From Tubiluchus corallicola (taxonomy: Eukaryota > Priapulida > Priapulimorpha > Priapulimorphida > Tubiluchidae), in assembly GCA_030141605.1 (NCBI GenBank), contig JAQGDQ010000152.1, positions 62,001-126,000 of the forward strand: 64,000 nt of DNA, given 5' to 3'. Positions within the stretch are counted from its first letter, which is position 1; every line of letters starts with the position of its first letter. The position numbers were made by a program, and so were the translations under genes. The notes under the pieces are model-generated. The model was given only the letters and a program-made list of their open reading frames with translations, had not been told where the DNA came from and did no database searches. Positions 1-64,000 of this stretch are shown here, in pieces.

Positions 1-215
1 TAATATATTTCTGTGAACTTTCTTAATTTGGAGTGTGCTAACCAGATGTGATATTACTTATGTTTAACTTTATACTGTTGTAACCGTTTTTTTATTTTAC
101 TTAATTAGTAAATGTTTCAAAATAATTTTATTTCTTTACATGTCAAAAACCAACAAGACAACATTGAAATGATTAGCATCTCATTGAAGTTTTTATTTTC
201 ATTATTCTCCACTAG

Positions 216-3200
216 GTGGCAAAAGTAAATCGGTAGAATTGGAGGATGTGAAGTTTCATCAGTGCGTACGTCTGTCTCGGTTCGAGAACGATCGTACGAT
301 CTCTTTCATTCCACCGGATGGCGAATTTGAGCTGATGTCGTATCGACTGAACACTCATGTAAGTGTCTCCATTTCCTGCTATCCTACTCAGATTCTGAAC
401 TTGTAACGTAATATGGCCATTGTAGTGACAAACTGAACCTATTTCCATAAGAAACCTGTTGACATTGCTTTTAAGTTATGCTGTTCATCTTGAAGCATGT
501 TTTGTTTTCTAAGCGGTTTATTTACTTGCATTATAACTCTTTGCTGTTTTTTGTTTTTGATAATCAATGTATGATCAATTCAAATCATTTTATTTAGCAT
601 GATGTATGGCCATTCAAATTGGAGGGGTGGTGAAGAACATATGTTCTTTCAGCCACTTCATCTCTGTTCTATTGCTAATCATTGCATTTTTGCACAAATC
701 TTGTTCAGATCTTAGCTTAAGTTCAGTTTAGTAAGCTTTGAACTGCATGTTCATAATTTTAAATGTGTGTTTTACATGTTTTAAATGTTGTGTATTGACT
801 GTATTTGGAGTAATCTTTATCAATCTTGTTTTACTTCTTGTTTTAAATGTTATGTATTGACTGTATTTGGAGTAATCTTTATCAATTTTGTTTTACTTCT
901 TGTTTTAAATGTTGTGTATTGACTGTATTTGGAGTGATCTTTATCATTCTTGTTTTACTTCTTGTTTTAAATGTTGTGTATTGACTGCATTTGGAGTAAT
1001 CTTTATCAATCTTGTTTTACTTCTTGTTTTAAATGTTGTGTATTGACTGTATTTGGAGTAATCTTTATCAATTTTGTTTTACTTCTTGTTCTTAATGCAG
1101 CTTTTGCTGCAATTTTATTGAGTAAACAATTGTGTAAATTATGAAAAGATTCACAATATGCAGTTTCGATCGCTTTGAATTTATAAATAGAATTTATGTG
1201 TGTTTTGACATTTTATGACTCTAATGCAATGAATTTGAATAAGGTAAGTATGAGTGTGATTTTGTTACTGAAGAAGAGGCTGACATACGTGATTTATAGC
1301 CGGCAGGATTGTGCAGCTAGTTAATCCATAGTTAACATAGGAGCTGTGCTTTGCAGCTGTTTGTTTTTGCACATTATTGACGAATAAAAAGATGGATGTG
1401 CGTTCACAGTACTATAGTGCGGCAGAGTTTCTCCGCGATTATTTAAGAAAGGAAAACTAGGAGGGTGGTTTCCAGTTAAAGGCGAGTGCTTTACATGATA
1501 ACAGCTTGGCTTCATTTACATTTCCTTGCAGGTGAAGCCATTGATATGGATCGAATCTGTGATAGAGAGGCACGCGCACAGTCGAGTTGAATACATGGTG
1601 AAAGTAAGTTGATTTGCTAGCTAAATTCTCAGCTTTTCATTAGCATTGTCATACCTTTTTTGAGTTTTAACGTTGTCTGTAAAAAGAGGGTTACAATAAT
1701 AGTTAGCTACTTTTACAATTAGCTAGTTTCAGTGAACATGAGATCATAGTAAATTAACGTGATCAACAAAGGCACAGTACAACAAAAAAATTAGTTAGTT
1801 TCATTTGCCTTTTATCCGTACCTAATGTAAATGGAAAATTTCTTTGTATGCAGTTAGTTGGTTTTCTTCCACGAAATGGTCTTGCCCTAAAATTGGTGAA
1901 TTCGGTGCATTTATTACCCTTTTATTTTATAGAACTTAGTCAAGTTGCCTCATCAATAACTAGCAAAACAAATGAACATCCTTTACTTTCCAGGCAAAAA
2001 GTCAGTTCAAACGGCGCTCAACAGCCAATAATGTCGAAATCGTCATTCCTGTTCCAATGGATGCGGACTCTCCGAAATTCAAGACGACGGTCGGCAGTGT
2101 TAAGTACGTGCCGGAACAGAACTCTGCTATTTGGACCATTAAATCATTTCCAGTAAGTATTATTTTTCCTACCTTCCTGCTGGTTTTTCGTGATTTCCAT
2201 AAAAAAAAGTGGACGATTAAATGCGGCTTTTTGGCTGTTTCTCTTACCATATTCACTCCGGCTACTGGATGAGTAACCCGACTTTTTGGAAGTTTCTTTT
2301 ACCATATTCACTCTGGTTATTTCTGCTGACTGAGGAAAGACGTGAACATGACTGAGACACCGTGCTAACTTGACTGACACACCGCGCAGATACGGCGGAG
2401 ACACCTTGCAGACACGGCCGAGACACCGTGCAGACACGGCCGAGACACCGAGCAGACGCGGCGGAGACACCACGCAGATACGGCGGAGACACCACGCAGA
2501 TACGGCGGACACTCCATACAGAGACACCGTGCAGACACGGCCAAGATACCGTGCAAACCTTTGCTGGCTCAATTTCTCATCTTAGAAAATTATTTATGGC
2601 AGTTGCCTAGATTTGGTCTGCTATTTTGTCTTCCGTGCAATTGGTGTTACTGTCGTTTGCTCAAACTATTCGTTGCTGGTTTAAATTTTGAATTAATGAA
2701 ACTTTTTGGGTTTTTTGCCATTTTATATAGCAGTCTTGAAGACAAGTCTGTAATGCTTAGGATCAGTTTGTTTTCAAATCTGTTATTTTGAAATAAAATT
2801 GAACCGAAGAGTTTTTGTCTGTGTTGCTACAGGGTGGAAAGGAATATTTGATGCGGGCTCACTTCGGACTGCCGAGTGTCGTAGCAGAGGATGCTGAAGG
2901 AAAACCGCCCATCCACGTGAAATTTGAGATTCCGTATTTCACTACGTCAGGCATACAGGTATTAAATTTTACATTTTTGTCGTAGACTCTGGAACTAACA
3001 ATTTAAATAGGCAGAGACAGGTTCTGGTTGTGATATGTCATGTATCTGTATCAAAGCTAATATACAAGTTTTTAATGGGTATATGCAACTTCACCAAGGA
3101 ATTTCAAAGCAATTCTGCCGAAGTACTGGAAAATTATGTACTTTAGTTTATTTATCTTTGTTTATTTATGATATAAATCGTTGACAATTCAAAGTTAAAA

Positions 3201-3643
3201 AATAACATGTCGGCTTTTAAGACAATGTATTTGTGATTTTATACAATTTTGCAAAAGTAGTAGTAAATGCTAACATGCCACAGATATTTTGGTGCACTAT
3301 TCAAAATATTGATTTCTCCTGGGGCGACAGGTGCTTTATGAACATGGCACACAATTTTATCAGACAACAGAGGTCGGATGACTAAAATTGACAGTGTGTC
3401 AAATCTGTGCACACAAAAAACTCCTCGCAGATTTTATAACATGCAATTTCATTCAGGACAAAGTCTGGCACACATTTCTTGCAGGTGTGAGGCTGTTAAG
3501 GATAAATTGTATTTAAAAATGGTTACTTATTTCACTAATTCCAGGTGCGTTATCTGAAAATTATCGAGAAGAGTGGGTACCAAGCGTTGCCATGGGTACG
3601 CTACATCACTCAAAATGGTGACTACCAGCTTCGGACACAGTAG
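216..3643 (+). CDS. AP1M1: AP-1 complex subunit mu, C-terminal part (5 exons, 5' end outside window)
   Basis: Medium chain of the AP-1 clathrin adaptor, which sorts cargo at the trans-Golgi and endosomes and recognises tyrosine-based sorting signals through its C-terminal mu-homology domain. Exons read from splice sites: 216-358, 1532-1603, 1994-2152, 2833-2958 and 3545-3643, all flanked by AG and GT with phases that join. Together they give about 198 residues of the mu-homology domain, matching roughly the last 200 residues of the usual 423-residue protein. Diagnostic stretches are SKSVELEDVKFHQCVRLSRF, GEFELMSYRLNTH, FKRRSTANNVEI, RAHFGLPSVVAE and the terminal GDYQLRTQ before TAG. Similarity to animal mu-1 is very high, which excludes AP-2, AP-3 and AP-4 mu chains. 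Vertebrates have AP1M1 and AP1M2; this is probably the single invertebrate mu-1, so the symbol is by orthology. The first exon here begins in mid-codon. Confidence 0.96.
775..1090. repeat. 62-bp minisatellite, five copies, in an AP-1 mu intron
   Basis: Five tandem copies of a 62-bp unit, recognised by the core TGTATTGACTG recurring at about 791, 853, 915, 977 and 1039, with only a few substitutions between copies. It lies in the intron between the exons ending at 358 and starting at 1532. The low divergence suggests recent expansion. Confidence 0.93.
2370..2555. repeat. 22-bp GC-rich minisatellite in an AP-1 mu intron
   Basis: About eight copies of a 22-bp unit of the type CAGACACGGCCGAGACACCG, with one unit shortened near 2521-2533. 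It is strongly GC-rich and purine-biased on the plus strand within an AT-rich intron (2153-2832). It stays open in several reading frames, but these peptides are a by-product of the repeat and not a gene. Confidence 0.9.
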
Positions 3644-4627
3644 TAACCTTCGGACTAATTTACTGATCCTGGCAGTGAATGACTAAAGACATGACAGTTG
3701 GCCCACACATGGTGTAAATAATCATATATCAGGCAATTGTTGCTAAATCAGTTTCCCTCGGATGACTAATATTTGTTAGCTACGTATTTAAGTTTTAATT
3801 ATAAAATACGAAATATTTAAAATTATTGTTAACACATGTGATTAACTACAGAGCCAGAGTTTCACACTGTTTGTATCACGAATTTAGAGTGATACATCGT
3901 CACATTTATACCTGTTCGTATCTCAAGTTTAAAGTGATATAGCTGAACTTGTAACACACCTGTTTCTACGGACTTTGTAGCACATTTATAAGCTCGTTAA
4001 TAATTGACCTGGATCCATTTTTTTCCACATTTTTCGGAGTGGAATTTTGTTTGGGGCCGATAACGATAAATTAAGATAAGAACAACAGAAGTAATGTATT
4101 GTGCAAGTGTAACAGGTCATTTTCATGTCTGACCAGTGCCCAGAGGTTTATATGATGCACCTGCCCAGAGAGAAATTTTGGGGCAAATAATGGGCACAAT
4201 TTTGTAGTACAAATTATGGCCCGTTGTTAGGCAAACAATGAACTCCATGTTCTTAGGCAAAAGCTGCATTCTACTGTTAGATAGAAATAGCCTTTGAGGT
4301 AGACATTTGTGAATTATTGATCGATATGCAAGTCTAGCGATCTCTGTCCGCGTACGCATCGAATTTAAATGTGTACGTTTGACCCTAAACTAAATAACAC
4401 ACTCTCAGAGACTGACTTATCTGACCCGCTTTTCTCATCTTATTTAACATTACAAAAATAATGGTGAATTAGCACTTTTAATTCTATCTACTTCTGAGAG
4501 GTGCATTTGTTGAGTTAAAAAAGCTTGAAAATACAGATTTTCATGGTTGACCCTGACGATGTGAGCACAGTACACTTGATAAAGTTCTCAAAAAAATGTA
4601 TTTAAAACAAAAGCATCTTAGCTTTGC

Positions 4628-4633
4628 AATAAA
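4628..4633 (+). terminator. Candidate polyadenylation signal of the AP-1 mu gene
   Basis: AATAAA about 985 bases after the AP-1 mu stop codon, followed by T/GT-rich sequence. It is the first canonical hexamer I noticed downstream. A shorter 3' end using a variant hexamer is possible. Confidence 0.4.
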
Positions 4634-6269
4634 CTGAAAGCTGTTCTTTTTAAATCTCTCTAATGTTTGTCTTTTATTTTTGTTCAAATGGCTGCTTGAG
4701 TAGCAAAAGCAAGGTCTTTATTACTTTCAAATGTCTTACAATGTACTGCATATTGAATTTGATGAACAGCATAGTTTGTGAATGCTGTACCAGCAGAGAT
4801 GTATTTTCTAAACTGATAAATTCTCATTGATAAGGCTCAAAAAGGTTTGTTGGTTACGATTCAGTATCATTGTCAGTACTTGTTTTGGGGGAAAGCGGCA
4901 GAGCTGATATTGTCTCTTGAAGCGAACAATATCGCCAAATTACAAATCTTTTACAGTTGAAAGAATTCACTAAAAAGGAAGTGTTTTTACATCGGCCATT
5001 CATGCAGTGCCAAGACATATTCATTAACTAGTCACTCGAAAAGTAATACGTGGTTTTGGTGACGTTACTTACCAAACGTCTCCGCAACTGCTAGTACTTT
5101 AGTAAGTGCTATTAAAGAATAGAGTAATGTCACGAGTAGAACTTCTACGATGTTTAAACGTTTGTGGAATTGTTGTTTGATGAAATTGTTTCAGCAAAAC
5201 TTGTGTTCATCATTTTCCGCACAATTTCAATGCAGTTTATATAACTGAAGAAGCAGATATCAATCAAAGCTATAAGATATAGTAAAATACACAAGATCAT
5301 GTGTGTTTAAAAAGTTTATTTACATCAACAATTTACCAACAATACTACAAAACTGATTACTGATTATGTAGGTGGGTCTAATAAGCACCTGTTCCACACG
5401 GTGTGCGTGTGTGTAAGTATCCTAGGACCCTGTCCGTTATGAAGAACTTAAGTTGCGCCTACGGCCAATTTCCCACAAAAATGGCTGCCCGAAAGCACAT
5501 AATTACGGTAGGTAAGACGCATTACCCTGAGCTACATAATTACATTCTAATGATTAAAGCAGTAGATTTGCAGTTAGTTGGGCAATAGCGACAACCTTTA
5601 ACAGAATAATAAATAACTGAAAGGACAAATGCAGCAATCATGACATTTACTGTAATAGATAACACCAGAGCCCCCCTTGGCATGTCCCTGCACCGGTGGC
5701 AAATGATCGGACTACTGTTTCACAATATCCAGGATGACAATTAGTAACTAAACTAGCCAATAAAATGGCCGTCACAAGACATCCGGTAAAACCTCAAGAA
5801 ATCTTACGGTAACGGCCACAATAACTAAAAATTATTACGAATAATGCAAATAACCTGTAATTTATTAATATAAAATTCTATTCCTTCACTGTTCTATTTA
5901 TTAAAATGTTCTAAATGAAACCATAAAGTTTGAAGGTGATCACTAAGCGGCATTTGAGTGCGGAGTTGCTTTAGTTTGTCACGGACCATTTCAAGAGAAG
6001 CCATTTAATGCTACAAGCTCTCCCGCCAATGTATCAATTACGAACTAGTTAAAGCCTGTGGTCACTGCAACTTGTTTTGAAATGTTGACAAATGAACTAA
6101 ATATTTTGAGAATTGAGAGCTGTCAGTTTGATATTAGTTCAGTAATTTATCATTAAGCCTATTTGAAGTTCAAGACAACTGCATTACTTTCTTATGGAAC
6201 TGAATCCACTGGGCACAAGATTACTGAAGTTAGTACAAGCAGCTTTGTTAGCTGGATCTTTATCACCAT

Positions 6270-6621
6270 CAGTGGCGTATCTAATAGGGGAAGCAAGCAA
6301 CCACTTCACCACCAAGCACATTTTTCAAAATTTGTGCCTTTTCACAATGCTTCATTTTGCTTTCATTTTACGTTTAAAATGAAAATAACACAGATGTTTT
6401 TATTACGTTTTGAGATTTATGAGCTTGCTATAAAACTTTTTATTGTGTCTCAGTGTTAAACACAAAATAACAATTGTACTTTTTATCTTCCTCGTGTTTT
6501 GATTTAAACACAAAATTAAAATGTACAGTCTGTGCATTAAAAATTGTTTGGTATGTGTCACAGTACCATGTTTTTTGTACTTGCTCCCCCTCCCTAAATT
6601 TAGAAATTGGCTATGTCCCTG
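6270..6621. mobile_element. Decayed hAT-like non-autonomous element, family member 1
   Basis: Starts CAGTGGCGTATC and ends with GACATAGCC-type sequence read inward (right end GGCTATGTCCCTG), a typical hAT terminal layout. The flanking octamers ATCACCAT (6262-6269) and GTCACTAC (6622-6629) match at 5 of 8 positions, consistent with an aged target duplication. Internal sequence, including a run TGCATTAAAAATTGTTT, is shared with a second copy at 56785-57464. No transposase is visible. Confidence 0.6.
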
Positions 6622-7445
6622 GTCACTACAGAGATTGCACATCTAACATGTAATAGCCGAGCAAGTGCTTTCTACTAGTGCAACATAAAAAAATCCTCAT
6701 AACAGCTGTACATGCTACCTTTGTTTCATACAACGAAACTATGTTTTCAACTGATAGGTTGAAATGCGCGATGGTTTATCTTCCGCATTGACAACAGATG
6801 TCGCCACATTTTACAGAATACTTCCATCACTTTTGGCAGTGTAATCGATAAGAATTAACATTAAACTAAAATAAGCTAAAGTGATTTCAAAGTATAAGCT
6901 GCTGCAACACTTAACAGATATTAATGAAATTTAATGCTGAATCCTGGCTGTCGAATTCTTACATCACCAGTCTACAGCATACCATTATAACTTTTAGATG
7001 GGCTAACAGTCAGCGAAATTAGTTCGAACGTGATGATTTTTTTTTACATTATAATCTCATAACACTTGAGCACAAAGTACCGATCAATTATAACCTATTT
7101 AATTTTTTCTACAAAAGAAATGTACACTTTCGATATAATGGCAAGATATGGGCAAAATTTAAAATTTAAACAGCACAAAACATCTTTTCTGTTGTTGCTG
7201 TTTTTAACACCACAAAATAAAAATAAAATAAAACTGCTTAAATAACGATGTACTTTTCTAGGAGATTGTTCTACAACAATTATATAAAAACTGAAAAACT
7301 AGAGTACAGCAACACTGTTACATCCGCGTTGTCAAAATATATATTATTTTACAGTACATCTGTTACACTGTAATGCCATGGCACATGCACGCTCACATAC
7401 ATAAACTCTCACAAAGTACAAAATATCAAAAAAAGACTACAAAAC

Positions 7446-9562
7446 TCATGAGGTCCTCGATGGTAGAAGTTCTCGTAGCCCGTCCTTCTGAGCTTGCGTC
7501 AGATTGTCGGGGAACTTGATGTCGAAGTTGACGATGAGGTCGCCCCTCTTGTGTGACTCCTTCGCTTGTGGAAGACCCCGGTTCTGGATTCGCTTGATGG
7601 TATTGGGTTTGATGACGTCTGTTAGATGAAGCTGCAATTTTCGCCCTTCCAGCGTCGGTATCTGTATTGTTGTTCCTGTTAAGGCCTGGAAAGAAATGAA
7701 ATTTTTTAATTCTAGTTTTGCATTATACAAGGTGCCTTGTACATTGTACAAACAAAATTGCCGTTTAACCTAAGAAAAATTCATTCCCAAAGACGGACTA
7801 GACACAATCTTTTTGGACACACTGTAATCAAGGCTGAAGAAAACAGTGGACTGGCCACAGTATGGGTTTAGCAACTGGGGTGCTAAAGTGAAGTACCGCC
7901 ACACCTGATCTGGATGGGTGACCAACAAGATAACTGCTTTCCACTTGGGTTCCTCATGCTATAGAGCCTACACAGGTATTTTTTCACTGATGGAGTTAAG
8001 TGTACGCATCTAAATGTGGTTATTATACCTCTGTCTACTGGGTGTCTACAAGAACAACATTGATTAACTGGAACAAGGTTCAAAACATTATGACAGGCTA
8101 TATCAGATGGGTCCTGTTGGCAAGTTAGAAGCCGGGTTGCAGAGTGAACAACTGTACAGAAGAAATACACCACACCAGAAACGAGCGAGATCTACAAATG
8201 TCTGAGTGTTATAATGTGTGTTGTCCAGTTACAATTGCATGTACTACCTGTACGTACAAAAAAGTGTTGGAACGGACCATATGCGGGAAACTTATTGTGA
8301 CTAACGAGCCACGATTAATTTGCAAGACCCACAGTAGTGTCAGACCTCAATCAGTGGAACGTACGCAAATAACTAACTGTTATGCATGTACATCAGAAGC
8401 ACATTTTATTCTGTAAAAATAAAAGAGAGTTCTCAAGTCGGTCAAGATCGACAAGTTCAGGCAGTCGCCCCCTCTTCTACTAGCTGAAATTTTCGTAATT
8501 GGCCAGCCATAATATCAAACCTGTATCTGTTTAGTCCATACGATCAACACCTGCCTTTCATAACCTGCCAAGCATAATATCGAACCTGTACCAGTGCAGT
8601 CCATGCAAGCAGCACATACTGAGCATAGACCCACTTGACGTCGCCCTCAAGAAGAGTGGACTGGATAATTTTTTATATGATTTTTCGTGCACGAAAGAAT
8701 TTCGTACATATGCGTAACGCAGGGAAAACGTTAACCCTGATTCTCCGTATTTTAGTAATCAGATTTACCCACTGGTGAGAACAGGTTTTGAAACAGTTTT
8801 ACAATGGCACAGCCATAGCCTAAAGGCTTTGCAAGTTTCGTGCAAGCTAAATTCTCCCAACAGCAGCTTTCTCATAAAACAATGCTTTCTTTGAAATGGT
8901 AGCCTTGAAATGCAATGTTCAAAATTAGAACAAACACTCACTCTTAACAATGTCATTTGCACGAAGAACAATGGCCTTAAAAATTCGAGTAAAATAAACA
9001 CGAGGGTGGTGTTGAAAGTGCTCAGTTGAACGTCAGTTTCACTTCATCAAATGTAATTTTTCTACATATTTTGATAATAAAAACGTAAATAAACAGATAT
9101 ATAAATACTATATATATATATGCGTGTGTGTGTGTGTGCGTGTACTATATATTAAAGTAACATACGGGTAATAATAATCGGAGCCATTTGGAAACAAGTA
9201 TTGGATAACTAAGGTATTACCCTGGACTATGTCCTGAGCGAAATTTATCTATATATTAATATTCTTGGTATATATATATATATATATAAAATTCGAGGCT
9301 ACAGCTTCGACGACGGAACCGTTTGCGCCGATCTATACATCAAACGAAAGGTCTCGATCTAGTATCGTGCCATTGATGGTTTATTTTTCGAATCGGGCCC
9401 ACCGGGAGGAAGGGGGGCGGCGAAAATCCTCCAAAAATGGCCATTTTTCGGCCGTTTTTTGCAAAACTTATACCTCTTATTTCTGAAGAACGGGAATGGG
9501 CCGAGGGTGGTGCTGGCCCATGGATAGCTATGGATAGAGAGCCTGTTCAGCGGTGGGTGTAA

Positions 9563-9620
<58 letters not shown>

Positions 9621-12600
9621 TACATATAAATGAGAAACATCACATTCATAACTCTAGTGCCCCAAGAGAAGAAATTACCAAGACTAGAACTAACTCACTG
9701 ATAACCCAGTTGTAGCAAGAAGCCAGAGCAAGACTAGAGGCTTCCCTGGTGCGTGGCTTCTTTGATGCTCTAGTCTGAGAGCTCTGACACCGATGTTGAA
9801 AAGCATGATAATTAACTACAGCTGCCAGTGACATAAACTAGCGTTTCTTATCATCATGTAAATACTTGTCTACAACATACTGGTACATCCAGGTTAAGAT
9901 TACAGTGATTACTATGCAAGCTGGATTGGCTAGGAAAACTAGGGCAACCAGGACGACCTTGAAAATTCACGTGGAGACAGAAAAGTTCTTTAATTTCGAT
10001 TAACACCAAATTGCAGTTCATGCAATCAAATGAAATAATGCAATAAGTAAACAATAGTTACAAACGTATAAACAAATAGTTACAAACAATTGCTACAAAT
10101 ATATACTATTAAAGAAGTAAAAAACTGCATCTAATACACAGCATGGCAAGGACTAGGACTAAAACTTCTTTATGTCAAATAAACAAATGTGATTTTCCAT
10201 TTAAAATATGATTCCTGTGCTTAAATGACAAAAAAGAGGTGTCTGAAGCTGGTTTCAGAAAAATTACCTTAAAAAATTGTATTACTTTATAGCAATTTTA
10301 TGCGTATATCGTACTAGCGTTGAAAGGATTTCTTGTTTGTTTTCATTTTAAATCTCCCGCAATAATGTTGCGACCGCGCAATTACATGACGTCATACACG
10401 CACAACGTAAATCAGGGGAAGAAAAGGAAATGTTAAATTACGCCCCAAAAAACTTGCCATGCAAAATTACATTACTTTGCATTTCGCTTACCTGTCTGAA
10501 AGACGCATGAAACTAGAAAAGGAAATTATTAATTATTTAAAATGCTTTCACCAATTGATAAAATGTCGCTGACTCACCATCCAGTGCGCACAACTCATTA
10601 ACCAAAAATGTATTTTTAATTTTATTGACAAGATACAATAATTTTATATTTTATTTAGTTGGTGACATGTGCGCTAGAAATTCTCTGATTATTTTTTCAA
10701 AGTTTGCACAATGTAATTTTAGCTTGTTTCAAATGACATATCGTCAAAATGGCTACGTCTAACGGTCATCGCAGGAGTTTATATGTTTTATACAAAGTTA
10801 TTGCCGATGGAGGTCTAATATGCAAAAAGGCAGAACGTAAGTGATATAAAATTTCAAGACGAATTTTTCAAACTTTAAGTTGGTGGAGGGTTTTCTTGCG
10901 CTTTAACAAAGTTTTTGACACCATGGGACTAATTTATAATATCAGTTGAAATGGATTAACTTTACAACAACTTTAGTATGTGGGGTATAACGTATGGGTC
11001 ACAAATTAATTATATGTATTTCCTTTGCTTAACCAGAGCTATCTTTTCATGCACAAAGTATGTACTTTTCTCACAGCATTCTGAAATTTTGTCATTAAGG
11101 TGCTGACACAACTAAACCCGGTCGATGATAGCAGCAAAATACTTGAAACCAGTGTCTCACAAAGGCAAAGACAAATATCAGCACTAACGACTATTTAGGG
11201 ATTTACATTTACAAAAATACAGGTAAAGACACTGGTAAACACAGACCACTTGGCCACCCAACCCAGGACGTCGTGTTCTCGCGGCAGGGGAAAGTTGGTG
11301 AGCAAATGTTCTTGACGTACCCCCTCCCAGCAAAAAAGCCGACGAAAAATCAGTGACCAAATTTAGCGAATTTTGTTGAAAGGCACGAGTTAGTTCACCA
11401 AAGTCAAATGTGTGTCGGAAGTTTGTCAAGGAACTACTGTAGACTCTGACGAGCATCACCGCAGTCTCACACCACCAATAAACACCCTCCCATAAATAGT
11501 TCACAACTTCACAGACACGAGAAGTTTGTTGCCAGCTCGCATCTGCTAACTGGCTTCTTCTGAACAGTATGACGTCATCAGCGGGGCTTCTCTGGTTGCT
11601 TTATGCGTCGGGTAGAATAAACTTGCGTTTTTTTGTAAGGCGCGAGTGTTTCGTAAACAAGATTTTGCTAGTTAAAACATGGACATTGTAGGCAGTTCAG
11701 AGTTTTGTTATGAAATGAATGTTGGGTTAATGTAGAGAGCTGCTGCAACCGCTTCATAGCTTAACTTACATTTGTGAAAAGATTAGTGCATCGTCAATAA
11801 AACTTCAACAATCCTTGCACAAAAATTACAAGTGGTTGGGTTACACTAACCAAACAAAAATTCTAGACGTTTTCTTGTCGTTTTTGCAGCTCAAAAACGC
11901 AGCTGTAAAAGACAAACAAGCAAATTAAAAGAGAAAGTGATTCGGAGGTCACAGGTATTCAGATGAGAAGGGAAAACGACTAAAAACAGCTTTGACGCCG
12001 TATAACCTTGACAGCATACTTCACAACTCTCGCTGCCAGGCTCTGGGCTGCTGCAAACATACTGCATATGGATGCTAACACTATTGTATGACATGTAAAA
12101 GTAAACGTCGTAAGCAATGTTCAGCAACGGCAGCAAACTTCACAACTCTTGCTGCCAGGCACTGGGCTATTGCGCTGCATTCATCGTGCTGCAGACACAC
12201 AGCATAGATGTTAAATACTGCAAGACATGTAAATGTAAACAACACAATGCCTGTTCATTTGCAAGGCTCTAACTTTTTTGATTTTGCTAGTTACTTGTTG
12301 TCTGATCTTGCACGGCGACCAGGTTCGAATGCTGTAGAGACCTAGGAAGAGACGTACTTCGTTCTTCAAATATGCTCTACCAAATTCAAGAAGTTAAATA
12401 AACCTGTGACCGGTGCCAAGGTCGTTTTTTATTAGTGTCCGTATAACGTGATTGTTGCATTTTTTAAGCATTGATATTTCTGCATAAGCTGCAGTAAAAT
12501 TCCTGGGGACCCTGTTGCAGATTTACGTGTGTTATTTTATTGTATCGTATTTATTTTATTCAAATAAATGTTTAACCAAAACGTTTGTTCAGGTCACACC

Positions 12601-15600
12601 AGATACTGAGGGTCTGAAGCTCAAATAATGTCAAGCTTGCAAACAATGTCAAGCTTGCACAAAATGTCAACCTTGTAAAAAGTGTCAAGCTTGCAAAAAA
12701 TGTCAACCTTGCAAAAACTGTCAAGCCTGTAAAAAGTGTCAAGCTTGCAAAAAATGTCAACCTTGCAAAAACTGTCAAGCTTGCACAAAATGTCAACCTT
12801 GCAAAAACTGTCAAGCTTGTAAAAAGTGTCAAGCTTGCAAAAAATGTCAATCTTGCAAAAAATGTCAATCTTGCAAAAAGTGTCAAGCTTGCAAAAAATA
12901 TCAACCTTGCAAAAACTGTCAAGCTTGCAAAATATGTCAAGGTTGCAAAAAGTGTCAAGCTTGCGAAAAGTGAAAAGCTTGCAAAGTTTCAAACTTGCAA
13001 AAAGTGTGAGTATTGTACATGTGACAAAGTATCACCACTACCACCATCACAGTCAATATTTGGTACAGTGATACTTCACTTCCAACGCATGAGATTTCAA
13101 GGAAAAGGAAAACCCACCGCTGGTGTAACCTGCGTTATTAACTAAGCCCAAATAGACCAAAGCACAAGAAACCCCTTTAGTTACATCAAGCTAAAAAAAT
13201 CGTCCTGGAATGTTGTATAATCTATATACAGTACTGTTTTAATGCGCACATGGCTTGTTTTAACAGTAACGCTGTACAGAACTTGAAAATTTAAACTCCC
13301 GCTATGACCGTTAGGCGCAGCCATTTGACTGTAGGTCGTTTTTGAGAGAAGTTTAGATAACATTGCTTAAAGTCTGAAAAAATAATCACAGCATTCGTAG
13401 CATACACTTTAATAACTACGCAATCAAAAGTATCAGTTACTTTAGCTTGTGGTCAATAAGATTAAAAATGCGTTTTTATTCAGTCACTGGTGCACACTGG
13501 GAAAGTGAGTTAGTGAAGTTTTATCAGCTGACGCGAACATTTTAAATTACTAAGAATTTTCTTGTCTACCTTAGCTCTTTCAAACAGGTAGGCGTAATGA
13601 TAATAATAATAATAATATATGACTTTGTGTGGAAAGTTTTTTTGAGATACACATTAAAATTGCTCTTTCTTTCCTCAAAAAGAGAAGGAAATTGCCGCCT
13701 TTGATGTAACTTGTACCGTTAATTAAACCCAAACAAGACTTAATTTGACTTTGCTAAACCCACGCATTTCATGCACGGATACGTCTGCAATTTACCTGCA
13801 TGACCTTGACAATAGCCGCACGCACAGGTAGACTAACTGAATGAGCAGGTGAAAGAGGTGTCCCAGATATAAGACAGCCTCCTCTCAAGTAAGAAAGGAA
13901 CCGCTCTAATTTGAGTAGACGTCTTACTGCTGACCGCATGGCCTACATTTGCACGACAACGAATTTACCTCTCTCTCAAATGAAGAATCTCCTTTGCAGC
14001 AAGGATCTGTGAGACAAACCATTGAAATCTGACAATCGTCTATTTGACGCACGTAATAGAAAAAATAGTATCACCGTACGCAATGCATGAAGATGTAATC
14101 TTACATTGTCTTGATGCTATAATATTAATTTGATTGACTTTGGTTATTGTTAATAATAAAGGCTGGATAATAAAAGGTTTTTATAATTGCAATGAATAAT
14201 GCGCAGTTACGTGTCGTAAAGCATGAAGTCGGATTAATATTAGAGCATTAAAATGTTTGAAATTGCATCCTTTTTACATTTGTAAACTGATAGAGAGATT
14301 CTGATTTAAGTTTATAGTTTAGTTCATTCTTCACATATAGCAAAGTAATTATTTAATAACAATTAACTTCTTTAGGAAGGTAAATAGCGGATTGAAAGTC
14401 TAAATTAAACAAACACGAAGAAAAAAAACGTGAAAAGGAAAAAAACAAACAGAAAAAAGAAAAGAAAAAGAAAAAGTGGAAAAGAAGAGTAGAAGTAGAT
14501 TAAAAAGAAAAGTAGAATGCAAAGAATTCTTAAGCTCTTATCTTGAATGTCAAGCAGCTTGTTCAATTCACTTCAATTTTGTTTACTATGACAAAAGATT
14601 TACCCGCACAGTATAAATGTGTGGCAAAAAAGAGTAGAAAACAATAAAAAGACAGACAACAATAACGAAAATAATAACTTAGAACTAAGAAAACTAAATA
14701 AATTAGGAAAAAGTGAACGAGTGATATTAGTGAAAGAAGAGAAGACGAACTCAGATTTGTTTCTTTCCTTTATATTTACCTTTGTAAAGAGGAATTATGT
14801 ACGTTCTTATTACAAAATAAGATGGTTTATGTTGGTTTTTATGCTGCTAAAATTAAAATGATTGCAATATCACGAACGAGCAGAGTTTTCGTGAATTCTT
14901 CTACGACATTCCACGCATGTATGAGCTTAGCAGCTACAATGAATTGGTTACAAAATTTAGCGCTCTGAACAACGGCATCACAAATAGCGATGGGATCGGA
15001 CATGCGGTCTCCTGATTTGTGATTTAGCAGAGAATAGGCAAAAACCAAATTAAGTTGCATTATTTACACTAGTTACGAGAATTACTTACATTAGATATTA
15101 ATGTTACATTAATAATTGTTATACTAACTATAACGTGATTTTGAGTATATGACGCAGCCTATGAATAATTTGTAAATGAGAGATATGGAACATTTAAAAT
15201 GGAACTGTGATATTACTGCCGTAATGCTACACAATTGTTGCAATAAGGCATTCATTTAATTAAGATTGCGAATAAGCTGTAAAGCCTTTATCACTGCATT
15301 AATAAAGTAAAGTGCTGACTTTAAACTGGACTTCTACAAAAACGTGGAAATTAGGAAAAGAGCAAGCTGTGGGATTTGGACACACCAATGCCAACACTTA
15401 ACGATATCGTTTAACGCCAAGAAACAAGAAAAAAATTTAAGAAATCAATTCACGCAAGAATTTAAACAAGTTAATAAACGAGAGGAAACATTTTAAAAAG
15501 GAGAGGAAACGTGGCAAAGGTTTGAAAGAACTGCAGCGCGTGATGTGATAGACGAATAGTTTTTAAAAAATACCTGAAAGTTCACTCAATAATTAGCAAC

Positions 15601-18600
15601 TGAACACAAGCAAAGCGATCACCTTTTAACCTTTAAACAAGTGAGAAAAGCCGCTTAAGCAATGGAATAAAACTGCTTACGACACGACCTAACGATATGA
15701 AAGAAAGTTTCTCACATAAATCACTCGCTACGTTCGTACAAGTTTACAACCTCAGTCAACAAACCAGACAGGGGTTTAGAACAGCATTCTGAAAAGAAAA
15801 CGAAATTATTGCTGCCCACAAAGGTCTTGATGAGTCGAAAGTCAGTTTAAATTGCATCGATGCGCAAAGTTTAATGTTTGCCGAATTAATTACAAACCGG
15901 AGTGCTAAATCTTGATGTAAGTGGAGCATATGCATTCTGTAACATAAATCACATTGAAATGAACTAGTGCAGATACAGGCTACCGATTGAAATCAAAGCA
16001 CGTAAACGATGGACAAAAACCTGCTCAGTAAGCAAACAAGAAAAGTATCACGCCTAAAGATAAACGATTTTGTACACAATATCACGAAAAAAACTACTAA
16101 AATTTTTAACTTCGTTCAATAAACAACAGCCGTCTTAATTACACATGATGTTAATTTTAAGACTTATATATATAAATTTTACTTATTTTGAGTGGATTTA
16201 CGACACAGTAACTATTACTGATCACAGTATTTCCACTATGTGCAATGAAGAAATACGCAATTAGTTAGTTCGAGTATGTAATAATTTAAAATAGTTAATT
16301 AAAAAATACGACTACTTCACTTAGTTAATACTTAATTGAAGTTTACAAAAAAACCAAACAACAGATATGATAACAGAAACGATTCTCGATGTACATAAGC
16401 CTATAAGCCCATGCAAAATACAAGTTGTACATTGTAATGTACAATGTTGATACTTAATTCAGAAATCATATTATTAAGTTAACAAGTATTAACTAACACT
16501 TATAAATTTTTTGAATCCAGAAAATGCAGCTAAACTTCATCATCGTCCATACAATATACGACATAACTCAGATCTACCAACGCGTAGTTCAAATTCAGGC
16601 ACATGTCAGATTTTTCTACATATCATTCTTCCAGCAACAAACCTCGGGTTGGCTCTATCACAGGTGCCACCTTATTTCTCAATGATTTGAATTCTTAGAC
16701 AATTAGTTGCCCATTGTGCATCAAGACTGGAGCGCACCTCTACTGGAAATTAGTGGAAATGAAACATCTAAAGATGTATTACATACACTCACAAATGGAC
16801 TTGACACCGGCTTCATAAATGGACTTGATACCGGCTTCATAAATGGACTTGATACCGGCTTCATAAATGGACTTGACACTGGTTTCTTTACAAAGTGCAA
16901 GTGATTTCAATGGCTTTTTAATGACGTCACATATCTCACACAAACTCTAGGAAGCGGACAGCAACCAGGAACTGAGTTCAACAGACTGAGTAAATGGGAA
17001 ATAAATTTTGATTTTTCGTAACGGCGATGCGGTGGCAAGATTTAATCCATTAGGACCACGAGCAAACCACTTACTAGACACAATTTCTACGGAAAGAGTT
17101 CCAATTTTTATGAATGGTTAGCAACAGAGATAAAGTATTACATCAATATTACACCAGTGTTACTTAATGAAGCGGCAGACACAGAGACCTGATGTGTCAT
17201 ATATGCCTTCTCACCCCCAGTATTAATTCTGTTTAACTAACGAAACAAATCTTTCAAACTACATCTCTTATGCCTGCACACTATCAATCAGAAGGGAACA
17301 GTGACAGCTTAGGACCACATGGTACATGTTCCCTGAATAATATAAGCATTGCGGCCACCCCGTACGGTGAAATATTATTTTAAAAAGTCTTGCTTTGTAC
17401 ATCTACTTAAAATTTGCAATTAAAATAATTACTTCTACAGTAACTAGAGCATAATGTTAATTGCATACAAGCACCTCAAGGCACATAGGATTGAGTAATT
17501 GATTATCATCTACAATTTACTTCAACGTAAAAAAACATAAAAACATACAATTAAAATTTACATTGCCTAAAATTACACTAACAACACCAAAAGTAAATGA
17601 GCCTGACTCACAAAACATACATGCTTAGTACAAGCACCCACCTGAGAACGTGCCTGACACAGATTTTAACCACTTGAAAAAAGTATCAGGACTGAAAAAT
17701 ATTAAACTGTAACATTCCACGTTGAAAGCAAGAGTTGGCAGTAACCCACAAAACTTATTTCTAAACCATAAACTCGTGTAAAAGTTTGTGCCAAACTATG
17801 AAGATTTACGAGTTTATAGCAGAACTTGCAACTTTCATTATAAACATGTGCAAGGGCGCATAATCAGAATTTCAAACTACTTAGCTTTCAACTATGGCAC
17901 TGAAAACCGGATATCCGGGAGAGTATCCGCTATGTAACATTAGCACAAATGTCCTTTTCGAAGTAAAGTTTTCAGAACTGCATAGAACTACTGTCAGAAA
18001 AACCGTTTCTAGGCAACAGATATCAATAGGGGAAATCTCCTTCCGTTCCCTCCCGTGGAAAATTTCGGGTTTCACGGCGAGGGTAAAGAAACGAAGAAAA
18101 ACGTTTTTAATGGCAAGTATGCATAATTTAGAAAACAATTTTTAAAACATCACTCAAAAACATGGCATCAAAGTCTTTTCCAGGCAACCATAGTTTGAAC
18201 ACGAAATATGGACATAGCTTAAATAATTCTCCCATGGCAACACACTCTTTTAATTTATAGAAAGTTCCCGACTATCTGTTACTAATCTGTTAATAGATGT
18301 ATCTCGTATTAACAATGTATGAATACATCTCCTCCCCGGAAATAAGAATTTAAAGAGATTCGGGCTCTCCGTCCTGACAGAACATCATCAGACCACGATT
18401 ATATTATAATGATCTGCGTGATGTAGGCAACTATTCTGTGCAAATACTTTTTACATTTAAAGTGGCACACTGCCATCTTAACACAGGTTAATCTAGCGAG
18501 CAAGACTGGCCATTTTTTCGAATGATTTTGGTAAATTGCCATCTTGACCACATTATGACCCGAGTACATTTAAACAAACGTCCATTTACAGCACAAACAC

Positions 18601-21600
18601 GCACACGGTCGTAACACATAAGAAATTACTTTCAACAATCTTACAAAAAACGAAACGAACTACAAACAAAATTATCTCCAACTACACAGTACGTGCCACG
18701 AAGACGTTACAGGCTTTATCATCTCTCTCCAGGAAACTATTTACAGCGTGCTAATTACTAGTCTAAATTTACACACATCAACCACAAGGGGTTCTCTTTT
18801 TTGCTCTCACGTAGCTCAAGAAGTCAGTAAACAGGACTGCCCGGGGTAAAGCTAAATTGCAAGTTAATTACTTGGCTGCAATAAGAATGGCAAAGGTGTA
18901 GAATAAGGTCAGTAGTGTGAGTAGCTTAATGAAAATGGAAAACGTGACGCAATTGTTATGATGTGTCCACGCCTAGGTTAACTGTTTTGAATATTCACTT
19001 CTTGTCATAAAATGACATGGATATTATCAGACAACGAAGTCTGTTTTGTGCTAGAGCGAACCGTATTCTTAGAAAATTTCATCATTGTTCACCTAATGTC
19101 AAAACTCATCTGTTCAACTCTTATTGTAGTTCTTTCTACAGTATGGCCACCTGACGACATTTTTATAACTACAGTCTCAGCAAACTTAAAGTAGCTCACA
19201 ATGTTTCAAAACGCAAACTTTTCAAATACCCATATGATTATAGTTCTAGGACCATTTCAGTAGACCACGACGTTTTATACTTTGATGTAATACATAGGAA
19301 TACTGCATACAGTTTACACAGTAGAGTAATGCAAAGTTCGAATCTTCTTATAAAGGCATTGAATAACAGTGACGCATTTTACACTTCAGACATAAGATAC
19401 CAATGGAGGAAAATATTAGGTAGAAATTATGAGTGACGATTTAAGCTGGACGTATGATATTGTATATATATATTGTACTGTTATTTTATTTATTTATGTA
19501 TTAATTTGTATGTGTTGAGAGGAGGGGTTATAATTATTGTATGTCTTGTAATTATTGTATGTTATGTATTCTATGAACCTAGTTCGAAACAAAGAGTTAA
19601 ATCAAATCAAATCACTCAGCAATCAAAACCTTCCAATAGCACTAGAAACTCATGGAAGAAGTCTGTCGTCATGCGAGTCGAAGAACCATTAGCCAGAAAT
19701 AAAAGATTAGACTTAGTTTTAAACGCTTCTGTTTTTTTTTCACTTAAAGGCATTCCTGATTAGCAGCAGAAAAGCTAGGAGAACAAACAGTAGCAGTAAA
19801 ACGGTAATTGTGGGAAATGCTGGAGGGAAAAATTGACCACAGTTATAAAAATACAGGAAAGTGTAGCACATGCTGTTAATCTGCTTAAAAAGTGCACACA
19901 GAAATCACATCTAAACTACGCTGATTACATGCTGTTAATCTGCTTAAAAAGTGCAAACAGAAATCACATCTAAACTGCGCTGATTACATACTGTTTTAAT
20001 AGGGAAGTACTTATGTATCCGAAGTGCTGAATTATTCGAATCTATAATTTTAGATTCAAATCAAATTCGACCTAAAAAAAACTCATTTGAATTCGATTCG
20101 AATGTTCGATGCTCAACCCTACTCGATATGAAAGCGGCTTGACAGCTGCATTCTGTGAAATTGACAGTGTTAGTTCACAGGAAAGTGGGTTCTGCTTGGA
20201 AAGAAAACAAGATTGAACGATCTTACTGCCTTTGGTAACTTGGCAAAGCTTTGAAGTCAGGAAAAGGAAAGGTAATCAAAGCCATCGATATAAGCAAGCT
20301 GTTTTAGAATCTTGAAATTTAACAGGAGATTGTCTTGAAATACTTTTTACACCAATTTGTAATCGAAGGAAATCGTGAATCCATCAAATTTAGCGTTAGG
20401 GTTAGATTTAAATTGCCGTAAAACCCGGAAAAATTGTCAGGCTCGCATGGGTTTCGCAAGCTGAAAGTTAAGGTTAGTAAATGGATGGGTGAAGCATGGT
20501 GAATGTGTGGACGCTCAATTATTATCCATCCAAAGGAAACATACAAGGTTTCAGGAATAAACGTCTGTGCCTGATCTTGAACCAAATCAATGAAACAAAG
20601 CGTAGCTTAATAAATTTCTCTACCACTTCATTTGACAAGAGGACAGAACTGGATGCAAACAATTGGTAAACTAATTATTCTATAATTAATTATTAAGTTA
20701 ATTATTCTATTAATGAACAAGAACAAGGTAAAGAACAGCACAAAATCAACTGAAAGGCCTGTGATCACTAATCAAGGATGCTACAGAAAGTGAATTTACA
20801 AACCGCAATCAAAATTTATGAAACATCTAGGGAACTGATAACAAATCGACACAATTTTTGCAAAACCAACCACTATTAAAGCTTAAAAAAGGAAAATATT
20901 TTGTTTGTCTGCTTTTATTTGCTGTGATGCAAAATTACTGATAAAAATTCTAATACAAAAATGACAAGGAAGTTTTATAGTATGGAATCTCAAGTTTGAT
21001 GGAGCGGCTTACCTTAGAAAATGTGTTATAATGTTTTTGGATTTAAGTATCCTTAATGATTAATGTGTAAGGACTATAACGCTTCATTAAAAATAAACAA
21101 ATTTGATTTTACAGATACTTTGTTGCCTATATTTCATAAATTATAAAGTGAAATTTGATTTTGCTCAAGTAAATTCAAACGTGGTTTCATATTTCGGCTG
21201 ACTGGGATTGAGATCCTAAAACTTCACAGTCGTCAGCAGTGAAGATATGCCGCATTGCCGGTAAAAGCACGTCACAAACTGTTATAAAAACGAAATTTGC
21301 ACTTTATTTGAACTAATTTAGCCAAGATCTTTCAGCAGTTTTTGACATCTAGAGAAAAAGAAAAGGTAAGTTGGATAAATACTAGCAAAACTTCGGAAAA
21401 ATTGTACCGAAAATTGTCCGAAATTTCGGCTACGAAATTTAGTAAATTTTGCCAAAACCGAAAGTGCAATTAGCGGCAAGCCAAAACGAAAATTTGCTTT
21501 CGGTAACATCCCTGACTGCAATACGAACATACTGTTTCACTTTGAGCTGAAATGTAAAAAATCCAACTTCTACACAAGGACAGATTTTTGACCATGGCCA

Positions 21601-22557
21601 CATTCTTATGATAGTTATGACAAACTTGGATCGGCATTTTATATGTCAACATTTCATCTAAAGTTATTTTTAACAAGCAGTTTTGTTTACCTCGGTGCAC
21701 TTTGCAAAGTACTACTGATAAAAGAATGAACAAAGCAAATGCAAAAGGTGGAATTCTCTTACCTCTTTTAAACCCAATTTAGCTGTATACCGTATGTCGG
21801 CACCGTCACGTCTAAAATGCGGATGTAATTTATCTTTGATCACAAACACGATGTCGGCCGGGATGGTGTTTGGTCGTTGATCACCTTCCCGTGGGAACGT
21901 AATCTTTGTGCCCGCCTTCCATCCAGGCTTGATGTTTATGCTCAACACCTTTTCCTCTGAGTGTGTCGTGCGTCCGTCCGGATTGAGCACCTGTCTAGAG
22001 ATCTTCATCTTCTTCGTCGTGCCGCGGAAGATGTCCTCGAGAGACACCTGCAATTCGTATTGGATGGGATCGTCCTGCTTCTTCATGCGAGGACTGGAGC
22101 CACCCGCAAAGCTGCGACTACGGCCAAGACCGCTGCTGATCCCGTGTGGGAAAAAATCATCGGTCTCCATGAAATCGTCGCCAAGGTTGAACAAGCGCGT
22201 CCCGCCACTTCGGCCAAAGAAGTGTGCAAACGGGTCGACGCCTCCAAAGAACGCTTCAAATGTTTGACGTGGATTACCGTGGAAGGTGTAGTGGAACGTT
22301 TGTCCGCCACCGCCGCCTCCGGGAACGTTTCCTTTGAGTCCTTCTTCTCCGTATTTGTCATAAATTGCCTTCTTCTTCTGGTCGCTGAGGACCTCGTATG
22401 CCTCGGCTATTTCTTTGAACTTTTCCTCTGCGCCGGCAGACTTATTCTTGTCCGGATGAAATTTTAACGCCATCTTGCGATACGCTTTCTTCACCTCCTC
22501 TTCCGACGCATTCCTCGGGATGCCCAGAATTTTGTAAAAATCCTTCCCCATTGTCAT
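7446..22557 (-). CDS. DNAJB4: DnaJ homolog subfamily B (type II Hsp40; DNAJB1/4/5 group)
   Basis: Hsp40 co-chaperone that stimulates Hsp70 ATPase activity and delivers unfolded clients, mainly in cytosol and nucleus. There are two coding exons: 22557-21763, ending KLGLKE at a GTAAGA donor, and 7685-7446, beginning ALTGTT after a CAG acceptor. Together they give 344 residues, the family's usual length. The N-terminal J domain covers roughly residues 4-72 with the HPD motif at about 34-36, then a Gly/Phe-rich linker (GGGGGG, about 78-105), two C-terminal substrate-binding beta domains and a terminal dimerisation segment ending LLPSRTS. The cysteine zinc-finger of type I DnaJ is absent. The coding exon starts one base before ATG directly after a TTTTGTAG acceptor, so at least one exon lies upstream. 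Start choice is MTMGKD; MGKD at 22551 is the alternative. The 14-kb intron is the largest in the window. The symbol marks the DNAJB1/4/5 group, which I cannot resolve further. Confidence 0.95.
9110..9142. repeat. Compound (TA)n(TG)n microsatellite
   Basis: A run of TA dinucleotides passes directly into GT dinucleotides. A second TA run lies at about 9269-9288. Confidence 0.9.
9563..9620. repeat. (ATT)n trinucleotide microsatellite
   Basis: About 19 uninterrupted ATT units, the longest perfect simple repeat in the window. It is likely length-polymorphic. Confidence 0.97.
10738..10836 (+). repeat. Dispersed repeat copy (or lone first-exon-like sequence)
   Basis: Contains AAATGGCTACGTCTAACGGT followed by CATCGCAGGAGTTTA, an ATG frame from 10749 and a good GTAAGT donor after 10836. 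A diverged copy lies on the minus strand at 13335-13255. The frame does not encode a protein I recognise. A repeat element is the better reading, but a real first exon is not excluded. Confidence 0.45.
12628..12990. repeat. 18-bp minisatellite, about 19-20 copies
   Basis: Tandem units GTCAAGCTTGCAAAAAAT and variants such as GTCAACCTTGCAAAAACT. Variants alternate in a way that suggests a 54-bp three-unit higher-order period in the first half. Many units contain the palindrome CAAGCTTG. Because 18 is a multiple of three, the array stays open in frame on both strands and yields low-complexity peptides that should not be called genes. Confidence 0.95.
13255..13335 (-). repeat. Inverted second copy of the 10738 repeat
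   Basis: On the minus strand it reads AAATGGCTGCGCCTAACGGT then CATAGCGGGAGTTTA, matching the plus-strand copy at 10738 with a few substitutions. Similarity fades after about 65 bases. Confidence 0.6.
16797..16887 (+). repeat. 24-bp tandem repeat, four copies
   Basis: Four copies of a 24-bp unit beginning AAATGGACTTGACACCGG; the fourth copy is more diverged. The unit is in frame and reads as the peptide NGLDTGFI, but no gene context supports coding. Confidence 0.9.
19011..19620 (+). mobile_element. Decayed non-LTR retrotransposon (LINE) 3' end with RT C-terminal remnant
   Basis: A single frame from 19014 to the TGA at 19434-19436 is open apart from one TGA at 19152-19154, apparently a mutated codon. 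It reads [20 protein letters not shown], later [18 protein letters not shown], then [14 protein letters not shown] and finally [10 protein letters not shown]. This pattern (RANxxLRxF, LFxSYCxxFY, KLKVAxN) is what I know from the C-terminus of reverse transcriptase in invertebrate jockey/CR1/L2-like LINEs. The following 180 bases look like a 3' UTR with a CAAAT-repeat tail near 19600. The 5' end is truncated at about 19010. A single-frame remnant suggests moderate age. Confidence 0.75.
19869..19990. repeat. 59-bp tandem duplication
   Basis: Two nearly identical copies starting CATGCTGTTAATCTGC at 19869 and 19928, with a partial third beginning CATACTGTT near 19987. Confidence 0.9.
20036..20125. 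repeat. TTCGAAT-rich dispersed repeat, copy 1
   Basis: AAGTGCTGAATTATTCGAAT followed by several TTCGAATC-type hexamers. Related sequence occurs at 28204-28412 and, inverted, at 39320-39405. It is probably one low-copy transposon family; no open frame of interest. Confidence 0.6.
20773..21514. mobile_element. hAT-like element, longer copy of the 46078 family
   Basis: The left end CAAGGATGCTACAG and right end CGGTAACATCCCTG correspond to the ends of the intact 300-bp copy at 46078-46377, and both carry the internal TTACAAACCG and CCGAAA-type motifs. The middle is longer and matches 31395-31745. The flanking octamers TCACTAAT and ACTGCAAT no longer match convincingly, so the insertion is old. 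No transposase is visible. Confidence 0.65.
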
Positions 22558-22616
22558 TCTACAAAAACACAAACATTCATTTAGTGCACAGCAATTTTAG
22601 GCAGACATAATTTGTC

Positions 22617-22670
22617 ACTGTCAATGTCACTGTTGCTGTCACTGTCACCGTCATTGTCACCGTCATCTAA
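22617..22670. repeat. GTCACT-type hexamer microsatellite
   Basis: Imperfect run of GTCACT/GTCAAT/GTCACC hexamers immediately upstream of the main DNAJB coding exon. Confidence 0.85.
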
Positions 22671-23846
22671 ACACAATGAGTTTTAGCTGCAACTTACAAT
22701 ACACACTACATATACTGGCCAAGCAAATGTACAGATACCAAAATTGAAGAACTTGAAGCAATGAGCATTGTGCAAATACTAATAAACATTACAAACCTAT
22801 AACAGTAGCAAAACCTACAAAATTAAGTTAACAAGCAAAATAAAATTATTTGGTGCTTGACTCTTCTAAGCGTAATATCAAATTTACACGCTTACACCAT
22901 CGTCAGCTTAAAACAATGACTAATGTTACGTGTTTTGCCAAGCCTTAGCTCTACAAACTCCCAGCAAGTTTTAAAGATGAGCACCATGAACTAGATCAGA
23001 TGAAGTACCTTTCAAAAGTATGTGTTGCCAACCAACGAAATACAAAACTCTGCAAATAAACTTTGCACTAAGCAGTGGAAAGAGGTCACCAAGATCGAGT
23101 CTGAGCTAAGAAAAATTCACAACCCGGTTAATTATTCACACCGAAACAATTCAGAATTCAGCAGAAGGATGATATCCTGCAAATAATGGAGATGTCTGGC
23201 ACTACAGAGAGAAGTGGAACTTTTGCCGGGAATGCTGACACGGAATGCAGAGGCACTGGCTGCCGAGCTGATCATAGACTGACAGCACCACTAAACTTCT
23301 CAGCTGCTCTTGTTGCTAAGAATAACATCTGATAGCAGAGGAACAGTCAGGAAGCCAGATCCAATAAGCGAAGCCAGCGTCGCGGATTAACACTCGGGTT
23401 CAGGAACACAAAAACTAAACATACCCACTCACAAACCTTACCGATGACTCTGTGAGAAGTCATAACCTTTAATGGAAATCAAATGCTGGAGAATTGTTCA
23501 AAGTTCAAACTGTCCGTGCACGGGACGGCTTCGTTTTGCAGGAACCGTGGAGACGATAACGATCGGTCAGAAACAACAAAAAGTGGAAAAACAAAATGCT
23601 CTGGTTACGAGACCAACAACACATGGTGTGCATAATTAGCCACATCATTCAACTGCATGTAATGTCTTTAATCAAAAGTTAATAAGAAGAAGATTTCATG
23701 TGTACCCACGCGAGAAAGTCACTTCAGAAAGCTAGAGAAATGACAATAAACATATAAAAAAATTAACATAGGACAGCAAAGCTAAGAATATGGTGGAGCT
23801 AATAACAAGAACTTTTACCTCTCTGACCCGTAGTATGTTCATCTGT

Positions 23847-24416
23847 CTGTACGAAGTCCTTGTCAGGCCCCACTTAGAGTTTTCAAGCTCAGTCTAGCAC
23901 TCATCAGTGGTCAAGTATATAGATCAGCTCGAAAAAGTACAAAGATATGCGACAAGAAAGCTTAGTGACTTGAAAGAATTATCGTATACTGATTAAATTT
24001 CTTAGCTTGTATAAGAGGCTGAGCGGTGACATGACAGAGGCTTATAAGATCTTAACAAATATATATGATAAAGCTGTAAGCCCACAGTTGCAATATAGAA
24101 CGCAGGTGGCCAGATCGATCACCAGAAGCCATTCACTAAAGTTATACAATTTCAGATGTAGTAAGTGTATAGGATTGAATCATTATTGCCACAGAATCGT
24201 AGATGCATGGAGTAGTTTACGCAATGATGTGGTATGCGCACCAAGTGTGGATGCATTTAAGAGAAGGTTGGACAAGCACTGGGCTGGGAAAGAGATAGTC
24301 TACAATTAAAAGGCCTCCTTTGAGTATACCGATATGCACATATATACACGATTTGGCTAAAGATTACTTTGCCAAAACAACATAAGGCAACGTAATGTAA
24401 GGTAAGGTAGGTATGT
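23847..24416 (+). mobile_element. Decayed CR1/L2-like LINE 3' end with reverse transcriptase C-terminus
   Basis: Frame 1 from 23847 reads LYEVLVRPHLEF then LEKVQRYATRKLSDLKELSY with in-frame stops. After a frameshift near 23995 a second frame continues KRLSGDMTEAYKIL, then RSHSLKLYNF, and ends VDAWSSLRNDV, APSVDAFKRRLDKHW and a stop at 24307-24309. These blocks (L-VRPHLEY, LEKVQRRATK, RRxRGDMIE, HSLKL, WNSLP, APSVxxFKxRLDxHW) are the hallmark C-terminal end of the reverse transcriptase ORF in CR1-like LINEs. A TAAGG-type repeat near 24390-24416 fits a LINE 3' tail. It is 5'-truncated and non-functional. Confidence 0.85.
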
Positions 24417-26443
24417 AAATTTCCTACTCAGGGATCTCAGTTACCGAAAATCAGGTGACTAGCAACAAAACACTGAAAAAAGTGGATTTTTTTTCGCTGT
24501 GATGTTAGAAAATTTCTTTACCAGCAATTTTTTGATTGATTAACAATTTCAAACTCGAACGTTTCGTGAATTGGTTTAGAAAGCAAATAAATGTTTGTTA
24601 TCAGCAAATATCGATACATTGACAATTCTGACTGTGTGTGAAACTAAAGTGAATGTAATACAGAAAGTACTAAAACTGTTAACTTGAGAGGGTGAAAATA
24701 AATACATCTGAATCTGAATGATTTTGCCACGTTTAAGATTAGCTTCGGCGAAGCCAACAGCAGTGTAAGTTTTCATATAGCATTTGTCAGTGATTTGTAG
24801 GTTCCTCTTAAACAAATGACAATGATTCATAAGTTTTTGTGACCTACAACTGCAAGGGTAAAGTTTGGAGCAAAAAAAACAAGTGCAATAGCACATAATC
24901 ATTTATTATGATGAAAAACCAGAGAAAACACTCGCCAGATGTCTGTAGTAGTGATACACACACCAGGTGTCTCTGCAGCAATCCTAAAAAGCAGAATTTG
25001 TGCTGAACAGTACTCGTTCAGGAAAAAGTTGACCGTCCATGGACATGGAAGGGTTTGTAGGATCAATTTTTTTTCTTCCGCTGACTGACCCCACTTAGTT
25101 ACGCGTATCAGTACAAAAACCATCCGAGATGGAATATTATATGTTAATAACCAAAGACCTTTTCAAGCCAAGAGTAAGTTAAGAGGTCAAGTTGATGGTT
25201 ATCGTTAATAAATCTTAGCAATCTAAGACAGATTTAACACAGCAAGACATTCGTTCTAATATTAAATGGCATTTAACCGGCATGTCCGGCATTTTGAACA
25301 TGAATGTTGCATGTTCATTTTGTGGCTGCTTACAATAACATGCATGCCAACAAATAATTGCTGTCAAACAACATTAATTTTCGTTTCGATCAGCTACTCA
25401 GATTGCTGCAGGACATTCAAATGGAATCATTTATGCTTTTAAATTTTAAATCTTCGGTCATAGCCCACTCCAGTGTAATTGAAAATTTTGTGTCTAATGA
25501 GTTATAGTGACTAAATAAAATAATTCCGAAATGCCGGATGTTTGGATTGAATATCCGTTTTGAACGCGAGTAAAAAGTTTTCAAAGTACGCTGCCCCCAA
25601 GTGCTTTATCTATTGCAAATGTCTCCGGGAGCAGATGCATTCCTCATTGCAGAGACTCAATATTACAGATCTTGTTATTAGATTATCGAGTAACCTTAAA
25701 CTGTTCTGCCGAAAATTTTCAAAACCAGATGTTATAAACAGTTACGCATATCACAACAGTTCTGCGTAATACTAGGCAATAGTCATTCATCTTATACTGA
25801 ATAATAAAAATGATGTTAGATTATTTCTGGTGAATAGCAACTAAAATTACAATACACAGCGTGAATAAAACATCAGTTAATACGGTTTTTGAATTTAAAC
25901 ACGAGTAAACAGGAGTGAAATATATCGAATAAAAACAGAGAAATTTCGCAGAACAATCAACATTAATTCAATTGCATAAATACTCATTTTCTTGTATGTA
26001 TTTCACAAGTATCCTGCATACAGAAAACAAACTATAAGTTAATCATAGAGTGAAAATTTCATGTGCATGCAACAGGATTACACCACATTTACTAAGTGTT
26101 TATATATCATTATAGACTTCAATTTTATTACACAATTATCGTATCTAAAATCTGCCACGATTTCCTACCTACTTTGTCTTGAATAATTTAGTAATTGATG
26201 TTTTAACAATATAAATGTTATTAGATGTTGTTTTAGTTTAATTTCAGCTAATACATTTGAATGGTATGGATAAGCGGGTATAAAAAATGTACACTTGACA
26301 TTAATATCATTATTTAACATATTTTTTCCAGTGCAACATTAAAATAGCAACTGTTTGTCTCAGTGTAGCATGTTAGATAGCCTACCTGTTGAATTTAACC
26401 ATTACTGTTACACGAGTATTGTAATTTTAACATTTATACATAC

Positions 26444-26742
26444 TTATTGAATTCGTTCCTAATATCGTTTAGACTAGGTCGTGCTTTGGCATTGTTTCTT
26501 GCGGTACTGTTGTGGAAATAATTGTTACTCCTCATGCTACGGAAACCGTCGTGAACCTTCTTGGCCTGCTTTTTCACGGAAACGGTCGGAAACGCGAAGC
26601 TACGACGAGAATTCGGGCGATACAGGTGTTCCGACTGAAACTCGGACGCATGAAATTCAGAGAGGGCGGGCGAGGGCGGCCGTGGTCGCTCGTTCGTCAT
26701 GTGGTGGTGGTGGTCAGCAAACACAAATTTTCCCAAAAACAT
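26444..26742 (-). CDS. Candidate upstream DNAJB exon (in-frame N-terminal extension)
   Basis: A 299-bp minus-strand open stretch starting at an ATG (26742) and ending AAT AA before a GTATGT donor. Joined to the DNAJB exon that starts at 22558, the reading frame continues exactly: the phase-2 end plus one base gives Lys, then MTMGKD. The extension would be about 100 residues, polar and disordered-looking, with a HHHH run, a PRPPSP segment and basic blocks (KKQAKK, RSMRSNN). An internal ATG at 26700 gives a shorter variant (MTNERPRPPSP). GC content is higher than in the surroundings, as expected near a promoter. The alternative is a 5' UTR with a fortuitous open frame, or an exon of another gene. 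I recognise no domain. Confidence 0.45.
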
Positions 26743-28203
26743 ATTGCGGTTCGGTCACAAAGTTCTCGTAAAGTTAATATAACTCAATAGTGTTGTCCAA
26801 ATAAGTTAAGTTGACGTTATGTAGACTTCAAGAGATTTTTTGCAGCAACTTTTGGTGTTGCAACAGCACACTTCTAGAAGTATTCCAGATTACAATTCTA
26901 GAAAAATCTTTGCCTGAACAATACGCAGTGTGAGAGACAAAACTTGTGCTGTTAGCTGCGCATGTACAACTTTTAGCTACACTTTCATTGGTTACGCTGT
27001 GTCGGCTCACTCTAGTCACTCTACGTCTGTGCGTTACTTCTACTAGTACATTAATATCAAGCCAGTAACAGAGTTATTTAGAATAACACAGTACTTTAAA
27101 TAGCAAATACTCATCAGTGCAGATTCTATCCAAATGTGCACAAAAATCTTAAGTTTTCACATCAAGCGTCAACGGCTTATACTAGCTAAACTATTTCAAA
27201 AGAAAGACCAAGTCTTGCATCCTTCAAAGCTTTGTACAATTCTTATGGACTATTCAATATCTCAGTCGTGCCACCTAAAAGAAGGGCACAGTCAATGACA
27301 CTGACTCACACACAAGAGGAACTAGCAAGCACGAGTAAAAGGAAACACCTTCTGACGAAAAGACCACTACCGTGTGACTAAGAAAAGACAATCCGCACCC
27401 ACACTGCGGCTTATCGATGGGAGCAAAAATGCCTCTATCGCTAATCACGCAATAAATACGCTTCAATTGTCCTACCCCAAGCCTAGCTGCATACTAAAGC
27501 AACTAGACAATAATTATATATGGGTCAACGCTTGCGGCATTCGGTTAGTTCAATGGTCACGCAGGGATGAGCTAAAGCAAGCTGTGTTAACTGAATTTAC
27601 TCATGTGTATGTGGAATACAGAATAGGCAGTCAATCAAATCTATTGGCAGGATTACCTAACAGCATTATAAATTAAACATGGCACAAAGGTAATAAAATT
27701 CCATAACACTCTGCATCGCAATTACATTACAATATTATAACATCAAAGGCATGAATGGAAATGATACCGCAATCATCAATAAATCAATATAATAAGTTCC
27801 AATTATGGTATCCAATCCTAGCAATATCATTAGCATCATCACAAAATAAGAAAGTCAAGCATAGCACAGTGTCAATTAAAGAGAAGACATTTACAGCATT
27901 TATAAAGCCTCATACGGTAACTGCAAGTTTACAAAGTGTTAGAAAAATGTAATTTAGACTGCCAGTTAGACAATAAAAATGATTTTCTTACCAACATAGA
28001 AAGAAACAACATGCTACTTTCTTACTTCAAATTTGCAACTAGCCGTGATGGACAGTTTTGAAATTTTGCAATTCGATTATAATCTGGTTTTTGTAATTTA
28101 TCTAAGGCAGCTTTTTAGTGTTTTAGCCATGTTTTTCAAACATTGCAGCACTGAAATAAAGCATATATGGGCGACATTTCAAACGTTTTAATGATAAAGA
28201 ACT

Positions 28204-28412
28204 TTCGTAGTTGAAGTGCTGATGTATTTGAATCCATAGTTTTAGGCTCGAATCGAATTTGAACTAAAAAACTTGTCTGAATCGAAATCGATCGGTCGAA
28301 TTTTATTGGAACGTACAAACTCGAATCGAATTCGAACTAAAAAACTCGTTCGAAACGAATTTGAACATGTGAATATAATTTGAACGCGCGAACTTGAATG
28401 TTCGCTGCTCAC
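28204..28412. repeat. TTCGAAT-rich dispersed repeat, copy 2
   Basis: Begins GAAGTGCTGATGTATTTGAA and contains repeated TCGAATCGAATT and GAACTAAAAAACT blocks. It resembles the copies at 20036 and 39320. An internal duplication (two GAACTAAAAAACT blocks about 70 bases apart) makes it longer than copy 1. Confidence 0.65.
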
Positions 28413-28997
28413 GCTTAATAAGCAGATGCTCTCACAACTACAAGTCAAGTTCAGGTAATAAAATGAACTTTAAAGTTTAACAATGACCAGGTAATTTTCT
28501 AAATTACATGCTAGACATAAAATTGTTTAATTGCAAGTTACCAAAATTGCCACGTGTGTAACAGCTGCATTGACACAGTTTAGAAAACCAGACCGTGAAA
28601 GTTGAATGGGCTGGATTCTTAAGCTGCTTCACAAATTATTTTCAAATCAGGTACGTAATTGTTAGCTAATTACCCAGTTAAACAATGAAACACAACTTTT
28701 ACAAGCTGTTATGTTTATTGTAATTAATGAGTATTTATAAATGGATTTAAGTGGGAGGTACAAACATGTTTACATGTGTACTCACTGCATGAATATAGTA
28801 ATTTACTCTGTTCTCTTACTGAGGCAGTCTATTTCACTGTTGAGTCTATTTTTGTATGTATCACTAATTCATGATAAATATATCACTACATTACAAGTGA
28901 TAAATTACAAAGATGAAGCATGCTGGAATAGTAATCAATGTTTTTTGATTTCTTGCACGTTTCTGGGCGAGACAAGGTCTTTACTACCGGCAAGGAC

Positions 28998-29528
28998 CAG
29001 GAGTGGCCCAGTAGCTAAAATTACTGGGGGTGCTGTTTTAGAAAATTTTTAACCATTGTTTTAATACTGTGTAAAATGAAACCAACGTGTGTAATTTTAA
29101 TGTTGTAATTTGTAATTGTAATTTTAAACAAAGAAACGTACGAAAATTTATCCATAAACTTGATAAAATCCTAAACAAAAAATACTGTTTGCTCACGAAT
29201 AGCCTAAACTGTTGTAGTTCTAGAATATGCTGGTACACAGTTTTTAAGCACGTGACAACTGACAACACACACTGCATGAGCGACAGTACTCTTTCTACCT
29301 AAAGTGCGTCTTATCTCAGACATGTGCGCATGACCGTATGCACAAACAGCCAAACATCACATTGCTGGAATGCACTGTTCTGGGCTGTGAAGCAAACAAT
29401 ACTACCCTCACATATGCTGATTCCGTACAAATATGAAGAAAGAACTAAAGAAATAAATATTAACGATAATATTGAGTGAAAATAGGGGGTGCTGCAATTC
29501 TACAATGTCTATATAAGAGACGCCACAG
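28998..29528. mobile_element. hAT-type non-autonomous element with 8-bp target duplication
   Basis: The left end CAGGAGTGGCCC and right end GAGACGCCACAG form short imperfect inverted termini. They are flanked by GCAAGGAC (28990-28997) and GCAAGAAC (29529-29536), an 8-bp duplication with one mismatch, the hAT hallmark. Length is 531 bp. No transposase frame is visible. Confidence 0.7.
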
Positions 29529-29715
29529 GCAAGAACGAAATTAAGAGAAGAATTGGTAAAATCGCAGGACAACAATTCTTCTTATTCTTGCTTGGGAAAA
29601 TAATGAATTTTAATTGTAGTGTAACATAAACTTTCAACGACCAAATTCTTCTTGTTTAGAATTACATAAATATTCTTTTAAAGTAAAAAACAACTTCTAT
29701 TGCAGCACCAACAGA

Positions 29716-29889
29716 GATAATTCAGACCTAATGGAGAAAAACGTGATGACCTTTATAGTATCAAAGATTATAATATTTGTTCAGTAGCTCTCACCCTAGT
29801 GGGCCACATCAGCTGAACAGAAAGAGCTGGGGTGAGAGCTACTGAATAAATATTATAATCTTCGATACTCAAGTCCGATAATTCAGACC
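29716..29889. mobile_element. Hairpin element flanked by a 13-bp direct repeat
   Basis: The arms at 29759-29800 and 29825-29867 are almost perfectly complementary over about 42 bases (core CAGTAGCTCTCACCC) around a 24-base loop. The direct repeat GATAATTCAGACC occurs at 29716-29728 and 29877-29889. The combination suggests insertion of a foldback element, but I cannot assign a superfamily. Confidence 0.6.
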
Positions 29890-30133
29890 CTTTATATTTT
29901 TTCTTTGTTATTTTATTAACAGTATTATTTGTACTTTCTTGGGGCTTACAGTTTCTGCCGATGACAGCGTAATTAATGCCGAAATGTTCAAATTTATGAA
30001 TATTCAAGTAAAGAGGCATTTAATATAATTAAGATGTTTCAGTGGACATTGTCACAAGTTCATTTCTGCTAAAATTAAGACTTCCAAATCATAGATATCT
30101 CAGCAAGTCATTTCAAACTATTGAAAAGAAAGT

Positions 30134-30242
30134 GTACATTTATTTAATCAACTGTACAAAATAAAGGCAATATATATATACATATTTATATATATGTATA
30201 TATATTGCCTTTATTTCGTACAGTTGATTAAATAAATGTGTA
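30134..30242. repeat. Near-perfect ~109-bp palindrome
   Basis: Left arm ATTTATTTAATCAACTGTAC then AAAATAAAGGCAATATATAT is mirrored in reverse complement on the right with very few mismatches, meeting in an AT-rich centre. It would form a long cruciform or hairpin. It is probably a small palindromic transposon remnant. Confidence 0.85.
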
Positions 30243-31394
30243 AATATATGTACATATATACATATATATTACAAAATTTCATTTGTATCACACAGCCTAT
30301 CTCTACAGACTCTACAGCAAATCCTCAAATCAGAATTTTGCAGTGGTGGTTGAGCAAATCAGTGACAAAAACGAACATAATAGATCATCCAACATACGTG
30401 AACATAGCTCATGCAACAGACATAGTTCACACAACATATATATATTGTCAACTGTGACAAAATGTGACACAAATTTTCTTTGTTATATGTCACCCTTATT
30501 AATGAGAGGCTACATAAGTCGCTATTCATAAACAAGTATTTGCTGTAAATATACGACAGTCTGAGATTAATGTGATATTAATTTTGTTGAAATCTGATAG
30601 ATGCAATATTCTGTTGGTTGTCTGTCTGACTTACGGTAACTCTTTATTATTATAGTAACACTTACTAATAATGAATCTTTCAATTGAACATTATAATGCC
30701 TTCTGTATGCTGGTAGTCTAAGGACTTCTTAATTACACTCATATAAATTTTATTTTGTAGTCTCAGTAGTTGTTAATTACACTCATATAAATTTTATTTT
30801 TACAAAGGGCAAATAAAATAAAACTATGTCAACTACTACCGGTCATTATTCACAGTGCGCATGACTCATTTACTGGTTTAGTGTGAACACAGTTAGATTG
30901 CTCAAGCAATTATGCGTAAAAAGTGAAAGTGGCTTTAGTACTTCCAAAGGATCTGATGAATTTAATACGTGTGAACATAAATTTGTTACTCACGGTGAAT
31001 ATGATTGAGTTTGAAAGTAAATGCTGCTTTTGACTGACAACCTGGGTGGTTACCTGGCTGGCTCGACACTACAAATCCAGTGGAAAAATGGATTACGTAT
31101 ATCAAAAGTGTTGAATGTACTGGCTGCACTAGCAAAGAGGCAACCGTGTCATACTGCGAGACTCACTGGATGGGGTACATCATTAATATCACCATCAAGG
31201 CCACTCACACCCTGGTAACTTCCACACTAAGGCTTCTTTCAACGTGAAGTGGAAGGGAGTACAAACGGACAGCCACAACAGCAATATAAAGTTACATTAA
31301 GTCTGTTTTAACGTGTTGAAACCCTAATCAGACTGAGAATCTGAGAAGTCTGGTATTCTGGTACAACGTAGTCTAGTCGAACACATTACTTACT

Positions 31395-31745
31395 TTGTTG
31401 TAAATACTTTGCTGCCTATCGAAAATAAATTATACAGTTAGATTTGGTTTTGTTCTATTTACATTTATTATATTCCAGTTGAGTATGCCTAGAGACCTTG
31501 AAGCTTCAAGCCGTCACCTCTGAACCATCACCGTCCGCAGGGCCATAAAAACCCGACTTCAACATGGCTGCTACACAAAATTTCAGCTTTATAACTATTT
31601 TAGCCAAGATTTTTCAACAGTCTGGCGTTTTCAAAAGGATTTGGATTTTTCAACGATTTCAACGTAAATGGAAAAACATCACCGAAAGTTTCGCACACGA
31701 AACTTTATCATTTTCGTTGAAAACGAAACTGAACCGAACGCGCAG
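31395..31745. mobile_element. Fragment of the 46078/20773 hAT-like family
   Basis: Shares TACTTTGCTGCCTAT and TTTAGCCAAGAT plus the CCGAAAGTTTCG region with the copy at 20773-21514. Neither terminus is clear, so it is a truncated or heavily decayed copy. Confidence 0.5.
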
Positions 31746-33474
31746 TGCAGACTGCTGGGGTGGATCAAGCAGATCTTAGACTGACAGACAAGATACATTC
31801 AAAATTCTAATCCTGTACTCCATCTTCACGAGGTATTCTCTGAAGTAAGATACATTACTGTATCTGTATCTAATCACGTGCCCTAAAACTGTTACTTTAG
31901 TTCTATTATCACTTTAGTTGAGTCCGACATGAGGTTAATCCTGCAATTCCTTTCTCGTCCAAGACCTTTGATCGCTTCTTCTCTTGTTTGGATGATACTT
32001 TCAGAATCTCTTTTCGCTGGTTGATCTAACCTCTGCCCCCACCCGTGGCCTCTTATTTGACGAATCCCTTTCCAGGTAACATTTTCTCTGTTAATTCGTA
32101 TGTTTTAAAGAAAGAACTTTAATGGCTACTTCCTAACATTAGCAAAACAGCTGTAAGCAACCTACTTTTCTTGACCAGTTTTCGTAATAGCCAAACTGGT
32201 TATAAATCTGGTTCTGGATATAATCTATAAGTTGCAACTGTTGCTCCTTGAGATGATCTACATAAAAAAGGAAATGCCATCAAGGAAATAGGTGATTTTG
32301 AGGCCCAGCAAGCAACAAATACTCGACTTATATTATAGAACTCATTCTGACTCAACATCTCTCTCGATATGCATTAATGTTGGTAGCAGCATTTTGTACA
32401 CATGTATCACAGCACACCGACATTGCAATATGACACCGAATCAATACGACACAGCCAAAGGTGCAGAGCACCATGCTACAGAAGACGAAAAAAGGAAGAA
32501 GCATAGCCTGTTGGTCAAGGCTGCCAATTCAGAAAATAGTCTTGCCACTTATATTAGGTGGGCAGCTGCAGAAGAACCGCATCTAAAACGCTGTAGATGA
32601 GCATCCAGATGGAATCAATAAGAAAAGAAAGAAAAACAAAAGCATCTTATAAAGTGTACATTTACGCGATTTGGCAAATTACTTAAACTTTGATTATAAA
32701 CTTAACAGAAAATTCAGTACACCAGAAATCGGCACCGTCCTAGTAAAATCACAATGTGCTCGAGATCTAGAACATTAGCAGTGCACTCTGCTCAGTATTA
32801 ACACATATCACGAATTTTCTAATTAAAATACTGCAGAAAAGAGAATGCCTACATTTAGCAAGAGTAAAAAATGTTAACAAATTAAGATAATTACCTTTAT
32901 CTCTTTTCAAAATTAGTTCACTAGTTTGTCAAGCAGTCATGGTGAGCTGTCAGTTCCTTATAGACAGACTAAAAAAAAGTTCTGCCTGCCATAAAAGTGA
33001 TTTGATGGCAAAGGAATCTGAAAAAATAATTATAAAAACATAAAAAATTATAGTAATTTCTAAGGCACACGGAAATTCGTAAAACCATTTCACTACAAAC
33101 ATAACAGTAATTTTTACTCATATTTATTATTTATACTTACAGTGTAGCATTGCACAATCCACAAATTACTTATGACAGAACCTAGCTCATGATTAAGCCT
33201 TACAAACACACAGAAAAGCTTCCTAAGATTATACTTAATTTTGTAGGCTAGGTAAACATCTTGAACAATTTTAAGTAATATCTTGCACCACAATATCTAT
33301 TTAAAGTAATACATAATAAGACTATAAATCATCCCAACAGTACCATTTTCAAGGATAGCCCGTGCTGGTAAGTTAAGGTATTGTCACCAGATAATTTGGA
33401 TGCTAATTTGGTGGCTATTCTATCCTAGTTCTCCAATGCATTTTCACTTCATTTTGGTGATATGAAGACTATAT

Positions 33475-33895
33475 GCCCACACTGTATCTCGACAGTAGGC
33501 GGAAAAGCTGCACAAGCAGCCAATGGCTAGAGAGCGGAGGAGGTTCAAGTGACCCAATGGCCATGTGTAGAGGAATGAACCTCCCAAATCAGGAGTGAAG
33601 TTCCGAAGGCGGGGCAGACCAGTGCAGCATGCTCACTGACTCCGCCAGCTCCTGCAGCCTACCTGGAGCCAAACATATCGCTCCACTTTCCTTTGGACTA
33701 CACCAGCGAGGAAGAGAGGGGGTTCCTGTTGTCTGGGCAACTCAGGATCGCCATACACCTTGCCCAGGCGTGCACCCTGGAGACGTTCAAGGATCGCACT
33801 GCTCAGCCACAGTTGACACTGCCGCTCTATCAATGTGATCAATAACCGACTCTCTTGGCGCACACTCTACTGTCTTCAGAGACAGGATGCCAACC
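33475..33895. mobile_element. GC-rich 421-bp insertion with 13-bp target duplication
   Basis: Flanked by the identical 13-mer ATGAAGACTATAT at 33462-33474 and 33896-33908. The insert is markedly more GC-rich than its surroundings and has no obvious inverted termini or long poly(A). Duplications of this length fit target-primed retrotransposition, as for a SINE, truncated LINE or retrocopy. A minus-strand frame of about 76 codons (33863-33633) is open but not recognised. Confidence 0.55.
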
Positions 33896-34929
33896 ATGAA
33901 GACTATATCTGTTCAAAGCAGAGATTTGACCAAAACATATACTATAACAGCTAGCATTAGCTAAAAAGTTCAAGTAATGGTAGCTTAGCAATAGCTGCAG
34001 AAGAATAAACAAAGAGGTTGCTAACTGTCAAATCACAGCTATACAGTGTATGAGCTGTGGCTTTACGTAGAACTTACAATGAATAAAAGTCATGTGTCTT
34101 TTCATGTGAAGGGAAACTTCCTGTTTATCTGATTGTTGTAATTAATTTAATCATTTACATACTAAGGCCTTATATCACACCAATAGTCTACGCTGCAGCA
34201 AATTATGCTGCAATATAGAGTATAGACTATTGGTGACGGAGCTTTTACATTTTCAGCTTAAGCACTCTTACCTTTAACCTTGCAAATTAAACCTTCTCAA
34301 AAAATTCTGAACATTAATTTTTACATGGTAGGCATTGATTCTATTGTTCTATGTTTTGTATAATGTATGTAATATCTTGCTAGTTTTTAATAGCAATTCA
34401 GTAATTTCTATTTGGGGTTAACTGAGTGAGCTTTGTTTAAATCTTCAAAATTTGACCACATTACAAATTAACTTTAACCTCATTTTTGATTTCTTTGGGA
34501 CATCAGTTCAGTTGATACTGTTCTTTATAATGTTTAGTTTACATTACTATGCGCAGCTGTTTTGTATCCACTAAAATAAACAGGAAAGTTCAAGCCTAAA
34601 ATAGCAAAAATATACACCATAAGACTAATGCATTCGAGAATCTGTGTTCACAATAATAATAATAACAGATTGCTATTTGCGATTCTGGGTACAGCAGAGC
34701 ACTCAGATATTCAGTAAGTCCTATAATAAATATAAACCCAGCCTGAAATCCCATAAGTTGGGAACTGAAAAAAAAAACAAGGCGTCTGAACATGTATAGT
34801 TAATTTACTTATTTAGCACATGGCTGTGTCATTGCCGCGATACTTACAGTTATTACTACTGTTTCAAGCCGCACGACGTAAAACAAAACATAAAAACGAA
34901 TTATACATACAAAAATCAAAAGTTCACCT

Positions 34930-35132
34930 TCTTCGGGAGTCTATCGGTGACGTCATATCCGCTTCGTGTCCGCGGGATTCCGCTAGAAGTCGCAGTATCC
35001 GCCGGAAACTTTTAACGCGTGGAAGTATCTAGTTGTCAAGCAAACACACTTTTATGTGTGATAATTCATAACTTTTATCCAATTGCATCTCGGCAAATTG
35101 GACTTATTTTTATCACAGCTGTAGACTGCATT
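34930..35132 (+). promoter_or_regulatory. Putative TECR promoter and 5' UTR
   Basis: A CpG-containing patch (GTGACGTCATATCCG at about 34949, GTCCGCGGGATTCCG, TCCGCCGG) stands out from AT-rich flanks directly before the TECR initiator exon. TGACGTCA is a canonical CRE/ATF site. No TATA box is evident. Assignment is by position and composition only. Confidence 0.45.
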
Positions 35133-38100
35133 ATGGAGGTAATTTTTTACCAATGCCAATTGCTATTTTTTTACTAATGCTATTTATAGAAAGAGAGGTT
35201 AAAACTGAAATAGATACTATGACAAAATTAAGATTTTTAAAAAACAGAACTTTCCAAAGACAAATGTATGTCGAAAATGTAGGTTAGACGAAATGAAAAA
35301 TATTATGTCAATTAGACTTTATATGATAGATGTTAAAGCAAATTTCAAAAATCTGTATAAAGGGGATCTTAAGTTAAAATTAAAAGTTAAATGTTCTCTA
35401 TGTCAGGTAGCAGAGGATACTACTGAGCATCATTTTGAATGTAAAGCTGTGTATATCAACAAGTTAGGCATATCTGCGCAAGATATAAGTGAACGGAACA
35501 TAAATAAATTACTACTGACTAGGATGTATGTTAACGAGCTGTTGAAGCTAAAATAAGTAAAAATATAATTAAAGACGAGTGAACAGTAAAGGCAAATTGA
35601 TGTCAAAGATATTTGGTGTGATTTGTAAATCAAATTGATTGTGTTGTTGATCTCGCAAACAGACACTTTTTATTGATGTCTGTTTGCTCGCCGCTGGTGG
35701 CGAAGAGGATCGAGCATATCCACAGTACAATAATAATCTAGTTATACACTGTTTTTGTGATGATTGTTATTAACTGTCACTTTAAGGTTTTTACTAGTTC
35801 GAGTCAGAAATTGTATTGATTAGTGATAAAAATATCTATTTTTAGGTAGTTGTAAAACACTGCAAATCACAAGCGATTATAACGACGCTTAGGCATGTAA
35901 GTATGCCTGTAATTAGTATCGAATTAATTAACGTGTACTGTCATAAAAATTTTGTGAAAAGTAAACATACTCTGTAAGCTGCACCATTATTGATAGTCTT
36001 ATAGTTGACCACTGACTTTTTTCAGTCTAACCTCTTTATACTACTTTATTTAGGACTGCAAAAAAGTTCGCATTGAGCGAGTATGGCTTTTTGAAGAGGT
36101 GTACTAATTGATATTCAATTTTTCTCTTCGTCTTACATTAATATTAATACAGTACATTATATAATCATTGATTAACAAACAGAGATGGGGTGGCGAAAGA
36201 CCAAAAAACACGTATACGCGTTTGATAACGCGTATGTATTTACGCAAATACAGTTATTTCCTTTCGCCAAATATATGGGTGTTAAGCAAGGTTAAATCTT
36301 TGTTAAATATTAATAAACTAAAAGTTTCTAATTTGTTTGTTTTTTAATTACTAGAGCTTTTTAATTACTAAAGAACTAATTATGTCACGAGTAATACAGG
36401 TAGCCTTCAAGTTCCTTGAGCCAGGTACCAATTAGCGAGAAAACTTGCTCAGAATCAACGATTAAATGTGAAAAACTCCAGGGCATAATTTTAAATTAGG
36501 GACAGTGGCTTAACATTTTGCTCATAGAGAACAAAATTTAATTCATTACATACTTGATAATCAGAGCATCTTTTGTAAGTTAATGTGTGACACTGTTAGT
36601 TCCTAAGGTTTCAAAGCAAAGCTGAGATTTCCTAATTGAGCACTAAAATGATTTATTTGGTTTTGATACAGCTTCCGAATTTGTTCCATATTTGTGTGGC
36701 AATTGGCCAAGCATGGCATCAACCATGATGATTGTGTTGACATTATAATTTTTGTATCATGTTTGTTGCCTTATCCTTTGCGTATCTGATGTACTTGATG
36801 ACTACTTCATCATTCACGACTTTAACTTGTAGAACGTTTCGTATTATTTTAGCTTTCGGCACAGTCTACCATTCTTGAACTGAAGAAATCTTTTGTCAAA
36901 CAGGGAAAAAAGCTGTCGCTGAATCGGTTGTCCTTCCGCCTAGAACCAAGTACAATTTTCTTCTTTTTTTGTCATTGATGTTCAATTGAGAACTTGAGAC
37001 AGACGTGTTAACATGTTAGTGGTCTCTTTAAATTCTCATGTGTCTGTGTTCTTGAAGTTAGTCAGGTCCCGGCCTCTTTCTCTATTCTTCTTACCATTAT
37101 CTCCATTCATTTATCTTTATTATCACCATTAGCATCAATTAATTATCATTGTCGTCACCATCACCATTGTCATCAGCATTAATATCACCATCGTTGTCAT
37201 CATTATCATCGACATCGGCATTTTGTTTGCTGTTTACTTTGCTCCATTTAACGTCTTTTTTAGTTGTTGTTTATATCATTAATTTAGTCTTATCCATGTT
37301 GAGCGTAGCTCATAAGGTAATTTTTTCTGCTGTGCTCATAGCACTGTAATGCGCTGTTAATTAGTAATTTTATAACTTTTTTTGGTATATGCTAAATGGA
37401 TGAATAAATAAATCTAAATCTTCTTCTTTTGTCTACAAACTTATTACCACAAAACTTGCAAAAGGGTTTTGAAAATTAACGAAATGTTGCTCAAACGTTG
37501 TTTTTTTTTAATTTTAGCATGAACTTATTCGATGCAGAATTTTTTTAGTGACCTTGTATATCTATCGTTGCTTGTATGCATAATCCCGTGATTTATAGAG
37601 CAAATATTTTCAGTATCATTTAGTTTGTCACAGTAGTGATGTTTAAATCATTAATTGAATTGTTTAGTTTATAACTGAGCAGACGCTAATTTTCAAAATT
37701 TCCAAGCATCTATTTTAAATGTGATACTTGGCAAAAAAACATTTCGTTCTTTCAGGAATCTTTAAAGAATTGGGAATTGGTTTTGTCTGTTTCTGATAGT
37801 TGAACGCAAGACGCACATTTTTCAAGTTTGAGTGATGAGGAACGATTAAAAAATTGCAAGATAAAAAAGTTGCACGGCTCTTGTGAAAAAGTACAACAAT
37901 GCAACGACTCGAAACTTACAGAAATGACTTAGGCAAAGTGACTAAATTGTTTGACCAGTGACAACAGTTTGAAAATTAATTCAACTGCTGACCAAGAGGC
38001 ATTTATGATTCAGATTTTCTTCATCTTTCCAGGAGGACGATCGCTGAAGGACGAAGAAACGTTGCACTCGCTTCGCATTTCTTCCGGAGCTGAGCTCTTC

Positions 38101-41100
38101 TTTAAAGATTTAGGACCCCAGATCAGTTGGAAAGGAGTAAGTAGAAGCAAAGGTTAATTGTTTTTAGAATTTTCATGTTTAGTATGCTTAGTATTTTGTG
38201 GAAAAAAAATGAAAAATTTACAGTTTATTACCTATTGCAAGCTGTTGAATAATGTTAATGCAATTTTTGCATCCAAAATTTGTTTACTCACTGATCTAAA
38301 TTTTGAAGGATGTCTTCCGTAATTTAATGATTATGATCAAATTGAATAGCAAAATTACTCTAGTTCTATAGATTGCTAGCAGTAGTAGCTGTAAACACAC
38401 AATCTAAAACCTATTCATACTCTACTTGTAAACTTCTTTTTTCACTTAAGCTTGATAGCACTTGTTGGGCTTGGGTGGGTGTATAGCTGAGTGGTTACGG
38501 TTTGTTGGTGGCTGCAAAAGTCAGATAGCACGGAGCCTGAGTAGTAGTTGCCGGAGGCTGGCAATTTCCAAAGCAGAGTGTTAAAATTTACTAGCTCATG
38601 CTAGGTAACTTGTTTACACAGTTTAAGTTTCTTCTAATATTTTTATTTGTCTAAACAGCTTCACTGTTGTACATTCATGCAATTGTTGCTCTCTAGGTGC
38701 GGCAGAGCCATAAAATTCGCTTATTTATCCCTTGTAGCAGGATGTAAATTTGGTCTAATGTCTTTGTTTGTTGGATAAACTACTTCTTTAATAAAACTTT
38801 AACTTGTTTTAGACCAAAATATCCGACATACAATCTAATATATAGCATTTCCTGAAAGAACTGGTGTTATTTTAACAACCAAAAGTTCAAAATACACAGT
38901 CAAACAGAACTTTTTGTTTTATTTCAGGTTTTTTTGCTGGAGTATGCAGGGCCACTGTTTATTTATTTAGCGATATATTACTTCAAACCACAATTTCTAT
39001 ACGGACCAGCACACGATGACCCACGCTTCCTAGTTGTTCAGTAAGTGTTCACGTGGCTTTGTTCATTGCCAGTTGTTCAGTAAGTGTTCACGTGGCTTTG
39101 TTCCTTGCAGAATAACTAGCTAAATGCCCGCCAACATTACTTATTCCGACTAACGGTGAGCCTTGCAATATCTTCCTGTAATTCTTTCCTCAAATCACCT
39201 GCAAGTTCTCCCTCTCATTCTAAAGTGACATCTACTTTTAGCTTTTTACACTGTATCACTTAGTGAAGTTATTGCTTGAGTATCATCAACGTGAAATAGG
39301 GATTAGAACGTATATGCATTAGAGTCGAGCATCAAACGTTCGAATTCAGTTCAAATGAGGTTTTTTTAGGAAAAATCATGGATTCGAATAACTTAGCACT
39401 TCAATTACAGTGTTCCCTCACTGTTTCGCGGGTTTTCAAAAATATTATTTCGCTGCTTCGCGGGTTTTTGCGGTCTTAAGAATTTTTGTACATGCGTAGT
39501 ACGTATTGTACAGTAACGAATCACAGAATGTATAAAAATATATTAAAAATATTAATTCTAACATCAAAAGAATATTATGAATCATAAAAAAATACCATTT
39601 ACAGTAAATAGTGTATTTATTTGGCAGATAAATACACACCGAAAATGAAATGTAGTACCTGCGCCCACCTAGTACTACGAAGTAGGGACACTAATAAGTA
39701 TAGCGTCCCAACTTCGCGGAAATTCACTTATCGCGGGTGGGCATGGAACAGAACACCCACAATAAGTGAGGGAACACTGTGCATATGTTCTTTATCGCTT
39801 GAAAAGTCCTACAATTTTAACTGTGGAACAAAATCCAGTAATATACACTCGTGTCCCGGTTTGCCGGACAAAAGCGGGGCGGGGAGACATCGATCCACGT
39901 TTACCAATTGTCTGTATGTACCGATACAGTAGGTGCCATGTGTTAGACTCACAATAATGTAGAATCAATTGCCTATGTCTCAAAAATGTCTTGCCCTATA
40001 CAAAAGTATATAAAAACTGTCACAGTTGACTCAAATAACTCTGCTTAATTGTCTCCATATTTTTACATATAGACATATACACGTGGTTAAACTGATGTAA
40101 TGATGTGAACAAAGTGACAACCCGCCAACTAGCGGTCAGCTTTTGAAACAACAGACTGTGTCCTTAGTATGCGGAACTTTTTAACGGTCCAGATTTTGCC
40201 CAATTCTCCCGATATCCGTAAAAGCGATGTCCGGCAAACCAAGATGTGACCGTACACGATCTTTGTGAAATTGCCTTTTTATTAGCAATTCGAAAATGTT
40301 TAAAACTGAATTTGGATTTGAAAATGCTGAAATTCGGTGTGATTCAAGTTCAAAACCCGCAAATTTGATCTGATTCAATTTCACTTTGTGTGATAGAATG
40401 CTCATCCCTAATGTCTGGGCTCTTTAAGTACTTTCTCATATTGTAGATCTGTCTTTTTTGTCCTCAGCGCAATTAACATTCATTTTTTAGCATCGCAGCT
40501 GCCTGCTGGACATTCCATTATGCAAAGAGGCTGCTGGAGACTTTATTCGTTCACCGATTTTCTCACGCAACCATGCCGATTGCAAACCTTTTCAAGGTGG
40601 GTAAATAAACGAATAAAGTTATCCTACTGTAATCGTATTTGCTTTGGTAATTAGTGAATTCCGAGAAACCAATTAGTTAGTTAACTAATTGGGTTTAATT
40701 GGTGCAAGTTGCTTTACAGAGCCATGTCACCTCAGTAATGTTTGCTCTTTCTTTACTTATTACTGACATGACTAATAGTCCTTTGTTTTTCTTATGTTTC
40801 ACTTGTTGTAAGATGGAGGCCTGCCGGTTTCTTCGAGGACTAAGTGTTATTATTTGGGATTTTTAAGTGACCTCTTTCCCATGATCCCAAAGATTTACTC
40901 AACTTTGGGAGGGGGGAAGTAAACATGAAAATCAGATCAATTCAAAATAAGGCAAGGCATTTTATTGTGTTGTAATTCTTTTGTCTGATTTTGCTGTGTG
41001 TTATAACTGCATTTAGTTGTCAAACTTATTTGACAGTATATATGTTTGTACACACTTCTGTTCGTTTGCTTTTGTTAATATTTATTTTTTATTTGTGTTT

Positions 41101-44100
41101 CAGAACTGTAGTTATTATTGGGGATTTGCAGCCATTATAGCATATTTTATTAATCATCCGTTTTACACAAATCCTGGTACGTGTAGTTTCGCTCTTTCTT
41201 CTTTCCCGCTTGTGAGTGTAATTAGTTTTCACTTTTTTAAAATCTCTAATTAATCATTTAACTAATTTAGTTTAAATTAATTACTTTATTATTAGAACAA
41301 TCAGTCACATATACAGTCAAGCTCTTATATCCGATGTCCCTTATAGCTGAAGTTGAGTCAGACCGAGGGTGTATCTAGACCTGTACTTTTACCCACATTT
41401 TTATGGATTATTGCTACACATTCAGTGTAGACGGTATGTAGGAAGCTCCTTCGGTGAAGCAAGATGTATTTGACCATGGAAACTGAGCTGTTCGAAGGCC
41501 AAATTTGTGAAAAATTGAAATTAAAAATCTATCAATTTTGCTTTGATCATAGGGTCCCGTATATGCGAGGTAATTTACCTGGGTTTCTATTACGCGGGAC
41601 CTGAAGATATCGTCCCTTAGAACCGAATACCATATATACGAAGATTTTTACATAGGAAAACCGTTACGAAAAATCTGGACCGGTGTTGGTGGTCCCTTAT
41701 AAGCGAGTACCTTATACCCGAGGTTGACTATATCAGTTTTCTAATAACAATCACAAATGAAAGTCTTCCCAGATGTTGGTCCACCTTTCTTGAACTTTGA
41801 TACATTGTAAACTTTGCTGCAGCACTCATCGGTGGACCAGCGAGATTAGATCCACTTCATTATTAACGATAATCTTCTAAAATAAAATATAAATCTACAC
41901 AGATATCTTAGCCAAATCTAGATGCACAATCTGGAAATTACCCAGTTACCCTCCCACAATTTGGAAATTACCCAAGGGCAGCATGATAAGCCACCCAGAG
42001 GCAGGTATTCGGGTTCCTAAGTTACACTATCCATCATTTGTTGACATAAGCAACTGCTGCTGCTGCTGCTTAATGGGCTTATATTAGTAAGGAACGTGTA
42101 AGTGAAATCAGTAGCGCTATGGTATTCACTCTGCGTGTACTTAACTTTATGACTTGTTGCTATGAAAACAAACTAGCATACTACTATGATTGTACAAGTA
42201 ATTTTACTTGAAATTTGTAACGCATTGCTTTTATCTTTTACTTAACATTCACGTTTGGCACTGAAAGTACTTTAGCAATAATATATATTCAGTAGAACAC
42301 GGAAGTAAGCTAATCTATTATATTACTGTTAGTGATACCTCTTTTTGTTTATTAAAACTTGACAAAAATTGTTTAACAACAATTATTTAACAATTTTTTT
42401 TAAAGTTTTACCTATTTTCAGCTTTTACTTGGCAGATAAACTTGGGCTTTTTCGGGATGATGGTGAGTTTCATTTTTTTAAATTGTGCCATCAGCAAATG
42501 CGTGTCAGTTTCTCCATAACAGTTGCTCATCAGTAGTTGATATTCTAGAATTTCGCATTCATAACTTGCAGTTCTCAAAAATTATCTGCCTTTTCTGATC
42601 CGTCTCTCACTGCAATGAAAATATTTATAACTTAAGATTACTGTATATACTTATGTACAAGTCGAATTTTTGGGAGGCGATTTTAAGGTGAAATTTTTGG
42701 GGTCGACTTATACTTAAGATATGTTTTTGGGAGATGACGCTAAAGAGTCGTCTACAATACGAATATGTAAAGAAATAATCCTTCATTATATGCTGGACTG
42801 AATGAACACTCATGCTGTGATACTTCACATCAGAGAATATTCGTATCTTAACATTACTTCACAAAATTAACAAATATTACAGTAATTTATTTTAATGTAT
42901 GTGAAATTAAGTTAAAATTTATATATTACCGGTAAATAAACTAGCGGCGGAGCACTCGATCAGAACATGGAAATCGCCAATGTTGTGCAGGTGCTGCCGC
43001 TTGTCGGCTTCCGCAGGGAAGTTTTACACTGGCCTTGTATATGAGTGTTTTATTGGCAAAATATCGATTACCAGCACACACGCGTATGTAAAACACAACT
43101 ATGCAGAGGTATTAATGTTAGTAAAATTTTTTTTCTTCAATTGTTGACATCATTTACTCTGGAAGATCTTAATATTTTATGGTCGACTTGTACACAGGTA
43201 ATATATAAAATGATGCAAATTTTGGTCTTGAAATGCACATCGACTTGTGCATAAGGTCTACTTGTACACAGGTAAATACGGTAATTGGCAGCTTACGATT
43301 GTTTTTTCCCTAGTAACATGGGCCCAAGGCTGGCCGTGCAATTAAACACAGTATGCCATATTTCGCAGCCTCTTTATTTCAAATCAGAATTTTGTAACAT
43401 AGTTTTTGAGTAATGCGACTTACATCTAATCCCTCCTTAGTATGCAGTATCGATCTGTGAATTTTTTGTTGCAAAATAAATGCTGAGATTTAGTCTACAA
43501 CTATTAGTCTTTAAAATGGATTGCGGATACAGCCGGCAAAAAATCAAGTTATTAGATCTTCTCATACGTTCGGTTGATTAAGGTTTGTTTCACATTCCAA
43601 ACCTTTTACAAAAATTGTGGAAACTGAAACTCTTTAGTTTCACTGAGGACTTGAGCTTTAACCATGAAAATAAAATGTTTTAAATGTGGTAATGGTAAAT
43701 TCTTGTAACGGAGCAGTAAATTCTTTCTGAACTTTTGTGTTTTCTTGCATCAGTTCAATGAATTTGGTAATCTGTCCATCCACGTCACCTTGCGGAATCT
43801 TCGACCAGCCGGCACTAAGCAGAGGAAGATTCCAGAACCGACGTGGAATCCATTCACGTTGCTGTTTGCATTCGTATCGTGTCCCAACTACACTTACGAA
43901 GTGGGAGCATGGTTGTGTTTCACAGTGATGACCCAATGCGCAGCAGGTATGGCTTATTAGACATAGATTAGCTTCTATTGCTCACCTGTATTTTGCGTAA
44001 GTGGTCAAGCCACTTATGTAGACAGTTTACTATTGGTGTAGATTACTGTACTTATCCAAATCATGCTATTTTGTATTCAGTATGGCATTTAGCAGTCCAT

Positions 44101-45240
44101 GTATGAGCTTACTTATTAAAAGAAAACTGGACGATTGTGTAAACATTAGTTCAAAATAAAGTATGCTCTAAAACATTGAAACTACAATATCTTTTTTAAA
44201 TCAAAGCTTAGATTAAGTAATATTTACCTTGGTTACTCAAATTTTATTAAGCTTTTACAGCTATGCACGGCTCTCAGCAAATCCACTAAGATTGCTAGTG
44301 GTGTCTTTTTGTCATGTTCGTGTCACTGACAAATAGGCACGGTACCGTTGTAAACATGTTCATGAACTGTAGTGTTCGTCTATGATGTCACAGTGACTTA
44401 GAGCTCATTTTCGTGACATCACTTCAGCATGTTATAGCAATCTTCGTTTATGCAAACCTGCTTGATGCACAGGGAAGATGCCTACCATTGCACAAACTGT
44501 GGTTAGTTTGTGATGTAAGCGATATCTGTTTGGTTGCTCTTAATAAGTTTCCAAAGTTATTGTTCAAATATTAGAAAGAATTGCTAACCTTTGTAGGCAA
44601 GAAATGTATATTTTGCATACTAAATTAAAATGAGATTGAGTCTAATCAATCGTCTAGTTATCCTTTAAGTTTTAATAGTTGTGGCATAATTGGAAGGTTG
44701 CTCATTTTTGTGCATCATTTTTCTGCGATGAACGTACACCAAAAGGATGTGTTTTAAGAATCTTTGAATGTATATAGCCTATGTATAAATAGAGGCACTT
44801 TTCTTAGCTACCACTCATCCATTTACTATCATGCCCTATGTTGCTGAACTTTGTGATCGTTAGATTCTGTTGTCTTAACTTGATAGCATGATGAGCTCAA
44901 CTGCCTACAAGCTTTTGGCTTTTCCTTTAAGATGAACAGCTGTCTGTTGTTTATGTTGTTTTTGCAAATTGTACAGTGCCAATCGTGCGGAAAGCTGAAT
45001 AAACAAACAGTATGGTTATAATACAACTGCCAAGGTGTTGTTAGAAAGCAAATAGTTGGGTTGTTATAAAGGATAAATTTTCTCATGAGTACCTATATAA
45101 ACTTTTTTGCAGCTGCAATATTCGCGGTGGCTGGATTTGTGCAGATGACGATTTGGGCTCTGGGAAAGCACCGAAATTACAGGAAAGAATTTCAGAATTA
45201 TCCCAGGAACCGAAAGTCCATCATCCCATTTGTGATATAA
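35133..45240 (+). CDS. TECR: Very-long-chain enoyl-CoA reductase (trans-2,3-enoyl-CoA reductase)
   Basis: ER-membrane enzyme that performs the fourth and last step of very-long-chain fatty acid elongation, NADPH-dependent reduction of trans-2-enoyl-CoA; it also serves sphingosine degradation. Ten exons: 35133-35138, 35846-35896, 36853-36949, 38033-38136, 38928-39040, 40491-40596, 41104-41176, 42422-42462, 43754-43946 and 45113-45240. All have AG/GT borders and phases that join into about 303 residues (human protein 308). An N-terminal ubiquitin-like region ([22 protein letters not shown]) is followed by the steroid 5-alpha-reductase-type membrane domain: [59 protein letters not shown] and [12 protein letters not shown]. 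The KR pair and the Tyr in NYTYEVG correspond to residues reported as essential in yeast Tsc13. The first coding exon is only six bases (ATG GAG) and is the least certain; its position, donor and fit to the family N-terminus support it. TECRL is the alternative paralogue in vertebrates. Confidence 0.95.
35219..35556 (+). mobile_element. LINE 3' fragment with C-terminal CxxC-H-C motif, in TECR intron 1
   Basis: A frame from 35219 reads [20 protein letters not shown] and, after a frameshift before 35284, [20 protein letters not shown], then [21 protein letters not shown], an IRL-M block and a C-x2-C...EDTTEH-x3-C motif form the usual C-terminal tail of reverse transcriptase ORFs in many non-LTR elements. 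The remnant ends at a stop at about 35554-35556. It lies in TECR sense orientation inside intron 1 and is too short and broken to be active. Confidence 0.65.
38462..38580 (+). mobile_element. Possible tRNA-derived SINE remnant in TECR intron 4
   Basis: GGGTGTATAGCTGAGTGGTT matches a pol III A box (TAGCTGAGTGG) in tRNA-like context, followed about 45 bases later by GGAGCCTGAGTAG, a poor B box. More GC-rich than its flanks. It cannot fold as an intact tRNA by eye. Confidence 0.35.
39032..39109 (+). repeat. 39-bp tandem duplication across the TECR exon 5 splice donor
   Basis: Two copies of a 39-bp unit beginning AGTTGTTCAGTAAGTG (39032-39070 and 39071-39109) differ at very few bases. The first contains the true exon 5 end and donor at 39041; the second carries an identical donor at 39080. 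Reading through the first donor meets a TAA immediately, so use of the second donor would truncate the protein. Confidence 0.93.
39320..39405. repeat. TTCGAAT-rich dispersed repeat, copy 3 (inverted)
   Basis: Reads in reverse complement as GAAGTGCTAAGTTATTCGAA, matching copies at 20036 and 28204. It abuts the pogo-like element that begins at 39408. Confidence 0.55.
39408..39779. mobile_element. pogo/Tigger-type non-autonomous element in TECR intron 5
   Basis: Inverted termini CAGTGTTCCCTCACT at the left and AGTGAGGGAACACTG at the right are perfect over 15 bases, with the inner TTTCGCGGG/CCCGCGATA blocks typical of pogo/Tigger elements. It is preceded by TA; the right-hand TA has been lost. 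Length is 372 bp, with no transposase frame. Confidence 0.9.
39844..40254. mobile_element. Second pogo-like non-autonomous element in TECR intron 5
   Basis: The ends share GGTTTGCCGGACA in inverted orientation (39858 and about 40240), inside roughly 25-base imperfect termini bounded by TA. It sits 65 bases beyond the preceding element. Termini are too diverged to define the exact edge. Confidence 0.7.
41314..41730. mobile_element. pogo/Tc1-type non-autonomous element in TECR intron 7
   Basis: Begins CAGTCAAGCTCTTATATCCG and ends CCCGAGGTTGACTA, an inverted pair of the CAGTCAACCTCG-TTATAAG type seen in pogo-like elements. Flanking TA dinucleotides at 41312-41313 and 41731-41732 give the expected target duplication. 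Length is 417 bp. Confidence 0.85.
42641..43281. mobile_element. pogo/Tigger-type non-autonomous element in TECR intron 8
   Basis: Left end CTGTATATACTTATGTACAA with AGTCGA; right end read inward CCGTATTTACCTGTGTACAA with AGTAGA. Termini match over nearly 30 bases and are flanked by TA on both sides (42639-42640, 43282-43283). Length is 641 bp. The internal region has a GC-rich patch (GCCGCTTGTCGGCTTCCG) but no transposase. Confidence 0.88.
44120..44664 (-). mobile_element. TTAA-flanked MITE family, longest copy (TECR intron 9)
   Basis: Ends AAGAAAACTGGACGATTG and, inverted, AGGATAACTAGACGATTG, with perfect TTAA at 44116-44119 and 44665-44668. Length is 545 bp, in opposite orientation to the copies at 58659, 60303 and 62462. 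TTAA duplication is characteristic of piggyBac, but the termini do not start with the usual CCY triplet, so superfamily is tentative. No transposase frame. Confidence 0.85.
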
Positions 45241-45276
45241 GTTGGTTCTTCCACACCAGTTGTGTGATACTGTGCT

Positions 45277-45384
45277 GCTGCAATGTGATTAATTGTGATC
45301 AGTTCAATGTGAATTATGAAATTAACTTGTGCTGCAATGTGATTAATTGTGATCAGTTCAATGTGAATTATGAAATTAACTTGA
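45277..45384 (+). repeat. 54-bp tandem duplication in the TECR 3' UTR
   Basis: Two virtually identical copies beginning GCTGCAATGTGATTAATTGT at 45277 and 45331, starting 36 bases after the TECR stop codon and therefore presumably transcribed. Confidence 0.92.
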
Positions 45385-46077
45385 ATTTTAAATAGTATAG
45401 TATAACGAAGACCGAAAAGTGGTATCAAAAGCGATTAAATAATCAATTGCCTTGTGGGCTTTTTACGAGCTTTTTGAGTAGCTAATACGTGTGGTGGAGG
45501 TTACAGACACGAAAATTATCTGATTTGTCACTTACTAAATATGTTTCCTGACTATTGAAAAAGTTCCAGAGGTAGTAACTTATTCAGTGATTATGCTTTC
45601 AAGTTCATATGTGCTTTAATGCTCTTGCCTGTCTTACAGTTACTATATTTCTACCATGTCTTAGAAATAATCCAGAATATCGTATTTTAAGTTCTGAAAC
45701 TAATATCAAGGTCCCCAGTGTTTGATAAGGTTTAGCAGTGTCTATCAGCCAAATGTCTGTTACTGGTCATATTTTAGAATACAATACTAGTACAGATTTT
45801 TATGTATAAATAGAATATATACATTGCATTGTAAATGTTAAGCAATTTTTATTATTCATAAATTGATTTTAAATTATTTGAAATGAATTTAGTTCCAGTT
45901 TCTATAACCAAATAAACAAGCTAAATTGTAATAATTTGGAACTGTAAAAAATTTGTTGTACTGCTACTTGACAACAAGAAAATCCATTTTTACTCGAGGT
46001 GGAATATAGAAATGCGTATTTTCCACTGCGCCAGGCATAATTAGTATAATAAATTTCGATTTTATTCACATTCACGG

Positions 46078-46377
46078 CAGGGATTTTACAGGAATGGAAA
46101 TTACAAACCGAAATATATGAAAATGATACCAAAACGAAACCGAACTGAAATCATATATGCAAAACCAACTGTCATCAAAACTGAAAAAAATTGTGAAATA
46201 AATGAAATTCTTTGTTTTGCTTTGTTCATATTTGCTCTAATACAGGCTTGATTTTCAGTGATTTTTAACATCTAGCAGAAAAAAGTAAGCTAGATAAATA
46301 CAACAAAAACCTTGGAAAGCTACCGAAAGTTTCGAATTTTTGACGAAAGCGAAACTCATGTTTCGGTAACGTCCCTG
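46078..46377. mobile_element. hAT-type MITE with perfect 8-bp target duplication
   Basis: Exactly 300 bp, starting CAGGGATTTTACAG and ending CGGTAACGTCCCTG, flanked by identical ATTCACGG at 46070-46077 and 46378-46385. It defines the ends of a family also present at 20773-21514 and 31395-31745. The perfect duplication indicates a comparatively recent insertion. Confidence 0.92.
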
Positions 46378-46756
46378 ATTCACGGTACCAGTGGCACTGT
46401 TAATCCAACTTTTGTGCTGATCTCAGATATGGTTCTCCTTCAGTCCTATGGTTCTCAGATTGTCCCGCAGGCAGTAAATTCTTACAGCAGGAAATATAAT
46501 ATAAAAGATTGTCACTTCGTTGTTGAAAGACTTTGACACTGTAGATAACTATTTCACTTCTGTCATGATTTTCCCTCTGGTCTGGGTAACACAGGCAGTA
46601 TCAAGTTCCCAAATGATGAGTCTTGGGTGATAAAGTAACCAAACGAATTTGTGTGAGCATGCTGCAAAAAATTAGTTGTTACATTAAAAGGTATCGGAAA
46701 ATTATTTTACTTGTCAACTGTGAACAGTTAAAGTAAATTGCATAGTTAAATATATC

Positions 46757-47580
46757 TGGTACTTGGTACTATTTTACTCCACATCTCAACTCGGTACTGA
46801 CTTGGTACTATTTTACTCCACATCTCAACTCGGTACTAACTTGGTACTATTTTACACCACGTCTCAACTCGGTACTGACTTGGTGCTATTTTACTCCACA
46901 TCTCAACTCGGTACTGACTTGGTACTATTTTACTCCACATCTCAACTCGGTACTGACTTGGTACTATTTTACTCCACATCTCAACTCGGTACTGACTTGG
47001 TACTATTTTACTCCACATCTCAACTCTGTACTAACTTGGTACTATTTTACACCACGTCTCAACTCGGTACTGACTTGGTGCTATTTTACTCCACATCTCA
47101 ACTCGGTACTGACTTGGTACTATTTTACGCCACATCTCAACTCGGTACTGACTTGGTGCTATTTTACACCACATCTCAACTCGGTACTGACTTGGTACTA
47201 TTTTACTCCACATCTCAACTGGGTATGATTGGTATATTTTACCCACATCTCAACTGGGTACTGACTTGGTACTATTTTACTCCACATCTCAACTGGGTAC
47301 TGACTTGGTACTATTTTACTCCACATCTCAACTGGGTACTGACTTGATACTATTTTACTCCACATCTCAACTGGGTACTGACTTGATACTATTTTACACC
47401 ACATCTCAACTTGGTACTGACTTGGTACTATTTTACACCACATCTCAACTGGGTACTGACTTGGTACTATTTTACTCCACATCTCAACTGGGTACTGACT
47501 TGGTACTATTTTACTCCACATCTCAACTGGGTACCAACTTGGTACTATTTTACTCCACATCTCACTTTGGTATCAATTTT
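46757..47580. repeat. 39-bp minisatellite, about 21 copies
   Basis: Units run GGTACTATTTTACTCCACAT then CTCAACTCGGTACTGACTT. The left block uses CTCGGTACT and the right block, from about 47218, CTGGGTACT; the switch coincides with a shortened, rearranged unit at about 47221-47262. Since 39 is a multiple of three, the array is open on both strands (for example VLFYSTSQLGTDL), but nothing supports translation. Confidence 0.96.
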
Positions 47581-47880
47581 TAAGTGTGACAAATTTTTTT
47601 TAAAGGTTGTGTGACGTCATGTACGTGTTTAGATACTGATATTTAGGTACAGGTTGGTTGCGATATTGACCACAAACTCCGACTTTGCTAACAATTATAA
47701 ATACATTATAATTACCCGCAGCACCAAATCCTGCTACTCATAATTTTTTATCAATAATAGAAAAGTGGCCATCACACACCTAACAATTTGTTTCAATGTT
47801 CAATCTCTGCGATGCACGGCTTAGTACATCAGCAAGCTACATGATATGTGCCGCCAGACATTGCAAAGTTAAGGAAAAAT

Positions 47881-49471
47881 TTAACAAACCTGCAGGGCAG
47901 CTCTTTGTGACGAGGAGAGATGATGAGCTTCAGTGACAGGGTCCCTCACAACAGCAGGCTGTAAACAAATCAGAACACCTTTAATACACAGCTATAAACT
48001 GCAAAAATTTGGTAGAATTGTCAATTTTGACATTTACAATAAAACAGCGAACTCGGTAACAATTTCAGCAGAACTTTACGCATGTACAAACTGTAAAGAT
48101 TAGTTAGATTCGCTTATTCCATAATTTGTAATATTAAAATGACGAACTCGGTAACAATTTCAGCACACGATGACTTATCACTGATTTGCACCTTTTAATG
48201 CAAAAAAAAACATTAAAATGCCAAATCGATCGCACGATTTCCAGTAAGATTAGTCTTAAAAGTGGCTCGAAGTCATCTCTGAACGCACTGATATGATGAT
48301 TATTAAATATACATTTCATTTGATGCAGAATTACAGCTATTCACCAGTAACCATCATGAATAAATGAAATATTAAGTGCAAATTGAAATAGTTTATATGA
48401 AGTTGTTTTTTTGCTAACAGAATAATCAATTTTGATAGATACAGAAAGACCAGAAAACTCACCGGCAATGCTGGTACAGCGGGCAGAGGTCCAGCCCTAG
48501 AAATAAAGAAATATTTTGATATTGAACTGCAGAATGTAACGTTACAATCATAAAGTCTTTCTAACAATTCCAATAACTGAAACACCACTGCAGGGCTGAG
48601 AATAAAGTCGCTTTATCGAAACGTGTTTACCGTTCACCGGATTATCAGAGATTGTAACCAGGCATTTTTTGCATAGTGACTTTTTTCAAGTCAGTACAAA
48701 AACGTTTTTATATTTCTTTCAATTTTTTAAATTCTACAAAATCAACTTGAAAATAAAATGTGCTGATTTTACAATTTTTAATTTAAAGGATAACAGCAAG
48801 ATTTATTACACGAATATAAATAACCCCATATGTATAACCCACTAATGCCTGGCAATTATTGCCACAGGGATTTTTTTCCCTTTTTATGTCCACTAAATGC
48901 TGATGCTTGTCTTTGCTCTGCCATGCCATACTTGGCAAGATAAGATCAACAAGCTATGAAATATTACTGATTCGTAAAGAATAGTAACCTCGTTTTTGTA
49001 TTAAACAATTGTTGCTGCTAAGTTACCAGCCCATAATTTAAATGCCCCACATGCCATATCAAATAAGGATTTACCTACTAAGTACTATCATTTTTAACTA
49101 GTAAAAAATAATTATAATTTATGTTATAAAATCGTGTTCTATTTTTTTAGTTTTTACACGACTTTTACATATTAAATAAAAAAGTACTAATTTAAAAAAG
49201 GAATGAGTTTTTATTTGTAATTTTTCACTAAATAAGTAAACGACATAATTTAAAAACAATCACCCTAACATCAAAAATTAGTTAGGCAAAATAATAACAA
49301 GATAAATTTTACCCTGTGGAAGTAGGCAACTGAGCCGTGCCGACCGATGGAGTAGTTTTACCTGGTAACTGCATTCGCAACCGTTGCTTTTGCTGCTGAA
49401 GTTCCTCCAGTATTTTCTGATTCTGCATTTTTAGCACATCAAAAACTTTTGCTTTCCCAGTTACGAATAAC
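47881..49471 (-). CDS. Unrecognised coiled-coil / proline-rich protein, C-terminal exons
   Basis: Three minus-strand exons with good splice sites and compatible phases: 49471-49313 (acceptor CTTTAG, donor GTAAAA), 48496-48463 (acceptor TTTCTAG, donor GTGAGT) and 47958-47881 (acceptor TTTACAG). The joined frame reads LFVTGKAKVFDVLKMQNQ, then KILEELQQQKQRLRMQLP (a heptad-like, Gln-rich helix), a Pro/Thr/Ser linker, AGPLPAVPALPPAVV, and RDPVTEAHHLSSSQRAALQ. The last exon may end with QVC and a TAA at 47883-47881, or splice on at CTGCAG|GTTTGT to an exon I did not find. Upstream exons are not resolved; candidates lie at 49577-49762 and about 50908-50945. I do not recognise the family. Three exons joining without a stop make a real gene likely. 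Confidence 0.65.
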
Positions 49472-52400
49472 CTAAAGCATTTGTGTAAAGAATGTGTAAC
49501 TTGGGCTAATGGTATCCTGTTTAACTAATGCCTTAAAAATTATAATTACGCATTACATATAATTTTAAAATACTTCTCAAATTTTCACTCGAGCACCTTT
49601 TACCACGCCAAAGATATTTTCAAGACAAGGCACCTTAGAAATGCTGAAACATAAATTCAATTTGCACTTGTTTGTTGCCATTCCACGCCCAAACGTTTTG
49701 GTAGAGCCATGATACTCAGAGGTTTGTTGTAACTTCTGAGTGGTCTGGGCACCGTCTTGCATGGTTTAAGCAATGAAATTCAAGTAAAAAATAAAATGCC
49801 TGGAAGAGAGAGGCGTGGAGAGAGGCTAAGAAAGAGACTAAAACCAAGGGAGAGAGAGAGAGAGGGTGAGCAAAAAGTAAGTAAACTATGCTACACATGC
49901 CGTTTACCTTGACTTTTCCGTTGCTGGTCGTTTTGCTTATCTGCTCTTTCTCTCTCTCTCACACAAACGCGCACACACACGCAACAATACCCTAATGGCT
50001 AACTAAAGAATGAGGCATTCGAAAATTTTAGGCTAACTAGGAATCGAAGCTAGCTGGAACCGCCTATTTTCACAACAGATGTTTAATCTGCTACTGACCC
50101 AATATGGCAGAGTTAGTCTGAATTTTCGCACCATAGTTACTATAATATACATTTAATCAGAGCCATCTATGTTATGTTGAATACGCCCAATAGCAGGAGT
50201 TGCCCTATAATCCTTTGCACCTTTTTGTAAAGTATTGTGAATGCACACATGTGCACAAAAAAGGGGCAAACACGCAGATGTTACATTGAATGAGAGCAAG
50301 AGTATTTGCATTCAAGGCTGTTATTCCAATATAATGGGAATTAAGAATCGGTGGTCTCTTATAAATCAGACTAGTTCTTCTGACTTTGCTAACTGTAGTT
50401 TTTATAATAAGTGTGTTCAAACTTTCATTTTGTCCTTTAAAGACTTTTGGCAACAGCTTGTACACAGTTCGTTAGAAATACATGGGCCTTTCTCTGTTTT
50501 AGGGTGTGTTTCATTATTGAGTTTTGGTTTAATTACTAATTCTATTTGCAATGGTAATGCAATCTCACAACTTATGTTTAAAAGTTAAACACCATATGTA
50601 TAGCAAATCTTTATGGGTGACAAGGAGTGAATATAAATATGGTTGATCAGAAAAGCTACCATCACATAAGATTGACCAATTTTAACACTGTGTGCCAGCA
50701 GTTAAAATCACAAAATTGAGTTTGTTTGGCTGTTACAGTACTATTGCAACTTTTTTGCATTTTATGCAATGTGCAGATAAAACATTGTGAAAATGTAGTT
50801 TATAACTGTTGAAATTAGAATGGCAGCCATAGAATCTTATCACCACTTATATGTTTCTGATGTAAACTCAGTGCGGCTATAACTTTTTAGGAGAAATTAT
50901 AACTTACGCGCTTCTTGCTGTCAAGCATGTTAGACAGCAGCTTTTTAATAATAAGGTAATAACTCACTTTAATATTGTTTGATATCACAATTATGTGACA
51001 AAAACATGCACACTGCCAAATTATCTTCGTGCTAGTGTTACACTGTGACTTTGCCAGAGTAACATAATAAAAATTATCGTGTTTGAATTTTGTCATTGTT
51101 TGACTTTCACCTTAAGCTCTGAGCATACTTGTAAGATTGTGCTACTAGTGTAACTTGAATTAATACACCAAAATTAGTAACGAAACAGATCCTAAGTCAG
51201 AAAAAGATGCATGTATTTGCAATGAACTGGACCCACAAGGTCATTGTAATATTACATACAGTACCACAAAGTAAATCGGCAAGTTGACAAAAGTTTTTGG
51301 GCATGCATGTGTATGGCCTGCATGGATACCCTATAAAAAGATGCAGAGAATTATAGGCCAACTCCTGCTGTTGAGTGCAATCAACATAATAGAGATATGA
51401 TTAATTTTAACTAAATCGTAAGAATTGAGACCAGCTATTAAGTCAGTAGCTCAAATTTCTCATTGCCTCTTTCTTCTAGTATATCAATTTTCCTGTATAA
51501 TTGGCGCTGTGCAAATTAAATCCTATTAACAGTTAAAACATCTGGTTAGCTATCATTTTTGCATACAGTCATATAGCGATCCATCAAAAATGAAATTATG
51601 TCACAAACATAATAATTGATAACTGATTTGTGGGTGTTTTACAGCATATATTCCATCAATGCAGTCAGATATAATTTCAACGAAGTTGCAAGCCCAGAAA
51701 ACGTGCGACAGTTTTAGAGCACTTAGAAAACAATTTCTGTGTAGGTTCTCAGAAATGCTTTTAAAAAGTTTTGATAGTTTTTTGGAAATAGCATGCGAAA
51801 CTGATTATTTGCAAGTTAAAATGTTTCACAGGTATTTATTTCTACTCAACACTATTATGGAATATAACTGGAAAGTCCACTTGTGCATACCATAGATTCT
51901 TCAAAGACTCTCTATGCTTCCAAATTTGCAAAAGCCCAGTATAAAGAAATATAAATAAACATTATGTATGGTACATTAATGTACTTTACATATAGCACTG
52001 CAGGCCATTGCAGAAGTATTACAGATTTGTACCTCCATCTCTGCGATGTGTTCAAGTTGTGTTCAAGTTGTTTATCATTCATCATGAATAAAAATTCTTT
52101 GCATATTTCCAGTCTTGAATGGCACTTCAACAGTTACCTATTTTGCCTTCATTTTACATCATTTTACTCTTCGTTATGAAATATAATTATTATTGTTTGT
52201 GTCATCTTGGAGCAAAACATTTGTGAAACGTTTTAAGGCCCTACATTACCGACAAAGTTTTTGACACATTTTAAGATAATTATTGCAAAAGTGTTTTGTG
52301 TTTGCTGGGCAGAGGGTATGCAGCAGTTCCATCTCGCAAAGTCGCAATGACATCATAGTTAATATATACTGATCATGTAAAATAAAGTTTTTATGTTTTA

Positions 52401-54873
52401 CGATCTATGGTTAACGTTGACATCCATCGTTTAAACTTGAAGCAAGATTTCTTATATTGAAGTGAGTTGAACATGATGAAAACCTACGTCTTCTGTTAAT
52501 GTTGTGTGCTGCATCCCTGGAGGCGTGGAATTTAAAGTTAATGTCCGATGTGCAATGTGGTCACAGTTTTTCGTGTTTTTTGAAGGTTAGTTAACTGAAA
52601 ACCTTTAAAAATGTTCGCAAATTCACAATTGTATTCTGGGTTTCGGGTAGATACAACAACTGGCCTTGACGTATTTATATAATTATATATTGAATTAAGC
52701 TCTTGCACGCTTTGGTTTCAATGAAATAAATACAGGCTAATTTGAGCAACGCCGTGTCGCACAATGATGTTTTTAATTTTACAGCGAATTTCAAAATATT
52801 TCTCGTTTAACATGTTGGCTTGTTGTTGATTTCTATGTTGTTGCGCATACCAATAGATAAAAATAATCACTTCGTGCAGACGCGAAAATGAAAATATTAC
52901 GGTAAGTTAATTTTCTTTAAATATAACGTTGTTCTTTATTTTTTACATCTTTCTTTTGAAATATTGCTTTCTGCGACATTATTGATACGAGCAATGTGAG
53001 AGCGAGTTAAAAACTAACCACCTAAACTGCAATCTAGCCTAGTGTCAGTTGAAGGTAACTGGTAAACTTTGAAGCCCTTTATTGCTAGTTATAATATTAC
53101 TAGTGATCAGAGTCACTTCAAAAAAGATGTAAATTCAGTAGTACTAGGCCAGCTTTATTTTGTGGTAATTCGTCTAGACACAGTTGGTTTCCATAGCAAC
53201 AGGTTGTAGGCAGAATATTCTCTGGGTATATTTTGCATTCACTCTCTACTCGAGTGTGGTGTACGGACCATCAGTTAGCTGTGAAACAAAAAAATTCAGT
53301 GTTATAGATTTTCAGCAGTTCTTTCAAATAGTGTATGATCTATGGTTAGCATTTCAAATCAACATCGTGTAAACTTATCTTGAAGCAAGCTTTCTTATAT
53401 TGAATCTGATCAATCGTCTGAGAAACAGATAAAAAATCATTGTTGAACTAAATGATAGCTTAATTTGAGCAAAATGAAAAAAAATTCGTTAATAAATGTT
53501 TAGTTAGTAAAGTAAAATAATCAGTTTGTGAAATAATTTCTAATTACTTTATTTAATTAGACTAATTAGTTGTTGGAACTTAGACTTGTAATCTAAATAC
53601 AAGCTGAGTCATGTAAAACTTTGTTTCTTTAAGCCAAATTTTGCTGAGGGTCCACCGAGGATAAACAAATGATCTATGTTTAAGGTTATGAATACTTAGT
53701 TGTTGATATTGGTACTGATACTAATCAAGTTTATTAGATTATTTTTTGAACATAATGGAGAGGGTAAAATAACCATTGGGTAATTAATAGTGTCAGTTTT
53801 AATCTTTACTTATAAATTGTGTTAGTTTCAAAATTCTTGGCTAATAAGATGGCAATAATGATAATCTAACTAGTGATGACTATAACAATGACTATGATGA
53901 TGGTAGTGATAATGATGATCTATGGCGTCAATAATAATAATAATGCTTTACAGCTTTTCGGAGTTTGTGATTCCCTGTTCAAATGCTTTTGTGATGAAAG
54001 ATTTGTTCTATAGTTCAGCACGTGGCATGCTGACATTGTGCAAATCTGCTTCAACTGATTCAATGTGGACACATCGATCTGTGAACCACGCTTCTCATGT
54101 AGTATTATCAATGTGGACTGCCGTGTCAGCGTTATAGAAGACTGTAGAATTGTTGCTGCGTCTCGTACTCTCAGGTATGCATAGCTATGATCTGCACGTT
54201 TAAAGTCCCCTCATTGTTTGCATTGTTGTGGACTTTGTCACATCGTATGTTTAATTAGTGCACATGCACTCGCTAATGCTGACACAGTAGTAGTAGTAGT
54301 GTGTTCTTTGCACTGTAAGTAACGTATGACTGCATGGCTAAAATACCTTGTTTACGTGTGCCACCATTGATGACTACCATCGAGCAGTCGTGCAAAGGCC
54401 AAGAATTGTATTTTAAGTATGAAGATGACACTGCATCTTCTGTCACTATGTAAATTCATCTCAGTTACCTAAACTCTTAAAGTCATAAATTTATCAACCA
54501 AATAAATATAGGCCACGGTATTAATTGTGGAATATGTTAGCCCAGTAAACTGTATACAGAGAGATTGATGGAATTGCAGTTGACTTTGCTTGAAAATTAC
54601 CTAGCTTCAGTCAAATTCATAGATCTGTTTAATTTCATTTGTCTTTTAGCTTGTAATCAGATTAGAAGTTTCATTTAACATCTCTACATGTGTAAATAGT
54701 CTCGTAAGCCACTTGTAGTGATTTGACACAATTGACTTCGCTTGGCTTGTAGTGATTTTTCTCCTTCTTGGAAGCCAGGTGACGAATTGTAGACTGTGTT
54801 CTATTGCAATTTATATTGACTGTTACCTAACCCCGGCTGTTGTTGCTATATCAAGCTCGTGTAGCACTTGAAG
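49472..54873. other. Region between the minus-strand gene and PTDSS2
   Basis: AT-rich. It includes GA and GT/CA microsatellites (49847-49866, 49948-49980) and presumably the 5' exons and promoter of the minus-strand gene, which I could not define. Open frames at 50241-50588 and 51659-51895 are unrecognised. A short ATG-plus-donor sequence at 52888-52901 (followed by GTAAGT) might be a stray first exon on plus. The PTDSS2 5' UTR and promoter must lie at the right edge. Confidence 0.5.
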
Positions 54874-57800
54874 ATGGCGCTGCGGAAGAGGAGAAAAGTT
54901 GATTGCCCAAACGGCAATGATGTGCACAGCCAAAATAACAATGTTGTGTCAAAAAGTGGTGATGATGCAGTTCCCGTGATGAGAAAGGTGCCGACTGCAC
55001 ATAACTGGGCTTCGTATAAGCACCACGTTGTCTGGGACGATGGTACAATGACATTCTTTTGGTATGTTCACATTTTTTTTTTGTTTTTTGTGCTTATAAT
55101 GACTGTTAGCTTTCGCTATTAATAAAGCAAATCCATCACCCAACAGATGATGCTTCCTAGAAAGTTGGCTTAAACAATGAGAACTCGTTTCTAGCGGTTG
55201 CTACAGCAACGATAATGTAAAAATGTTGCGATTACAATTAGTCTCAGCAAAATGTGTTGTTATTAAGAATATTTTTTGCTAATTCAAACAGTGTGCAAAG
55301 TTTCAACACCTAATAGCAAAATTTTTGTTCTTGAACATATAATGCTGCTCTACAAAGGAGAAAGCAGTAAGTGCAATTTTACCCAAAATGAGTTTTCTCT
55401 TTCATTCTTATAAGCAGTAACTGCCCTTTTTACTACAATAACCTTTACAGCTCATAATACTTGTTTTCCATGAAAACAGACTGCAAGTAGCAATGAATGT
55501 ATTTCACGATGTTGGTACTAAGACAAAAAGCAGCACTGATGTAGTTTACTGCTATGTTCCATTGTTCTTCTTTACATTTACTGCTGTTTACCACTGTGTG
55601 TAGAAGAAATTATAGTTAGATACTGCTGGAGGTATTCACTTACTCATTACATAAACAACAAAAAACAATAATAACAATAACGATAACAACATCAAATTAC
55701 ATAAAAATTTTGAAAATTTTACTTTTATAAAAAACAAACGGGTTCTTTTGATTCAAATTTATACATATTTTTACATGTTATAAGAAAAACTGTGAGCAGG
55801 AAAACCTTTCAACTTTATGTTGACATTTCTAAAATTGCCGATTTTGCAGTTTCTGCTTTCTGATATTGGAGGGCAGAATGGTAGAAAATCAATAGTCGAT
55901 TCTCGCCCTGGGAAATTTCATTCTCCGTACTCATCCTTCATTGTTTTTACTGTTTACTGTACTGAGGGAACTGAGGCTAAGACGAGTTATGGCTCTGCAG
56001 AGTGTGTATTCAATATCTGATTTATAAGTTTTGGAGGTGTAGCATTGATAATGAGCTAGATTCTTGTCCCTTCACAACCGCCAACATTCAGTACTCCCTG
56101 CTATTGAGTGCTAAATTCTGGCTTGCAACATGCGTGCGCCAAACTGTTTATGCTTTATTAAAATTGCCTTTTCTGAAACTTTAATTAAGCGTAGCTTTTG
56201 TAATTATTGTGTTTCTCTCACAGGATTTATGATGGTGACATAAAATTGGAGCGGCTTTAACCGTTCAAGATTAAGACAATTTCTTCAAGTAAAAACTACT
56301 GAGAACAGATCAAAATAACCATTCAATAATTAAAAAAATATGAACAAAATTTTATCTCCACTAATGTTTTAGTTAGAATCAGCATGGGCCCATATAGATT
56401 AATCTGTATTGGTCCATAGCATAATTCAACATAGTTAGTTTTCATACTTTTTCACTTTCTACTATAAACACTAGTAGTTGCCTGCCTGTATAGATAAATA
56501 AATAAATATTAGTTGCTGGTCTGATTTAATGCCAAGTACCTAATAACTGTACAAAGTAAACAAGACCCACGCATTTGAACTTTCACCTTTTCTTCTGATT
56601 AGTGTTGATGGAAAATAACCTATTACTGTGTTTGACAAACGTGAGCCTAGCTAATGTCGACATTCATCTTTCTCTAAGAAAATTCCGGATGTTTTGCTCC
56701 GTTTTGCATTTTTCCCTTTTGTGCTTCTTTGATTGTTTTGAAATTTTTTGCTCCGAGATTTTTGCAAGTCAAACATTGTTTCATCGCCGGTGTGTCCTTC
56801 TTTAGAGAAGGAAGAGCAGCTAATAGGCGAGCAGGGGGAACAACCGCTCCCCCTCGAGCACATTTTTCAAAACTGGTGCCTTTTGAACAATGGAGTAATT
56901 ACTTTATTTGGCCAACCGGCCTCTCTTGTTTCTGAAATGAACGTGCATTTATGCAACTCGTTTGTCAAGGATGACTGACAAGCATCAAATTGATCCAGAT
57001 TTAATTATTTTAATATGTTCTTGTTACTCTATTTTAACTAGACATGTTTGTCTAGCAGTAGGCCCAGTGTTAATTACATATTGCATAGGCAAGTTTCAGT
57101 GTCTTTACTTCTTAGTATAAGGATGTTATACCATATCATGTGTTTAGAAAAACAATCATACTATCATAGATATTTTTTCTGCTGAAGAAATGCCATGGAC
57201 AAAAAAAACTAGGAAACTATTCTCTGTGGGAGAGAAAGAAGATGAAAAAAAGTAGCTAATCGAGAAAAAAAAATAGTCAAAATGTCAGAGATTTGACGCA
57301 TAATTTTCAATTGAAAATAATTATGTACTTCCTCTAAAATTGTATCTATCTCGTGTTTTGATGTTAAACACAAAACACCTAATCAATGCATTAAAAATTG
57401 TTTTGTATGTGTCATGGCGCTATTTTTATGTGCTTGCTAACTTCAGAATCTGACTACGTCCCTGAACTGATCATCCGCTGTGCATGGGGGCAAGGTGTTG
57501 TTGTATCTCTTAACAAACAAAAATAAAGTCAATCAGGGTCACAGCGTCGTTTTATAACACTGACTAAAATACGTTGTAATGAAAGTACAAAGGCACAAAT
57601 TTGCAATGAACTAAACAACAATTCATTATTTCACCAGAGGACCCATTAATGCTTGTCAGGCAGTTTACATGTCAATAATTTTGCATTTCCAGGCGAGCTC
57701 ACACACTAACGGTGCTGTTTTTATTTTCCTGCATATTATTGTACGTTGCCGTGTTCGACGTTTCCACGGACAGCAACTACAACACAAAGCGGTGAGTCAC

Positions 57801-60800
57801 TGTATGCCTTTCATTTCCACAAAGAAGCATCAGGTGTCATGCTGCATAGTGGTAAATTTAGCTGTCGTGTTTCTGTCAAGAGATTATTTGTCAGAGTTAT
57901 TTATGTGCCTGTTGTTGTACTAAGCAACATTTGCTGGTACCGCGCCAAGGTTATCTATTATGTAAAGTTACTAAATAAATAATAAATGTTTAGTACAAAA
58001 TTTTTTGTTATGATTATGGTAGTGATGTTGATTATGGTCATGGTCGTAATTACGTCGACGATGATAGTGATAATAGCATTGAGGAGTGTTGATGATAATG
58101 ACGATGATGATTACTATGATGGATGACGATGATGATGACGATACTGACAATGATGATGTCGATGGTGGTAATGATGATAATGATGACGATGGTGATAATG
58201 ATGACGTTGACGATGACGACAACGATGATGATGATGATGACAATGTTGATGTTGATGTTTTTGGTTTTAGTGGTTTTGAAACTGATGCTGACAACGATAA
58301 ATTTGCCTTTTATTCATGTGACCGAATTTTTTTTTAGTGGTGTTATTGCCTGTATATGTGCCTTCATATTATTTGGGATCACTCAGACACCAGATGGTCC
58401 GTTCAAGAGACCTCATCCTGGTAGGTTAGAATATTTATCTTACATGTCAGGTTGTGGAAATTTACCACGACGATAAATGTTGCATCACACCATACGCCAT
58501 CTCCGTAAGACAGTCAGAGATTTTTCGAGCTGGCAATAGTTTAGTTTCTGACGATTATTGAGGCACTAATTTTGCTTTCTTAGTAAATCGGGCTGAAAAC
58601 ATTCATGGCTGCCATGGCATTTCTTACTTTGCTGAGTCGTATTGTTATTTTTAGTTAAAGCAAAACTGCACGATTGATTAGACTCAATCTCATTTTAATT
58701 TACTGTCTGAAATATACATTTTTTTCCCAATAAAAGTTATCAATTGTTTCTTATATTTGAACAATTAGCTTAGAGAGTTAATTAACGGCAATTGAACACA
58801 GCTATTGCTTACGTCAGAACCTAACCACAGTTTGTACAATGGCAGGCATCTGAACTAATGTTTACATATTCATCAGATTTTCTTCAAAAGTTACAGTGAT
58901 AACTCAAGCAAAGAAGGGGAGGCAATGCAGCATTTTAAAGTTTATCCATATTTGATTTTGAAATGTGATCCACTTTACAAAAAGACACTATAGTCGGCAG
59001 AATGAACATTAACATTCAGAAAACACACTAGGTGGCTCTGTTAGCATCACTTGCAGGATTCTGTCAGCCTGAGCCTGTAGTCTGTAGTAAACATTTATGT
59101 ATTTCCAATGTTACGACAGTTTTTTTCAATAAGAAAAAAGCTTCAACAACTTTTGTGATTTTTCTATAGTTAAAGGAAGTATTTATCATTTATACTAAGC
59201 CATATTGTACAATTATTGCGTATTATATGTCGGCGTGTCTTACTATTGCACAGTTTGTACGTAGAATATCACAGATGATGATAGTGTTTCTCAGAACCAT
59301 TACGGGCTGACAGTATGCAATGCAATACTTGATGCTTTCCGGTGTCTGATTCAAGAATTTGTATGATGTTTCTATGAAACGCGAAACTGGTACTTTGGCA
59401 GTTAAAAAAAATGCACTTGCAAATATCTTACTGTGTCAAACTGCTCAGCTTCTAAGTTTTGCTTATCGTGTTTCCACCTTCCTTCTTTTTTGTTTCTTTC
59501 AGTTTTATGGAGGTTTGTTTTCTGTGTCACCATTATCTACCTGTTAGCTCTAATATTTATACTTTTCCAGGTAAGTGGTTATTTGTGTGTTTTTGAACTT
59601 TTGTCTGACAAGACGAATTTAAACAGCAATAAATTCAATTCAAGATCTTCCAGAGCAAAAATGTTTTTAATATAATGGTAGTAGGTTATCCAGGCTGAAG
59701 TAAATAAGTGAGTGATCATTGTGTGTGATTGGCAGTACTAGTTAAGCAGTATTAGACCTGGTGAGTGAACAGACGGATGACCACCTAGAAAAGTTCTGCT
59801 GGATGATTCCGTTTACCGTATATTGCTCCTTCCTGAAGAGGTATACGCATGGCTGCCATTCTTGATTTTGATGCCTTGATGCTCTTATAATGCCTGACTA
59901 ATTAAAAAAGTTTTTATATCTCATTTCAAGGAAGTTTCACTGAGGAACACTCCAATATTATCAGTCTGGTAGTGCTAATGGAAAACTTTTTAAAGTAACT
60001 TTGAAAATCTGGGCTCATTTTCTTATTATTTGCTTATTATGATGTATTTCGTTTTTGTGGCGTCCAGCAGCAAAAAAACTAATTCCAGAACTCTATAGGC
60101 ACTGAATGCCATTACAATCATCTATGGCGCAAAAAAGAAGAGAATATGCAAAAAATGCACATATACTTAGAGCTCCTATGACTTGAGACCTCATAAATAT
60201 TACTAATTGTACTTTTTCTTTCTGGGTTTGTACTGCTGTGCCACAAGTGCGACGTTAAAACTTTCATTATTTCCTGTGGTACTTGTACTTTGATTTTGTT
60301 AAAGGAAGACCGGTCGATTGTTTAGACTTAATCTCATTTTAATTTACTGTCCAAAATATACATTTTCTTGCCAATAAAATTTAGCAATTGTTTCTTATAT
60401 TTGAATAATTAGCTTAGAAAGTTAATTAACAGCAACCGAACACAGCTATTGCTTATGTCAGAAACTAACCAGAATAGTGCAATGTCACGAAAATGAGCTC
60501 TACATCATATGACGTAAGAACCTAACACTGCAGTTCATGATCATTGTACCTGCTTCTATTTGTCGGCCACGCGAACGTGACAAAAAGGCGCTGTTGCTAA
60601 TCTTAGTAGATTCACTGAGCCGCACATAGCTTTGAAAGTTTAACGAAATTTGAGTGTCCGAGGTAATTATTATTTAATCTAAGCTTTGACTTAAAAAAGC
60701 TATTGTAGTTTTTAATATTTTAGAGCATTCTTTATTCTGAACTAATGTTTACATAATCATCCGGTTTTCCTTTAATTTATTATTTTCATCGGCAAATTTG

Positions 60801-63800
60801 TGCAGTGATGTGAGAATACTGTTGTTTACAAAAGAACAAGTAAGATTACGTAATATTAATGCAAATTCGCTACACGATTCCTATTCTCATTTCCAGTGGC
60901 GTCGTGCACCAAAAAAAATTGGGGGGGGCCCGACTGTATATAATGGCGGAACTTAACTGTTTAAAAAACGTATAATTTTGAAAAAAAATAAACAGTATTT
61001 TGCGTGCAAGAAAAACGATTTATTTATTCCCAACTGGCATTTAACTTAAAGCTATAGCAACGGAAACTTAATTAAAATTAAATTAAAATTTAATTAAGTA
61101 TTTATTAGCTGTTGGACTTGAAAAATGAAGTCAGATTGGACTGCCTTGACATCGTTTAAGAAATATAGCTAAAATCGCAGCGAAAACTACACACTGCTGA
61201 ACGAAGCTCGAGTGCTAACTGAGCCGTTTTGTTAACTAACAGTCTTTTGTGCAAAGACGCTAATGCTACTCAACGAGCTGCTTTGTTAACTGTTCCTGCC
61301 TGCCTCCTGAATAGATTACATGCAAACAAATTAACTACATCCTGACTTTCAGGTAAACACATACTCATGCTCATACTGTTCGCATTTATGGAGCGCTGGC
61401 CCGCTATTGCGTGTCAAAAAGTCGGAAATAAATTTGCTTACCGGTCTCATTACGAGCCGCTGACACCCTTCAAATTTTTGACATTTTCTAAGAAAATTGG
61501 GGGGGGGCCCGGGCCCCTATGGCACGACGCCACTGCTCATTTCTTGTAATTTGATTGTTACAATTTTTTGCAGACTGCTGACGATGCACGACTTCTAATG
61601 AAGCACTTTGATTCAGAACTAGGCAAGGCGTTGCCAGAAAGGGACTATGGTGGCAACTGCAAGGTGTATGATCCAGGACATCCGGATGGCCCATTCCACC
61701 ATTTTTGGGTAAATAGGGATGTTGATTTTTAACGTTAAGGGAAGTGCAACAGGTCACACTAAAAAAATGTTGCAAAACAAAAGTAATAGAAATTAGAAAA
61801 ATAAATTATATTATTAAAAAATGTTTACAGTTACTTGTGAAACTTTTAAGTCTAGCAGGTCTGTCCATTGTGAACACCCTGTACAAGTGATAGACTGTGC
61901 GTTTTCTAATTTTCTTGTAACAAGGCAAGTGGCGACAAGCGCTTGGAAACTTGTCTATCTTTAGCAGATTTGTGTATGTTTAGACAACATATATAAGTCT
62001 TAGCAAACTATTAGTCTTTATGAAGAACGTTGCCCAAATTGTGCAATCTTTGCACTGTTACAGATGTGCATGTGCATCAAATGCAAAATGTAAATCGAAT
62101 CTGTAGAAATTTATTTCTCGTCTTTTTTGTTGCGATTTGGGCAAGATGGCTTTCGGTAGCATCAGAGTTTACCAAATTCTGCATTTCTGTTTTATGCTAA
62201 CTTTATTTCTTTCTAGGACAAAATGGACTGTTTTGTTCCTACGCATTTCTTTGGATGGTGGCTAAAGGTGAGGGAACGCAAAAGATTTCACATGGTTTAA
62301 TGTGATTGTTTCTTTTATGCCAGGCAGTGTGATAGTAAAGCTGTGGCATGTTGTTTGCATATGACGTCAGGAAAATGGCAGAAAGTCTTTCCAGAATGTT
62401 CCTCACACGCCGGGTTTAGAATCCCTGGGTCTCCGTTCAACGTACATAGTAGATTCCTTAAACGAAGACAGGATGGTTTTACATATACTACCCCATTTTC
62501 AAGTCCGATAAAAAATATACATTTTAACATAATTAATACTGCAAAAGCATTTCCGATAATTTAATAATAGATAAAAAGTTAATTAATGGCGGGCGAGCCT
62601 AACTATTGATGACATCACAAACTAACATAATTTTCAACAGCAAAAATATTCCACGAGCGTGTTGCACGTGTTTGCAAAAGCGAAAATTGAAGTACAGTGT
62701 TACTGTAACATATTCAGTGTGTTGTACTAAAACTAGGCAAGTTCTAAGATAAGAATTCAATTTTAAAATTTACTACTGTGCTCACGCATAAGTTGTCGAA
62801 CATGTGTAGTTCGTGACAACCTCACCCAATTGAACTGAGAGGTAAAGCACCTATTTTTTGTACAATGCATTTCCGAAATGTAGGCGATAGTGCCCGTCTA
62901 ACTAGCGAATGGCGAAATGCTTGTAACAGCGAAGAACTAGTGGTGCGAATGTGAAATTGTGTTTGTGTGGTAATAATTCTTTCACGTAAGTCATCCTTGA
63001 AAAAATTGTACGTTTCTTTTGAATATTTTAAGTAGCAGATTGTTTTGACTTACAGTTCAAGATTGGGTCCGGTTTTGCTTTAAGATTGCTAATTAGTGGC
63101 AATAACTTGCTTAGTAAGCTTCTGTTTATTAAATCACTTGGTGGTAAGATGCAGCATGGTACTATGAATGCCCTGACCACCAATAGTTAAATTTTGCCCA
63201 AACTTTACTTTTTGTGAAAATAGGAGAGCTAATATCCATCATTTGTACATCAGTCAAGTGTAGTTATGAAGTAAACATAATAAGTTGTCCTGCAGTGGTT
63301 GTTCTAGCTTACAGCCTGAGAAATGAAATACGAGAGAAAAGTTATTAATCTATTATGTTAATTAATGCCAGTTCATTTAATAACTAATTCGCAGAGCTTA
63401 TTGCAGTTATAGTTTAATTAAAACAAGTCTTCTGATGCCTCTGTAAAAAAATTTTAACATATTAAATTATTAATGTAGTTTTGACTGTCAATATAAAGTT
63501 CAAATATTTTGCTTGTGTTTTTTTATTATGCTAATTTATCTAACATACATGCTGAATAGTGGTTAGGCTAATGTTTACAATTCCCCACACAAGAAATTAA
63601 TTCTTTAAGCGGATTAGGATTAAGATTAGGATTAGGGTTAGGCTTCAGGTTAGTGTTAGTGTTAGGGCTAGAGTTAGGGTTAGGTTATTTAAATTGTGTA
63701 GGGAATGTATACTCCTTCCAACGGTTATACCTTCATGATCTGCATAATATGCCATACAGTAAAAAAGTCACTGTGTTGTTTATTACAAAATCCTGTTGAT

Positions 63801-64000
63801 TTGGTGTGAAGAAATAGAAAACTCTATATTGTTCACTGCAGATAATACTAGTCTGTGTTATTACTGTTATCATATTTGAGTGAGATTTTTTTTTCATTGC
63901 AGACGCTAGTCTTGCGTGACTACTGGCTATGTATGGTTATTAGCATTATGTTTGAAGTGCTGGAGTATACTCTAGAGCATCAACTGCCAAACTTCAGCGA
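54874..64000 (+). CDS. PTDSS2: Phosphatidylserine synthase 2, N-terminal 7 exons (continues past window)
   Basis: Multi-pass ER (mitochondria-associated) enzyme that makes phosphatidylserine by calcium-dependent base exchange, replacing the ethanolamine head group of phosphatidylethanolamine with serine. Exons: 54874-55061, 57693-57791, 58338-58420, 59503-59570, 61574-61708, 62217-62267 and 63903 to beyond 64000, all in phase. Translation starts [10 protein letters not shown] in good context (AAGATGG) and has a polar cytosolic N-terminus. Then come [20 protein letters not shown] (first membrane span), [31 protein letters not shown], a span [19 protein letters not shown], the loop [28 protein letters not shown], and [20 protein letters not shown] then [17 protein letters not shown] and DPFH-like blocks favour PTDSS2 over PTDSS1. 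About 220 residues are in view, roughly half the protein. Confidence 0.95.
56785..57464. mobile_element. hAT-like family member 2 (longer relative of 6270 copy), PTDSS2 intron 1
   Basis: Shares GAGCACATTTTTCAAAAC and GTGCCTTTT at the left and TCGTGTTTTGAT, TGCATTAAAAATTGTTT and TACGTCCCTG at the right with the copy at 6270-6621. The left terminus is degenerate and no target duplication is evident. Confidence 0.55.
58010..58258. repeat. GAT/GATGAC-type imperfect microsatellite, about 250 bp
   Basis: Long run of GAT, GAC and AAT triplets just upstream of PTDSS2 exon 3. One frame gives an Asp-rich peptide and the reverse strand a Ser-rich one; both are repeat artefacts. Confidence 0.93.
58659..58883 (+). 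mobile_element. TTAA MITE family, internally deleted copy
   Basis: Left end AGCAAAACTGCACGATTG after TTAA (58655-58658); right end AATGTTTACATATTCATCAG and TTTTCT before TCAA, a mutated TTAA. Compared with the 60303 copy the interior is missing, joining GGCAGGCAT directly to CTGAACTAATG, giving 225 bp. Confidence 0.8.
60303..60771 (+). mobile_element. TTAA MITE family, near-complete copy
   Basis: Starts AGGAAGACCGGTCGATTG and ends CATCCGGTTTTCCT, with TTAA on each side (60299-60302 and 60772-60775). Length is 469 bp. It is in the same orientation as the 58659 copy and reverse to 44120-44664. No coding capacity. Confidence 0.87.
60894..61535. mobile_element. hAT-type non-autonomous element with perfect 8-bp target duplication
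   Basis: The termini CAGTGGCGTCGTGC and GCACGACGCCACTG are perfect 14-base inverted repeats, continued by GGGGGGGCCCG on one side and CGGGCCCC on the other. The octamer CTCATTTC is duplicated at 60886-60893 and 61536-61543. Length is 642 bp, ending 38 bases before PTDSS2 exon 5. No transposase frame. Confidence 0.95.
62462..62640 (+). mobile_element. TTAA MITE family, diverged left-end fragment
   Basis: After TTAA at 62458-62461 it reads ACGAAGACAGGATGG, then AAAATATACATTTT and AGTTAATTAATGGC, aligning with the left half of the 60303 copy. The right terminus was not found, so the end is approximate. Confidence 0.6.
63611..63687. repeat. Interstitial telomere-like repeat (TTAGGG variants)
   Basis: About a dozen degenerate hexamers such as GGATTA, GGGTTA and GTGTTA, including several perfect TTAGGG/GGGTTA units, inside PTDSS2 intron 6. 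TTAGGG is the ancestral animal telomere unit. Confidence 0.85.

What the first reader, a model, noticed from the sequence alone, without database searches (positions are those of the whole stretch)
7446..45240. Divergent DNAJB-TECR pair with AP-1 mu nearby mirrors human 19p13
Seen: a minus-strand DNAJB1/4/5-type gene lies directly left of a plus-strand TECR, with AP-1 mu 3.8 kb beyond DNAJB. Known to me: human DNAJB1 (minus) and TECR (plus) are adjacent head-to-head neighbours on 19p13.12, and AP1M1 lies on the same chromosome arm. Inference: this is retained microsynteny, possibly with a shared regulatory domain, across a very deep animal split. DNAJB acts in proteostasis and TECR in ER lipid synthesis, so any reason for linkage is probably regulatory.
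Basis: partly seen in the sequence, partly recalled or inferred. Interest (0 to 1): 0.72.

Follow-up and report, generated by a model that had tools for sequence, protein, structure and literature searches.

The report
Divergent DNAJB and TECR gene neighbours
Two ordinary animal genes, a heat-shock helper (DNAJB) and a lipid-making enzyme (TECR), sit side by side pointing away from each other as they do in humans, which is probably an inherited arrangement but could still be coincidence.

Summary
In a bilaterian genome, AP-1 mu (+) ends at 3643. A DNAJB1/4/5-type gene (-) follows, with its stop at 7446. TECR (+) ends at 45240. A six-frame Pfam scan of the gap found nothing. Human 19p13.12 lists GIPC1-DNAJB1-TECR-NDUFB7 in that order (strands recalled).

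Only the pair is shared: GIPC and NDUFB7 lie on other contigs here, and the other neighbours (RRN3, PTDSS) are not 19p13 genes (recalled). The two genes' known coding parts are 10-14 kb apart, so no compact shared promoter is shown, and heat-shock elements are not enriched. let-7 is present, so this is a bilaterian. The tree does not resolve the gene within the DNAJB1/4/5/13 group; the genome's own DNAJB13 is elsewhere. A second DNAJB1/4/5-type copy (C744) has no TECR beside it.

New: an upstream exon (26444-26742, -) splices in frame to DNAJB and has a probable counterpart in the paralogue, suggesting an N-terminally extended DNAJB.

Retention from the bilaterian ancestor is favoured, but the odds fall to about 1.4-8:1 if genes shuffle within ancient linkage groups. 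No other animal genome could be searched.

The parts
1..3643 (+). 3' part of AP-1 mu (AP1M); the gene starts left of the window at about C1730:55951
   Evidence: tblastn of recalled human AP1M1, PF00928 hits, TAG at 3641-3643
7446..7685 (-). last coding exon of DNAJB (DnaJ_C end, TGA stop)
7686..21762 (-). 14-kb phase-0 intron of DNAJB; same place and phase as in the C744 paralogue
   Evidence: splice sites read
21763..22558 (-). main DNAJB coding exon (J domain with HPD motif, G-rich linker, first part of DnaJ_C)
26444..26742 (-). probable upstream coding exon of DNAJB, 99 codons plus 2 bases (phase 2), splicing in frame to the acceptor just before the MGKD start: an N-terminal extension
   Evidence: no Pfam domain
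35133..35138 (+). speculative TECR first exon end (ATG GAG then GTAATT, phase 0) in a CpG-rich stretch; not supported by homology
36853..45240 (+). TECR, seven exons found: 36853-36949, 38033-38136, 38928-39040, 40491-40596, 41104-41176, 43754-43946, 45113-45240 (TAA). The N-terminal ~22 residues and about residues 188-203 were not found
54865..64000 (+). PTDSS (phosphatidylserine synthase), running out of the window to about C1730:132300; start by eye from the ORF list

Best explanation
These are two apparently intact, unrelated genes: a class-B Hsp40 co-chaperone of the DNAJB1/4/5 type and the very-long-chain enoyl-CoA reductase TECR. They are direct neighbours transcribed away from each other. 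The arrangement was most likely inherited from the bilaterian ancestor and kept in the human lineage as DNAJB1-TECR. If it was kept for a reason, the likeliest is that breaks in the region between the two 5' ends are disfavoured because it holds promoters or enhancers of one or both genes, including the promoter of an upstream DNAJB coding exon. Shown here: gene identity, order, strands, no recognisable gene between them. Inferred: common ancestry of the linkage and any regulatory reason. AP-1 mu, RRN3 and PTDSS are bystanders.
For: Gene models. No Pfam match in any of the six frames of 22601-37602, at E 0.01 for two frames and 0.05 for four. Human order GIPC1, DNAJB1, TECR, NDUFB7 (PMC3363957, passages). 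TECR looks single-copy: of the 5 Steroid_dh matches two are this gene, and the loci of the other three, C386 and C2022, match recalled TECR only weakly and look SRD5A-like by eye. The DNAJB copy beside TECR has the shorter branch of the two paralogues, 0.28 against 0.52. A whole-genome shuffle gives about 1.5e-4 for this head-to-head pair (assuming 20,000 genes and 3 x 2 co-orthologues).
Against: If genes shuffle only inside about 24 old linkage groups the chance rises to about 3.6e-3, and the odds for retention fall to 1.4-8.3:1 (the priors 0.5-3% are my assumption). PMC8851819 (section 5 part 1 read) found that vertebrates lost 84% of bilaterian-ancestor blocks, and that the vertebrate ancestor inherited 70 blocks against 110-124 in shuffled genomes. 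GIPC and NDUFB7 are not on this contig. The second DNAJB copy has no TECR beside it. No heat-shock element enrichment (26 matches against means of 22.2 and 23.1). Searches for published DNAJB1-TECR synteny found none.
Confidence: 0.62

Rival explanations
1. Coincidence: the pair formed independently here and in vertebrates, helped by both genes lying in one ancient linkage group whose genes reshuffle locally.
For: Within-group shuffle gives about 0.4% per named pair, and many pairs and windows were presumably looked at. Flanking human genes are not shared. Inherited blocks in the vertebrate ancestor were fewer than in shuffled genomes (PMC8851819).
Against: Adjacency, lack of an intervening recognisable gene, and orientation all match. 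Chance over the whole genome is only about 1.5e-4.
Confidence: 0.32
2. A true bidirectional-promoter pair: one short shared promoter fires both genes.
For: Divergent orientation; recalled closeness of the human 5' ends. A one-mismatch heat-shock element lies at 26896-26908, about 155 bases upstream of the exon X ATG, but at background density.
Against: Here the nearest known coding parts are 10.1 kb apart (26742 to 36853), or 8.4 kb even with the speculative TECR exon 1. There is no shared CpG-rich core and no heat-shock element cluster.
Confidence: 0.04
3. The upstream exon at 26444-26742 is not part of DNAJB but a separate small gene between DNAJB and TECR, so the two are not strictly adjacent. 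(This concerns the exon only and is not exclusive of the readings above.)
For: It is an open ORF from ATG to TAA with coding-like GC3 of 0.576, and no RNA evidence is available.
Against: Donors in phase 2 and an acceptor giving an in-frame join to DNAJB both here and in C744, where a reciprocal-best ORF lies upstream on the same strand.
Confidence: 0.15

Closest known systems
Human GIPC1-DNAJB1-TECR-NDUFB7 stretch at 19p13.12
   Same: DNAJB and TECR are adjacent, with opposite strands (strands recalled)
   Different: GIPC and NDUFB7 are on other contigs here; the flanks are AP1M, RRN3 and PTDSS
Conserved ancestral microsyntenic pairs (Irimia et al. 2012, not held; seen as cited in passages of PMC5429095)
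   Same: two unrelated neighbouring genes shared between distant animals
   Different: presence in several phyla and shared enhancers not shown; neither gene is named in the main text of PMC5429095
Bidirectional gene pairs with start sites under 1 kb apart (definition as in abstracts listed)
   Same: divergent orientation
   Different: known coding starts are several kb apart here; real start sites unknown
Longer DNAJB isoforms with upstream 5' exons (human DNAJB5; recalled, not tested; one search listed no paper on it)
   Same: upstream exon adding residues before MGKD
   Different: no sequence comparison could be made

Membership tests
DNAJB1/4/5 (class B Hsp40, Sis1 type) | N-terminal J domain with HPD motif | tested here: met
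   PF00226 99.4 bits; HPDKN read directly
DNAJB1/4/5 (class B Hsp40, Sis1 type) | G-rich linker and DnaJ_C without the zinc-finger region | tested here: met
   PF01556 on both exons; no cysteine in either exon's reading; C-terminal domain best matched to human DNAJB1, 217 bits against 181-193 for DNAJB13
DNAJB1/4/5 (class B Hsp40, Sis1 type) | falls in the DNAJB1/4/5 clade in a tree | tested here: inconclusive
   8 sequences: window and C744 group apart from the rest (41.2/66); DNAJB1/4/5 with DNAJB13 47.3/58; human DNAJB1/4/5 together 95.8/91 without the window gene. The genome's own DNAJB13 (C2286, partial) pairs with the PDB DNAJB13 at 100/100. Human DNAJB1/4/5 and Sis1 letters were recalled
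TECR | ubiquitin-like N-terminal part followed by a membrane steroid-reductase domain | tested here: met
   exon-by-exon match along recalled human residues 23-308 except about 188-203; PF02544. First ~22 residues not found
AP-1 mu | closest to AP1M among mu subunits | tested here: inconclusive
   six of eleven blocks over 90% identical to recalled human AP1M1, which is high, but AP2M and other mu subunits were not compared
conserved ancestral microsyntenic pair | neighbouring and same orientation in distant animals | tested here: met
   this genome against the human gene list; human strands recalled; two species only
conserved ancestral microsyntenic pair | retained in several phyla | not testable with these tools
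   no other animal genome was reachable with the tools
conserved ancestral microsyntenic pair | more often adjacent than chance | tested here: inconclusive
   odds 33-200:1 against whole-genome shuffle, 1.4-8.3:1 against within-group shuffle, on assumed priors
conserved ancestral microsyntenic pair | shared enhancers or chromatin contact | not testable with these tools
   no chromatin data
bidirectional promoter pair | start sites under 1 kb apart | tested here: inconclusive
   known coding starts are 10.1 kb apart; true TECR start not found

The most novel reading that the evidence does not exclude
DNAJB-TECR is an unreported bilaterian-ancestral gene pair, held together because the 5' region of a long, N-terminally extended DNAJB form (upstream exon 26444-26742, with a probable counterpart in the second DNAJB copy) lies in the shared gap and is needed by both genes.
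Probability: 0.15. Interest if true: 0.5.

Novelty: new member of a known kind. Interest (0 to 1): 0.27.

Why it matters
If the pair proves common across bilaterians it adds one more case to the old gene neighbourhoods that survive without an obvious functional link. It would be a useful one because DNAJB1 is heat-inducible and TECR is not known to be (both recalled), so shared control could be tested directly. The upstream exon would add a long form of a much-studied co-chaperone. If it is coincidence, nothing new follows.

Tried and rejected
Shared heat-shock control: GAANNTTCNNGAA and its inverse, up to 1 mismatch, gave 26 matches each against means of 22.2 and 23.1. The nearest to the MGKD start is at 23341 (0.8 kb upstream); one at 26896-26908 lies about 155 bases upstream of the exon X ATG, and one lies inside exon X (26548); all three have a mismatch. 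Shared CpG-rich promoter: within 22001-38000 the 400-base bins with o/e above 1.2 are the DNAJB exons (22001-22400, 26401-26800) and 28001-28400, 34801-35200 and 36001-36400, with no common core. A full CRE at 34948 is one of six in the window, so it is not special. A bacterial promoter scan was run for completeness and means nothing here.

TECR first exon: two scoring scans found nothing above noise. ATG GAG|GTAATT at 35133-35138 is a guess from position only.

DNAJB13 instead of DNAJB1/4/5: rejected, because the genome has its own DNAJB13 on C2286 and the window protein keeps HPD.

Sponge or cnidarian source: unlikely, let-7 found at 62.5 bits; the COX1 search meant to name the phylum found no match.

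Wider 19p13 synteny: GIPC on C531, NDUFB7 on C713; RRN3 left of AP1M; PTDSS right of TECR. Of the 489-kb contig, C1730:2001-206000 was looked at, mostly through ORF lists that were cut by length or score; the rest was not looked at beyond the family searches.

Exon X against the whole genome by protein search: only itself, plus four matches at E 0.5-3.1; the C744 copy was not recovered, which counts against a strong homology claim.

(PDB search of an AP-1 mu flank) was aimed badly and told nothing. Papers: searches (519 papers, 25 listed; 5 papers, one then seen in passages; 7; 8; 3) were seen as listings only and held nothing on this pair in titles or abstract starts; (4 papers) led to passages in PMC5722932 and PMC3636041 that give no count of such pairs.
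Full report
What is there. The window is C1730:62001-126000 of an unnamed 343.5-Mb assembly in 2344 contigs and has no N. Four genes were recognised in it: AP-1 mu (+, ending at 3643), a DNAJB1/4/5-type gene (-, stop at 7446), TECR (+, stop at 45240) and PTDSS (+, from about 54865 and out of the window). Coordinates, strands and the 3.8-kb gap in the finding are right. Seven TECR exons have AG/GT borders (the last ends at its stop) and join in frame in two runs; the first 22 or so residues and about residues 188-203 were not found.

Between DNAJB and TECR. All six frames of 22601-37602 were scanned with Pfam with stops read as X: no match at E 0.01 for two frames and none at 0.05 for the other four. 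The scan is blind to short exons: it also missed the TECR exon at 36853. By eye some ORFs there look like retroelement remains (23974-24309, 35209-35556). The known coding parts are 14.3 kb apart, or 10.1 kb with the upstream exon.

Which DNAJB. The window protein matches human DNAJB1 better than DNAJB13 over the C-terminal domain (217 against 181-193 bits) and keeps HPD. Taken whole, the PDB DNAJB13 chains rank first, because the DNAJB1 entries are pieces. It is 59.1% identical to recalled DNAJB4, 58.8% to DNAJB5, 54.0% to DNAJB1 and 47.6% to DNAJB13. A DNAJB13-like gene lies on C2286 and groups with the PDB DNAJB13 at 100/100. The eight-sequence tree does not resolve whether the window gene and its paralogue sit inside a DNAJB1/4/5 clade: as drawn they lie outside a DNAJB1/4/5 plus DNAJB13 group, with supports of only 41-47/58-66.

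A second copy. C744 carries a gene 59.1% identical over 320 aligned residues, with the same phase-0 intron after the matching Glu. A TGF-beta ligand lies about 4 kb beyond it. None of the 5 Steroid_dh hits is on C744. Only the window copy, with the shorter branch, lies next to TECR.

An upstream exon. A minus-strand ORF at 26742-26444 ends at a donor AA|GTATGT in phase 2. The main DNAJB exon begins after the acceptor TTTTTGTAG with one base before ATG, so the join is in frame and gives a 444-residue protein. In C744 an ORF at L003 2803-3035, upstream on the same strand, ends at CAG|GTAATA in phase 2 and joins in frame to TTTTCAG|GACGATCATGGGG. The two ORFs share a local score of 52, reached by 0.5% of 2000 shuffles, whose highest score was 59. 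Each is the other's best match: 1st of 1749 ORFs of 40 aa or more in the 25 fetched loci (next 44), and 1st of 2293 in the window plus loci other than L003 (next 50 and 49); ORFs with over 25% of one residue were dropped beforehand. GC3 of the window exon is 0.576, like the main exon at 0.596; in C744 the values are 0.364 and 0.336. Against this, a genome-wide protein search did not recover the C744 copy, and there is no RNA. I put the exon at about 0.8 and shared ancestry of the two at about 0.75.

How old is the split. let-7 scored 62.5 bits, above its cut-off of 53.5. A bantam hit scored 55.9 against a cut-off of 61. That let-7 marks bilaterians and bantam protostomes is recalled. The animal is taken as a bilaterian and probably a protostome. 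The comparison with human therefore spans at most the protostome-deuterostome split, not sponge or cnidarian.

Is the linkage inherited. PMC3363957 lists human genes in the order GIPC1, DNAJB1, TECR, NDUFB7 (passages seen). Here GIPC is on C531 and NDUFB7 on C713; these contigs could still lie on the same chromosome. To the left of AP-1 mu lies RRN3 (360 bits); to the right of TECR lies PTDSS. By my recall their human orthologues are on 16p13 and on 8q22 or 11p15. The shared unit is thus the pair alone, with AP1M1 merely on the same human arm. A simple estimate gives 1.5e-4 for a chance head-to-head pair over the whole genome and 3.6e-3 within one of 24 linkage groups. With assumed priors of 0.5-3% for retention, the odds are 33-200:1 and 1.4-8.3:1 respectively. 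PMC8851819 (section 5, part 1 read) reports that vertebrates lost 84% of bilaterian-ancestor blocks and that the vertebrate ancestor inherited fewer blocks than shuffled genomes give, which calls for caution. Those are blocks of three or more genes, not pairs.

Mechanism. No evidence of shared control was found: heat-shock elements are at background, though one imperfect copy lies about 155 bases upstream of the exon X ATG, and no shared CpG core was seen. If there is a constraint, I think it most likely lies in regulatory DNA between the two 5' ends. This is inference.

Literature. Searches for DNAJB1 with TECR and synteny, GPSN2 with DNAJB1, and TECR with microsynteny found no paper. Irimia et al. 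2012 is not held, so its pair list, which might contain this pair, was not checked. PMC5429095 (passages) cites 80 such units in Amphimedon, 60 of them confirmed; its main text holds 0 occurrences of either gene name, and its supplementary lists were not seen. PMC8851819 likewise holds 0.

Verdict. A correct observation with a plausible but unproven interpretation: a probable new member of a known kind, of modest interest.

Noticed in passing
26444-26742 (-) and L003 2803-3035 (+): Probable upstream coding exons of both DNAJB copies, sharing a motif around VKKQAK, that would add about 78-100 residues before MGKD.
   Followed up: partly
L012 1815-2693 (-) and C1730:181332-182180 (+): TGF-beta family ligands lie near both DNAJB copies (about 4 kb beyond one, about 93 kb from the other), but in different relative order; possibly coincidence in a large family.
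   Followed up: partly
46761-47564 and 12622-13007: Long minisatellites: 39-bp unit x 20.7 and 18-bp unit x 21.6.
   Followed up: no
G000 C969:115270-116028 (-): An AP mu-type gene with the whole domain in one 427-codon frame, i.e. intronless over it, unlike AP1M on C1730.
   Followed up: no
G000 contigs C1605, C20, C188, C31, C93: Uninterrupted full-length DnaJ_C hits in open frames of 378-419 aa that could be bacterial contigs in the assembly.
   Followed up: no
G000 C2022:12124-12600 (+), L011: An intronless 331-codon steroid 5-alpha reductase-like frame.
   Followed up: no
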